Source of the DNA: Thuidium tamariscinum
Lineage: Eukaryota; Streptophyta; Bryopsida; Hypnales; Thuidiaceae
Length of the DNA stretch: 64,000 bases
Reading direction: 5' to 3'
Assembly (NCBI GenBank): GCA_947034885.2
Contig: OX344750.2
Coordinates: 34,768,821-34,832,820, forward strand
Shown here: piece by piece, positions 1-64,000 of the stretch
How the letters are laid out: every line of letters begins with the position of its first letter
Position numbering within the stretch: position 1 is the first letter of the stretch
Program-made: the position numbers and the translations under genes
The notes under the pieces: model-generated
Databases searched by the model: none
The model's input: the letters and a program-made list of their open reading frames with translations, nothing else
Told to the model about the DNA's origin: nothing

Positions 1-65
1 TAACATGAAAGCTTCTCTATGTACAAAAGTGGTCTTATATTTACAAAGATGAGCTTCAACTATTA

Positions 66-305
66 CTAATCTAACTCATATGGAACTAAAGCAAGATTAG
101 TATCCAGCTCATAAAAACATGATGATCCACCCACTGCTTCACGATTACCCTCTACCCAATGGTTAGTAGTTATATTATTTTCTATATACTCTTCTACTTC
201 TATAGACATTTCTTTGTCCATTGGAAAGCCCCAGAAAGCCATCCAAATTCCATGTGGACGAGTACCACATTCCAAACAAATGCCCTGTTGTCTACTCAAA
301 ATCAA
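66..305 (-). pseudogene. Possible coding fragment, unknown protein
   Basis: An open minus-strand stretch of 79 codons reads like protein (CLECGTRPHGIWMAFWGFP, then an acidic MSIEVEEYIENN segment and VPYELD at the end). It has no ATG at its upstream edge; the first Met is internal. Two Cys in a C-X2-C pair may be chance. No family is recognised. It could be an exon or a fragment of a transposon gene cut by the window edge. Confidence 0.25.
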
Positions 306-860
306 TGCTCTTATGCAAGAGAGATGGTACGTCGTGATGTAAATATGTACATTATTTAAAATGTATACGTATTTTATATTTAAATTAGATTTTAGAATTC
401 AAGTTCTAGAATCTATATTTAGGTTTGAAGTTCAACACTAAAATGTTGAACTTGAGGGTTTTTATGAAATCATGAGATTTAGAGTCTTAGGATTCTTCTT
501 TGACTTTAGTTTTTACCTCCATTTAGTTTAGTTGAAGTTTAATATCTAATTTTAATCTTATATTTTATCTATATGTTTAGAAGATAAGATTATGAGTTAG
601 AATTAGTTTATTTTTTAGTTTGACCTTTGAGTTTCATTGGCTTTGGAGAGTAAACTTGAACTTATGTTCTTGTTCTTTTCCTTTGGCCAATAGTTGTTTG
701 GAGATCCATTTGGGCATCTCCCACTTAACTTAAGGTCTAGTAGGATTGATGAGTGATCTTCTTCCTCCTCTTAGTGAGGTTTGGGGAGTTTTTTGTTAGT
801 GTGTGTGGAGACGGAGTTTTGTGTGTGAGTATTAATGGGGTTTTGAAGCCGAATTTTGAG
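306..860. other. AT-rich stretch with no gene seen
   Basis: Simple AT-rich sequence with stops in all frames. It holds short repeated words around TTAGAATT and AAGTTCAA but no clear element ends. Confidence 0.5.
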
Positions 861-1029
861 TTGATGTAGCTCATTCAGCATTGAATCTTTAGAATTGAAA
901 CTTTGGCATTTGATTCCTTGTGATTAGACTTTTTCAAATTGTGCTTGCAAGTTGAATTTGGACTTGTGAATCAAAAGTTATAGAGTTTTGAAGTTGAGAG
1001 GACCTAAGGCCTTCCATTGAGAAGAGCAA

Positions 1030-1680
1030 AGGCTTCTTTGAGTCATAACTTTTGGAATATTTTTCATCTTGTCTTGAGATTTGTAGGGATTGTATATCAT
1101 TATAGTAGCTTTCCAAAAAGTCATCACTCATCTAGTTTGGAGTTTGTAGGAGGAAGTTATGAGGAGCTGAAGGTCTGAAGGAAAATTGGAATTTGGAAGG
1201 AGAAAGGCCGTGACTTGAAACGACCACAACTTTGAGTGTGTTTTTCATATGTCTTTCAAAATTCTTGTGGAGTTAGTTTGTAGAATTTTCTATCCATAAT
1301 GAGTTCATTCACTTCATTTGAACTCTTATTGAAGAAGTTATAGAGTGTAGAAGATAGGAAGGAATGTTGCCTTTATAGTTTAGAAACCGAAGACTTTGTT
1401 CCTTAATAACTTTTGGACAGAGTCTTAGTTTGTCATGAAACTTTTTGAGATTGTGGATATTAGTTTGAGGATTCTAAATTGCTATTACACTTGCAATTTG
1501 GATTTGTAGTTCAAAAGTTATAGAAAACTATAGAGGCAGTAGTTGCTTGCCAAGGGATTTGAGGAACCTCTACTTTGCACTCTAATAACTTTTGGACAGT
1601 AGTTTAGATAGAGTTGAGATTTGAAGGGTGTTTTCCTTGTAAAGTTATCTTTCCAAAATGCTATTATATTAAGTATTTGC
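1030..1680 (+). repeat. Degenerate tandem repeat, period about 180 bp
   Basis: The words AACTTTTGGA, a GAGATTTG-like word and CTTTCCAAAA recur in the same order. TTTTGGACAG lies at 1411 and 1590 (179 bp apart) and the related TTTTGGAATA at 1049, two periods upstream; a weaker unit lies near 1230. Serial AAGTTATAG/TAACTTTT words of this sort are common in long terminal repeats of plant retrotransposons, but I found no LTR ends or primer-binding site. Confidence 0.4.
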
Positions 1681-1689
1681 AGACTTAAG

Positions 1690-2400
1690 CCATCTGTAGC
1701 ACTAGAAAGAAGGTCACAGCTAGTGAGAGGAGAAGTTTTCTAGTATTCTTTGGGGTTCTTTGAAGTTGTTTGGGGTTCTTTGGGTTCTTTTGAAGACTTG
1801 AAGATTCGAAGGCCGTACATGCCGAGGACATAACCTTGTGTTGTGGCTTGTGGCTTGTTTTCATTTCTGTTATTCCCAACCAGTTTTGGAGGCTAGTTGA
1901 AAATTCAATTTCTGCATTGTAAAACTGTTGCGAGCCGTGGTTATCCAGTAAGCGCTCCATTTTGTATTTGTGGCGACGAAGTGGGGTTAATGGCCCACAT
2001 AGTCAATCTTTTATGTTGTTCCCATTGATGAAAGGCGATTCTTGGTCATTGTGGGTTTGAAGTTTAGAGGCTCATCATCCGGATGGTCACTCGTGTTGGC
2101 CGTCTCATTTTACCCATCCGAAGCCTTGTTTTTTATTACACACCTTCACCCTTGGCCCTATAAAGTCAGCCACATGATAGGCCAACGAATGAACAAGTGA
2201 AGATTCAAGCAAAGATTCGAGTGAAGATCAAGAGAAGATTCGAGTTTTGAAGACTTACCCAACTTCACTCATCAACGTACAGCCAGACACCCTGTGTGTT
2301 CTCTAAGCGCGTTCCTCTCTACCCGACACCGGCAACTACATGACAGAGGAACAAAAGTGTTTTCAATTTACAAAGTGCTACAATAAAGGCATATCTTCTT
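1690..2400 (+). repeat. Moderately GC-rich, LTR- or promoter-like region
   Basis: Contains CCTATAAAG (TATA-like) near 2158, then a purine-rich run of GAAGATTC/AAGATTCGAG words at 2200-2245, then a pyrimidine-rich segment ending near the broken coiled-coil gene. Together with the tandem repeats just upstream this could be the end of an old retrotransposon. No terminal repeat pair was found, so this is only a suggestion. Confidence 0.25.
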
Positions 2401-2402
2401 TG

Positions 2403-3833
2403 TCAGACCATCTGTAGGAAACATGTGAAGGGCATGTTTAGGAAACAAAACGTCCAGCAGTTGCATTTTGCATCTTTGACATATGAGCCTTTAAGGTTGA
2501 CCTCTTCCTTTGCTGCAACAAGCTTAGCCTTGTTTACTTCCAATTCTTGTTCAATCTTGCATTTGAGCTCATTAGTTTCACAAATTGTCTTCGCAATGGC
2601 AGTAATTTGGGCCTTGGCAGAATGAACATACTCCATATCTCCTCTGCTACATACTTTGTGCATCATTCTTGCTCTCAAACAAAAGCTCAAAATCAGCACT
2701 ATGGCAAGCTTCTGCTTTCTTGGCCTTCAAAAGAGCCATTTTTAGTTCACGTATTAAGCTTTCTAGTTGAAATACCTGTGCCATATTCAATTCAATTGAA
2801 ATCAATTAATTAAAGAAGAAAGACATTGAACCAAATGAAATTCCTACTAATTTTCTTTTCAAAATACTATGGTAAATTTCATCCAAATTGCTTATGAAAA
2901 TGTTGAAAAATGAAGAATATGACAAGTATGTAGCTATAGTGCTAATCTAAAAACACTATAGTAGTTTCATTTCAGTTTGAGCAAATAAGCTATATGAATA
3001 CATACCTCATTAAGAGTCTCAACCTTGTTTCTTTGAGCATGGGAAAGTTTTAGTTTGGCTTCATCAAGGTCAGTTGCCCCAAAGTTAGCCGATGTTTTCA
3101 TTCCAGAGGTGTAAGGATGTACATCAGGTATGGAGGTTATAGCTTGAACAAGCTCATTTACCATTCCCTATACTTGCTTTGTGAGACAAGGAGGCACCAA
3201 CTTCTGTGGATTTAATTGTGGATTTGTGCATCGCTTTTAGTAGATCTCCGAAGCTTGAGCAGCCCAATCCGCTGGTTGATTCTCCTCAAAATAGTATGTG
3301 GCTACTTTTAGGAAGAAGATGGCCATGCCTCCATTGTCAGGTTTATTACCGTAAACACTTATATAAAGTGATTCATACTGCTCATGAGTGATGTCATTTG
3401 GAGCATCCTTTAGCCAAATTCTGGAGTCATTGCCTGTAATTTTCCAATTTCGAGCCCACTTTAACCGTGGCATCATCTCTTCCGTGACATCATTGAGGTG
3501 GGATTCTATTGCACAAAGTCCAGCCACTTGGTTGAAGAAATCTTTGTTGTATAGAGTTGTGTCTTTGAATCCAAGGACAATTGGGACTTTGCAAGTGATT
3601 CGGGCTTATAGATCAGGGGCAAATCTAGAGAAATCAATGACCCCTTCAAAATCTTAGTTTGCTCCAGCAGTAAATCTTGGTAGCACTGTTTCATTGACAG
3701 AAGGGGCAGTATCATTGGGAGTACCTGGATGGAATTCTTGCTCTGAGGTATCATCAGTGGCTCCTACTAGTGATATATTGAGGTCATTTTTAAATTTCCG
3801 TGAACTCCTAAGTTGAGGTGTAGTTTTCGGCAT
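2403..3833 (-). pseudogene. Broken coiled-coil protein gene of unknown family
   Basis: Exon 1 runs from ATG 3833 down to 3006. One frame carries a continuous protein-like sequence interrupted only by stops at 3656-3654, 3608-3606, 3239-3237 and 3170-3168. It includes the segments RITCKVPIVLGFKD and EEMMPRLKWARNWKI and ends RNKVETLNE. A GTATGT donor follows at 3005 and a CACAG acceptor ends at 2776; both sides are phase 0, so the frame continues into exon 2 (from 2775). Exon 2 begins with a heptad-like coiled coil (LESLIRELKMALLKAKKAEA), then shifts frame near 2640 and continues with more coiled coil (CKIEQELEVNKAKLVAAKEE) to a stop at 2403. Four stops and one frameshift with the splice sites intact indicate an ageing gene copy. 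I do not recognise the family; a transposon-encoded protein is possible. Confidence 0.6.
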
Positions 3834-4322
3834 TGTAAGGCCTACCAATCACAAATCAAGAAAAAATAACCTTCAAATAAGTAAAAAGAGACACTCAAAA
3901 GTGTTAATATTCTTGAAATATAGTAAGCTTCAATGCTAACTCATTCATTAAAAGCCAATGTAGGAATATAAAGAAGACTCCAAGAAGAAAAATAGCAATT
4001 TGACACAGTTTGTTCTTTGATTCAATTACATCTGTGACTTTAAACCATCTAAGAAGACTTCAGTAAGACTTGAGCTACAAATACAAGGAACAAGAATTAA
4101 ACTACCAAGACTACCACAACTACATCATAGCACTTGCAATATACTAATCATCAATGCAACACATAGTATTCAAAAACAATAATTCAATACCTCTAGAATT
4201 GAAGATACCTTGGTAACTTGTATTCCTCCAACGGCTCTAAATAGAAGATGATAACAACTGATCCACCCTTTGTGATGTGTTTCCAACTTGTACGTCACTC
4301 TGATTACTAATACTCTGTATAA

Positions 4323-4440
4323 ACTAGTGGCAAGATGCTTCTGTGTACCCTTAGTGGATCATTCACCGTATGGTTCCAACTAGTGGCAAGACGCTTCTAT
4401 GTACTACCCTCAATTAGTCATTCACCGTAAGGCTCCTTTC
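4323..4440. repeat. Two-copy tandem repeat, 56 bp
   Basis: ACTAGTGGCAAGAYGCTTCT begins at 4323 and again at 4379. Each copy is followed by a TGTACC/TGTACT word and then ATTCACCGTA. The rest of 3850-4800 is AT-rich with no gene or element ends seen. Confidence 0.6.
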
Positions 4441-4859
4441 AAGGTTGAAACATCTTAGTATTTACCTTTCTCTAACTGGACCTTTGGATTAGTTTACTCT
4501 CTTAAAAGTAAAAAAAATAGTAAGGTTGTCACAAAATTGAATAGCTTACACCCAATTACTTGCTATATATGAATCATTCAACTATCACCACGAACAATCA
4601 AATTTCAATTTAGCTAATTTATTTAACAAGCATAAGATTAAATGTTGAAAAATCTAATTTCTTTGAAGATCAAAGTTTTCTATACTGAAAGTTATAGATC
4701 ATGTATGAAGTTTAACTGCTATTTGGTGTTCTAGAACTTCATTCACAAATTTCTATATTGATTTAAAGTATAAAATTGAATTTTGCTTTGAATTTTGAGC
4801 TTTGCTTCTTCTAGATTTTAACCCTAAAGTCCTAAAGGCCTAAACTACATTTTGTGGCA

Positions 4860-5665
4860 ACATAGCAATTTTGAGCAGCTCATTACAAATGGAGTTTTTA
4901 TTTTTTTATTTAAAATTTTCACATAATTTTTTCAAAGAATATCTTTAAGGCCCAACAATTTTCATAAATTTTGATTACATGATAAAAAAGTTATGGCATG
5001 ATATATAGTTTTCATTGCTTAGTAGGTAGCTTGCGTAGCTAAAAAATCTTCTTTAAAATTTATTTTTTTAATAAATAAAAGTTTGAAATTGGTATACTAA
5101 ATTTATATGTATTTAGAAACTAGAGAGATTTGAAATTTTTCTATTTTGATTAATGAGATGAAAGTTATGAGGAGTTTTAGTTTGGAGTAGTTTATAGGTA
5201 GTTATTGATTCTCCAATCTACAAAAAAGTTTGAAATCCTTTGTTTCATTCAATTCTTAATATTTTTGAAAAAAATTAAAAGATTGGGTGAAGATTGTTTA
5301 TTACAATATTACAACTATTGGGATTGGCATTTTTCATTTCAATAAATAAATTATTAACAATTCAATATTTTTAATCATTTTCTACTTCTTTCTACTTATT
5401 ATTTTTTTCCTATATGTTCTACAATTCCAAATCTTTTGGGATTTATGGAGCATGTAGCCAACTTGCATTGAAAAATGATTCAAATAGTAACCACCATTTT
5501 GAAATTTGAACATTTTTTCATAGAAATGTGACCTTGTGAAATGCAGTTGCTTGAATTTTTGAAGTGAATAAAAACGAATTTTTGTCAATTCAATTGCTAA
5601 TATCTTGCAATCTACACAATGGAAATTTCTGAAATTTTTGAAGTTTTGCACCATGATTGTAATTA
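4860..5665 (+). mobile_element. Decayed family A element
   Basis: The interior follows the same order of words as intact A copies: GGCAACATAGC, AAGTTATGGCATGAT, GAAATTGGT, TTGATTAATGAGATGAAAGTTATG, ATTGGGATTGGCATTTTTCA, TTTCTACTTCTTTCTAC, AGCATGTAG, CATAGAAATGTGACC and AATATCTTGCAATCTACAC. Neither TTAA-type terminus is intact. Confidence 0.6.
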
Positions 5666-5903
5666 TTTTGTAATATCCATCACCTTCCATTGTTTTTATT
5701 TCTATTTTGTTTTTGCTTATTACTTAAATAAAAAAAGATTACGAAAGAAATTGAATTGCTAGAGTACTTTGTCCATCAACAAATATTCTCTCCCTATTTT
5801 TTTTCTATTTTAAATGAAATTTCTATAATTTTCTACTTAATCCTAAATAGTTTAACTTGCCACCATTGATTTTTCCGAAAAATACTATTGTCTTATTTAT
5901 CTA

Positions 5904-7734
5904 TTGACCCCTAAAGGATCAACCTTTGAAATTTGACAACATATTTATTTGGAGCACGTATGTGTGAGTGGAGATTTTGATATTTTTGGTCCTAATTTTA
6001 ATAGAACATAGGGCCAAGGAATATCTTGCATGAGCACTAAAAATCAAAACATTTGGAAATATGAGTCACAAGTTATGTCCCAATATCTTGCTTTCTCTTG
6101 TATATGGGCAGTTTGGGGCTTTGGGTAGATTGGAAAAAATCACTTTTTTCGAAAAACAACAACTTGAAATTGGTTTTCTTTGTTTATATTTGTATAGAAA
6201 GCTTTTAATCATTTCATTTTTATCAATGAGTCAAAAGTTATGAGGAGTTTTGTTTGTGGGCAATTATGGACTCACTACTCTAAAACAAACTCTAAAATCC
6301 TTTATTTAACTCAATTTTCAATATTTTTCAAAAAATAAAATGATAGAGTTTAAATTGTTTATCACAACATTGCAACCATTGGGATTGGCATTTTTCAATT
6401 CCTTAAAGAAATTCTTAACAATGTTGTATTTTGAATCATTTTCTATTTCTTTCTACTTACTATTTTTTCCTATATGTTGTACAATTCCAAATGATTTGAA
6501 ATTTTTTGGCATTAACCCCTGAAGGACCAAGGCCTTTTTTCTGTCAAAAACCTCTCAAAACTACCATTTCTATTGCATTCACCCAAGAAAACAAAAAAAA
6601 TATTTTCTTAAGAATCTAACCGTAGGATCTTTTACTTAACTTGATTGAGATCAAGTGGTAAAAATTTCATGAAGTTTGACCGTACAGATTGGAAGATATG
6701 AGCATTCAAAGTTGGAAATACAAGTTTTTTTGAATTGTGGTTTGCATTTTCAGATGACTTTGACTGGCATTTATAAAAAATTGCAATATATACTTTGAAT
6801 TTATAATTTTTTGTATTAAGAAATTGAGTTGAGAGTCTAGGAAAAAAATTTCACACAAAAAACACTTGATTTTCATTCTTTAAGATGTAGGTCCAGATTT
6901 GAAAGAAAAACTAAATGGCTAATAACTCTAAGATGGGATTGAAATACACTAATCCCAATTATGAGATTGTTTTATCAAGTAAACATAACCTTGCCCAACA
7001 ATTTTTTTGAAAAATTGTGAAAATTGCATTCAAAAATGAATCCTATAAGTTATTTTTTCAAGAATTGTTTAGATTGCCCGAAAAACAAGATTGTCCATAA
7101 CTTTCTCATTATAAGTCCAAATAGAGTGAATCAAAGCTTCACATGTAGGCAAAAATATATTATTTTAGAAAAAAATTAATTAATTTTAAATTTTGACTTC
7201 TTGCAAAAAGAAATTTCTGCCCGTTGAACTAAAATATGTGCTTTTTGTCGTATAACTTTTGCTCCCGGTCACCAATTGAAATAAAAATTACATTCCCATG
7301 AAGCTAATCAGTTTTCCTATCTTATGAGATAGTTTCAAAAAGATTCATTAAAAATTGAGGTCTACGGAACCTACCCGAACTCCAAATTGTCCCTCGAGGG
7401 GACAATGGTCCTTTAGGGGTTAAAGAATGAATTCAAAGAGTAACCATCGTATTGAAATTTTTTTCATACAAATGTGACCTTGTAAAGTGTAGCTACTTAG
7501 GGTTTCCTAGGGATAAAAGAAGATTTTTGTCAATTCAAATGCTAATATATTGCAATCTACATACTAAAAAAACTTTGAATATGTTTTCACACGTTTCCAA
7601 ACCAATTTACTAAAAGATCCTACTGTTACAAATCTCAAAAAATGTCTTCTAAGAAAAAAATAGGTATTGGTACCAAAAATGGCAATTTTTGACCGTTTTT
7701 GGAGTAAACATTGATGAAGAACTTAAGGGGTTAA
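5904..7734 (+). mobile_element. Family A TIR element (outer copy), split by a second A element
   Basis: The left end TTGACCCCTAAAGGAT (TTAA changed to TTGA) and the right end CTTAAGGGG+TTAA bracket a family A interior. The interior stops at 6511 and resumes at 7424 (AAGAATGAATTCAAAGAGTA), with a 912-bp A-type element in between. Removing the insert leaves about 919 bp, close to the 932-943 bp of other copies. About 18 bp of the target present in other copies is missing at the junction, so a small deletion accompanied the insertion. No transposase frame. Confidence 0.8.
6512..7423 (-). mobile_element. A-type TIR element nested in another A element
   Basis: Bounded by TTAACCCCTGAAGGACC and GGTCCTTTAGGGGTTAA. 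The left part matches the reverse orientation of the outer element (ACCGTAGGATCTTTTACTTAA and similar words). The right part belongs to a subfamily also found at 17953 (GTCCCTCGAGGGACAATG; TTCGGGTAGG). Non-coding. Confidence 0.8.
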
Positions 7735-8676
7735 AGTTTAGAAATTGAACTAAATAAATTATATAAATTTCATTAATCTCTACTACATCTAAAAATCTAT
7801 TTGGTCAACTATCCAATTGTTTATATATTTTTGGAATTTTATATTCCAAATCAAATTTCACTAGTAATGGTCAAATCCTAGAACTGTCTACTTCAATTGC
7901 AATTTTATTCTTCTTCTCTTTTCTCAACTACTTAGTTATTCACTAGCTTTGGTCTTCAAATTTTAGATTGATTAAGGCTCTCTACTCTCTCTACTTTTAA
8001 AGTTTATCCTCATTTATCATTTTGTCTAAATGAGATCATGAGATCATTTAATATTGAATGAGCCTTTGATAGATGATGCATTCACAAATTCTATTTAATC
8101 CATTGTTACATAGCACATTTTTACAACAGTATATATATATAATTTAGATTAATTTAGATTTATAATGTCAAACTAGAGGATTTTCTAAATCTCAAGTTCT
8201 TATACATGAAACAATGTTTCTCTAGCAATTCTATTTTTTATCATTAGATACAAGACATATATTAAATTTTTAATCCTTTTTAATCCTTTAAGTTTGTATC
8301 AAAAAGTATTTTTAAACTTTATTTGTATAGAAAGTAAAAATAATAATAATGAAAATAGTTTACTTCTAGTCAAAATTCCATTAAAACTAGTCACCAATGG
8401 ATGTTAGGATTTTAAAAAAAATTAGGGCATACTTTTTAAAAAAAACTTTGAATTAAAGGCCAACAAAATGAAATGTTTTGATTGAAAGATAGCTCTAGTA
8501 CCTACCAAAAATTACAATCAAAACATTCCATTTTGTTGGGCTCCAATCTAAAGTTTTGTCGTGTAAACAAGCCCTTTAAAAGTTTGAATTGAGCTTTTTC
8601 TTTTTTGGAAGAAAATGTAGAGTATAAAACTTAGATTCTTTTTCATTCATTGAGTTTTGAGATATGGTTTTATATA
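7735..8676. other. AT-rich stretch with no gene seen
   Basis: Only short AT-rich words. The inverted pair CAACAAAATGGAATGTTTTG/CAAAACATTCCATTTTGTTG type near 8462-8540 suggests a small decayed foldback. Confidence 0.4.
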
Positions 8677-9265
8677 CTTCCTTTGTTCTACTAAAAACCT
8701 CCAAAAATTTCCTCCCTAAGGATTTAACTATATTTTTTTCCTGGTACTACAAATACATGTATTCAAGAACTAATAACCCATCCCTGATATTTGTGCAAAA
8801 AATCTTTGGCTTAGGTGTTGTTGTTTAGGCACCCAAAATCCATGTAGAAAGTATGATATTTGAGCACAAATTGTAAATGTTGCCAATTCTATCATCAGTT
8901 AGATGATTGAATGCGTGGAAGCCATGTAAAATGGGATTCTCGAAACATGTTCCCTAATCTAAATATACACAATGAAGAAACCTAGGCCACTTTATGATAA
9001 GATTTCTATAGTGCTGAAGTGGTCATTAAACACATCGTGGCAACACTACTATTTGAAGATGCAATTAGCGCAAGCCTCAAGGTGCCCTCGTATAGACAAT
9101 GTCAAGCTTGCAAGGCTTGGGGAATACTTCTAGATTGTTTCACTTGTTCCCGTAAGATAGTTCAACACAATAGACATTTACCCAATGGTTGAAATCAAGA
9201 AATGGAAATTTTTAATGGAACAAAATCTTTGTTTGATTTGGAGGTTTTTAGTGGATTACATAAAG
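8677..9265. mobile_element. Stowaway-like (Tc1/mariner) non-autonomous element
   Basis: The left end (from 8677) and the complement of the right end (to 9265) share CTWCTAAAAACCTCCAA-type sequence: CTACTAAAAACCTCCAA against CCACTAAAAACCTCCAA, 16 of 17 identical, with weaker matches outward. Each end is flanked by TA (8675-8676 and 9266-9267), the mariner target duplication. The 589-bp interior is non-coding. The same TIR core occurs in the 90-bp element at 32447. Confidence 0.6.
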
Positions 9266-10201
9266 TAGTTTTTTGGAGATAATTTTTTTGTTGAGTTTTT
9301 GCTATCTATTTTTGTTGTGTTACAAAACTCATATCAATCTTTTTATTATGAATTTTTAAATGAAATTTGAAGAGGGTGTTCTTGTCTTCTTATTGATTAT
9401 ATTTTAGGCCAAAATAGCTATTATTAGAAATATAGTATTTTTTCAAGTCATATTCTTTCTACTTTTACAATTGGTGATTCCATTAAGAAAACTTCAAGGC
9501 TCCTAATTTTGATTGACGTATTATATTATAGAGAACTCTAGAAGAGCTTTTACTAGAGTCCAAATAAATGAAGAAAGAATATTGAAGGCGTTAGTGTGAG
9601 CCCCCATTTTGTCACCTAGAACTCACTATTTTTTTTCAATTTTTTGCAAAACATAGTATAAAATGCAATATAAAAAATCCAAAAAAGAATATAAAACCAA
9701 AATAGGTATGTTACATGCTAATATAGTATTTGGTCACATTTTGAGTGTTTTTATTCAATTACATTGAAATCTTGTCTATAAATAGATTAAAAAATCACCA
9801 AAATCCAAATAATACCTATTTTTGATAGAATTACTTGAAATAGCTCATCTACAATGTGTAATGAATTTGACTAAAATAATTCGAGAAGAACTTGATGAGA
9901 ACTCTAGAACCCAATTTTATGGATAGGTTTCAAGCTCCCTAGTTGATTTCTATTTTTCATAAGAACACCGAACACCAATTGTAAACTTGCAAGTTTGAAA
10001 ACATCACAACAAACCTATGAATGGAATCTATGGCCAAAAGATGATGTTCTAGGGTTGAATTTGGACTAAGAATTCAACGGCAAAGTTGCTTTATCAAGAT
10101 TTTTTTGTGTAAAAGATTCCTTTGAATTTAGTAATTGAAGGATGGCGTGGGATTTTACTCTCTTTTGAGAATTGTGTAGAGTCTAAATATAGGCTTACAC
10201 A

Positions 10202-10477
10202 TTAGGGGAGATTTGAGGCCTCTAGAAGATTGCAAGTTCTTGTAGTCTAAAAACATAGAAACTACTACGGGAACGTAGAATCTCATAAATCCTACATGGT
10301 CGAAAAAGTGCCATGTCATTAATTTATTAATTTATTTGAATTTATTTTTTAAACTTCTCTTCACATTTCATGGTCCAAATTTTTTTTTGGTAATAGCTTG
10401 GCAACGGCCAACAATTATGAGAATAATTTTTGGAATAGTTCCAAAACGGCCCTCTAGAGGCCTTAAATCCCCCCTAA
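10202..10477 (-). mobile_element. Family D MITE in E1
   Basis: Termini TTAGGGGAGATTTGAGGCCT and the complement of AGGCCTTAAATCCCCCCTAA form a TIR of about 24 bp. The interior shares CATGTAGGATT, ACTACGGGAACG and TTGGCAACGGCC words (one strand or the other) with the copy at 17346. The uninterrupted sequence is preserved in E2 near 43,572-43,585 (CTTACATATCTTTTAC), which fixes the insertion point. Confidence 0.75.
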
Positions 10478-11113
10478 CGCATCTTTTGTAGAATTCTATG
10501 TAAGATTCCACACAAAAATTTGGAATTTTTGATACCCAAAAGATGTTTCTTCAAATAGTCAACCATTTTCTTTTTCAACAAGAAATTCGTAGAAATTCTC
10601 GAGGTTGTAGTAAAATCTCACTAGAAATTAAAGTAACTTCTTTTATACTAATAAAAACCTTCAACAAATTTTAGAACATTCAATAGTCAAAAGTATCCAA
10701 ACTAACAAGATCGTTGAAGAACTGACAAAATTAAAAATTACAATGGAATTTGACCGGTGTTTTGGTTGCATACAAAATTGAAATGAGATCCAAATTATGT
10801 CTTTTCTTACTCCCTTATACCTACTAAGGATCCTAGGCTAGTTACTTTTCTCATAAAAATCAACCTCCAAAAGTTGAATTTTTATCCTTTTTAGTCATTA
10901 AGTTGATGCTAGTATTCATTGAGTTTTTAGTGTAAAAAAAGGAGGTAAAAGGTTCTTTTACATTGAAATTGGCCTTATGAATCCAATGGCGCAATCCTTT
11001 TGTGATTTGTGGTTAATATTTAAACATTAAAAAATTGACTAACATAGAAAATAAAAATGATTAGGATTTAGATGAAAATTCTAATTGATATAGTATCATG
11101 AGAAAATGAGAGG

Positions 11114-11157
11114 GGGTGGGTGCCCTTAGAAGAGTATAAGTGGGCACCCATTCACCT
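11114..11157. repeat. Short GC-rich hairpin in E1
   Basis: GGTGGGTGCCC and GGGCACCCATTCACC face each other across about 18 nt. The related position in E2 (about 45.75 kb) keeps only part of it. It may be a structural element of family E. Confidence 0.35.
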
Positions 11158-12785
11158 CTCACAACACCCTATGTAACCATTATTATGGCATGCGACTACA
11201 TTGTTCATTTGATTGGATTTTTAGCCAAGTTACTAAACGTGTGTTTTAAGGAGCATTTTAAGCTCCTACTTTTGTATTTTTATTAGAGTTTTGAAAGACT
11301 TTGGGTTCCCTTTAAGTTTTGGTAACTTTTTGTATATTTAATTAAAGTTTTTAGTACACTAGGTGATGTTTTGTTAAATTTTTTTGAGTTTTTTTAATAC
11401 TTATACTAATTCTAAAGGATTTCTTCCCTTGAGACTAGTGATACTGCTTAAGGAAGGTTTTGAATGGTTGATTTAAAGTATTTTGTGTACTAGCACACTT
11501 ACACTAACTTGTTGAAATATTTTTAGTTTGTACTTTGTATTAGCCATTATACTAACATATGATGTAATTTTGAGCATGTACTAATCCATTTTAGGTGCCT
11601 ATATTTTCATGGGATGATGAAGGTTTGACTTCATAAATTATAGAGTGTTTAAGAATTTTGTAGGATTTCCAAAGTACGGCAAAGCTTCAATTTTGTGAGT
11701 TTTAGAGTGTCTTAGAATTTTGTTGAATTCCAAAGCATGGTGTGAGTGCTATTTTATCCACCCTTAGTAGATAGGTTTCAACATTGGGTTCATTTTTATT
11801 CTTTCGAAGTTTTAACCTAATGGATGTCTAAGCGCCATCCACTGTATCTTCCAAGCAATGGATTCTTTTCACTTTTCAGTGTATAAATCTATGTGACTAA
11901 GCCCTCAAAGAATTACAACTTAACAACATCCAAATCCTTAAATTCTAGCCTAACTGAGCCGCTAAGGTTTGCTAAAAATAGTAATGCATTTAAAAACTAA
12001 TAACTCTAACTTGTAGACATTCTCATGCCATTTTCATAAATATAAGGCACTCTCAAATCAAACCTTCATAACTAGAGTTATAGAAGGATGAAGTTTTATT
12101 CTTCTATAAGGCTTCAAAACTTCATCCAATGTTTTCTAGTCATTCTCTATTTGTTTTTAAGTTCAAACTTTTGAAAGAACTTGTTCTTCTCTTGATCTTG
12201 CTAAATTCTAAATTTTACCTTTAATAATGGCTTTATCTATTTTTTTATCCAAATTTTTATTCTAACTTTATCTGATTCTAACTTCATCCAATCCTATTTT
12301 CTTTGTTTGGTGCTCGTTTTCAACTTGCAAACTACTGATAGAAACTTCTAAGTATATACTATTACTTAGTAATACTAAGTCTTTAGTTCAACTTCGGTTA
12401 TTCATTCCAAATTGCTAATCTTGTAATTCCTATCCTACAATTAAACTTCTAGGTTCTTATTATTTTTAAATTTAACTCAAAATTTCCTTGTAGATCATAT
12501 TACTAGCTTTCTAAAATAGTATCACACTTGGTAATTGGAGACTCTTAGAAAAAGTTATCAATGGATGAAGTTTAACCGCTAATTGGCGATTAAAACTTCA
12601 TCCTTAATTATCTTCTAATTAGTAATTCAAAATGACTTCTAATTTTCACTTTTGAATTTAATTATTTTAATTCTATTTAATTTTAAGTCTTACTTCAAGA
12701 TTCTAGATTTAACTATATTTCATCCAATTTACTAACTAAACTTCATCCGGACATACCTTTCTTGATTTAGCTTTGATTTGGAAAT

Positions 12786-13728
12786 TTAACCCCTTTTGAC
12801 TATGTTTTCACCAAAAACTCTCCAAAACTACCCTTTCTGATACAAGTACCACATTCTTTTTAAAAACATTTTTGGACATGTGTGACCGCAGGATCTTGTA
12901 GTATTTTGGTTTGGGAAGATGTGGAAAAAATTTCAGAAATTTTCACTATGCAGATTGCAAGATATTAGCATTTGAATTGACAATAATCTTTTTTTTAACC
13001 CTATGAAAAAACGAGCAGTTGCACTTCACAAGCTCATATTTGTATGAAAAAATGTCTTATATGGTGGTGCATCTTTGGATTAATTCTTCAAATCAAGTTG
13101 GCTATATGCTTGAAAATTTTTAGATCATTTGGAATAGTGAAACATGTAGGAAAAAATGAGTAAGTCACTGAAAGAAGTAGAGACTGATTCAAAATACTAA
13201 ATTGATTAGAATTTATTTATAGAATTGAAAAATGTCAATTCTAATGGTTGTAATGTTGTAATAAACAATATACACCCAATGTTTTTATTTTTCTTCAAAA
13301 ATATTGAAAATTGATTAATATAATGGACTTCAAAGTTTATTTTAGGGTAGAGATTCCATAAGTGCCCGCAAATTAAAACTCCTCATAACTTTTGACTCAT
13401 TGATCAAAATAGAGTGATTCAAAGCTTTCAATGTACATATAAATCTAGAGAACCAATAAATCTAGATAATATATCAAATTTTTATTTTTTCAAAAAGTGA
13501 TTTTTTTTAAGCTGCCCAAGCTGCCCGGTCTCGTAAAGAAACTGCATATTATACAATAACTCTTAAACCATTTAGTCAAAAGTTATAAAAATTGTTTTGC
13601 CTTGAAGCTACTCCTTGACCACATGTTGTATGAAAAATTTAGAGAAAAAAAATAAAAATTACACTCGTAGTGAGCTACCCAAAAAATCTATAATTCCGAA
13701 AAACATGCTTTGGGACTTTAAGGGTTAA
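12786..13728 (-). mobile_element. Family A element nested in E1
   Basis: Starts TTAACCCCTTTTGAC and ends GGGACTTTAAGGGTTAA (943 bp). In reverse orientation it carries the typical A interior (CAGATTGCAAGATATTAGC, GTATGAAAAAATGTC, CATTTGGAATAGTGAAACAT, CATAACTTTTGACTCATTGA). Confidence 0.8.
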
Positions 13729-15619
13729 GACACTTTTGAAGTCCTCTAACTAAAGCCTACAACTTTTGAAGGCTAACTTTCTATTGTCAAATAGTTTTAA
13801 TGTACCTAACTTTCAACCTTACATAACATTTAGTAACAATAAGGTAGGTTGCCTTCTTTCTAACGGAATGATGAGGGATATTCCACATCATTCCATCCCA
13901 TGGATGACATGATGTCAAATATTTGACATCCCATTTTTAGCTATAAGGCCAAGTGTCAAAAGAGGTCAGAAAACCAATTTGAAGCTAAATATAATTTAAT
14001 CCAATGGTCCACGGGAATACAATTTCTATACCAATAATCATGTAAACTAAAGTTATTGATCAATATTATACAACAATTTTTCAATATACAATGTAAATTA
14101 GGATATAAACTTGTCTTGAAATTGAAAATTGCAGTATTGTTAGGTTGTCAAGTCATCAAGTATTCAAGTCTTACATGAGATTTAGAACCTTACATTAAAT
14201 AATGTGGATGGATTATATGGATGAGATTTGAAGGGAAGCAAAGACAACCTTCTTTTAGGCTATTGAATGTTATGTATTTGCTTAGGATTAATGTCAACAT
14301 TCAAGCTTTGCAAAAAAAGATGTTTAGACTTGTATCTTTGCCAAGTTGTTTCCATAATGATATGAAAGTGCATCTCTAAATTCCTCCTCATTTGTCATGT
14401 TGTTGTTGTTGTAGTCTTTAATAATTGCTCATCGCTAATTGACTTTACAAAATTCTAATACAAATTAGGATTTTAAAAACTCTTTCTTAATTTTTTCCTA
14501 TTTATTTTCTTTCTACTATCTTCTTCTTTCATATATTCTATTCTATCTCCATTATTTTTGCTTTCTTCCCTTTTAACAAATATTTTTTGTATATCAAAAA
14601 AATAATTTCAAATGACTAAATTTGTTTATTCTATCCTATTCTATCTAAATTTTCTTTGGTTGTCATTGGTCTCATTTTGTCTTCATACGTTCCCAATACA
14701 TTAGTCAACCTTGCCACAACTTTTAAATGCACTAGTTGTGGGAGAATCTCACTAGTTCAAGTCTCTTTGACTATCAAAACATCTTGAAACCAGTATGAAT
14801 GCTTTATTAATACAAGACAACCTATCTTAATCTTTAGTGGGATTTTATCACACCTTCGGAATTTTCTAGGAATTCCGTCTAAGAAAATCTATACTTGACA
14901 ACTAATAAACAAATTTTTTCTACTATCAAAAAATTCTAAGACTTTTGAGGGACCTCCCTTGGTATCCCTCAACGTAGGTGCAAGCTCTACATCATCAACT
15001 TGGACCTTGAAAAAGAAGGATAAATATCCTAGCTCCTTTAGTTGACCCCAGTAATTTGGGAAATTTTCTCTTTGAAGGAAATTTTAGGAGATTGATCTCA
15101 CCACTAGGTTCTTGTGCAATTCTACTCTCAAACCACTTAATTAGGTGACTGGATGTCCTCCATTGGCTTGTCTTGCACAATAGTACCTTTATATCAACAA
15201 TTAGTATTTTGTGCTTCATTGACACTATAGGGAAATTGAAATCTCTTCGCAGATTCCTATTCTAGACTTGATTTAGAGTTTTCGCAATCAATTAGTTAGG
15301 CTTAGCCACATGCATGCCTTATTATCCAATTTCTTTAACTTTCACTTTAGATCTTGGCTTCCAACCTATTAGGAGTGATTTTGAGGTTGTAATTGCCTAT
15401 AAATACTATTCTCGACCAATCACTATATTGACACATAGCATGCCTATTTCAGTTTTACACTCATTTTAGGGATTTTGTATATATTTCCGGGTTTAGTTTT
15501 GTAGGAAATTTAAAAAAACAAAACAAAACAATGAATCCACGGTGATGAAACAGGGGCTCACACAACCTAATTCACCTTCTTAACTATGCAATCTAACTAC
15601 TAATTTAGAGTTACAATCC

Positions 15620-16508
15620 TTAACCCTTTAGTACCCGTGGTTGATTTGGGGGGCGAGTGTAGTTCTTCAAGAAAGTGAATTTTGTGGCCACTCTAAGGAT
15701 ATAATCTTAGATCAAACTGTGTAAAGTATTTCCATAAGGGAGATTCTTCAACCTAACAAAAAATCAAACTCATCCAACAATACAAATTGCTATAAATAAG
15801 GTAAAAGGTCCATAAATCAACCTTTTAAGGGCTAGAATTGAATTTTGAGGAGGTGCAACATCTTTGAATATTTTTTAGTAATTTTTTCCTGAGAGGCAAG
15901 TAGAATATGCATCTAACCCAAGTCGTTTCATTTTTTTTTTAAGCTTTTTGAAATTAGTTACAAATTTTTGAAATTCACAAAAAATGGTCATCTATGGTCA
16001 TCAAAAGTAGTACCCTTCTAAAATGTGCAAATTTGGTACATTGAAGAAAGAAAAATGTACCTCTAAATCATGTTTGCTTTTAGAGCCTTGTTGGAATTTG
16101 AATTGTTTTGTTTAGTCCTCAAAAATCAATGACTTGAATGATCCTTTAGAATTTGTGCTACATAAATTTCAATGCATAAGTTTACTTTGGGCATTCATGA
16201 AATTACAAAGAAACACTCATGCCTTGTCAAGACATCAAGATACAAAAAAATCTCACAAATTGGTTGATATTTTTTCATATTTTTGTTGAATACTTCTCAT
16301 TTGAAGGTTCAAGCCATTTGAATTTGCAACCTCATAGCTAATGCATTAGTGCTCCAATTCTCTTGAAATTAATTTTGTTTAAAGGGCATGAAGACACTCT
16401 AATTGCGTTGCTCTTTGAGGTTTTTGTGATCAGATGTATTTTGAACAATATTAGACCAAAAGTGCAAAAATCAACCCAAAAGTGGTCAACCAGGCACTAA
16501 AGGGTTAA
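15620..16508. mobile_element. TTAA-bounded TIR element, subfamily with TTAACCCTTTAGTACC ends
   Basis: TTAACCCTTTAGTACC (15620) faces GGCACTAAAGGGTTAA (to 16508): TIR 15 of 16 identical and TTAA at both edges. The 889-bp interior differs from family A and codes for nothing recognised. Confidence 0.75.
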
Positions 16509-16874
16509 ACATCATCCAAATTCCAACTTCAAATACACATAGCCACTTTACATTAGCTACACTATTAATTTGCCACACCTATTAGTCTAAATGTTATTTA
16601 GCTAAGTCATTGTCATCAACCACTCAATGCCTAAAATATTTCACAAAATCACCCACTTGAACATTAAAAAGTCAATTAAATTGTAAACTAACCCTAAAAA
16701 TACCACAAAACAAAACCCAAAATTTCCAACAAAAATTCAAACTAGAAACTTTTAAGATTGACAAAAATATTGGTTAGTAAAGTAGTCTATGATTCATACA
16801 TCATATCTTATATACTTGTAGATTATAACTTATTTGGTAGTCATTATTGAATTATTATTCTATAGTGCCTTTTA

Positions 16875-17895
16875 GGATGATTGCAAGAAACATCTATTCT
16901 ATCTTGCATCTCAAGTTGTGTAATGATTTGTTTTTTGGCCATAACATTTGTGTTATGGCTCCAAATGACTGAAAGGTACTCATCACTATCAAACACCTTG
17001 ACTAATTTATTGATCATTTTCAAAAGTATTTTATTGTCCAAAAATAGGCCCCAATTTTATGTCACACTTGCCAATTCAGACGTTGTTAGTACTATTTAGT
17101 ACCCAAAGAAACAAATTTTGAGTTGAAATTTGGAGGAAGTGGTCTTTTAGTATATTTGTAGCTAATGTGAAAAGAAATTTCAAAAATAATTAATTATAAG
17201 TGGTATGAATCTACAAAATGAGCATGTTTTTGCTTACATTTTGAAACATATGAAACATTATTTTGTTGGGTTTTTTGGTGAATGACCATCTCTATAGAAT
17301 TATTACAAATGGAATTTTTTATTTTTTTATTTACTTATTTATCCATTAGGAGGGATTTGAGGGCTCTAAAGGGCTGTTTCGGGACTGTTCTCGAAACTGG
17401 TCTGGGAACGGTTGGCCACTGTCAGGCCATCATTTCTCAAAAATTTAAAAAAATTTAAAAACAAACAAAACAGGGGGTCCTAAAATATGAAAAAAAGTCC
17501 AAAAAAATTTGTTTTCGAAAAAAAAGTCAATGACGTGGCACGGTCTCAACCATGTAGGATTCCTGCAGAACTTCGTTCCCGCGGCAGATTACAGGATTTC
17601 GGACTATGGAAACTCGTGGGCTCCTAGAGCCCTCAAATCTCTACTAATGCCTATTTTTAACTAATTAAAACATAAAAGTATTTATTTTCTTGAGATTTGG
17701 AACTATTCTAGTTCTCCTACTTAGAGAATTTTCTTAAGCATTTCCTTTTGTGGTTACCTTCATTTTAAAAGTGTAAATATTAGTCATATTTTTTGAATTA
17801 AAAATAAATAAAATTTAACTTAAAAGTGCTTTTGAAAAAATCATGAATACCATTGAGAACACAACAAAATGGACAAGTGTTCTTTGCAATCATCC
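16875..17895 (+). mobile_element. Family C TIR element carrying a nested D element
   Basis: Begins GGATGATTGCAAGAAACA and ends TGTTCTTTGCAATCATCC. Without the 302-bp D insert (17346-17647) it is about 719 bp, matching the 731-732 bp of the intact C copies at 18466 and 41172. TTA flanks both ends. Confidence 0.75.
17346..17647 (+). mobile_element. Family D MITE nested in a C element
   Basis: TTAGGAGGGATTTGAGGGCT faces GCCCTCAAATCTCTACTAA. It is more GC-rich than its host and inverted relative to the D copy at 10202. The interior has GGAACGGTTGGCC and CATGTAGGATTCCTGC. Confidence 0.75.
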
Positions 17896-17952
17896 TTAAT
17901 AGTCCATCTCTAAAAGTTTGGAAATCTAGAAAATCTCATAGTCATGAAGGGG

Positions 17953-18465
17953 TTAACCTCTAAAGTCCCGTTGTCCCTACATGGGACAAAATGGATTTCG
18001 GGTAGGCTCTTATGGACTCAATTTTTGGTCAAACTCCTTGAAACTTTTTCATAAAAAGGAAAAGAATTTAGCTTTTAGGGAATATAATTTTTATTTCAAT
18101 CAGTGCCCAAGAGCAAAATTTATGCTACAATAACCTCAAAATGGGGGAAATTGGGCAGTTAAAAAAATTTGCTATATATCCAAAAAAATTCTAATATTTC
18201 TTTCCTCATAGATTATTTTTTTTTCTGAATGGGAAGTTTTGATTCATTCTATTTGAATTTGTGATGTGAAAGTTATAGAGCTTCTTGTTTTACAAGCAAT
18301 TAGAGAATCTTCATGAAGAAAACTTTTTCTCTTACTTTGATTGCAAGTATCTTTTGATCTACCATACCTTGAGGGCAAATTCGTCTCATCCTGGACGAAA
18401 TCTTTTCTTTTTGCTTGAATTTTCCTTTTATTAATTCCATTAAGAATTTTTAGGATTTGATATAA
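17953..18465 (+). mobile_element. Partial A-type element
   Basis: Starts TTAACCTCTAAAGTCCC followed by GTTGTCCCTACATGGGACAA and TTTCGGGTAGG, the complement of the right part of the nested element at 6512-7423. Family C DNA begins at 18466 and no matching right end was found beyond it. Confidence 0.6.
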
Positions 18466-19196
18466 GGGTGATTGCAAGAAACACTTGTCCTTTTTTTTGT
18501 CCCCTTGACCTTTAGGAGGTAGTTTTTTGCTTATAACTTTTTCATCTTTTGTTCATTTGACTTGAAATTTGAAATGAAGGTGCCTACAAAAGTTTTACAT
18601 TTTGTATATTTTTTCAATTTTTTCAAAATTAGTTTACTATTTTTAAATTGCCCCCAATTGGGTGTCTACTTTGGCCATTTTGGGGGTTTTTTAGTCCTAT
18701 TTTTTACCCAAAAATGCAAATTTTGAGCTGAAAATTGGTATGAAAGTACCTCACCTACAGTTACACAAGACCACAAAGAGATTTTTTGAAAATACTATAC
18801 TGTTCAACCTCCACTTGTCGTCAAAGTGGCTGACTTTGCGCAAGTGTAGAGAATAGAATTTATTTTTTCCAAAGATGAAATTTGTTGGAAAAGAAAGACC
18901 TTTACTTGGAGAAAAATTGGATCTTTCATTTTCATTTTTTGAATTTTTTTACTATTTTTACCAAATTAGTGAAAAAAAAAAGCTATTTTCATTGTATTTT
19001 CCATTGTCTATAAAATTTAGAGAAAATTTTTCTTAGGTCTGAATTTCAAGAGACATAATATTCTCATTGCTCTTCAAATTATCCATATTTTTTTCAATTT
19101 AAAAAAAAATTATTTCAAAGGGTCATAGGACTCACAGGACTCATTGATTTTGAGCCATTTTGAGCCAAAACCAGTAAGTGTTTCTTGCAATGACCC
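18466..19196 (+). mobile_element. Family C TIR element, intact length
   Basis: GGGTGATTGCAAGAAACACT at the left faces GTGTTTCTTGCAATGACCC at the right (731 bp). The left third contains the conserved block around AATTGCCCCCAATTGGGTGTCTACTTTGGCC. No coding frame. Confidence 0.85.
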
Positions 19197-19729
19197 ATAA
19201 TGTGATTGGAAATATTTTGTTAATTACCTACTTACCTACCTACAAGCTCAATATAACAAAAGCTTTACAGAATCTTGTTTTACAAGGCTAAAATCAAGGC
19301 AATATTTTCCTTTACTTAAGGCTTTGCTATTAGATGCATGGGTCTAGGCTATGTCCATTCTAGGCCATACTATCAATTCTCAATCTAAAATCAAGGCTTT
19401 ACAATCAAGTCTCAAGGCTTTACAACATAGTATATGGAATATTATGTTATATTATTTTTTTGGTTATTTGAAACACATGGGTAATATTATCTTTCATTTT
19501 TCATCAAAAGCTTTTTTAAGATTTCAATTTATTTTCTCATTAATCTTTTCTACACTATTCAAATATGTCACACTATAATTTCTCAAAATTTCATTACATG
19601 CCATATTCATTTATTTTTGAATAAATATTAAATGAATCTGACCCAAGCATAGAATATAAGGTCAAAAATCACAAAATTTATACTGCATGATCTTAGACAA
19701 GTATAGAATAAGATCATATAATCAGATTC
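19197..19729. other. AT-rich spacer with no gene seen
   Basis: Contains a few CAAGGCTTTAC/CAAAAGCTTTAC repeats. The open frame at 19351-19578 has no protein-like features. Confidence 0.4.
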
Positions 19730-20661
19730 TTAACCCCTAAAGGACCAACATGCCTTTTTTGGCAACATAGCGATTTTGGGCAAGTATGTGTGGCTACAGA
19801 TTTTCATATTTTGGAACCAAACTTTAATAGAAGGTGTGGACGAGGAGTATCTTCAAAGCCCAACAATTTTCGTGACTTTTGATTACATGGTTGAAAAGTT
19901 ATCGCATAAAACGTTGTTTGTTTCTCAACTCGGGTAGTTTGGGCAGATAAAAAAAATCACTTTTTTTGGAAATAAAAATTTGAAATTGGTTTTATAGATT
20001 TATATATACATGTAAAGCTTTGAATCATTCCATTTGGATTAATGAGTCAAAAGTTATGAAGGATTTTAGTTTGCGGGTAATTATGGATTCTCTTCTCTAA
20101 AATAAACTTTGAAGTCCTTTATTTTACTCATTTTTCAATATTTTAGAAAACAAAACAAAACAGTAGGTGTAGATTGTTTATTACAACATTTGAACCATTG
20201 GGATTGGCATTTTTCAATTCAATAAATAAATTGTTACCATGTTTGTATTTTGAATCATTTTCTACTTCTTTCTTCTTACTATTTTTTTGGTACATGTTGT
20301 ACAATTCCAAATGATATGAAAATTTTCAAGCATGTAGACAACTTGAATTGGAGAATAAATCCAAAGAGTTGCAACCATTTTGGACATTTTTTCATACAAA
20401 TGTGACCTTCTGAAGTGCAGCTGCCCGGATTTTCGCAGTGGAAAAAAAATGATTTTTGTAACTTCAAACACTAATATCTTGCAATCTACACGGTGGAAAT
20501 TTCTGAAATTTTTTCTACATCTTTCCAAACTAGTGCACTAAGAGATCTTATGGTTACATGTGTCAAAAAATGTTTTTTTTCTGAAATTTGGTAGCTCTCC
20601 TAGAAATGACAGTTTTGGAGTAGTTTTGGTAGAAACATAGTTGCGGTCCTTTAGGGGTTAA
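19730..20661 (+). mobile_element. Family A element, well-preserved copy
   Basis: TTAACCCCTAAAGGACC faces GGTCCTTTAGGGGTTAA, here with one base difference in the right arm. At 932 bp it is nearly identical, in opposite orientation, to 55169-56101 (933 bp), so both are recent. A minus-strand open frame at 20262-20528 is shared with the other copy, but it is Phe/Lys-rich with no motif, so I regard it as non-coding. Confidence 0.9.
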
Positions 20662-21482
20662 AAAGGTGTATTTAAAAATTCTTTGAATGAATGCAAGAAA
20701 AGTGGTATTTTGAGCGTTTTTTGACATAAAAATGGCCTTGGTAATTTAGGGATTAATAAACAAAAAATCATTTGAAGTATTTAGCAATATTCTTCTTTCT
20801 AATGATAATTTGCACATTATCAATTCTAATATTTTGAAGTTATGTTGGTCATGTATTCCACCTATTATGAATGAAATATGAACAAGTGATCTTTCATTAT
20901 ATTTTTCATTTTTACTCAATTCTGTTAGTCATTGTAGATTGCAAAAATTTTGTATTTGAAATTAAGTTTTCTAATTTGTATTATTACAAAAAGATTAAAA
21001 TGCTTGAGAAATTTTCAACTTTTACTTAGTGAAGAGCAAAGTAGCTTTGTTACTCTAGTAAATTATTTTTTGAACAATTAAAAACAAAAAAATTAAGGTA
21101 GAGAGGTTTTATCTTTATAGCAATGGCTCACTTTCTAAATAATGTAGCTCCTCATTCAAGTTCTTTCTTGGTAAAGTAGATGCACCTAATTGAGCTACGT
21201 TTTCCAAACCACCAACTGTTTCAGGGGCAAAAAAAGGTTCACTTGGTGTGTCAAATCTTCCACTAGTTTCTAAAATTAATAAATGGAAGTTAAAAGAATA
21301 CTTTCCTTGGGGTTAACTAATAGAAGTTGAAGAGTTTTTCTGAAGAAAAGGTAGTAGTTCAAGAAAAGCCAAGTGGCATGAGCAAGGATTCCTATCCTTT
21401 GAAGTTTGAAAAATTCACCAAATATTGTATAAATTTTGGAAATATATGATTTGAGGACATATGGTTTAAGAGATCTCAACAT
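20662..21482. other. AT-rich spacer with no gene seen
   Basis: No element ends or coding signals were recognised. Confidence 0.4.
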
Positions 21483-23508
21483 GGGTGATTGCAAGAAACA
21501 CTCCATGTTGTATCTCAAAAATGCAGTTTTTGGCCACAAGAATGGTTGTACAGTGGGGTACCAATCAAAATGTCGTTTTTGAATTCGCAGTGAGAAAAAT
21601 TTCAGTACTGCCAACTTTGAAAGCCTCCCGAGAGCTTAAAAATTGGTATTTTACCACAAAATTTTCACCACAACATCATCTTTACGTTAATTATATGTAT
21701 GCTAAATTTCAAGGCCAAAAGATTCACCGAAAAAAAGTTATTCAAAATCTACCAACATGGGTAGTGGTGAGAAACATTTCACTACTTTCAACTTTGACAC
21801 CTTCCTAAGGATTGAGTTTTTTTTCTTTTGCCATGAAATTTTTTTTGATGAAACAATCTCTATGTTCTTAATTCGTATAAAAAATTCCAAGGTAAAAAAG
21901 TTTTTCTTAAGAAGATATTTGAAATCTCCCAATAGGTGTAGTTTTGAGAAAATTTTCACAATTGCCAACTTTGACACCCTCTCAAGGGCTGGAAAATTGG
22001 TTTCTTACCATGAATTTTTTTTGTGAAGTCATCTCTATGTTGATAATATGTGCTCCAAATTTCAAATTCAAATGAATTACCAAAAAAAGGATACACAAAA
22101 TCTCCCAATATGTGTAGTTGTGAGAAAATTTTCACTATTGCCGACTTTGACACCCTCCCAAAGGCTGAAAATTTGTCTATTTAACATGAATTTTTTTGAA
22201 TAAGATCAATTTTATGTTGATAATATATGTTCCAAATTTCAAGTTCAACACACTTACCCAGAAAAGATATTCAAAATCTCTCAACATGTGTAGTTGTGAG
22301 GTTGAGTTTTTACATTCGTGTCAAACTTTGCTCCACAAAATAACACTATACCAAGGGCTCAAAAACTCCTCCTCACAACTACACCTATTGGGAGATTTTG
22401 TATATCTTTTTTGTGGTAATTCATTTGAATTTGAAATTTGGAGCACATATTATCAACATAGAGATGACTTCACGAAAAAAAATTCATGGTAAGAAACCAA
22501 TTTTCCAGCCCTTGAGAGGGTGTCAAAGTTGGCAATTGTGAAAATTTTCTCAAAACTACACCTGTTGGGAGATTTCAAATATCTTCTTAAGAAAAAATTT
22601 TTTTACCTTGGAATTTTTTATACAAATTAAAAACATGGAGATTGTTTCATGAAAAAAATTTCATGGCAAAAGAAAAAAAACTCAATCCTTAGGAAGGTGT
22701 CAAAGTTGAAAGTAGTGAAATGTTTCTCACCACTACCCATGTTGGTAGATTTTGAATAACTTTTTTTCGGTGAATCTTTTGGCCTTGAAATTTGGCATAC
22801 ATATAATTAATTTAAAGATGATGTTGTGGTAAAAATTTTGTGGTAAAATACAAATTTTTGAGCTCTTGGGAGGCTTTCAAAGTTGGCAGTACTGAAATTT
22901 TTCTCACTCCAAATTCAAAAACGACATTTTGATTGGTACCCCACTATACTATGCAATACTAGCAATATTGCGCCTACAAATCTGAACCATTTGTCAGGCA
23001 ACCTTTTCAGTTTTAGTAATTCAAAAAACTTCAAAAAACTATTTAAAAAAAGTCTATTTTTCTAGACAAGATTGTGCTCACATTGCAACCAAAAGAAATT
23101 ATAGGAAAAATTTTCCCTCTTCATAGCCTTTGTACCTAGAAAGGTCACTTTGCACCCTTGTGTGCAATAGACATGTTGCTAATTTCATAAAAACTCATCA
23201 TTACCCCTTGTAATGTTAATAGACCTCCAACTTGATCAATTTGTGGCTTCAAATTCGTATTTTTGGATCAAAAAGAGGACTAAAAAACTCCAAAATGGCT
23301 AAAGTAGATATCCAATTGGGGGCAAGTTTAAAATAGTAAACTAATTTTAAAATTTTTGAATAAATCACACAACATTGAAAACTTTTGTGTGCACCTTAAT
23401 TCCAAATTTTAAGCTAAATGGACAAAATATGCAAAAGTTATGTACAAAAAACTACTTGTTGGAGGTCAAGGGAACAAAAAAGAAGACAAGTGTTTCTTGC
23501 AATCACCC
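21483..23508 (+). mobile_element. Family C element with a giant hairpin insert
   Basis: The left terminus GGGTGATTGCAAGAAACACT and the right terminus AGTGTTTCTTGCAATCACCC are intact and flanked by ACAT on both sides. The last 250 bp match the right parts of other C copies in reverse orientation. At 2,026 bp it is almost three times the usual length because of the inverted repeat inside (21548-22949). Confidence 0.85.
21548..22949. repeat. Long hairpin: 577-bp arms of 177-bp tandem units
   Basis: The left arm 21548-22124 and the right arm 22372-22949 are near-complete reverse complements (outer ends GTACAGTGGGGTACCAAT and ATTGGTACCCCACTATAC; inner ends GTAGTTGTGAG and CTCACAACTAC). The word CCAACTTTGA (or a close variant) recurs at 21611, 21788, 21965 and 22141, and its complement at 22523, 22700 and 22877: a spacing of 176-177 bp. 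So the arms are three-unit tandem arrays and the 247-bp loop contains a fourth unit. Transcription would give a long double-stranded RNA. Confidence 0.9.
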
Positions 23509-24700
23509 ACATAACAAACAAAACAAAACATTGAAAACATGCAACCTAACTTAACTCTTAAACATCTACAGTCTTTTCCAAAATTTATGATTGAAAAAAA
23601 CATCACTAAATATTATTTAGAAGAATATTTTGGATTTGATATACAAATTAAAAAAAATTGTAGACTATGAATTTTAGATTTCATCCATATAATTAGATTC
23701 ACCAATGCTATCTCCTATTTTTTCAATAAGTTTCGAAATAAATATTTCAAAATTCCTTCAAAATTCAATTAAAAAGCAAAATATTTCAATTTTTGAGTTA
23801 AATATATTAGGATGGATTGGAAATGAGGTTCTTTTTAGATGGTAATTTCTTGAATTTTCTATCTTTCAAATCTATAACCTCATTTTTACTACTTTTAAAC
23901 TAAGGATTATACAATTTTTGCTTGCTCAATCACTAGACATAAATTTGTATTTGTAATTTTGAAAAATATATATACTTTCAACACCAAATCTAGCCATTAG
24001 ATAGGAAAACTTGATATAATACCCTAAGCTTTGTAGTTTTTGGATGATAAGTAATTAATTTTAGCATGTGTCAACTTCAACCTTCACTTTGGCCTACCAA
24101 ATTAGTCATACTTGAAGGGGTCACTAGTCCCTCTACAAGCTAGATTTTATTTTAGGGTTAACAAATCATTATAATAAATTATAGCTTGATTTTTTCTTTT
24201 GCTAGTTATATGACTTGTGATTGGTTGGAAGTATTCCAAAGTATATTTTAGTGAATTGTATTGTTGAAAATACAAGTAATCATCCCCTTTCAATTGGACA
24301 AATCTCAATTCAAAGGGTGGGGTATTTGAAGGGTTGTAGCAAATGGTCTTAGCTTCTATAGATGCAATCAAGGGGTTTTTTTACAGGCAATTGAATGCCC
24401 AATTTCTTCCTCAAAAAAATGGGCAACTTCAAGCCTATAGAAAAAAAATGAGGGTATATGTCTTATAAAATGCCAAAATGTAAACCATGGCCCTCCACAC
24501 CTTTGCCACAATGCTTCCAAAATCTTGTTTCATCCATCATGCAAAGCCATTACACACAATAATTGCATACAAAAATTACATATTCCAAATTGTCTTCCTT
24601 CAATCAAAGGCCCTTCAAATGAAGGAGCCCAAACCTTCTTGAAAAGAAGGTCACATAACCATTTATTCAAAAACAAAAACAAAAAACATCGGATGCAACG
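23509..24700. other. AT-rich flank upstream of the GATA island, no gene seen
   Basis: AT-rich DNA with short open frames only. From about 24.7 kb the G+C content rises into the gene island. The frame at 24525-24944 spans this transition and has no protein-like features. Confidence 0.5.
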
Positions 24701-24899
24701 CCTGCTTCCCTTTAGTCTAGACTCTAGAGCCCTGAAATATAAAAAGACCTTGGAGTTGATGCCCATAGTGGGAGTTGAAGCACGCAAGGACATTCAGTTG
24801 ACCCCTGGTCTGCCCTTCCCATTGGACTCAGACGGCCTTTTCGTATTTCTTCTCTCCCCTTCCTTTTCCTTTGCATCTTTAAAAGGAAAAGCAAAGCAG

Positions 24900-25590
24900 A
24901 TGCGCAGAAAGCGGGCCCAAGTGTGGAAAGGGCACTCCAACTGAGCTTAGGGCTTCAGCAGCGAGCGCGGCTCAGATCAGGTCATCGAGAGCGAGCTGCA
25001 GAAAACGGATGGCAGGGCAACGCCGCAACGGCGACGAAGAGATAAGGCAGGCATCCCCCGGATGAACCCACACACAAGCATCCACACGAACGCAACGTTC
25101 ATCCCATCCCCACTTCCTTCCCGCAGTATTTCATCCGAAGGGAGGGGCGTATGTATGAAAGAATCCAGAGCCACAGCTACTAGATAACGTAGAGCAGGGG
25201 CCGATTGGCCGCCTGCCTGGGCGCCGCTATTCTTTGCTTTCCCCGATCGTCCGTGAGCTTAGCACTTTTGATCCGCACCTCGCCAGCAGTATAGATATTC
25301 TCTTCAGCTTAGCACTTCCCCGCAGTTGTGTAATCATTCGGACCTTTCTTCTTCCTCTGGCGGTGATTGGATAGGGGTGTCCATCGATCTGATGATAAGG
25401 CGTAGCTAGCTTGGAAGGACGGACTATTTCATTGATCGGCGAGCCTGTCTGACCCATTGCTCCGGTCAGGCGTATTGTATTAGCTGAGATTCGAACCTCG
25501 GCGTGATCAAGCTTAGTGATCGCTAGCTTCCTGTGTGTGTGATTGTGTGCGTTCTCGGAGGGGTGCTGTCTAGTGCAGGGATTTGATTCC
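24900..25590 (+). promoter_or_regulatory. GC-rich upstream region of the GATA gene with three WGATAR sites
   Basis: Sequence composition changes abruptly from AT-rich repeats to CpG-rich DNA at about 24.7-24.95 kb, as expected for a promoter and 5' leader. Within it are AGATAA at 25040-25045, AGATAA at 25182-25187 and TGATAA at 25393-25398. All fit WGATAR, the site bound by GATA factors, and two extend to the GATAAG I-box found in light-regulated promoters. A TATAAAAA string at 24738-24745 is rather far upstream to be the core TATA box. Some of this stretch is probably transcribed leader. Confidence 0.5.
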
Positions 25591-25737
25591 ATGGACAGCG
25601 ATTGCCGGGGTGGAGAACAAGGAGGTTGTGGTTTCTGTCTCACGGGTTTGGTGTCCACAGAGAATTACTCGCCGGCGCCGCGCGTTCGGTCGAACGGCAT
25701 GAGACGGCGATTCGGTGGTGTGAGAGAAGCGCTTTGA
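25591..25737 (+). CDS. Upstream ORF in the likely 5' leader of the GATA gene (48 aa)
   Basis: The ATG at 25591 sits in a good context (G at +4) and opens a 48-codon frame ending TGA at 25735-25737, 68 nt before the GATA ATG. The peptide is rich in Gly, Cys and Arg (it begins MDSDCRGGEQGGCGF) and matches no family I know. A second in-frame ATG lies near its end. No other ATG lies between its stop and the main start. If the transcript begins upstream of 25591, this uORF would be expected to reduce translation of the GATA protein. The transcription start is not known, so its presence in the mRNA is an inference. Confidence 0.4.
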   Translation: MDSDCRGGEQGGCGFCLTGLVSTENYSPAPRVRSNGMRRRFGGVREAL

Positions 25738-25805
25738 GTGATTATTTAGAAATTTTCGTTTGGTTTCAAGGATTTGGTGATTGAAGGTGAATTCGTGACG
25801 TGAGA

Positions 25806-26999
25806 ATGGTTGGCGTAGCGGTGCAATGCGATCACAGTTTTAGTAAGGCGGCTATGCTGAAAGGATCGGGGAAGGGAATGGAGGAACCCAGCTTCTGCAA
25901 TCTGTCCTTAGCAGTGGACTGCACCCTCTCACTTGGGTCCACGACTTCCCGGACGGACATTCCTGCGCGCCTCTCTCGCGCTGGATCGCCCGACCAAGAC
26001 CTGGACTGGTCCTTGTCTGTGCGATCCGAGCAGGAGGTGCCGTCACGCCGCGCTAGCGAGCAAGGCCAGGATTTGTCATGGGGTGGCAGTTGCAATCGCA
26101 GCGATCCTGACCTCTCCCCCGAGTATTATCCTCAGGTAAATTCCTAACCTACCACATAGTCTTAGCATAAGGTTCGACGTGCAATTTGTCAGCATGATGG
26201 TGCTTTTGAATTTGTTTGTAGGCTTAGGTCAATCCGTGATCGTGCAGAATGACCAATTCTGTACCGGTTCTTGGAGTCGGGGCAGCCATATCCGTATCTT
26301 ACAGAGTGTTTTCTGCAGGTGCCTGAGAGGGGAGCTCATGTCAGTGACGACGGTCGTAGGGGCTTCAAGGCGTGGCCGCGGTCGTCGTACAAGGATGAAG
26401 TGAACACGTCCAAGTCTCTGTTCGGCATGATCGATGATCAGACTTACAGCAATCGAACCAGTCGTCAGCCATGGCTGCCCACAAGCGCCGCCACGAAGGT
26501 GGAGCAATGCATGGAGGACAGCGACAACTTCGTTCGCGTGTGTGCGCACTGTGGCACATCCAAGACTCCGCTTTGGAGGAATGGACCCGGAGGACCCAAG
26601 TCGCTCTGCAATGCGTGCGGCATCCGCTTCAAGAAGGCCGGGCGGAGATCCGCCGCCAATGGAGGCGTGGAATCGTCAGTGTCGCCGCCACCGACGACGA
26701 AAGTGACGAAGCGGAAGCTGATGAGCGAAGAGCCGCAGTATTGGGTGTTTCCGGCGAATGCGAAGGCAAGGAAGAGGAGCCGAGGATCGCTGATCCACCG
26801 GACGTCAGAGAGCCTCTTGTCCGGAAGCTGCATGACTTGGCAGCCATGGTCGTCGCCCCAAAGCACCTTCAGAGCGTCGCCTCTCTCCCCCAGCGAGGAC
26901 CGGAAGGTGCCGGCGCTGGATTCCGGATCCTTCTCGTCTGACGAAGAAGAAGGAGCGGTACTGTTAATGGCACTGTCCTGTGGCTTGGTGAATGCTTGA
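25806..26999 (+). CDS. B-class (LLM-domain) GATA transcription factor, two exons
   Basis: Exon 1 is 25806-26135 and exon 2 is 26319-26999; together they encode 336 aa. The ATG at 25806 is the first in its frame and has A at -3 and G at +4. Seen: a CTLSLG motif at residues 39-44; a GATA zinc finger with C185, C188, C207 and C210 in C-X2-C-X18-C-X2-C spacing and a [19 protein letters not shown] core; a basic tail (FKKAGRR) after it; further basic clusters at about 239-244 and 259-265 that may act as nuclear localisation signals; and a C-terminal acidic stretch followed by [10 protein letters not shown] (residues 323-332), the LLM motif. Family knowledge: LLM-domain B-GATAs (Arabidopsis GNC, CGA1/GNL, GATA15-17) are nuclear regulators that bind WGATAR sites and promote greening under light and cytokinin control. 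The length is like GNC/GNL. The coding sequence is far richer in G+C than its surroundings. Class is very sure; the exact orthologue is not. Confidence 0.96.
26136..26318 (+). other. Phase-0 intron of the GATA gene
   Basis: This 183-bp intron has donor CAG|GTAAAT after 26135 and acceptor TTTTCTGCAG| at 26318, preceded by a T-rich tract. Both flanking codons are complete (Gln|Val), so the frame runs on without adjustment. Retaining the intron would end translation after three codons (Val-Asn-Ser-stop). A weaker in-frame acceptor ending at 26306 would add four residues. Confidence 0.9.
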
Positions 27000-27500
27000 G
27001 CTTGGTGATTGTAATGCACCGAAATCGGCTGCGTGAGGCTTTGTACATAGATGTGAGTCGGTGTTTTTGATCGTGAGTAGTAGAGACGGGTGAACTTCTT
27101 TCAATCCAGTCGGTTCGCAATGGCAAGTGTCGGCCATGGCTGGACCTCTTGGGGTTTAAGGAGATTTAGAATTACTCAGTTCTCTTGTAGAGTAATAATC
27201 ATAAATTTTCCCTGAAGTGGCGTTGACATGCTGCTCGTGGAGCACCTGTCGCTGTTACGTTCAGGTGTGGTGAGCAATCCTGCAAGCAGAGGCGGTTGCT
27301 GATCCGAGTTCCCGTCTCTTCCTAAATTTTTTAAGGGGGGAGTTGACATTGAGTCGGAGCTTCTTTCGAGAATAAAGAAATTTTGCCCTTTCTATCTCTC
27401 GAGAATGTCGTTGATTTTTGCGTGGTCGTTTCTTTCGTTTTGGGTAGTCTGTTGTGTGTCCGTGGCGTAAAATAATATACTTAACGTAGTGTTTGTTAAT
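27000..27500 (+). other. Likely 3' untranslated region of the GATA gene
   Basis: The composition stays intermediate for about 500 bp after the stop codon and no coding frame is convincing. An AATAAA at 27371-27376 is a candidate polyadenylation signal, which would give a 3' UTR of roughly 400 nt. Transcript evidence is lacking, so the end point is approximate. Confidence 0.4.
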
Positions 27501-27559
27501 CATGAGATATTAGTTAGAACATGCATTCGTACATCCGAAATACTTTGCACCGAAATGAA

Positions 27560-28120
27560 TCGGATTACCCTACGAGCTCATGGGGGTGCGTGTGTCCATG
27601 CTTAGCACACTGAGGATGCCGAAAAGGAGATGGCGATGACGTATGGTTCTAAATTGATGGATCTCGATGAAGTAGGAAAGCAACTTGCAGAATCTAATAT
27701 GTGGAGCGTTGCAGAATTCGGTTTCAACGGTCGATGGGGAATGCACATGGCAGGGATTGTATTGTCCGCGTGCACTTTCTCTTTCTGAGCTCATGACATG
27801 GCGATGTTTGGGCAACTGATAGGATCTTATCATTGGCACGCGGATTCCAGATCATGTACGTGGCTGCATGAGCGCGCGAAGCTGAAGGATACGACGATAG
27901 GGCTGGTGACGAACCCTTTCGCCTAGAAAAGATCGAAAGAGCTACCGCTCTCCGGGTAGAGTCAACAGGGCTCTTGAAGGCCACCCTACTTTCTCAGTAG
28001 ACGGTGTCAGGTCTGACCCACACAGAAAGGCAATTTCAGATTCGCCCAGTGCGATTCCCTACAAGGGCATTCACACCTGGGGTGGACAATAAATTTTACC
28101 TCATCCACCAATTTTAATCT
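27560..28120. other. GC-balanced DNA downstream of the GATA gene, nothing recognised
   Basis: This stretch resembles the gene island in composition (many CpG-containing words), unlike the AT-rich repeats beyond 28.1 kb. The longest open stretch is on the minus strand (27724-27984, 86 codons, Ser/Arg-rich). It has no ATG before MIWNP, no recognisable motif and no splice context. It may be the outer edge of the gene island, a regulatory region or a decayed gene. Confidence 0.3.
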
Positions 28121-28154
28121 AGGTTTAAGAAGAAGTTCAAGATATAAGGGAGAA

Positions 28155-28286
28155 GGCTCTTAAAATGGAGCAGGTTTTAAAAAGGTGCCCTACCTTAAAT
28201 GTACAATATTTGTACATGTTGCTTTTTCATAGCCTTCAGCAGTGTACTGACAGTGTACATTTTAGCTAGAGCACCATTTTAGAGCC
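28155..28286. mobile_element. Small MITE-like inverted repeat
   Basis: GGCTCTTAAAATGG and CCATTTTAGAGCC face each other 132 bp apart, with similarity continuing inward (GAGC/GCTC). The inner part contains TGTACAATATTTGTACA, itself a palindrome. Superfamily unknown. Confidence 0.45.
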
Positions 28287-28894
28287 CTATGCCCTTTCAA
28301 CTTCAAAATTTGATAACTAATTCCACAAAGCTCCAAAAAATATGAAACGACTTGGATTAGATGTCAACTCTACTTGTCTTTGAAGAAAAATGTAATGAAA
28401 AATATTTCAAGATGTTTCACCTCCCCCAAATTCAGTTTCAACCCTTAGATGAGTGATTACTTGAGCCTTCTCCCTTATCATCTCATGTAGAAATATTTCT
28501 ATTTCTCCAAAGACCAAGTTATTCCGGAAAGGCTATTTTTCTATGGTGGAAGCACCCAAAATCATCCAAATAAGGAATTCAGTATAGTTGGAGGCAGTTT
28601 TCTCTAAAACAATATTTTTCTAGTATTAGTGAGTGAAAATCATGAATATTAAAAAAATATAGATTTTTTGGATGTCGTATGTAATTTCTATAATTTTTCA
28701 AAGTGTCGTCTCCCTAGACCACTAAAATTGTTCAATAAATACCCCAAATCTAAATGTTGCTAAAATTAGTAGTGAGCCAATTAGAGTTTGGTATATGTTC
28801 TTTAATTGTATCAGCAAATTACAGTCAAACATTTGGGGAACACATTCATTGCAATCAAGGGTTCATTGCAAAATACAAGTGCGGTACTGGGTGT

Positions 28895-29036
28895 TTAACC
28901 CTTATTAAAACCACTCAAAATTGTCATTTTTGTCACTTTCATCCAAAAAAACCCATTTCTTCTTAGAATCTAAATGTAGGATCTTGTACTTAATTTATTT
29001 GAAATCATGCAATAAAATTTTCATGAAGTTTGACCT
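28895..29036 (-). mobile_element. Truncated A-type terminus
   Basis: TTAACCCTTATTAAAACCACTC followed by ATGTAGGATCTTGTACTTAA and TTTCATGAAGTTTGACC corresponds to the first 140 bp of the element nested at 6512. The rest is missing. Confidence 0.55.
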
Positions 29037-29470
29037 TACATCAATACTTCTACCTTCCTTGGTGTTGACTATCTTCCCCTTCTTCTTTATACAACTACCA
29101 CACTCTTTCCAACCTTATTGTTACCAAAGCGGAATTAGTTCCACCTCATGACTTTTTATTTGATTGTAAAGAAGCTCATAACACAAATGAAAACCAAAAC
29201 CTTATGATTTGGAGATATTGACAATAAAAGATCTAGTCAATATGTAGGAAAAGGCTTCCAATTTCATTGATGATAAGTATTGAATTTGCAAGGAGTAAAA
29301 ACTACAATATGTATTACATTTATTTTGGACATTTTCAACTTCCTATGATTATGTGTGGTTTTTCATTGGCCACATTTCAAGTTATATTGTAGCTTGAGTA
29401 CAACAAGACAACCTTTCTATTGTCAACTTCTCTTGAAGCTAAGTCCTCTTTATTGAGTTGATTTAAGCTT

Positions 29471-29710
29471 GAAGGTTGTTATTATGTGAGCCTAGGAGTG
29501 TAAGCACATGAGCCTAGATCGAAGACTCTACACCTATTATATAGGCCTCTATATTATAGGATACTTTTATACTTATAGTGTAAATATATTATGGATACTT
29601 AAATTATATGTGTTTATGCTATAAGCACCTTCAATGTTTGTAGAATATCTACTTACACCTATACTCAAGGCTCATATATATGCTTGCATTTCTATGCTCA
29701 CATACTAATA
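29471..29710 (+). mobile_element. hAT-like MITE (family F), diverged
   Basis: GGTTGTTATTATGTGAGCCTAG at the left and GCTCACATACTAATA at the right match the termini of the 217-bp F element at 50245. The interiors are colinear (GACT.TACACYT; TATAGTGTAAATATA; GTTTATGCTATAAGCACCTTCAA). Confidence 0.55.
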
Positions 29711-31981
29711 TCATTGATCAATGCTTTATCTCACCATCTCACTAACATCTAAATCTTATTAAGGTAAATCACATCAAGGCAAATTTCAATGACATAAAAT
29801 CATTTTGTCTTTGAGTAGGTTAATTGGTGCCATAAATTTCAATTACCAAAATTCATTCTCCTAGTGGTACTATATTTTTGGCACTCTATTCATGAAATTC
29901 TAGGACAATGTCACTTGGCACTATCATTCCCCATCTTAAGGGGATTGGTTATGTCTATAACCTAGTTTTTATTGGTCTACATTTCTCAAATTATTTTCTT
30001 TTTTTCCCTTTAATACCATAGAATTCAACCATTTGTTTGAGAAGTAAATTTAAGAAAATCACAAGTCTTGTTTTGAGGACAATCAAGGTTTCATTTTGAA
30101 ATATTAGCATATTGGATTTGTTTCCAAACTAAATTTTGACAAGTTTTTAAAACTAAAACATCCATATGTTACATATCACTTGCCATTAGGATGACATGTT
30201 TAAATTCCATTTTAGAATTATTAACAATATAATTTTTCCTTCCATTATATGCCTACTCCCACCAAGCAATTTTCTCAAGAACGAAAATTATTACTTCTTT
30301 TTTGAATTATTTAGCGTAGATTTTCAATTCAATCCCCCATTATGAAGTTTTATAAAATCAAGCAAAAAAATGGGTTTTTTTCCATCCTAGCTATGCAATA
30401 GAAATGACAACTTTGAAGTGCCTTTTGGTGAAATGTAGTATATTGTATATGTATATTGTATGAAGCATCCTCTTTTGAGCTCATTGTCATTGTCATTGAG
30501 TCCCCCCTCCCCCCTCTTATAATTTTGAGAGGGTGGGCCTCTATACAATTAGTATGGGATAAGAAAATGACATTCATATTTACAACACCATATTTGTATT
30601 TATAATTTGTATCCATATCGATATTCAATATTCATATTCATATTCAGTATTGATGTAATCACACTCAATATCCGTATCTAGTACCTATATCCAATATCCG
30701 TATACAATATTCATATCTAGTATCCGTATCTATATTTTCTTTCTCTCTCTATATTAGACGACTAATGATTTTTCTTGGAGGGAGGTGGGATTTTTCTGAT
30801 TTCAAATCCACCAGCTTCTGATTTTCCAATGGGGGGGCAAGGAAATTGGAAACATGCTATGTTGCCTCTTTTCACCACATTGTTGTGAATATGAGTGTTG
30901 TAGATGGTTATTGCCACTTTTGATAAGATAGTGATAAATTATGTATTATACAAATCCACTCAATCTACCAATTGATTAATCGACAATTAAAATTTACTTT
31001 TGCAATTCGTTTTGCACCCCCACTTTATTTGTATTTTTTAGAAGTTGTTGTCACTACAATTGGCATGGGATATTGGTTCCATATCTTATATCAATATTTT
31101 TATCCATACATCAATACATCATATATTCATATATCATATACATTATATTTATGTATTCTATGTACCTATACCTATATCATGTTCCATAAGTATTGTATTT
31201 GAGTTCAACAGTAGAAATTTCAATCAAATTAATGTTTTAGTGCAGATTGATGACTGGAGAAGAGGGCTAAATTTTTGCCTAAACAAATCAAGAACATAGG
31301 ATTTTTTTGATTGAGGTGCAAGATTGAGGGGGGTTGCTATTTGGAGGGCAAACCTTTGTAGGCTAACTCTTGAATGTCAAGGCAAACATTTTGTGTTTGA
31401 TGGATGGCATAGAATCTTTTTGTGTAGGATAAAAGTGCAATTATTCATCTTGGAATTTTATGCACAAAGGAGGAATATTTTACAATATTTTGACTTCCAA
31501 TTAGTGTTTTTGGACATTTTTTTAACCAATGATCCCTAAAGTACCAAAATGGATGATTTCTACAGTCACTAGTTTGTCCTTTAAGGATGTGCATGTGTGA
31601 GTAAATGATTCAAGAAACCTACAAAATTAGTTTCATATTTTTTCAAGCTTATATGAATATAATATAAATTTTTGAAAATCACTACATAGATACAACCACT
31701 GTAGATACTAAACAAACACCAAAGTAAGCACAGAAACACCCAAAAGCAATACACTCTAACCTTGCATCTTGTGCAAGTGATTGGCCACATCTTAGAATAG
31801 TGACAACTTCTTTAAAGCCCACATGTTTACTTTGGGTTCACTTTCTGTTGGATTTAGGTCATTTTTTAGGTGTCAAAAAATGAATCATGTTACATTTGGG
31901 TGCTTCTACCTTAATCTTCCAACATGTGACTTATTTTAAAGATTAGAATCCCATGGGTAAAATTCTACTGCTAAGAAAATG
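29711..31981. other. AT-rich DNA with no gene seen; satellite-like words at 30.6-30.74 and 31.08-31.2 kb
   Basis: 30600-30740 is built from variants of an ATATTCATAT/ATATCCGTATC motif of 6-12 bp, and 31080-31200 from CATATATC/CATACATC words. The rest is unremarkable AT-rich sequence. Confidence 0.5.
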
Positions 31982-32258
31982 TAAGATAGGTACACCCAAA
32001 AGCACCACTTATTCATACTATGCCTAGTTCCTATTATTAGCTAGTTCACATTTTTATGCAGTCTTGTTGGCAAGTGAAAGCATGTTCCAATGCACCAAAG
32101 AACACATGATTTGGATACCTTATACAGAAGTTATTAATGGTCAAAGTCTATTTTTGAAAGCGCCATCTCCAGTATGTGAATATGACTGATTTTGGAAATG
32201 TATGTGCACTGTAGATGGCGCTTTTAGGAACAAGGCGCTTTTGGGTGTACCCACCTTA
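31982..32258. mobile_element. MITE with TAAGRTRGGTACACCC ends
   Basis: TAAGATAGGTACACCCAAAA faces TTTTGGGTGTACCCACCTTA. The termini match at about 18 of 20 positions and continue as GCACC/GGCGC. AATG flanks both sides (31978-31981 and 32259-32262), a possible target duplication. 277 bp, non-coding. Confidence 0.65.
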
Positions 32259-32446
32259 AATGAGCCTCCCACTCGAGTCTTGGCGGCAGCTGCAAGGGGC
32301 TGACGATGGCGTTGCCTGCATATAAGTTTAGGGTTACCGTCCGCCCCTAACTTCAGCTAGACTTTTCAGTGGCTGCTGTTGTCCCGAGTGATGACTGTTT
32401 CAAGGGCCTGCTTCAGTCATTTGACTGTTTTGTTCTTTGTGAGTTA

Positions 32447-32536
32447 CTCCGTTTGTCCCACTAAAAGCTTCCTAATTAAGCTGATTTACAATCTTTGCAA
32501 GAAGAATTTGGAAAGTTTTTAGTAGGATAGAGTGAG
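32447..32536. mobile_element. Stowaway MITE, 90 bp
   Basis: CTCCGTTTGTCCCACTAAAA faces TTTTAGTAGGATAGAGTGAG, and both sides are flanked by TA (32445-32446 and 32537-32538). The outer CTCC.T...TCC and TA duplication are hallmarks of Stowaway/Tc1-mariner MITEs in plants. Confidence 0.75.
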
Positions 32537-32855
32537 TATTTTTACACAACAATCAACAACCAACTCCAAATGCACAACATTAATTCCTACCATTGAAGAT
32601 AGACCCAGTAAGGTAAATTTTGGATTTTCTCAGCGAAAAAAAGCGAAAAAAAGTCCCCTATTTTTTTGCCATATCTAGGGTTTGCTTCTAATCTACTCAA
32701 GATTATATTGGGTAATCCTATGATTGCAAATATGAATTCAGAATTTGCAAAAGAGTTTATTTGCACAAAATGAAAAATTCTTGCATTTTCCCCAAGTAAA
32801 TCTACCCTGCTGGACCCACCGTCGATGGTAGGTTTGAACGTCCTCCACTCCCAAC

Positions 32856-32905
32856 TTCCCCGCCAAATTTCCCCGCCAAACTTCCCCGCCAAACTTCCCC
32901 GCCAG
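32856..32905. repeat. 13-bp tandem repeat x4 matching the E2F consensus
   Basis: TTCCCCGCCAAAC-type units begin at 32856, 32869, 32882 and 32895. The complement TTTGGCGG and the forward TTTCCCCG both fit WTTSSCSS, the degenerate plant E2F consensus. Confidence 0.7.
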
Positions 32906-33059
32906 TTTTGAGTGCTCCTTCTGCAAATAGCCAGGGCTCAAAAGGAAGCGTAATTTAATGCAAGGCCCAGTGGGCCAGCCTGATTCTCCCAAACTAACTT
33001 ACATATGCATAAACGTGCTCATCGCCCCAGCAAGGAGCCCAACAGATGATGACTGGATG

Positions 33060-35470
33060 AGCCTACCAGTCTACGACAGTGATATCATAATAGATTCAGA
33101 GTTTTTAGCCAAATGTTCATTTTTGGAAGATTTTTAAAAATTTATACAAAGGGCATGAAAAAATTAAGTAGAAAATGAGAAAAATTTAGCCAACTTTGGG
33201 ATCACTGGTCTATGAGTCCCTTGTGTTCTTCTTTATGTCACGGTCATAACACCTAATTGCCCAAGGCACTAGAATTTGGTGTTTGCAAAACTTTGAAGTT
33301 AAATAAAACCTAACCAAGTTTTTATTTTTAGTAGTTTTTATTTTTGAAAAGTTCTTCTAGAAGTTTAGTTTCAGTGTCAAAAACCTGATTTGGAAAATGA
33401 ATGATAGTGATTTTTCTATACAAGATTTTGTGCAAGGGTACCCCTTGCAATCTTGACTTTCCATAGTGTTGAGAACTCTTGAAAACGAGCCTCAAATATA
33501 CTAGATCTTGGAGAAAAAAATCACATTCAAAATTCATTTACAAAAATTGTAGAGTAGATTTTGAGGAGCCATAAATTGATTGGAGTTATGCATGTTAAGC
33601 CCTTTCACCTCATATTTATTTTTTGTTACCAATTTTTTAGATTTAACTTCTGAAAAGAGGATAGAAACACTTTACATCACTTTTGTGATTTTAACACCCT
33701 CATGGTCAAACATTATAATCTTTCACTTCATAAGTGATATTGTTGTGTTTTCTTTTCCTATGCAATCTCTAATATGTCTAATTTGAATTTCTACGCTTAC
33801 AATTCAAAAAAATTTGATAAAACTTGTGAAAATGTTGGCATTTCCTTCAACTTAGATCAAATTTCAAGAAGTTCAAAACAAGCCTTGGGCATTTAGGGGT
33901 TAAACAACGAGCTAGTGATTGTGGCTCATGAATTTCTATACCATGTACATCATTGGTTCAAAAAATCCAAAAATATTCATTGGAAGTCATAGCATTGTTG
34001 AAGATCTCCCCTCTCCACCTCTAATTTCGAGGATGAATAATTGCATTTTTGTCCTACATAGAAAGATTCCCTCTTGTTCATCAACCAAAAAATGGCCTCT
34101 GTGTCATTTATAGGTTAACTAGTGTTGAAGGGGTCCTTTTTGTGTCCTTGGAATGAAGGAGCCCCCTAGTATTGAAATTTTCCAAGGTATTGTTGATTTA
34201 AATATATGTGGCTAAGGCTTAACTATTTAAACTCTCCAAGCATTGTATCCACTCTTTACAAATCCAATTCACAAACATTAATTCACCAAAACATTCCAAC
34301 TAGCCAACCAATAGTTCAATTCATATTATAACTTAATTCATTATCTGGTATTAAGGATTGCATTATACCTCCACTGCAAGGGAGAAAACTGAGCTTGTTA
34401 ACAATATTATGGTTGTTCATCTTCAATGCATGTAAGGTAAGTAGATAACTTATGGTACATTCAAACCAACCTCTAATAGTAGTAGTAGAGGGCAGTGGCA
34501 GAAGTTACATTTTGTTACTATTTGTACTTGTGGTAATTGGTGAATGTCGATCCTATGTAGAGGGTCTTTTGGCGGGCACTAAGAGCACAATTGCATGACA
34601 CTACAACGATAACATATTTGTAATTGTAGAGTTTGGCGTTAGTATTAAAAAATGATTGCATTAAGTAAAAACAAAGATATGTGCCATGTAGCAACAATTT
34701 TTGTTAATGAGTTCTAGACAAGGCAATCAACAATGGATGGCGTTTTTAGATTAACAAAATGGATGCCATTACATAGAGGTCTAAGTGGCCACAAATCCAT
34801 GGATAGCTTGAATTCATGGTTTGCCAAGCCTCTATGATTCAGTGAAGATCATCACAAAAATAAATTGCAAGTATTCGATACTTTTAGGAGAAAATGCATT
34901 TAGCACATTACTATATTGTATATGTACTACAAACACAAAGACAAGTTCACGACAATGAAATCATAGAATTCATGGTCTTCCAAGCCACTCCAAAAAGAGG
35001 AGACAAACACTACAGTGATTGACAAAAGTACTTGGCTACTCAATACAAATCCATTTGACATGCAATTGTAGAGATAGGTTAAAAAATCTACAATATTGTT
35101 TAATGCACTAGTAATTGGCTTCTTGTGGGTAATACAAGTGGTACATTTTAGTGGGAGTGGTTCAATGAATCTCAAAGGTGGCCAACTACATATGTTAATT
35201 ATCGTGACTTCTTCTTTCACTTATGTTTTCTATGTTCATAGAGATTTTTGAAAGCTTCCAAAAGTCTTATTACTTCAAGGATTTTTGTGTCCTATTTGAC
35301 AATGAATTGACAAAATTCTATCAACTTTTTGTCACTTTTGAATTTTTTTTGTCAATTTGAAATTTCTTTTAAGTTTTAACTTTCAAATATATATTGAACA
35401 TAAAAGATAAAGAAAACATAGAATTCATCCCCTATCTTCCTTTGCTCCATGAGTCATTTATTTTTTGTGA
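33060..35470. other. AT-rich DNA with no gene seen
   Basis: Only isolated signals, such as an A-type right terminus TTTAGGGGTTAA at 33893-33904 without a partner. The short open frames have no protein-like features. Confidence 0.4.
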
Positions 35471-35479
35471 TTAAAAAAA

Positions 35480-35640
35480 GAGAATCATTCTATATACATA
35501 TGGGGTGGTAGGAGGTAGAACAATCCACGTGGAATATGTAATTTTGAAGTAGGAGCTCAATTGCTCATAATTAAGTTTAAAATAAAAATTGTGTCAATAC
35601 TAGAATTTTAGGCCTCATTTAGGTATAGAAAATTTCTTTG
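35480..35640 (+). repeat. Diverged copy of the 51.4-kb palindrome arm
   Basis: CTATATACATATGGGGTGGT, GGTAGGAGGT, ATATGTAATTTTGAAGT and GGCCTCATTTAGGTATAGAA follow the same order as the arm starting at 51415. Only one orientation is present. Confidence 0.45.
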
Positions 35641-35689
35641 AGGTCTTCTGTAACTTTAGTATAAGTCTTTGCAAGCCAATTTTGAGCTT

Positions 35690-35947
35690 AAAATTTTCCT
35701 TTTTGAGCCAAAAATAGGACTAAAAACATTCCAAATGGCCAAGGAAGACATCCAATTGGGGGCAATTTAAAAATAACAAAATAATTTTTAAAATTTTCAA
35801 AAAATTACATTACATTTAGAACTTTTATGTGTATCTTCATTTCAAGTTTCATATAAAATAGACAAACAACACAAAAGTTATGAGCAAAAAATCACATGTC
35901 TAAAGCTAAAGGGACAAAAAATAGGACAAGTGTTTCTTGCAATCACC
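35690..35947 (-). mobile_element. Truncated family C element
   Basis: Ends AAGTGTTTCTTGCAATCACC. The preceding 250 bp match 23270-23508 (CATCCAATTGGGGGCAA; AATTTTCAAAAAATTACA; AAAGTTATGAGCAAAAAA). The other terminus is absent. Confidence 0.7.
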
Positions 35948-36280
35948 TTATCAAGATATTTTACTTAATCAATATAAGTTTTTGGCCATGCTAGCTTGTT
36001 ACACACTTCATTTAATTTCTTCTTACCATGTAACTTTCTTTTCATGAATTCTTGACCACAGATTCAAAACAACAAGTGTGGTATTCATGACTAATCTTAC
36101 CTGCTAATTCTCACTAATCTAAAAAGATATTGTCTGATTTTCCTATTCAAAAACAATGGCCAAGTATCATTGTGATTTAGTGTATAAGCAAAGACATTGT
36201 GATTTGTCGATGTTGAAAAGAAAACAATGCATACATACACCATAGTTCACTCAAATTATTGGGTTTCTTACATTTCCCAT

Positions 36281-36838
36281 TTAACCCTTTGGGGCCTAAG
36301 GAGCCCCAAGCAACCTCTTGAATTCTTCTAGAATCACTTTTTCATATTAAAATTTTATAGTTTAATTTAAATTATTATTTTTCTACAAATAAGAATTCAT
36401 ATCTTCTATCTAATGTGATTTTTAATTTATTTTTGGAAAAAAAATGAAATTTATATGATTTTTTAAAGTTTATGCCTTTGAAAAATCATAGTAATTACAA
36501 AAAAGCTCAATTTTCCATGAATTTTTTAATGAAAATAGAGTTAATTATATTGAACACTATGGTGAAGTTGACATGTTCTCTTTAGTTATACACAAATAAA
36601 TTCAATAGAGAAACATATTCCACAGTGCATTTTGAACTCTAAAATTCCCAACTTCAAATTGCAATAGACAAATCATCATTGCTCCAAATTTGATGGCCAA
36701 TGGCTCATTGGAAGCGAAATACCCGTGCCCTCACATCTTGTTTGTACCCCAAGAGGAACTAAGGCCAAGAGAGTGTTCCAATTCCCAAAATTCAATTTAA
36801 AAGAACCAAAATTGGTTTGCTAGGCCCTAAAGGGTTAA
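36281..36838. mobile_element. TTAA-bounded TIR element, GGGGCC subfamily
   Basis: TTAACCCTTTGGGGCCTA faces TAGGCCCTAAAGGGTTAA (17 of 18 identical), with TTAA at both edges. 558 bp, interior unlike family A. Confidence 0.75.
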
Positions 36839-38300
36839 CAACACTTAGAAATTCCTCCCTAGTGTATAATCATATATATAACCTAGTGTTAACTTCCATC
36901 ACTATTAGGATCTACCAAAAAATGTTGTACGCCCGGGGAGATCACTATCAATTTTTAGAAAACTACGTGAGTTAAAAGATAGGGTCCATTTAATTCAAAG
37001 GAGATAAATTTTATATAATATGTAGGGTTACTATAGGAACCTTGAAATGCGACATATCCTATTACATATAAATTAGGCTATGTAAAAACATCATTTAGTA
37101 GGAATTTTTATTAATGCATTAGCCTTTACAAATAGAATTCATACGTACAATTTTTTTTGTAGTACAATGAATATAGATATGAACAATTTTTTTTAAATGA
37201 ATGATAAAACCTACACAATCTTATAAATCTAGAATTTTTTTTTTAAAGATTTGTTGTAAGCTATCAAAGAATTCTAGGAATGATGTAAATAACAATCTTT
37301 CTATAAGTGTGCCAACACTGTGCCAACATGTAAGAATTTGACAACATATTATTTGTCATCTGAAATTGTACTACAATACTAGTAGTGCATATAATAATAA
37401 TAAAAATTAGATTTACATGTAAGATATTAGTTTTATGGTGTCAATTGTATATGGGTAATTATGAAAAAATTAGGCATGTAAGTTTTGTACATAAGATAGC
37501 TGAACCATAAAAACCACATGGCTGAAATTATTAAAAAATCATAGGATATTCAATATATGCCTTTAGTATCTTTATATGTAAAAATACAATCATTTTAAAT
37601 ACTATATTGAAGGTAAATAGCCCTACATCAAATACCCACTTAACTAAGATGTGTACTTTAAATTACATGGAGTGATCTCCCGGGGGTTGTTTGTGAACAA
37701 TGAGGTCATTCAGAACAACCTCAATACCTCTATTAGGTACACAACTATTGGCCCCTACTTTACACACCGTACACTAACATTGTTGTTGGTAGTTGACACA
37801 CTTAATGCTACAATATCCATGGTTCAAAAAAACTAGCGTGAATGTACCATTAGCCTACAATAATCCAAATAGAAGCCAACCCATTAAAGGCCAAACTATT
37901 CTAGTTGTGCACATTTCAAAACTAAAATGTACACCACTAATATAATTATGCTTGTAAAGGATTGGCTCCCATTTGGACTATTATAGGCCAGTTTACTTTA
38001 AACTTAGCTTAATTTGTATACTCTATAGGAAAAAGAGACATTGGTTAAGATTGAGTTAGTAAAAAATTCTGCAGTATTTGACCTGAACATTATAGTAAAA
38101 AGTATTTTCAAGGATAGTAACAAAGAGTGTTTCTCTTTCTAAAATTTGTAAATCCATCTAATAGATCTCAAGACGACCTCTCCTTTGTATAGTATTGGAA
38201 GAAATCAATCTTAATGCTCATTGACAAAATTGAAGGGCTAGTCCTTGATGAGGATCTACTTGTTAATGAGGAAGAAGCTAAGCTTGAAAGAAACTAGGCC
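36839..38300. other. AT-rich DNA with no gene seen
   Basis: Stops in all frames apart from short open stretches. No repeat ends recognised. Confidence 0.4.
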
Positions 38301-38303
38301 CAC

Positions 38304-39141
38304 CACTAGTAGAAAATCCAGTATCCAAAGTCATAGAAAAGTATTAATTTTGGTTGTTCAGTTTTTTGTTGATTTGGACGCGTTGATCTGGGTAGTTATC
38401 AACAAAAGTTTGTTCAAAATTAACAAAAATTTGTTAAATTTTTTATCAAAAAGTTGTTGATTGCCAACAAAAACATGCTAATTTATTAACAAAAATTTAT
38501 AAAATTTGTTAATGATTTTCCAAGAAATTAAAAAAAATGAGAATATCATTAAGAGTGCCACGCAGGCAGACCCCACCACACGGCGGCCGCCACATCAACA
38601 TTCCAAAGCCACACGGGCACACCCTGCTACCTAGGTAAAACCGCCTCAATCAAGGTTTGAAGCTTAAACCTCATGGTTGAGGTCCAAGGTCCTCAATCAA
38701 CACACCATCTATTGTGTTCCTTGACTATAGGTGAAGTTTTATTTTATCAATTTTCCTCTTGTTTTTCCTTAACTATGTTAAAATCAGCAAACTTTGATGG
38801 CTATTTAGATATAGAAAAATCAATTTTTTTTTAAAACTTCCCACTAAGAAAAGTTGGAATATTGAACTAAATTTCATCTCCAAAAATCCATTTGATATTT
38901 AAAGTTTTCAATCAAAATTTATGGTCAAAAATCAAAGAAGGCTTTTTAAAGTGTCAAATACATTGTTCATTCCAACCTTTCTCTAATTTTGCCCATAACT
39001 TTTGATTGAAAATTGTAAGTCTCAAACGGATTTTTGGAGTTGAAATTTATTTGAATATTTCAACTTTTCTTACTCTAAAGTTTTTTCAAAAAATTTACTT
39101 TTCTATGTCTAAATGGCCACCAAAGTTTGCTAATTTTAGAT
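38304..39141 (+). mobile_element. CACTA-like left terminus with foldback
   Basis: CACTAGTAGAAAATCC at 38304 matches the classic CACTA (En/Spm) terminus. It is followed by clustered AACAAAAATTTGTT-type repeats (38395-38515), a CpG-rich word block at 38567-38600 and a palindrome: 38785-38965 and 38985-39141 are inverted copies (AGCAAACTTTGATGGCTATT against AATGGCCACCAAAGTTTGCT). A possible right end TTTTCTAGTAGT lies at about 39982 but is imperfect, and no 3-bp target duplication was found. Confidence 0.45.
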
Positions 39142-40279
39142 AACACTAAATTTTTAATGATTGAGTTAGAAAAAATTAATTTGAAACTCTTCTATACCAG
39201 AATACATTTGAACATTACATATGGTAAAAATACTAGATTATAAAATTTTGTATTCTAATTTAAATAAATTTTATTTCATATTTTTCTTTAAAAAATTGAA
39301 ATTTTTTCATTTATCTATGACATTTTTAGAAAAGAACATTTTAAATTAAAATTTTTTTTCTAATGCAATAATACCAATATTGCACTTATCAATTATATAA
39401 TAAGATAAATATAATTTCAATTTAAAATTTGTTTTAGAATGCATACTTTAGGTATTTTAAGTGTATGAAAAAGTATTTTGAAAATGTTCACGCAATCCTC
39501 TTTGCTACTTGCAGTTCTTATATAAATGTAAAGATGTTTGAAATATTTACAAATTCATTTTCACATTTACTCACTAAAAATGATAATAATGATATCTTTA
39601 GAAAAAAAGTGAAATTTTTATAATGATTTATAATTTGTAGTTTTAGATTGAAAAGACATAAGATTAATATATCAACACAATTTCAAGGGAAAATGTAGTT
39701 TGAAGTTCAAGTTTTGCCTATCTCAAAATGAATCTCTTAATTTAAAAATGGTTTAGAAACTTTTTCAATAGGGAACAAAAAACATTTCAAACTCTTCTAA
39801 ATCAAAATAGAAAATTAATGACTATAATTTTTTTTTAATTGAATGAGGCTATTCAAATATTAAAATTAACAAAAAAAATTGTTAAGCATTTGTAGATTAG
39901 TATTGAATTAAATAAAATTTATAATAAATGTGGTACCTACTTTCAAATAAATTTGATAATTTATTATTAAATTGAACATCATTTTCTAGTAGTATGTGCT
40001 TATACACTTTTAATTCAAATAAAAAACTTTAGGGTTAAATTTATATATATATATAATTTGTTTTTCAATTTAGTTTTAGTGGTAAAAATTTTAATAAAAT
40101 TCAACATATTCTAAAAAATTGACAAGCATTTTGTTTGGAGATGGATGGTCATTACTAGTTTTTCAATAACTTGAAATTTAGAATCCAAAGTTTTCTCGAA
40201 TTTTTGATAAATTATTTTAAAATGTAATTCAATTGTTATTTCCTTCAAAAAAATTCCACAACATGTAGTCAAATTATAT
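39142..40279. other. Very AT-rich DNA with no gene seen
   Basis: Long A- and T-rich runs and no open frame of interest. Confidence 0.4.
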
Positions 40280-40737
40280 CCTATGGGGCGAAAGCACACT
40301 AATAGGAGCCAACTTAGGCGTAACCATTGCTTTTTTTTTTTTAAGAATCTTCATTCTAATTCTTAGATATGAATCAAAACCTTAAAAAAAATTGTAGTGC
40401 ATTGTTTTTTAGTTATAGCTATTGGACATAAGACAAAATTAAATTAAATATGTTTACTTTCTAAATGTGAAAAGGACAAAAATGTAGTTGTAACCATTGC
40501 TTATTTGGTTGAATAAGCAACCCATCATAAATGAATCGAAGACTCTCTTGAATGAACAATCAACAACTTATAGTAGAATAGTCTAATATGAATCCATCAT
40601 AAACAATTTATGGATCCAATTTGAACTATTGGAATAAATATGCAATGATTTGTGAATGGAATATTCCATTAAGGACCTCCATAAGCACCTCCCTAACATA
40701 TACGAGTGGCTCCTATTAGTGTGCTTTCACCCTATGG
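40280..40737. mobile_element. Mutator-like MITE with 11-bp target duplication
   Basis: CCTATGGGGCGAAAGCACAC and the complement of the right end, CCATAGGGTGAAAGCACACT, share a TIR of about 31 bp with the inner core GAAAGCACACTAATAGGAGC perfect. TCAAATTATAT (40269-40279) precedes it and TCAAATTTATAT (40738-40749) follows it: an 11-bp duplication with one added T, in the 9-11 bp range of Mutator-like elements. The 458-bp element has no coding capacity. Confidence 0.8.
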
Positions 40738-41171
40738 TCAAATTTATATAGAAAAGGATAAAAATATAAAGATATAAACAAATATAGATAAATAATTAGC
40801 TATAGATGTATATAATTTGATTGTAGTATATTTTGAATACATAATTTAATATTTAGAAATGGCTATGACATGATTGTCAATATTTAATCAAATTTTAAAA
40901 ATTTAGTTTTAAAAATTTGAATAATAATATTCAAGAGTTCAATTTGACTTTCAAACTATTCAAATTTTAGTGCTATACAATATAAAACTTAAACATGATC
41001 AAATTATTTGTATAAAATTTGATATAGATTTAGATGAATAGTGATCCTACTAAGTATGGTATAAATTAGTGACACCTACAAAATCAATATCATTGGAAGA
41101 GTATAATTTTCTTAAGACTTATCAAAAATAAAAATATTTCAAATCAAATCTAATTAAGCCTTAAAGGACTA

Positions 41172-41903
41172 GGGTGATTACAAGAAACACCTATACTATT
41201 TGCTGTGTTTTGCAACAATACTCATGATTTTTTTTGGATTACTATTAAATTAAAAATTTAATTTTTAATTTTTTTTAAAGTATGACATATGTATACACCT
41301 TTAAGACAAAGGTACCCATGGAAGGAATTGTATAAAAAAATTCTCTAAGTACGATAATTTGAAAAGTGCCAAACCTCAAGAAAATACATACCTTCATGTT
41401 TTAATTAGGGAAAAATAGTAAAAACAAGTAAATATAAAAAATAAAAAGTGAAAATTTTTAACAACTCTATGGAGATGATCATTCACCAAAAAACCCACCA
41501 AAATAATATTTAATATATTTCAAAATACAAGCAGAAAGAAGCTCACTTTGTAGACTTCCACACCACAAAAAATTAACTATTTTCAAAAATCCTTCATTGA
41601 AGAGTGAGAAGTCTACTAGAAGACCATTTCATCCAAATTTCATCTACAAATTATTAAAAAAAGTTACTCTTTAGTACTAAAAATCTCCAAATTGTCATTT
41701 GTGACATTCACTTACTAGTACTATTTTAATATTAAACTATTTTTGAAAATTATTAAAAAAATACGTAAGGTGTATGATAGTCATGAGTACCTTTTTTAGA
41801 AATCTTGAATCATTTGGAGTGAAAATGCAAAAGTTATGGTCAAAAAATCACCATGAAACATGTGACTAAAATAAGTGTATTCAAGTGTTTTGTGCAATCA
41901 CCC
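41172..41903 (+). mobile_element. Family C element, intact length
   Basis: GGGTGATTACAAGAAACACC faces AAGTGTTTTGTGCAATCACCC; 732 bp, the same as the copy at 18466 within one base. Non-coding. Confidence 0.8.
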
Positions 41904-41910
41904 ACCAACA

Positions 41911-42804
41911 CATTTAGAGTCCCAAAATTGCTTCAAAATACTCACTCCAAAATCAAGGTCAAAATCTTCATCAATTTTTAAAAAAAAAAAATTTTTAACG
42001 GTAGGATCCTTTGGTTAACTTACTCAAGTACATTGTCTCAAAATTTTAGAATGAATTTCTTCACCAAAAACAAAGTTCAATGTGCCTAAACTTCAAAATG
42101 TAGGCTTTTTTTAGCTCTTTTAAAAGATGAAGTATTGTCTTTCAACATTTTTAGAGAAAAACATGTATGTATTATAACTTGTGCATTTTAGTCAATGTGT
42201 TGGAAGATGGGTTGAAAACATACCTAAAAACATTCACTCAAAAACAAATTTGTATTCAATTTTAAGGAAATTGTTATGTGAAAGGTGTTATTGAATGATA
42301 GATAAAACTGATATGCTAATAACTTTTGGAAAAATTTGAGAATTATTAATTCCAATGGTAAAAGTATTCTAATAAACAATTAGTATCCTTGTATTTTTTT
42401 CAATTTGAAAATTTTCAAAATTGAGAGCAAAAAATGACTTTATATGTTTTTTCTACCTTTATTGCCTACAAACTAAACCTCTTCATTTTTTTTAACTAAT
42501 TATTTTGAATTGAATGGTTCAATTTTTTGTAAGTAGGTATCAATATATGAAATTTCAAAAGAATAATTTTTAGATTTTTAGAAAATACTTTTTAGTGCCT
42601 GGTTTGATATTTAAGTTGAAAAAAACATTACAATTTTTGTAATATTTGTTGAAATGACATAAAACAAAGTTTCACATGATGTAGATTATAATGAGTGTCA
42701 TCCATCCTACAAATTTCATGCAAAAATTGGAAATTATAATTCAATAAAGCCTACCTAAGTTTTCAAAAAGCCCAAAGTGAGTTTCTTGATCCTTTAGGGG
42801 TTAA
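41911..42804 (-). mobile_element. Degenerate family A element
   Basis: The right end CCTTTAGGGGTTAA is clear; the left end (ACATTTAGAGTCCCAAAA) is eroded. The interior contains ACGGTAGGATCCTTTGGTTAA and ATCAATTTTT words in A order. Its left end abuts the C element at 41903. Confidence 0.55.
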
Positions 42805-44849
42805 AATTAAAAATAATGTGCCTTTGATATATAAATATAGAGTATTACATTCACTAATTAGATTAGCTAAATAATAGTGTACAATGCTAGATGGTGAAGT
42901 CACACCTTTAGTCACTCTTCTAGTCAAGTGCCTAGATTTAATAGAGAGGGTCCTTTTTAAAATAATCTAGATATATGACTACAAGTCCATGCTACTAGGG
43001 ATAAATTAACTTAAGGCAACTACACCTATTTGAACTTCCATTTTGTCACTTGGAACTCATTGTTTTGTTTTTGTTTTCAAGTTTTTGCAAAATTAAGTGT
43101 AGAAAATTATATCAAATTCTTTTTTAAAGTGAAATTCTAAAATAGATTTGTTACATGACAATGTCATATTTGGTCATATTTACCAACCTTTAATTGAGTT
43201 ACTCAAAATGGCTCAACCTACCATGCATGTGACAAAAAAATGGCTAAATTAGTGTGAGAGAATTTGGTAAAAATCCTAAATTCCAGTTCCATGAATAAGT
43301 TTTAAGATCCTAATCAAATCCTCAAATCCTGTAGAAACCTCAATTGTTAGTTTGTGGATGGAAGAAAAACACAATGAATCAATGGAGGGTATCCATAGTT
43401 GAAAGATGATGTTTAAGGTTGAAATCACACTAGAAATTCAAAAAACAGAGTCACTTTGTCAAGATTCTTTTCGGCGCAAAAGATTCCTTGAAATACAATA
43501 ATCAAAGAATGTAGTAGGATTGATTTCATCACTGACAATCATATAATGCAAGAAGATGGACTTACATATCTTTTACAAGATTCCATGAGAAGTTCTATAG
43601 AAAATTTTAGAATTTTGTCATAGTCAAAAGATGCCTTCTTAGACAATCAATTGTTTTAACCTACAATGAAAAATTCCAAAAAATTATTTAGGCTACAATA
43701 AAATTTCACTAAAAATCAGAATATCTTATTTCATTTTAATGAAACTTTATAATACATTTTAAGACATTCTAATAGCTAAAAGTGCCTAAATTGATGAGAT
43801 TCTTGAATTGGCAAGGAAGATTCTCTAACTACTGTTGAGTTTAAAGATTATGATGGAGCTTAACCAATAGTTCAGGAGCATACAAAATCAAAATGAGGTT
43901 AAAGTGGTGTCTTTTCTTATTCCCTCAAACCTACTTCTAAGCTATTTATTTTTATTAATAAAGTCAATGTCTAAAAGTTGGCACTAGGTTTCGTTGGATT
44001 TTTTGCAATGAAAGAAGAGACTAAGACAGAAACACCCCTGAAACAGGGCTACACTCTTGTCAAAACTCAGTTTTTTGCTACTTGATATTTGACTATAATA
44101 TCAAAATAGAACATCTCCTTACATCATAGGCTTATTTAACTAATGTTTGTCCATAGTATAGAAATGGAACATGATCTCACATCACAGGTTTGTATAAAGA
44201 AGAGTATCTTAAAAATAGATACTAAAAAAGCTATATTGGATTTATGTAAGTTCTATACATAAAAGTAACAAGTGTGAAACATCCCATCCATGTCTATATA
44301 TTGAAGCAAAGTGAAAAGAGGAATCTTAAACAGAGTCCAAATGCTTGAAATAGAATCATATCATGAACTTCCAAATAGGAAAAGTCGGATTTGAAGGCTC
44401 AGCCTCACCTGTGCCCGTCCCAAAACACAACACAAACCAATGTGAAGTTAGTGAGGATGCACGAGGTGTCTTCAACTAAAGCCAATTGCTATCTATGTCA
44501 CAAATCCAACAAATCAAAAAAAGTTCAAACCGGTTACAAGGTATTTGAAAAATAAGCAAAAGAGCAATAAAATCCCACATAATCTACAAAGCTAAAGACC
44601 TTTGCCATTCCCACTTCACAAAGGAAGTCCAAGAGTTTGTCCAAAGTAAGCACACAAAATATCTCCAACGCCTCAAACCACAGTGAACCGCCACAGCCAC
44701 AAACAAAGAGGAGTAACTTGGGAGAAGGAAGCCCAATATAAGTTCCAACTATGGGAGGGAAAATACAAAGGTAGGTGTTTAATGCCATAAATGGGTCGTA
44801 ACTACCTATACCATGATTGTCATAATTTTAAGAAAAGGCGTCACCCATA

Positions 44850-44868
44850 GTGGGTGGGTGGGTGGGCT
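44850..44868. repeat. GTGG microsatellite
   Basis: About four and a half GTGG units. Confidence 0.8.
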
Positions 44869-45555
44869 CAAATATCCATTCCAGCCTGAATCATATCAAT
44901 TTTAGAAATCTCCATGATGTTTCAACCAATTAAAAAATAAATGGGACATGGAAGATATACAAGTCTTTATTTAAATCACAATGGAAGACTCCATAATGCT
45001 ATACCCAAGTAGTAAAAATTGGGGTATGAAAAATAGATCAATTTAAATTATCATACTTCATAACGGTTCAACCAATTAGTAAAAATTACTAATTGGGACG
45101 TGGAGGATAAGTAAACTTTGATCAAAACAAATTAATTTAAATTAGAAGGTTCCATGGTAGTTCAACCAATTTGGTAAAGATTGGGACATGGAAGATAACT
45201 GGTCTATGAAAAATAAATAAAAGGCCTCATGATGTTTAAAATAATTTTTGAAAAATAAGATAAACAAAGCCTATCCAAGTTGGAGAGGATATATATGTAT
45301 ATTGGAATTATTTTTTTGAAAAAGACCAATGCCACTCCAAATAATAGAAAATATATATAAGAAAATATAAGAAAATATGAAATATAGGAATAATGTGCTT
45401 GGGTGACATACATCTTGGTGGGGGTTTCATTCTTTATGACAAAAAATAAGAATTTATGGCATAAAGATAAACAAAAAATTCTATATAAGGTACCTCCAAG
45501 TGGCAATATTTAAAAAAAGGGATAGAGCCCTAAAACACATATGCTATAAATTTGC

Positions 45556-45582
45556 CGAAGAAGAAGAAGAAGAAGAAGAAGG
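45556..45582. repeat. AAG microsatellite
   Basis: Nine AAG units. Confidence 0.85.
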
Positions 45583-47716
45583 ACACCATCCTAGATGTAA
45601 ATGGCCTTTTGAAGCCAATGGAGTAGTCTATTTATGATTTGGAGTCTTTCTCCAAAATTTAGAGTTTTGATCCATTGTAAAAAGTGAAAATTGATAATTT
45701 AGGATGAAAATCCTAAATGATAAGACTACTACAAAGAAATGAGAAGAGGTGGATATTCCTAGGAGAATATTGAAGGGCACTCCTTTTCCTCTCTTCTTAC
45801 CCTTTGTAGCCATTTTTTTAGCACACTATACATGTTAGTCCATTAGTTCGGAATTTTTGGCCATTTTCAGCCAAAGCTACAAAATCTATTGGGGAGCATT
45901 TTAAGCTCTAAGATGTATTTTTATACAAGTTTTTAAAGACTTTGTGGTGCCTTCAAACCTTACCAGCTTGTTGTGTTTTGTTGGAGTTTTTGTGCATGAA
46001 CTTGTAGAGTATTGTTGAGTTTTGTTGGTGTTGGTGTTTTTGTACTAATCTTAGAATTCATCCCCCACCATACTTTGGTAATGCTACTTTGAGGATCTTC
46101 TAGTGTACGTTTTTGGTGAAGTTTGTGATAAAAAGTTGTTTATGTACTAACTTGTTGCAGAGATGTAGTTTTTGTAATAACATTCTTGTACTAATGTGAT
46201 TTAATTTGTAATAACATTCTTGTACTATTTCATGGTACTTGCGACTAACTCACATTCTACCCTTGTAGTCTTTGCCCTTGGATTGTTTCCATAGCAAAGC
46301 TTTGATGGTGTGTATTGTAAATTTTGTAGAATTTTTTGTGAATTCCAGAAATACAACAGAAATTTGAGTTTGTCTATTTTGAGGATTGTAGTATTTTGTG
46401 TAAAATTTTGTAAGAAGACAAAGCTTTGATTTAGAGAAAAATTCATAAAAATTAGTATGGTTAGGTTTCTACTACCCCACAAAGTCTCAATTCCAACACC
46501 TTGTATCAAAGTATCAAATTAGCCTTCTAAAATTTTGGAATAAAATTTTTAAGTGGTGAAAATATGGTAAAAATTTAGTTTTATCCTTTCAAACCTTATG
46601 CTATAGAAATGCAGGATTAGACATCTAGAGTCTCACTCTTGGTGTTCAAAAAATTTCCTCAAAATTAAAATAACTATCGTATTAAACTCCAATTAAGAAG
46701 AAATTTTTGAAGGACTACAAATTTGAATCAATATAGAAAAGAGACTAGGACTAATTTAGTAAGGAAGGCTAGCCAACAGCCCAACACCAGTACAAGCCAA
46801 TAGTTGGGGGCAAAAAAAAGTTCAACCAATCAACCACAATCATGCACCACACCTTGTTACCAAGCCTCTCTATTCCATCATTGCGGTTGCAAGGACTTTG
46901 TTTATACAATGTCCCAAAAATACATCTATCTAGAAATATATAAATCCCCCTTTGACAACCAACAAGCCTCTATGAGTAGTTTTTCAACATATATTGGAAA
47001 TTATGCTAAATTATTTATTTGTGCAATTTTAGGTGTAATTACCTTCATGCCCCAAAAGAAAAGCAATTGAATGTATAATTATTTGAAGTAGGATAGAGAA
47101 ATTTTAAACTTCCCACACAATAAGGTAGTTATGAAATGCTTAATTTGGATGACATCCATACTAGTTGAAATACAATCAAAATAGAATAGACCATACAATC
47201 TTGCCTTTATCAAAAATACTATAGCCACAAAGCACCAAATGATTGCTCTAGTGGCATAGTAAAAAAAATAGATAGAAATATTTTTTTCAACATATTTGAA
47301 TAAATACTTTCTATATTTTCTATAGCTCTAGCAATAAGTTCTTGAAAACACTCATAATCCTTATAGTTTCCAACTTTCTAAAGGATTTAAGACAAATAAA
47401 TTAAATGAAAAAAAATCAAGACAATAGCAAAATGCAATGTCTACACTTCAAAATGAGTCCCTTTGTTTTGTTTTATTTGTTTGTTATGGTCACGTCTTTA
47501 GATTTGTACCTCCCTTAGTTAGGTTCTTGGTACCATCAAAAAAAATATTTGCAAGGATGGGTGTAAAGACTTTGGTTCATGTGTTCTAAGTTATGATTGA
47601 AAAGATATTAAAATTTGAAGTTCTTATTAAAGAAAAGATTCAAATATTATTTTGATTGTTTATTCTAATAAATTGTGGCAACAATGCTCATGTAGCATAC
47701 TAGTATATTCTATACC

Positions 47717-48657
47717 TTAACCCCTAAAGGACAAGCAAATTTGAAAAATTTGTCAACTTAGCAATTTTGGACAAGTACATGTAAGTATAGATTTTCATAT
47801 TTAAATCCAAATTTTAATAGAAGGGGTAAACATCAAATATCTTTTATATCCACTAAAATTCAGGACATTTGGAAATATGAGTAAAAAGTTATGGCCTAAT
47901 ATGTTACATTTTTTAGACATGGGTAGTTCAGCTAAATCGAAAAAATCACTTTTTTCAAAAACTAAAATTTGAAATTGATTTTATTCATTTCTGCATGTGT
48001 AGAAAGCTTTGAATCATTTGATTTTGATTAATGAGTCAAAAATTATAAGGAGTTCATATTTGTGGGTAGTTATCACGGTTTTCTTCTCTAAAATAAACTT
48101 AAAAGTCCTTATTTCACTCAATTTTCAATATTTTTTTGAAAAAATAAAATTATAGGATATAAATTGTTTATTAAAACATTGCAACCATTGGGATTGGCAT
48201 TTTCTAATTCCATAAATAAACTATCAATAATTTTGTATTTGAATGATTTGCTACTTTTCCTACTTATTATTTTTTCCTAATATATTGTACAATTTCAAAT
48301 AATTTTAGATTCTCTACACAAGTACTTTACTTGTCTTCAACACTGAATTTAAAGAAGCACCACCATTTTCGACCATTTTTCATATATTTTCTACCTTCTC
48401 AAGTACAGTTGTCCTATTTTCCACAAGGTCAAAAAAATTATTTTTGACCATTCAAATACTAATATCTTGCAATCTACATAGTAAAAATTTGTGAAATGTC
48501 TTCTACATGTTCTCAAACCAATTACTACAACATCTTAAGGTTACAAATCTCTATTTTTAATTTTTCAATTTATTAATTATTTATAATTTTAAATTTGATA
48601 TTGGTACTAGAAATTGTAGTTTTGATGTAAACATAGTCAAGAAGCTTAAGGGCTTAA
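47717..48657 (+). mobile_element. Family A element inside E2
   Basis: TTAACCCCTAAAGGACAAGC at the left and GCTTAAGGGCTTAA at the right enclose 941 bp with the full A interior (GAGTCAAAAATTATAAGGAG; GCAACCATTGGGATTGGCAT; AATATCTTGCAATCTACAT). Confidence 0.8.
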
Positions 48658-49560
48658 ATGAGTTTGTTTGTTGATTGTTTTGTTTCTTTGTTATAGTTAA
48701 ATTTTTAGAACCATGTGTCCACATGTTCTTTGGTTGTGCTCTTGGTAGTGTTGGATTGCAAGTAGAGGGGACATAAGCTTTGCTTTGTGACATTTGGACC
48801 TCTAGTGTTGAAAGATATCAAGTTTTGAAGTTTTTATGAGCTATTATGAATTAAAAAAATTAGATGATTATTTTTATTTTTATTTTGACTATGGCAATGG
48901 CACACTAATCAAGATGAAAATCTCCATGCTCCCCCCCCCCCCTCTTATGGGCACTAATGTGGCTTAAAGAACACCAAGTGAAAATGGCAAGCTTCAACAT
49001 CAATGTCCATAAGAACTAAGCTACTTCAACTCTATACTATGCACATGCAATGTTTGATGCTCCTAAGATATGGATACCAACTTTTTACAATATACAATGG
49101 TAATCAATGACCACAAGACCCTTTGACTCAGGTCAAAAATATCAATAGAGTTGTTAACATGGGAGTTAGTCAAGGCCTTCCAAAGGCCACTTTCCATGTG
49201 ACCCAGGCTAGTAGGAAACCATGAAGACAACAAGAAGCTTCCACAGTCCCACCAATTGTCTTACCAACCTTGGTGAGCAGAGAAGCAAGAGTTCAAGCTT
49301 CACCGATATTGGTGGATGAGGGGATTGATAGAGATTGGTCAAACTTCAAGAGAATCATTATGTGTGCTTCTCTTACTTGATATCTCCCCACCCATCGGCT
49401 CTACATGGAAGTGTCATGAGTGATTTCTCAATGCAATTCTTCCTTTCAAGCTCTATTGGCCCAGCTTATATAAAAGGTGGCCCTAAGGGCTTAAATGATT
49501 ATTGGCAGGGCCCTCTAAAAGCTTCTAAAGGCTTCAACTTGTCATTTGTCCTTTTCCAAC
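48658..49560. other. E2 interior with a poly-C tract, no gene seen
   Basis: A run of 12 C lies at 48931-48942. The segment 49.0-49.56 kb is moderately GC-rich with a TATATAAAAG word near 49469. A short open frame at 49335-49586 has no motif. Confidence 0.4.
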
Positions 49561-50223
49561 CACTACAAGAGAAAGGGGTGTTTTAAGTATAATCCTAAAG
49601 ATAACATTTTAAGTAATGACATTTTTAGGATATTTTAATTAAGAAATAAATGTCTTTCTCTATAAGGCTTATGTGTGTGCACTAGTAACAAAATAGTGAC
49701 CAAATTAACAAAACATCAACAAGTTTTTGTTAAATTTCATTGATTTGGATACTAGCATTGACAACATCAACAAGTTTTTGTTCATTTTGTATTGTACAAA
49801 TTAACAAAAATGTGTCATTGTTATTGTTGATGAATAGTGCAATGACAATTGACAAAATCAACAAAAATATGTTGAATTTTTAAAGAATTTTTAAAGAATC
49901 TAATTTAGAATCTTTTAGAAGTCTTTTGAAAATCTTTTAGAGAACCTTTAAGAATCTTTTGGAGAATCTTTTAAGAACCTTTTGAAATTTTGATTTGAAA
50001 TCTTTTAAAATTTTGATTTAGAATCTTTTGAGGATCTTTTTAACATCTTCTAAAAATCTGTTAGAATCTATTTGAATTTGGTGAAATGCTTTAGAAGTTT
50101 ATGAAGTCTATTATAACTAATTATAACAATTATGGAATTGTTAGGGTGGAGGCTTTATTAAATGAGATAATTTTTTATATTTTTCCTTTCAATTCATTCC
50201 TAAAGTCTCAAGGTTTTTCTTTT

Positions 50224-50664
50224 CACTATAAGAAATCTACATTTTAGGGGGGATTGCTATTATGTGAGTATAGAAATGTGAGCTTATGAGCCTAGAAGAC
50301 TATACACTTGTGATATAAATGTCCATATTGTAGTAACCTTTTGTGTTAATAGTGCATATATTCTATAAATACCTATATTATAGGTGTTTATGTTATAAAC
50401 ACCTTCAAAGGTTGCATGATACCTACTTAAATACATGGTCAAGGCTCACATACTAGCACTGTTGCATTTTAAGTAACGACTACAAATTTTTTAAACAGAT
50501 TTTCTTTGATGTTTAATAGAAAAACTCCATGTTTTTATGTCAACATTGATATTATGTTGGAGTTTTTCACTAACATAAAAATATGGAGTTGCCCCATTGG
50601 ACATCAAAGAAAATGTGCTTAAAAAATTGAAACTTGTTACTATAAATGTCGGGTTCTTTTAGTG
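50224..50664. mobile_element. Small CACTA-ended foldback MITE
   Basis: CACTATAAGAAATCTACATT at the left and the complement of the right end, CACTAAAAGAACCCGACATT, pair. After removal of the hAT-like insert (50245-50461) the pairing continues (AGTAACGACTACAAATTTTTTAAAC; TTTTCTTTGATGT; AACTCCATGTTTTTATG), so the empty element is a near-complete hairpin. Confidence 0.7.
50245..50461 (+). mobile_element. hAT-like MITE (family F), 217 bp
   Basis: TAGGGGGGATTGCTATTATG at the left and the complement of the right end, CAGTGCTAGTATGTGAG, form a hAT-like terminus (TAGGG/CAGTG). The 8-bp flanks CTACATTT and TTGCATTT agree at 6 of 8, and the opposite hairpin arm of the host MITE shows the uninterrupted site with CGACATTT, supporting an 8-bp duplication. 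Confidence 0.65.
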
Positions 50665-50899
50665 TCTTCAAATCCCATTGAAAATTATCATTTCTATTGC
50701 AAAGAGAAAAAATTGAGATTTTAGTTTTTTTTGCATACATAATCATAGGATTTTGCACTAGATTAGTAATAAGTGTTTGAAAGAAAACTTAGAACTTCAA
50801 ACATATGGATTACAAGATATTTGCATTTGAAGTTAAGAATTATTTTCTTAACCTTTTGTAATAAGATTTTAAGACTTTGAATCTTCCTAATTCAATTTT

Positions 50900-51112
50900 T
50901 TGCAATATCAATATTCATTAAGAAAAATTTATGCTCAAGAATTAAGTTGGGAATTTAGCCCGGAGGGTGCACTCTCCGTTTCTTTGATGTCAATGTGTGA
51001 ACTAATGAAGGATAATTTTAATTGCGTTGGAGGTAAATTTTATACAACCCTTCAAAGTAAATTAGCATCCACAATTGCAAGAGAAATGGGCCCTAAGCTA
51101 CAGAAATTTTGA
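50900..51112 (+). pseudogene. Open stretch with protein-like composition, unknown origin
   Basis: A 70-codon open frame with higher G+C than its surroundings (ELSWEFSPEGALSVSLMSMC; ASTIAREMGPKLQKF), without an ATG at its start. It might be a gene fragment carried by the CACTA element. I do not recognise it, and chance is possible. Confidence 0.2.
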
Positions 51113-51399
51113 CAGAATGATGTTCAAAATGACAGCCACAACTTGTGAAATTTTGTTTTTTTGTCAATACAGTCAATATTGCAATGTCTGTCAAATTTCT
51201 TGTCAATATTCTTGTCAATTTCTCAATCAATTTTGATAAACAAAGTTAATGTTTCTTTAGAAATCCAAGAAATTTTTATATACAATTTTTATTTTAGATA
51301 CAAAATGATGTAGCTATCATTTACTAACTTTATAAAGAATTATACCTAATTGCAATCTTTAACCATTCACCATCAACACCTTAACATTATTTTTCTTTG

Positions 51400-52391
51400 A
51401 GGGAGAGAAACTCCCTCTATATATGCAGAGGTAGGAGGTCAACCAATGCTTATGAGATATGTGAATTTTTGAAGTTGTGAGACCTCATAGTAAAGTTAGA
51501 AATCCATAATTTTGTAATAAAATTAAGATTGTAGACCTCATTTGAGCATAGTAGAATGTCTTTTTTCAAATAACTTTGAACTAAAACTAATTAGAATATA
51601 AATTGGAGTTTCAAGTTCAAAAATAATTTTGACAATTCAAGTTTTCAATCAAAATTTATAGGCAGATTTCAAAGAGGAAGTTTCAAAAAATATAATAAGA
51701 ACAATTTCAAACACCTCTTTGAAATATCAAAACTTTTGATTGGAAACTTGAAATGTCAAAAAAAATTTGGATGAAAAACTTGAGTTTATTTTCTCAGTAA
51801 TTTCAGTTCAATTTTTTTTGAAAAAATACATTCTTCTAAGCTTAAATGAGGTCTAAAGTCCTACTTTCAATACAATTCTTATTTCTAACTTAATGTGTTA
51901 AGTTAGAAATAAGAATTGTGTTGAAAGTAGGACTTTAGACCTCATTTAGGCATAGAAGAATGTATTTTTCCAAAAGAAATTGAACTAACATTAATTATAA
52001 AATAAATTCAAGTTTTTCATCCAAATTTTTTTTTGACATTTCAAGTTTCCAATCAAAAGTTATGATATTTCAAAGAGGTGTTTGAAATTGTTCTTATTAT
52101 ATTTTTTGAAACTTCCTCTTTTGAAATCTGCTTATAAATTTTGATTGAAAACTTAAAATGTCAAATTATGTTTGAACTTGAAACTCCAAATCATATTCTA
52201 ACTAGTCTTCATTCAAAGTTATTTGAAAAAAGACATTCTACTATGCTCAAATGAGGTCTAAAATCTTAGTTTTATTACAAAATTACGGATTTCTAACTTC
52301 ACTATGAGGTCTCACAACTTCAAAAAATCACAAATCCCATATGGGTTGGTCAACCTCCTACCTCCATATGTGTATATAAAGAGCTTCTTTT
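51400..52391. repeat. Palindrome of about 1 kb with a 4-nt centre; each arm itself palindromic
   Basis: The arms meet at TGTG (51894-51897). Symmetry holds to the outer edge: GGTAGGAGGTCAACC at 51430 faces GGTCAACCTCCTACC ending at 52362. Each arm also folds on itself: GACCTCATTTGAGCATAGTA near 51536 faces AAGCTTAAATGAGGTC ending near 51853. The structure is therefore four alternating copies of a unit of about 190 bp. Related single units lie at 35480 and 38785. Confidence 0.85.
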
Positions 52392-53559
52392 CCCCATTCA
52401 TTTCACAGAATACAAATGATTCATGAAAGAAAACAATTTAGTAAATAAATTAACTCCATGTTCTTGATTTGTTTTGATCAACATTCTAGAAAGTTGATTA
52501 AATTTTTTTTAAATTTAAATCATCCAAAAACATTTCATCTAAAAGCTTATCATTCATTTGATAAAATTTCATCCAATTTTTTTTCTAGCCACAATTTCAA
52601 GTACTTTATTAAATCCTTGAAAAATATTTTTTGGGATTAAGTGACGTGGAAAATAAAAAAATCCATGGTGGCAAAGGAGTGAGAGGAAGACTTGTTGATG
52701 TGTATCTCTGTCCAAATTGACAGCCGAATTGACAAAATTATGTCAAAAAAATATCCGAAAGAGGGTCTCCTAATCTAGAGCACAACTGACAAAATTATGT
52801 CAAATCAGCTGTCAATTCGAACATAATTTTCTCTTGTAGTGCATGTAATGAGGTTTTAGACTTTAAAAATAATGAAGGGTATACAAAAATACTAAATTTA
52901 TTAATTTTTTTTTCTAAAGTAGTCATGCCAAAATTCCCCTCTAAAAATTTGAATTTTTCATAGTATACTTCGTGTAGTTTTAATCTATGAATTGTACACT
53001 AAAATCACACTAAATTCATAGAGGTATTGAAATTATAGTTTACTAAGGGGTTAGGGGAATCCCAAGTGCTTGTTGTACCAGGAAATTAAAATCTAGATGG
53101 ATGATATTCACAGCCAGGCAACTGGTTTAGTTCACTCATTGACGGATTGAGTGGCATGGCAAGTTCATTGAATTTTTATGGACCTTGGGGTTTAGACTAA
53201 CCGGACTGGAGTTTTTTTGAATTGTTTGAATTTGGTTTTTTTTGAAGTGTTCAAAGATTTGAAGTTTCATGTCCTCTTCCATGTTTTTAAATCTTTGTAA
53301 ATGTTGTGTGTTATGTGTTTCTTAACACATAACCACAATTTTATACATTGCCTTGAGACATCAAACTAGAACTTGCATTGTAATGTGGATGTTTTTTTCT
53401 CATGGTATTTGTTTTTGTTTTTGTGCTTCATTGCTTCATAAGCTTTTGTATTAGTTTTTGAATGTGCTGTAATTTTGTGTTTTTTAGGTTTAATAGTTTG
53501 CAAATGGGTGAGTTCATTAGAGAAAATATAGACTCCGTAGAGGGCTAACCTTACAAGAA

Positions 53560-54540
53560 CTTGCAAATCCACCTAATTTATCTTCCCCAAAATCTACAAG
53601 TTCCCACATGGGAGAAGTTCCCATGTGTTCCCACCTACTTAATTTGAAATTACTTACACCAAGCACTTGGAGCCACCTCCACTAACTTTTTGAGGTGGTA
53701 CTTGCTCCCACATGTGCCCAGAGTTCTCCACGTGTTCCCTACACGTTCCCCACGGCCATTGAGGCCCAAACTTTCCAAAATGGCATTGGGGAGCCTTAAA
53801 TCCCATTTTCTCCTCCATGTGCTGTCCCCAAAAGGCTAACTTTTGGATTTTAGCTCCGAATGGCAAACGGATTGCGCCATTGGGTCCGGGAGGCCATAAT
53901 TAGTTTGAGGAGAATCCCTTACCCCTTAAACTATACCCTACATCTCAAAGAATCTTAGTGTAAGCCGGGATCAAAGTTAGGATAAATTCCCAACTTTTGG
54001 AGTTTGGCTTTTTTGGACCGCAAACCTTCACCAAGCTCTTAAGTAGATAGAGGGGGTAGGAATAGAATCAAAGTAAGCCTCGATTCGATGTCATATAGCC
54101 CTGGTACGCCGGTCAATTGCAACTTCCGTCGTTCAAATTGTCAATTGTGGAGGAATGTCGCCGATTCGGGGTCTTCCACCTATCGATTTGTCTTGAAACT
54201 TGGGGAAGCGCTCCGTTGGTGTGAGACCGCCTCACCGGATTTTTAGTGGAATTTTACCGCACTTTGGGATATTCTTTCGAATTTCCACCCAAAGTCCACC
54301 GCGGTTGACCGTCCGGGAAAATATCCAAATTACTTTGGAAAATTCCCAAACTTTGGAGGGGACCACCCCTGGAATCCCCCCACATGGATGCAAACCTGCA
54401 TCCCCACTGCGTGCTCCTAGAATTAGGAAATCGCCCGGTACCTGCATTTCAAGGTTAGTATTCCATCCGTATTCTCTTCGATGCTATGGGGAATGGAGGA
54501 TTCCTCCTAAATTCCCCCATGTGGGCTTCCTAACTTAGCT
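53560..54540. other. GC-richer right part of E2, no gene supported
   Basis: Related to 14.86-15.0 kb in E1 by the GAGGGGACCACCCCTGGAAT-type block (54356; compare GAGGGACCTCCCTTGGTAT at 14948). The open frame at 54200-54538 is Pro/Arg-rich without motifs. A short inverted pair (TTCCCACATGGGA) lies at about 53602. Confidence 0.35.
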
Positions 54541-55168
54541 AGGGCCTTTTTAGGCTTCTTACCCTAATCCTGCACATCACTATCAGTTTGACGTCTATTT
54601 AGCCAAGACAAAACCCGTTTTGGATGCAAACTATCCTAAACCCCATCTAATGACCAAATGGCATATTAGTATGCGTAATGCTAATACCAGTTTAATACTC
54701 TTTTGTGGGTTTTACGAGCCTAATTATGCCTTAGATTGTGTAGGAATCTGAAAAAAGAACTCGTGAGTCCCCGGTGATGAATCGGGGGCTCACAATGTTT
54801 GTGTCAGTTTTAATGTTGTTAGAGCATTTAATCGTAAAAGAAATGCAAAAAAAATTTCAAGTTGTAGCTTCCAACTTCTAGGTAGACTATGAAAGAAGGA
54901 ACCTGTCATCTCTCACTGACAGATCTAGAATTAAAAAAGAAGAGATGTTTAAGATATTTACATAAGCTAAAAGGCATCTCTGTCAACAATTTCGTCCTTT
55001 CTATAGCTCAGTAGAGGTGCAATAGAGGTGCAGTAATAGACTGGCTTGTCAAAGTAAGATTTGAATTACTCAATTCAAATTACGTAGATCTTAAGTGAAT
55101 AGTTAGATTTGGGATTAGTAAACATGTACGGACCTCCTAAATTCCCTCATCTAGATTTTCTTCGTAGA

Positions 55169-56101
55169 TTAACCCCTAAAGGACCGCAACTATGTTTCCA
55201 CCAAAACTGCTCCAAAACTGTCATTTCTAGGACAGCTACCAAATTTCAGAAAAAAATCATTTTTTGACACATGAAACCGTAGGATCTCTTAGTGCACTAG
55301 TTTGGGAAGATGTAGAAAAAATTTCAGAAATTTACGCAATGTAGATTGCAAGATATTAGTGTTTGAAGTTACAAAAATCATTTTTTTCCATTGCGAAAAT
55401 CTGGGCAGCTGCACTTCAGAAGGTCACATTTGTATGAAAAAATGTCCAAAATGGTTGCAACTCTTTGGATTTATTCTCCAATTCAAGTTGGATACATGCT
55501 TGAAATTTTTCATATCATTTGGAATTGTACAACATGTACAAAAAAATAAGAAGAAGAAAGAAGTAGAGAATGATTCAAAATACAAAAATGGTAACAATTT
55601 ATTTATTGAATTGAAAAATGCCAATCTCCATGGTTCAAATGTTGTAATAAACAATCTACACCCAATGTTTTTATTTTTTTTTCAAAAATATTGAAAATTG
55701 AGTAAAATAAAGGACTTCAAAGTTTATTTTAGAGAAGAGAATCCATAACTACTCGCAAACTAAAATCCTTCATAATTTTTGACTCATTAATCCAAATGGA
55801 ATGATTCAAAGCTTTACATGTATATATAAATCTGTAAAACCAATTTCAAATTTTTATTTCCAAAAAAAGTGATTTTTTTTATCTGCCCAAACTACCCAAG
55901 TTGAGAAACAGACAACGTTTTATGTGATAACTTTTCAACCATGTAGTCAAAAGTCACAAAAATTGTTGGGCTTTGAAGATACTCCTCGTCCACACCTTCT
56001 ATTAAAGTTTGGTTCCAAAATATGGAAATCTCTATCCACACGTACTTGCCCAAAATTGCTATGTTGCCAAAAAAAAGGCATGTTGGTCCTTTAGGGGTTA
56101 A
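55169..56101 (-). mobile_element. Family A element, well-preserved copy
   Basis: TTAACCCCTAAAGGACC faces GGTCCTTTAGGGGTTAA (perfect 17-bp TIR including TTAA). It is the inverted near-twin of 19730-20661. A run of 12 G follows directly (56102-56113). Confidence 0.9.
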
Positions 56102-56113
56102 GGGGGGGGGGGG

Positions 56114-56450
56114 TGCTCCCTTTTGAATATAAAAGGGGCGGCATTTTCCTTTCATTCTCTCTCTCTCTTTCTCATTCCTACCCATTTAAGGGAGGAGCAC
56201 TATTGGGCTCGGGTTATGTCGGATTTCCCTTGGCTTGTTATGCCAAAGGAGCCTTTGATAGTTTTGGGGTTGTTGTACTCTTGGTACTTGTGGTTTGCAC
56301 TTGGGGACTTAAGACCCCCCCAAGTTTGTTGGAACTTATACTAATTAATGGTGGGCTACCTTTTGTATTGTGAAACAAGTGAAAGTTGTTGTGGGAGAGA
56401 CTTGTAAAGAACCGAGGGGTGACTTGTGAGGTGACTTTGAAAGTATTTTG
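56114..56450 (+). repeat. LTR- or promoter-like segment
   Basis: An AATATAAAAGG TATA-like word (56127) is followed by a CTCTCTCTCTTTCTC tract and ordinary AT/GC-mixed DNA, leading into tandem repeats. The arrangement resembles the U3/R part of a plant LTR, but the element ends were not found. Confidence 0.3.
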
Positions 56451-56800
56451 CAATTTGTACTCACCTTCTTCTCCCTCTTCTCTTGTGCACAAGGTTAAGG
56501 TAGTTCCATAGGGGACGGCGAAGCTTTGGTTGTTAGTCTTGAATAGTCATGTGCAAATCCTCATCTCCCTCTTCTCTTATGCACAAGGTTGAGCTAGTCC
56601 CATAGGGGACGGCGAAGCTTTGGTTGTTAGTCTTGAATAGTCATGTGCAAATCCTCATTTCCCTCTTTTCTTGTTCACGGGATTAGATCAACCCCATGAG
56701 GGACGGCGAAGCTATGGCCTCCCAACGTCTTTAAGAGCTAAAGAGTCTTAGCCACGTGTCAAAAACCTCACCTCACGGCGAAGCTTTGAACCCCCCAAGT
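56450..56800 (+). repeat. 94-bp tandem repeat, three units plus a partial
   Basis: GGACGGCGAAGCT begins at 56513, 56607 and 56701, 94 bp apart; a shortened unit has CACGGCGAAGCTTTG at 56774. The first two units are almost identical (CTTTGGTTGTTAGTCTTGAA; ATAGTCATGTGCAAATCC). Confidence 0.85.
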
Positions 56801-57159
56801 CTTAGTGGGGTGTCAAAAGAGCCCACCTTTGAGCTAGTCTCAACATTTAGTGTCCAACATGTTTGGCACTCATACAATGTTTAACATCCAACAATAGAAT
56901 AGTAATTTCCTTGAGGGGAGCATGTATTGGACCACCCCTTTGGATGAGCCCTTGTGTGGTTATTTAGTTTAGTTTGGGTTTGGTTAGTTAGTTCATGAAA
57001 ATGTGTGACTAATTGTTAAACCAGTTTGTGGAAATATTAAGCCAGCCAGCCCAACCAGAGCTCAGCTAGCACCCAGCCGGGCTCCCCCAGTCGGGCGCAA
57101 CAGCACCAGCCGGGCTTCCCCTAGTTGGGCGTCGCAGCAGCCAACTGGGTACAACCGGG

Positions 57160-57282
57160 TATCGGGGGGGCAGGGGCTTGGGACGGGGTCCAGGGGCTTG
57201 GGGCTCGGGGTCAGGGGCTTGGGCCGTGGGTCTGGGGTCTAGGGGCTTGGGCCGTGGGTCTGGGGTCTAGGGGCATTGTGCT
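57160..57282 (+). repeat. G-rich minisatellite with G-quadruplex potential
   Basis: Dense G3-G7 runs separated by 1-7 nt, including two copies of a 28-bp unit (CTTGGGCCGTGGGTCTGGGG at 57218 and 57246) and repeats of CAGGGGCTTGGG upstream. Many windows satisfy the G3+N1-7 quadruplex pattern on the plus strand. An open frame running through it (57125-57316) is Gly/Trp/Leu repeat and not credible as protein. Confidence 0.8.
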
Positions 57283-57289
57283 CCTAAAA

Positions 57290-57430
57290 ATTGGCTTAGA
57301 GTTAGGAAACACTTAGGGGATAGTATAGTTGGAGTTAGAAAACACTTAGGGGATAGTATAGTGGAGTTAGAAAACACTTAGGGGGTAGTATAGTTAGAAT
57401 TAAAGAATACTTAGGAGATAGCATAGTTTG
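57290..57430 (+). repeat. 33-bp tandem repeat x4
   Basis: CACTTAGGGGATAGTATAG-type units start at 57310, 57343, 57375 and 57408 (spacing 32-33 bp), diverging in the last unit. Confidence 0.85.
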
Positions 57431-57819
57431 GAAAAGCAAAACCCAATCAAAAGGGTAGCTCGGGGAAGTAGTCTAGAGGATAGTAGAAGTACAAGATAGC
57501 CTAGGAAAGAAGCCTATTTGTAAAACCACCTGGAAGGGGATAATTAAAAGAAGCGGAACCAGGGTCCAATCGAAGTCGAAGGATGGCTATGGTGGACATG
57601 GCGTGGGGTGTGGCGGAACGAGAAGAGGCAGCCACGTACACGCTAGAGGTGGGCTTCTAAACCTTAACTCAAATCTTTCTCTCCTTTGTACAATTAATTA
57701 GAACAAGCAAGCGGTTAGAATTGAAGCCCTTGAACCAATTACAATTAGGAACCCGTGATTAGCAATTTTGGAATGAAGCAAAGGAACAATCACAAGCTAA
57801 AAGGGACAAGTGGAAGGAA

Positions 57820-58115
57820 GTAAAATACGTAGAGTAGAATTATCCAACTCCAAATACATAGAGTAGAATTATCCAATCCCAAATACGTAGAGTAGAATTA
57901 TCCAATTCCAATTACGTAGAGTAGAATAGACCAATCCAAATTATGTAGAGTAGACTAAAACAAAGACAAATACGTAGAGTAGAGTAATCCAATCCAAAAT
58001 GCGTATAGTAGAATAAACCAATCCAAATACGTAGAGTAGAATTAGCCCAACCCCGAGTACGTAGACTCGATTAATCAAACCCACAATGCATAAAGTAGTG
58101 TAGGAAAAAACCACG
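57820..58115 (+). repeat. 29-bp tandem repeat x10 with TACGTA cores
   Basis: ACGTAGAGTAGAATTA units begin at 57827, 57856, 57885, 57914, 57943, 57972, 58001, 58029, 58059 and 58088: a period of 28-30 bp. Most contain TACGTA, an ACGT-core palindrome. Confidence 0.9.
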
Positions 58116-58390
58116 AGTAAGATAGGAACAAAACACACATTAGGATAGGTAGGCTAGTAAAGAAGATCCATTGCTTGAAAGGCACAATGGATTGATGCTT
58201 AGACACCCATAGGCAGTAGAATCATTAGGACCAAAGCCTAGTTATGATCGCTTGATTCCAAGGGTGGGAATAAAGCGCCCACAAATGTCAATAGGGGAAA
58301 AAATTGTCAAAGTAAAAATAAATGCTTTTGATGGATCTCTCCGGCACCCCTTAGTATCCCTCCACAGAGTCTATATTTTCTCTAATGTCA
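58116..58390. other. Mixed-composition DNA with an E-like fragment, no gene seen
   Basis: CACCCCTTAGTATCCCTCCA near 58347 recalls the conserved block near the right end of E1 (14950). No other features. Confidence 0.3.
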
Positions 58391-58394
58391 AAAA

Positions 58395-59120
58395 AGACCA
58401 CTCCTATTTCATATCATGATTAAAGTAACAATGTTGTCTTTGGCAATAACTTTTGATGCATGAATCCTATAAGTTTGATTTTTTTATTATTAGAGATGCC
58501 TAACTTGATGTTAATCAAATCCCTTATTTTTTGAATTTTTTTAAAATTAATTTTATAATTAATTTTTAATTTAGATAATTTGTCACAATTAGAAGTTTAA
58601 GAGTTTTTACTACATTAACTAGGAGTATTCAAATTTAATGATCTAGAGCTCAAAATTTCATGGTCTGTTTGCATAGTAGGGAATCATGTATCTACCAAAG
58701 GAAATTTGAAAATTTATTATTTTATGTCCTCCGCATGAGTACAAACAACACTTTCATTGGACACAATTTTTGAACATTGAAGATGGTTTTTAGATAATTC
58801 TTTTGGTGAAATCTAGTCATCAATCAACTTTTTCCAAATGGATAATTTTTATTTTCTCAAAAAGTTTTTTTTTCTATTTTTTACAAATAAAAATGTCAAA
58901 GTGCCTATTTTCATGAGATTTTGCACTTTTCTAGTTCACCCACCTAGAGAATTTTCCTACACTTTTCCTTCTTAGGATATCTTCTTCTTAAAGAAATATA
59001 CATTAAGCATATTTTTCATATTTTTCAAAATTGTTTTACTATTTTTAAAGTACTCCCAAAAAATCATGAGTACCAAGGCTAAAGTGTACAAAAACTAGTT
59101 GGTCTTTCTTGAAGTCACCC
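58395..59120 (+). mobile_element. Probable decayed family C element
   Basis: The right end TTTCTTGAAGTCACCC is a degraded C terminus, and the preceding 80 bp (CATATTTTTCAAAATTGTTT; AAAAAATCATGAGTACCA) match the C copy ending at 17895. The left end is not recognisable. The implied length of about 725 bp fits the family. Confidence 0.4.
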
Positions 59121-61265
59121 AAATATACCATTTAGGATTATACAAAGTATATTGTAATTGTTTGTATGACTTTCTATTATGATGTATTTTTAATGAACAT
59201 AGGGTATAATAAATTAGCACCAAAATTTTTTTAACTAAAAGATAGGGTATATGAAATAGGCATCCTTTAGAAGTTACGGTAAATTAAGCCCCCGTAGAAA
59301 ACCTGAAAATCACCTACATAGCCCCTAGATAATAGGGTCTTGTTCTCACGTGATCAATGAACTTCCCGGATAGTGCACCCCCAGAGAATTTAGAAAAAAC
59401 AATTGAAAAATATACACTCACCTTTGATTTTCATTCTTTAAAAATTGTTAAGTAGAAACAAATACAAGATAGGGGAAAAAACTAATTTGTCAATACTTCT
59501 AAAATAGAATTGAAACATATAAATTTTTGCATCTAGATTGTATTAGTAAAAGCAACTAAATTCTGTAGGAATTTTATTTCTTATTGTGAAAATTAAGTTC
59601 AAAAATGATTTTTACAAGTTTTTTTTTTAAAACATGCATTAATTTTTGGAAAATCAAGATTACTATTAAAAAAACAAAGTCTTGAAGATTTTATTTTCAT
59701 TTTTTGTGATTTTTTCATTTCTAAATTGATAATCTTTCAACCAACTTGCTAATTTGAGCTACAAAATAGGATGTAAAAAGGCCACCATGCAATATGGTAA
59801 ATTCCATTTGGATCTTAGGATGGCAAAATTTATGCTTGAGTACCATTTGGAATGTAAATGATAATTCTAGAAAGGTAGTGTGTCTTTTTATCCTTAAAAA
59901 TATTTTAAAAATTGAAATAAAATTGGGACCATATGAGCCTACTCAAAATTCACTTTGATCTCTATAGGGAGAACCCAACGGGGTCACTTAGAAAATTGTA
60001 TTAGGTATGGTGTGATCAAAGTTATAATGGGTTTAATTCTTTGAACAAAAAAATTTGAATCTTTTTTGAAATAATATAAGGTGCTAAAATATATTAAAAA
60101 TGTATTATAGCTAAGATATAGTCCCCAATAATACATCCTATCTTATTTTATTTTTAATCTAAAATATCCTTCATATAAGCTTGGTATAATGTATATATAT
60201 AATATAGGTGGGTATAAGATACAAGTAGGGGCATGCTACAGCTGGTTGAAAATTATAGTTGTGGGTATCCGAACTCCGAAGGGTAGATGAATGGTTTCAA
60301 GTGTCTTGGGATGAATGGAATGTGTGCTATGGCAAATTTAAGTGACTATACTAGCAGGTGTAGATTGGCATGCTTATGATTTGATTTGGGGTCACATCTA
60401 GTGAGCATTGAATGGTGAATTTTGAAATATATGTAAGCGTAGACAACTTTTCCTTCTTTTTCCAAGTTAGTTTCAGTGCATGCAAATTTTGTCACCATTT
60501 TTTGGTGATTGTTTGTTGTCTTGGTAGTATAGGTCCAGCAATGCCAATATCTAAGCAGGTTGAACCGAAATTGTAGAATTGGTTTGAATAGACTCTCATT
60601 TCATAAGAGTTGCCATTTTTTTTGGAGGGGACATTCCCATTTTCTTTTGATTCTCATTTTTTTGGGTGTTCCATGTGTTTCTCAGCACAATGGAATACAA
60701 AATCATTGTTTTGTACTTGCACCATTTTCATTGTTGCTTTAGATTGAGATGTTAGAACTCATTCTCAGCTCATTTCATTTCATTTGCAATTTACAGTACT
60801 GTAACTTGTATGTACATTCTTCTTCTTTGTGCACAAGACAACTTCACAACTTTAAATCTTGTTTTGAGTACCCTTCTGTGGAAATTCTCCTTGAATTTTT
60901 TTAGTTTAATAAAAAAATATTGAATGGTAGAAGATTAGGTGGAATTCTAATAGTTGGACTTGTGAATTCAATAAATTCTATGCTAAACCTCCACATATGG
61001 ATTTTGAACCTACTTAAGTCCATTTCAATACATTGTCTTCTATTGAAAATAATATATTTATAATGAAGATAGGGTGTGAAAAAATTGCCTCTCTTTTGAA
61101 TTCAAAGTAAGTGTATGGTCCTAAAAAAATGCTAAATTAAAAAACAGCTAATGATAGGGTGTGTTTAATCGGTCCCCTCCATCAAAATACACCCCCTAAA
61201 AATATCCCTTGTTCACACGTGATATATGAACACCTTGAATAGTGAACTCCCCAAGAGGGAGAATG
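59121..61265. other. AT-rich DNA with no gene seen
   Basis: No coding or repeat ends recognised. The short frame at 60560-60742 is unremarkable. Confidence 0.4.
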
Positions 61266-61466
61266 GGACTTGAAAACCCCCTAAAGAACCAACCAACTAA
61301 ATTTAGCATCATAGCAATTTTAGATAAGTACATGTGATTGGAGGTTAGCATGTTTTGCACCCAAATTTTAATAGAAGTATGAACAAGGAATATCTTTCAT
61401 GTGCACTAAAAATTAGGGCATTTTGAAATATGGATTAAAAATTATGGCCTAATATTTTTTTTTTGG

Positions 61467-62915
61467 CAGGGTTGCTATTTTGTGAGCATGTGAGCGTGAG
61501 CTTGTGAGCTTGTGAGCTTGCGAGCCTACACAATTTTTTGAAGATTCCATCTAAAACTTTTGGCCAAATTTGATAAACCTTGATAAATTTTAGTGCCTAT
61601 TACCGTGGAACTATTATTGTGGACCTATTACCATGGTCCCTTGAATAACTTTGTTTTACCATTTATTGTACTTTGCTAGATTTTATGAAGAAAAAAAATT
61701 AGTGACTAATTATAAGTTCTTTGAAATCAAATGAGGTTATTTCACAAATTTAGATTTTTGTGAATATTCTCCTTAGTCTTGTTTCTTAGTACCTTGGCAC
61801 CGAGGGGAGTCCCACAGCCTTGACTAAAAAAAAATTCTTTCCCCCCCCCCTGCAATTGTAGAACTCCCCTCGGCCAACAAAAAAAAAAAACTTTTTTTTT
61901 TTGTCTTGCAATAATAATTTCATCAAAGCCGTGGGACTCCTCTCAGTGCCGAGGGGTACTAAGAAGCAAGACCAAGGAAAGTGTTCACAAAAATCTAGCA
62001 AAGCTTGACAAGTATTGTTTCAAGAGGATAAATAAACAACCATTGGATCAAGAAAGAAGAAATTAATCCCTTCATTGGATGAACAAGAAGATAATGAGTC
62101 AACTAATCAATAATCTTGTATAACGAAGTTCATTCTTTACAAAAGTAATCCCTATCAATCAAATATTTTTTTTAAATCTTAACAAGTTCCATTATTGATA
62201 CATTAAGACAAAACTGTAGGTGCCTACATTGGCCTTTGAGAAGACCTACGCTACTATAAGATACTCATGAACAAAATGAAATTTGGTGCAACTAAGATCT
62301 TTCCATATATAATGAAACCACACAAACAAAAAGAATTCTAAAATTTAAACAAGTCAATTGACTTAAAAATGAAGAGGGAATAGTTGATGCCCTCCTATTG
62401 GCCTTGAAAAGACTTATAATGCTACAAGACATGATCAACCAAAATAAAATTTAGTGTAGCAAAGATTTTTATCAACAAATTTTCTTTCTAAAATCTAAAC
62501 AATTGTAATAATAATACATCTATAAAAATCATTAGTACCTTTCCCTAGGCCTCAAAAAGATCTACATTATTATAGGATAATGATCAACCAATACTTTATA
62601 TTAACTTAATTCCATCTTTATTCATCTTTCATATCAATTGAGTTCTTCATTTTTGTAATGTATATTTTTAAGTAAGATTGAAAATTAGAATCTTTATCCA
62701 ATTTGAACATAACCACGGTAATAGATCCACGGTAATAGGTCTACAAAAATAGGTACTAAAATTGATTAGAAATAAAAAATTTTGATTCAAATTTTAAGAT
62801 GGAATCAATTTTAATGAATGAAATTAAGTTTTATAATGCTTCTTCAAATTTTTAAGCTCTGTGCTTACAGAATCCCTTCTCTACACTCACAAGCTCACAG
62901 AATAGCACCGCTAAT
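61467..62915 (+). mobile_element. hAT-like element (family F), 1.45 kb
   Basis: CAGGGTTGCTATTTTGTGAG and the complement of the right end, TAGCGGTGCTATTCTGTGAG, form a TIR; CAGGG is a hAT-type start. TTTTTTGG lies directly on both sides (61459-61466 and 62916-62923), an 8-bp duplication. Subterminal GTGAGCTTGTGAG repeats follow the left end. The interior is AT-rich, has ATTACCGTGG/CCACGGTAAT inverted words and carries a foldback; no transposase is visible. Confidence 0.7.
61751..61997. mobile_element. Foldback MITE inside the hAT-like element
   Basis: Arms of about 72 bp (from TAGATTTTTGTGAA through TTCTTAGTACC to GAGGGGAGTCCCAC, and its complement from GTGGGACTCCTCTC to TTCACAAAAATCTA) flank about 106 bp holding A-, C- and T-homopolymer runs. 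Superfamily unknown. Confidence 0.7.
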
Positions 62916-63886
62916 TTTTTTGGTAACTAGGTATTGTGGGTAGTTTAGCCAAATATATATAAATAAATAAATTCAAAAACAAAAATTTGAAATTAATTTC
63001 CTAGATTTATATATACATGAAAAGCTTTGAATCATTTCATTTTGATCAATGAGTCAAAAGTTATGAGTTTTTTTTGTTTGCAAGTAGTTATCAATTCCAT
63101 GCTCTAAAATAAAATTTGAAGTTCTTTATTTTATTCAATTTTCAATATTTTTGAAAAAAAAATCATAAGATGTCAATTGTTAATTAAAACATTGCAACCA
63201 TCGGAATTGTCAATTCTAAGTTCTGTAACTAAATTCTTAACAGTTTAGTGTTTTGTATCATTCTCTACTTCTTTCTACTTAATATTTTTTTCCAATATGT
63301 TGTCTAGTTTCAAATGATGTGAAAATTTTCAAGCATGTAGCAAACTTTCCTTGAAGAACAAATCCAAAGAAGCACCACCATTTTGGACGTTTTTAAATAC
63401 AAATGTGAGCTTGTGAAGTGCAGTTGCCCATTTTTTCATAGGGCCAAAAGAAAGATTTTTTAAATTCAAAATCTCATATCTTGCAATTTGCATGGTGTAA
63501 ATTTATGAAATTTTCAAGTCAACATACTACAAGATCCAATAGTTACATTTTTTTTCCCTAAAATTTGATACTTGTATTAAAAATGGCAGTTTTAGAACAT
63601 TTTTCGTAACAATATAATCAAGGAACTTAAGAGGTAACTAATGTGACTAGTGTTTTGATACTATGATTATGAATATTATTCTTTTGTATGTAGTAGAATA
63701 ATTTTTTCAAATTCTACCGTAGGAAACATATATAATTAGTTTGATTTATTGTTGACATACCTTTATTTTCAGCCTTAATAGATATTATGAAGTTGTATAT
63801 TGATAATGGGTGATAAGAAATTCCGTAAGTTTAAACAATATAAATGACCATCTTCTTGATTTTTTCCACCTCTAAATACTTCATTA

Positions 63887-64000
63887 TACTACAAGAAATC
63901 AACACAAGATGTACTAATTTGTATTGATTGTGAAAAAAATTACAATTAAAAATTTATTCTTTGAAATTTGTTCATAACTTTTGATTGAAGACTCAAAGTG
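63887..64000 (+). mobile_element. CACTA-like terminus running off the window
   Basis: TACTACAAGAAATCAACAC resembles a CACTA left end with C changed to T. It leads into TTCATAACTTTTGATTGAAG, a motif of the foldback interiors at 39.0 and 52.0 kb. The other end would lie beyond the window. Confidence 0.35.

Follow-up and report, generated by a model that had tools for sequence, protein, structure and literature searches.

Non-autonomous elements of several piggyBac families and their transposase-bearing relatives in the genome of a moss

The window analyzed here, a stretch of 64,000 nucleotides of moss DNA, contains at least seven elements that are bounded by TTAA and by CCC...GGG ends, which raises the question of whether they belong to the piggyBac superfamily and where their transposase is encoded. 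The initial annotation had taken the ends to be piggyBac-like, and the analysis arrives at the same superfamily through the duplication of TTAA, the CCC ends, the presence of PF13843 with its DDD residues, and the ends shared by a transposase-bearing element with one window element (6512-7423). With a probability of roughly 95%, the window elements are non-autonomous (MITE-like) members of several moss piggyBac families that have full-length relatives with a DDD transposase elsewhere in the genome. They are new families within a known superfamily. The TTAA duplication, the ends, the copy number, the DDD domain, the exact TTAA boundaries and the end homology of 6512 are all observed in this genome.

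An exact TTAACCC forms the left terminus of all seven elements, and in six of them the partner end GGGTTAA lies 558-943 bp from the left end. The remaining element (47717-48657, approximately 941 bp) has a degenerate right end that reads TTAAGCCCTTAAGC inwards, with TTAA at 48654-48657. Family A comprises this element together with 6512-7423 (912 bp), 12786-13728 (943 bp, with a GGGTTAA end and a left terminal inverted repeat (TIR) altered past CCCCT), 19730-20661 (932 bp, TIR CCCCTAAAGGACC, GGGTTAA end), and 55169-56101 (933 bp), the last being an inverted counterpart of 19730-20661 with 95% identity. The five are 67-95% alike over their aligned parts, and 6512 aligns with the others in parts only. 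The elements at 15620-16508 (family B, 889 bp, TIR CCCTTTAGTRCC) and 36281-36838 (family C, 558 bp, TIR CCCTTTRGGGCCTA), both with a GGGTTAA end, match neither family A nor each other. Additionally, an outer family-A piggyBac MITE (5904-7734) is split by the nested element 6512-7423. Its left end has decayed to TTGACCCC, given also as TTGACCCCTAAAGGA, its right end is TTAACCCCTTAAG (read inwards), and family-A copies align over the full length (1-923) of its two arms after these are joined. A search of the window gave no tRNA or Rfam match.

The abundance of these ends was compared with chance in windows simulated under order-1 and order-3 Markov models (100 each). TTAACCC/GGGTTAA sites occur 24 times, against means of 11.5 (order-1) and 6.0 (order-3), while TTAAGGG/CCCTTAA, taken as a control, shows no enrichment (9 observed versus 13.8 and 8.6, respectively). 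Strong TIR pairs, defined as ends 300-1500 bp apart with at least 10 of 13 TIR bases alike, number five in the window and zero in the 200 simulated windows; the pairs of 12786 and 47717 fall outside these five. In the moss genome, there are 4,780 perfect family-A ends. The best 41 matches to 19730-20661 are 95-100% identical and span position 1 or 2 to 932, and 29 of 30 fetched family-A copies have TTAA at both ends. Family B is represented by 40 matches at 90-100% identity and four short ones, with TTAA at 8/8 ends of the four copies sampled, and family C by 40 matches at 94-100%, with TTAA at 10/10 ends of the five copies sampled.

The flanks alone cannot decide whether TTAA is a target-site duplication or part of the TIR, since TTAA is palindromic and nearly invariant at all ends. 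This leaves room for TTAA to lie within the inverted repeat, with the true duplication being shorter (TA, the duplication of Tc1/mariner, or TTA/TAA, as in PIF/Harbinger) or absent altogether. Empty sites bear on this directly, and paralogous sites were used for the purpose in place of related genomes. The flanks of 30 family-A copies were joined at one TTAA, and seven of these had a relative that crosses the junction and were therefore testable. At six of the seven, every crossing relative has four bases without a gap opposite the single TTAA, and the exact TTAA is present in three of four relatives at one site (L029) and in two of five at another (L019). The seventh site (L010) lies in an A-run and is ambiguous; two or three of the four bases are missing in 27 of its 39 relatives, as a shorter duplication would have it. 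Three nested insertions agree with a TTAA duplication. The window nest has an extra 16-base gap a few bases off the junction and separate from it, a second nest (C8) is clean across 167 bp, and at a third (L106), 25/25 relatives are gap-free up to 6 bases from the junction. Thus, TTAA is the target-site duplication proposed initially, because at six of seven empty sites a single run of four bases stands opposite the two TTAA copies that flank the insert, and placing TTAA within the repeat is extremely improbable. PIF/Harbinger and Tc1/mariner were rejected since the full TTAA is duplicated rather than TWA or TA; the duplication of Tourist elements is TAA/TTA in the available text of an angiosperm review (PMC10004981).

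None of the window's own elements encodes a transposase, and the expectation that the source lies elsewhere agrees with at least 116 scored matches to PF13843 (piggyBac transposase domain, DDE_Tnp_1_7) in the same 363-Mb genome. The DDD residues are invariant in eight aligned frames that are 25-69% alike, and they face what we take to be D268, D346, and D447 of piggyBac. The Cys-rich C-terminal tail is also kept in the eight frames. The moss elements resemble Trichoplusia ni piggyBac (6x67) and piggyBat (9c0f) in TTAA duplication, CCC ends, DDD domain context, and Cys-rich C-terminus, but they are only distantly similar to them in sequence (E 1e-22 and 3e-27, respectively), and the moss frames, which were read without introns, reach 1,214 codons, have a long N-terminal part with no Pfam match, and lie in elements of approximately 5 kb. 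Both ends of a 5,143-bp transposase-bearing element (on C7) match those of window element 6512. Otherwise, family A has only a subterminal block of 37-55 bp in common with transposase-bearing elements, and the outermost 16 bases of family C recur in PF13843-bearing elements. The candidate transposase partners of families B and C are those indicated by TIR identity only.

The ends of the transposase-bearing elements were viewed at 40 loci, 0.7-1.7 kb past the domain, where 28 have TTAACCC, one has TTAACTC, and 11 have neither. Three of these 11, viewed 1.7-2.9 kb out, each contain TTAACCC (one being the L106 nest), and the remaining eight have no TTAACCC nearer to the domain either. Among nine further loci, three have TTAACCC 0.1-1.7 kb past the domain, and nine stretches farther out all contain it somewhere (9/9). 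Since single cases of TTAACCC may be unrelated neighbors, a paired boundary test was made on 13 pairs chosen by TIR likeness. In 12 of the 13, the transposase-bearing loci cease to be homologous at TTAA, and in the other (L083/L085) inner homology is absent. Transposase-bearing elements have TTAA+CCC as their exact ends.

Two other readings concern the enzyme and the age of the families. The elements might owe their TTAA duplications to another superfamily, such as Kolobok or Sola3, that coexists with piggyBac by coincidence. Kolobok does generate TTAA duplications, but its ends, in the available part of the published description (PMC9587614), are 5'-RR...YY-3' rather than CCC...GGG, and it was set apart on that description. 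Such a coincidence is very improbable given also that 6512 has both ends, and family C its 16 terminal bases, in common with PF13843-bearing elements. CCC-starting TIRs, by which piggyBac is recognized, are found in the window and in the sampled copies, and the available text of PMC10813416 gives CCCTT as the most conserved 5' motif of piggyBac TIRs. It is also possible, if unlikely, that family A is of piggyBac origin but old and immobile, its own transposase lineage having been lost, with recent activity confined to other families. The exact family-A TIR CCCCTAAAGGACC was found on no transposase-bearing element among the loci sampled at their ends (part of 659 candidates), and similarity among the window members goes down to 67%, several of them being decayed. 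Against this stand the 95-100% identity of the best 41 genomic matches to the window copy and the existence of transposase-bearing relatives of family A. One locus (L106) was first taken for the autonomous family-A partner because an exact family-A TIR lies downstream of its transposase; it is really a separate piggyBac (897-6389) that has inserted into a relative of 6512 and is bounded by ends of its own, TTAATCCTTCATCGCC and TTAACCCCTCATCGCC. In L108, an end resembling those of family A was attributed to a neighboring element.

Full-length piggyBac elements elsewhere in the genome carry the gene for a DDD transposase whose C-terminus is rich in Cys. In the proposed mechanism, this enzyme would bind an element with matching ends at its terminal and subterminal CCC-ended sequences, cut the element out, and join it into TTAA, which would thereby be duplicated. 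The transposases are presumably expressed and may mobilize the window families in trans. Excision may proceed via a TTAA hairpin, as described for Trichoplusia piggyBac (PMC7351741, in the part available).

A 5,096-bp element is present in 11 full-length copies that lie on five chromosomes and hardly differ from one another, and no other relative exceeds 71% identity among the 40 candidates scored. This gap in identity suggests a single very recent source, and judging from these sequences, the element probably moved very recently in a fresh burst. A piggyBac invasion of the moss may even be under way, in which this autonomous element, derived from a single very recent source, possibly arrived horizontally, and earlier waves left thousands of MITEs; we put this forward tentatively, at somewhat less than even odds. 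If true, this would be a piggyBac naturally active in a land plant.

The widely used genetic tool piggyBac was taken from an insect, and to our knowledge few descriptions exist of what it does naturally in plants. The view that the superfamily is poorly documented in land plants holds in part only. A literature search with subscription papers and preprints outside its reach found no paper on moss piggyBac elements, but the available text of the angiosperm review (PMC10004981) names PiggyBac among MITE superfamilies, and a fern repeat table, in the part of its source available (PMC6890710), contains 1,230 PiggyBac hits. The angiosperm MITEs are likewise non-autonomous plant elements assigned to PiggyBac; as far as the available text of that review goes, the present elements differ in their moss host and in having transposase-bearing relatives and empty sites shown within the same genome. 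What is notable in a land plant is the scale, diversity, and apparent recent activity. At least 116 domain matches, 4,780 family-A ends, and a near-identical element at 11 sites suggest present-day activity, and the moss would offer transposases native to a plant, with which footprint-free excision could be examined, as well as a system for following the spread of MITEs and any passage of such elements between distant hosts. The plant host named initially was right and can be narrowed to a moss, as indicated by an Lhcb9-like gene.

TTAACCC is present exactly at all seven left termini at which the initial annotation had placed piggyBac-like elements in the window. Six of the seven (6512-7423, 12786-13728, 15620-16508, 19730-20661, 36281-36838 and 55169-56101) have a GGGTTAA partner at 558-943 bp, and 47717 has a decayed partner, ending at 48657. 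The window holds 24 TTAACCC/GGGTTAA sites, whereas simulation gave means of 11.5 with an order-1 and 6.0 with an order-3 Markov model (100 runs each), and five pairs with at least 10 of 13 terminal inverted repeat (TIR) bases matching were found versus none in the 200 simulated windows. The control motif TTAAGGG/CCCTTAA was not enriched in the window (9 versus 13.8 and 8.6 expected). Family A comprises 6512, 12786, 19730, 47717 and 55169, with mutual identity of 67-95% over aligned parts, and 15620 (family B) and 36281 (family C) have no match at 1e-5 to family A or to one another. Additional stretches resembling these families lie at 4831-5639, 17953-18321, 28299-28478, 28907-29040, 42289-42559, 61278-61464 and 62937-63621; with the main elements they make up 14 merged intervals that total ~9.7 kb of the window. 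At 17953-17956, one TTAA is common to two divergent piggyBac-like ends, TTAACCTCTAAAG rightward and TTAACCCCTTCATG leftward, as if the duplication of one element had served as target for the other.

TTAA is a four-base target-site duplication, as shown by empty sites and nested elements. Among 30 family-A copies retrieved, including the window's own, 29 carry TTAA at both ends and one carries TTAA/TTAT, and the sequence beyond TTAA varies; sampled B and C copies have TTAA on both sides in 9 of 9 cases. The flanks of the 30 family-A copies were fused at a single TTAA and searched against the retrieved sequence, excluding self-matches of each locus. Seven copies had a relative spanning the fused junction. 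The duplication proposed in the initial annotation was borne out at six of these loci (L019, L025, L027, L029, L030 and L036), where all spanning relatives have four bases, without gaps, opposite TTAA; at four of these loci the alignments are free of gaps out to six bases as well. TTAA is exact in 3 of 4 relatives at L029 and 2 of 5 at L019. The empty site of the seventh, L010, lies within an A-run, where 12 of 39 relatives are gap-free and 27 are short of two or three bases, which makes this case ambiguous.

Within the window, 6512-7423 sits inside an outer element (5904-7734) that, once the insert is removed, can be aligned with family A along its entire length. Of 32 relatives, 30 show no gap opposite TTAA (28 read TTGG), but a separate 16-base gap lies a few bases left of the junction. 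On contig C8, a B-like element is inserted into a B copy that, with one TTAA kept, gives a 167-bp alignment with 15620 in which the junction is gap-free and faces CTAA in 15620. At locus L106, a transposase-bearing element is inserted into a relative of 6512 (72.6% over nearly full length with one TTAA kept), and 25 of 25 spanning relatives are free of gaps out to six bases from the junction.

The families are abundant in the host assembly of 363.2 Mb and 19 contigs, in which the window occupies C2:34768821-34832820. Only the best candidates were scored, so that counts are lower bounds: at least 41 near-full-length matches at 95-100% for 19730, itself included, plus one short match; at least 40 at 90-100% for family B, plus four short; and at least 40 at 94-100% for family C. 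The exact 17-mer TTAACCCCTAAAGGACC from a family-A end occurs 4,780 times in the genome and its reversed control 0 times.

A piggyBac transposase, whose source the initial annotation had placed outside the window, was recovered in the genome as at least 116 PF13843 (DDE_Tnp_1_7) matches scored among 659 candidates (E 6e-80 to 1e-70). By count from the match table, 42 of 116 contain an in-frame stop inside the match and 74 do not. The frame at L044 matches the solved piggyBat (9c0f) at 3e-27 and piggyBac (6x67) at 1e-22, and along the pairwise alignments has D opposite each of piggyBac D268, D346 and D447, which we take to be the catalytic DDD positions. Eight aligned frames, 25-69% identical pairwise, share invariant D676, D781, D897 and D900 and tail cysteines C994, C997, C1008, C1013 and C1017 (L044 numbering). 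The longest frame has 1,214 codons, and the stretch N-terminal to PF13843 had no match in a Pfam scan.

The window elements show no transposase frame, in line with the non-coding interiors claimed: none of 15 frames of at least 110 codons (stop to stop) looks transposase-like, with four of them covered by a Pfam scan. Without a transposase frame, these elements would need an enzyme from full-length relatives, and shared ends suggest such a supply. A 5,143-bp transposase-bearing element on C7 (L119 with L047; PF13843 frame, 774 codons) matches the first 261 bp of 6512 at its right end (69.6%, 2e-26) and the last 93 bp at its left end (74.7%, 1e-11). A 37-55 bp block situated 191-263 bp inward from the right terminus of 19730 recurs in five transposase loci (83-92%) at similar distance. 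Another complete transposase-bearing element, L041:344-5239, has ends TTAACCCCTAAGCGTCGGGCC and TTAACCCCTTAGCGACGCTC, and TTAACCC was found at 28 of 40 further transposase loci in sampled sequence 0.7-1.7 kb outside the domain. Of 13 chosen locus pairs, 12 have 68-100% identity over the inner 100 bp and 54-61% in the outer flank, the level of unrelated sequence; the pair L083/L085 showed no inner excess (0.59 versus 0.63). Among these transposase-element ends, TTAACCCTTTAGGGCC is shared with family C, and TTAACCCTTTAGTG, which comes from the pair L083/L085, is shared with family B. Among the loci sampled, a part of the total, none of the transposase-bearing elements has exactly CCCCTAAAGGACC.

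For Trichoplusia piggyBac, PMC7351741 describes release of the 3' end by the enzyme, formation of a hairpin over the four flanking bases, opening of that hairpin and joining of the ends to a new TTAA. By analogy, the moss elements may be mobilised through such a hairpin and joined at a new TTAA, and transposase from full-length relatives would act on the window elements through the shared ends.

One 5,096-bp element probably represents a fresh burst, judging from its copies; its ends are CCCTGAAACGCCGGGC and CCCCTAAACGCCGG, and both boundaries fall exactly at TTAA. Two copies differ by 1 base, a third shows 2 differences from the first over 4,963 bp compared, and the flanks of the three differ. 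Among the best 40 matches scored of 119 candidates, 11 are full-length at 100% (rounded) on C1, C2, C5, C8 and C9, eight of which score equal to the query's own place; the other 29 are 67-71% identical over coding stretches of no more than 1.6 kb, and no intermediate copies appear among the matches scored. At L045:2926-2949, a copy is inserted at the terminal TTAA of a family-A-like element, whose sequence forms the flank ...GTCCTTTAGGG; thus element ends act as targets for later elements.

The piggyBac superfamily is already known. Excerpts of published surveys place PiggyBac among MITE superfamilies of angiosperms (PMC10004981), tabulate 1,230 hits (122 kb) in fern repeats (PMC6890710) and, in an animal survey, describe isolation from insects, fungi and plants (PMC10813416). 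Our literature searches found no paper on piggyBac elements of mosses. This land plant stands out for the abundance and diversity of its elements and for copies that are almost identical.

The genome contains 49 chlorophyll a/b-binding protein matches and is therefore that of a green plant. Light-harvesting gene clusters lie on C1 (~50.50-50.56 Mb) and C4 (~6.915-6.922 Mb), their matches each unbroken over nearly the whole domain. The host is read as a moss from an Lhcb9-like frame at L117, which matches chain 9 of 8htu (440 bits) and of 7xqp (422 bits), presumably both Physcomitrium photosystem I with Lhcb9; the next-best chains (353, 302 and 281 bits) are all from one entry, and the remainder listed score at most 259. 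Passages in PMC9434285 and PMC11629750 call LHCB9 Physcomitrella-specific and its complex moss-specific. In the window, the open frame at 26253-26999 (+ strand) encodes a GATA zinc finger (PF00320, 1e-17) and is apparently a host transcription-factor exon. Two long, highly complementary inverted-repeat complexes, at 21548-22949 (arms to 298 nt, 97%) and 51428-52364 (202 nt, 91%), do not, to the extent examined, belong to the TTAA families.
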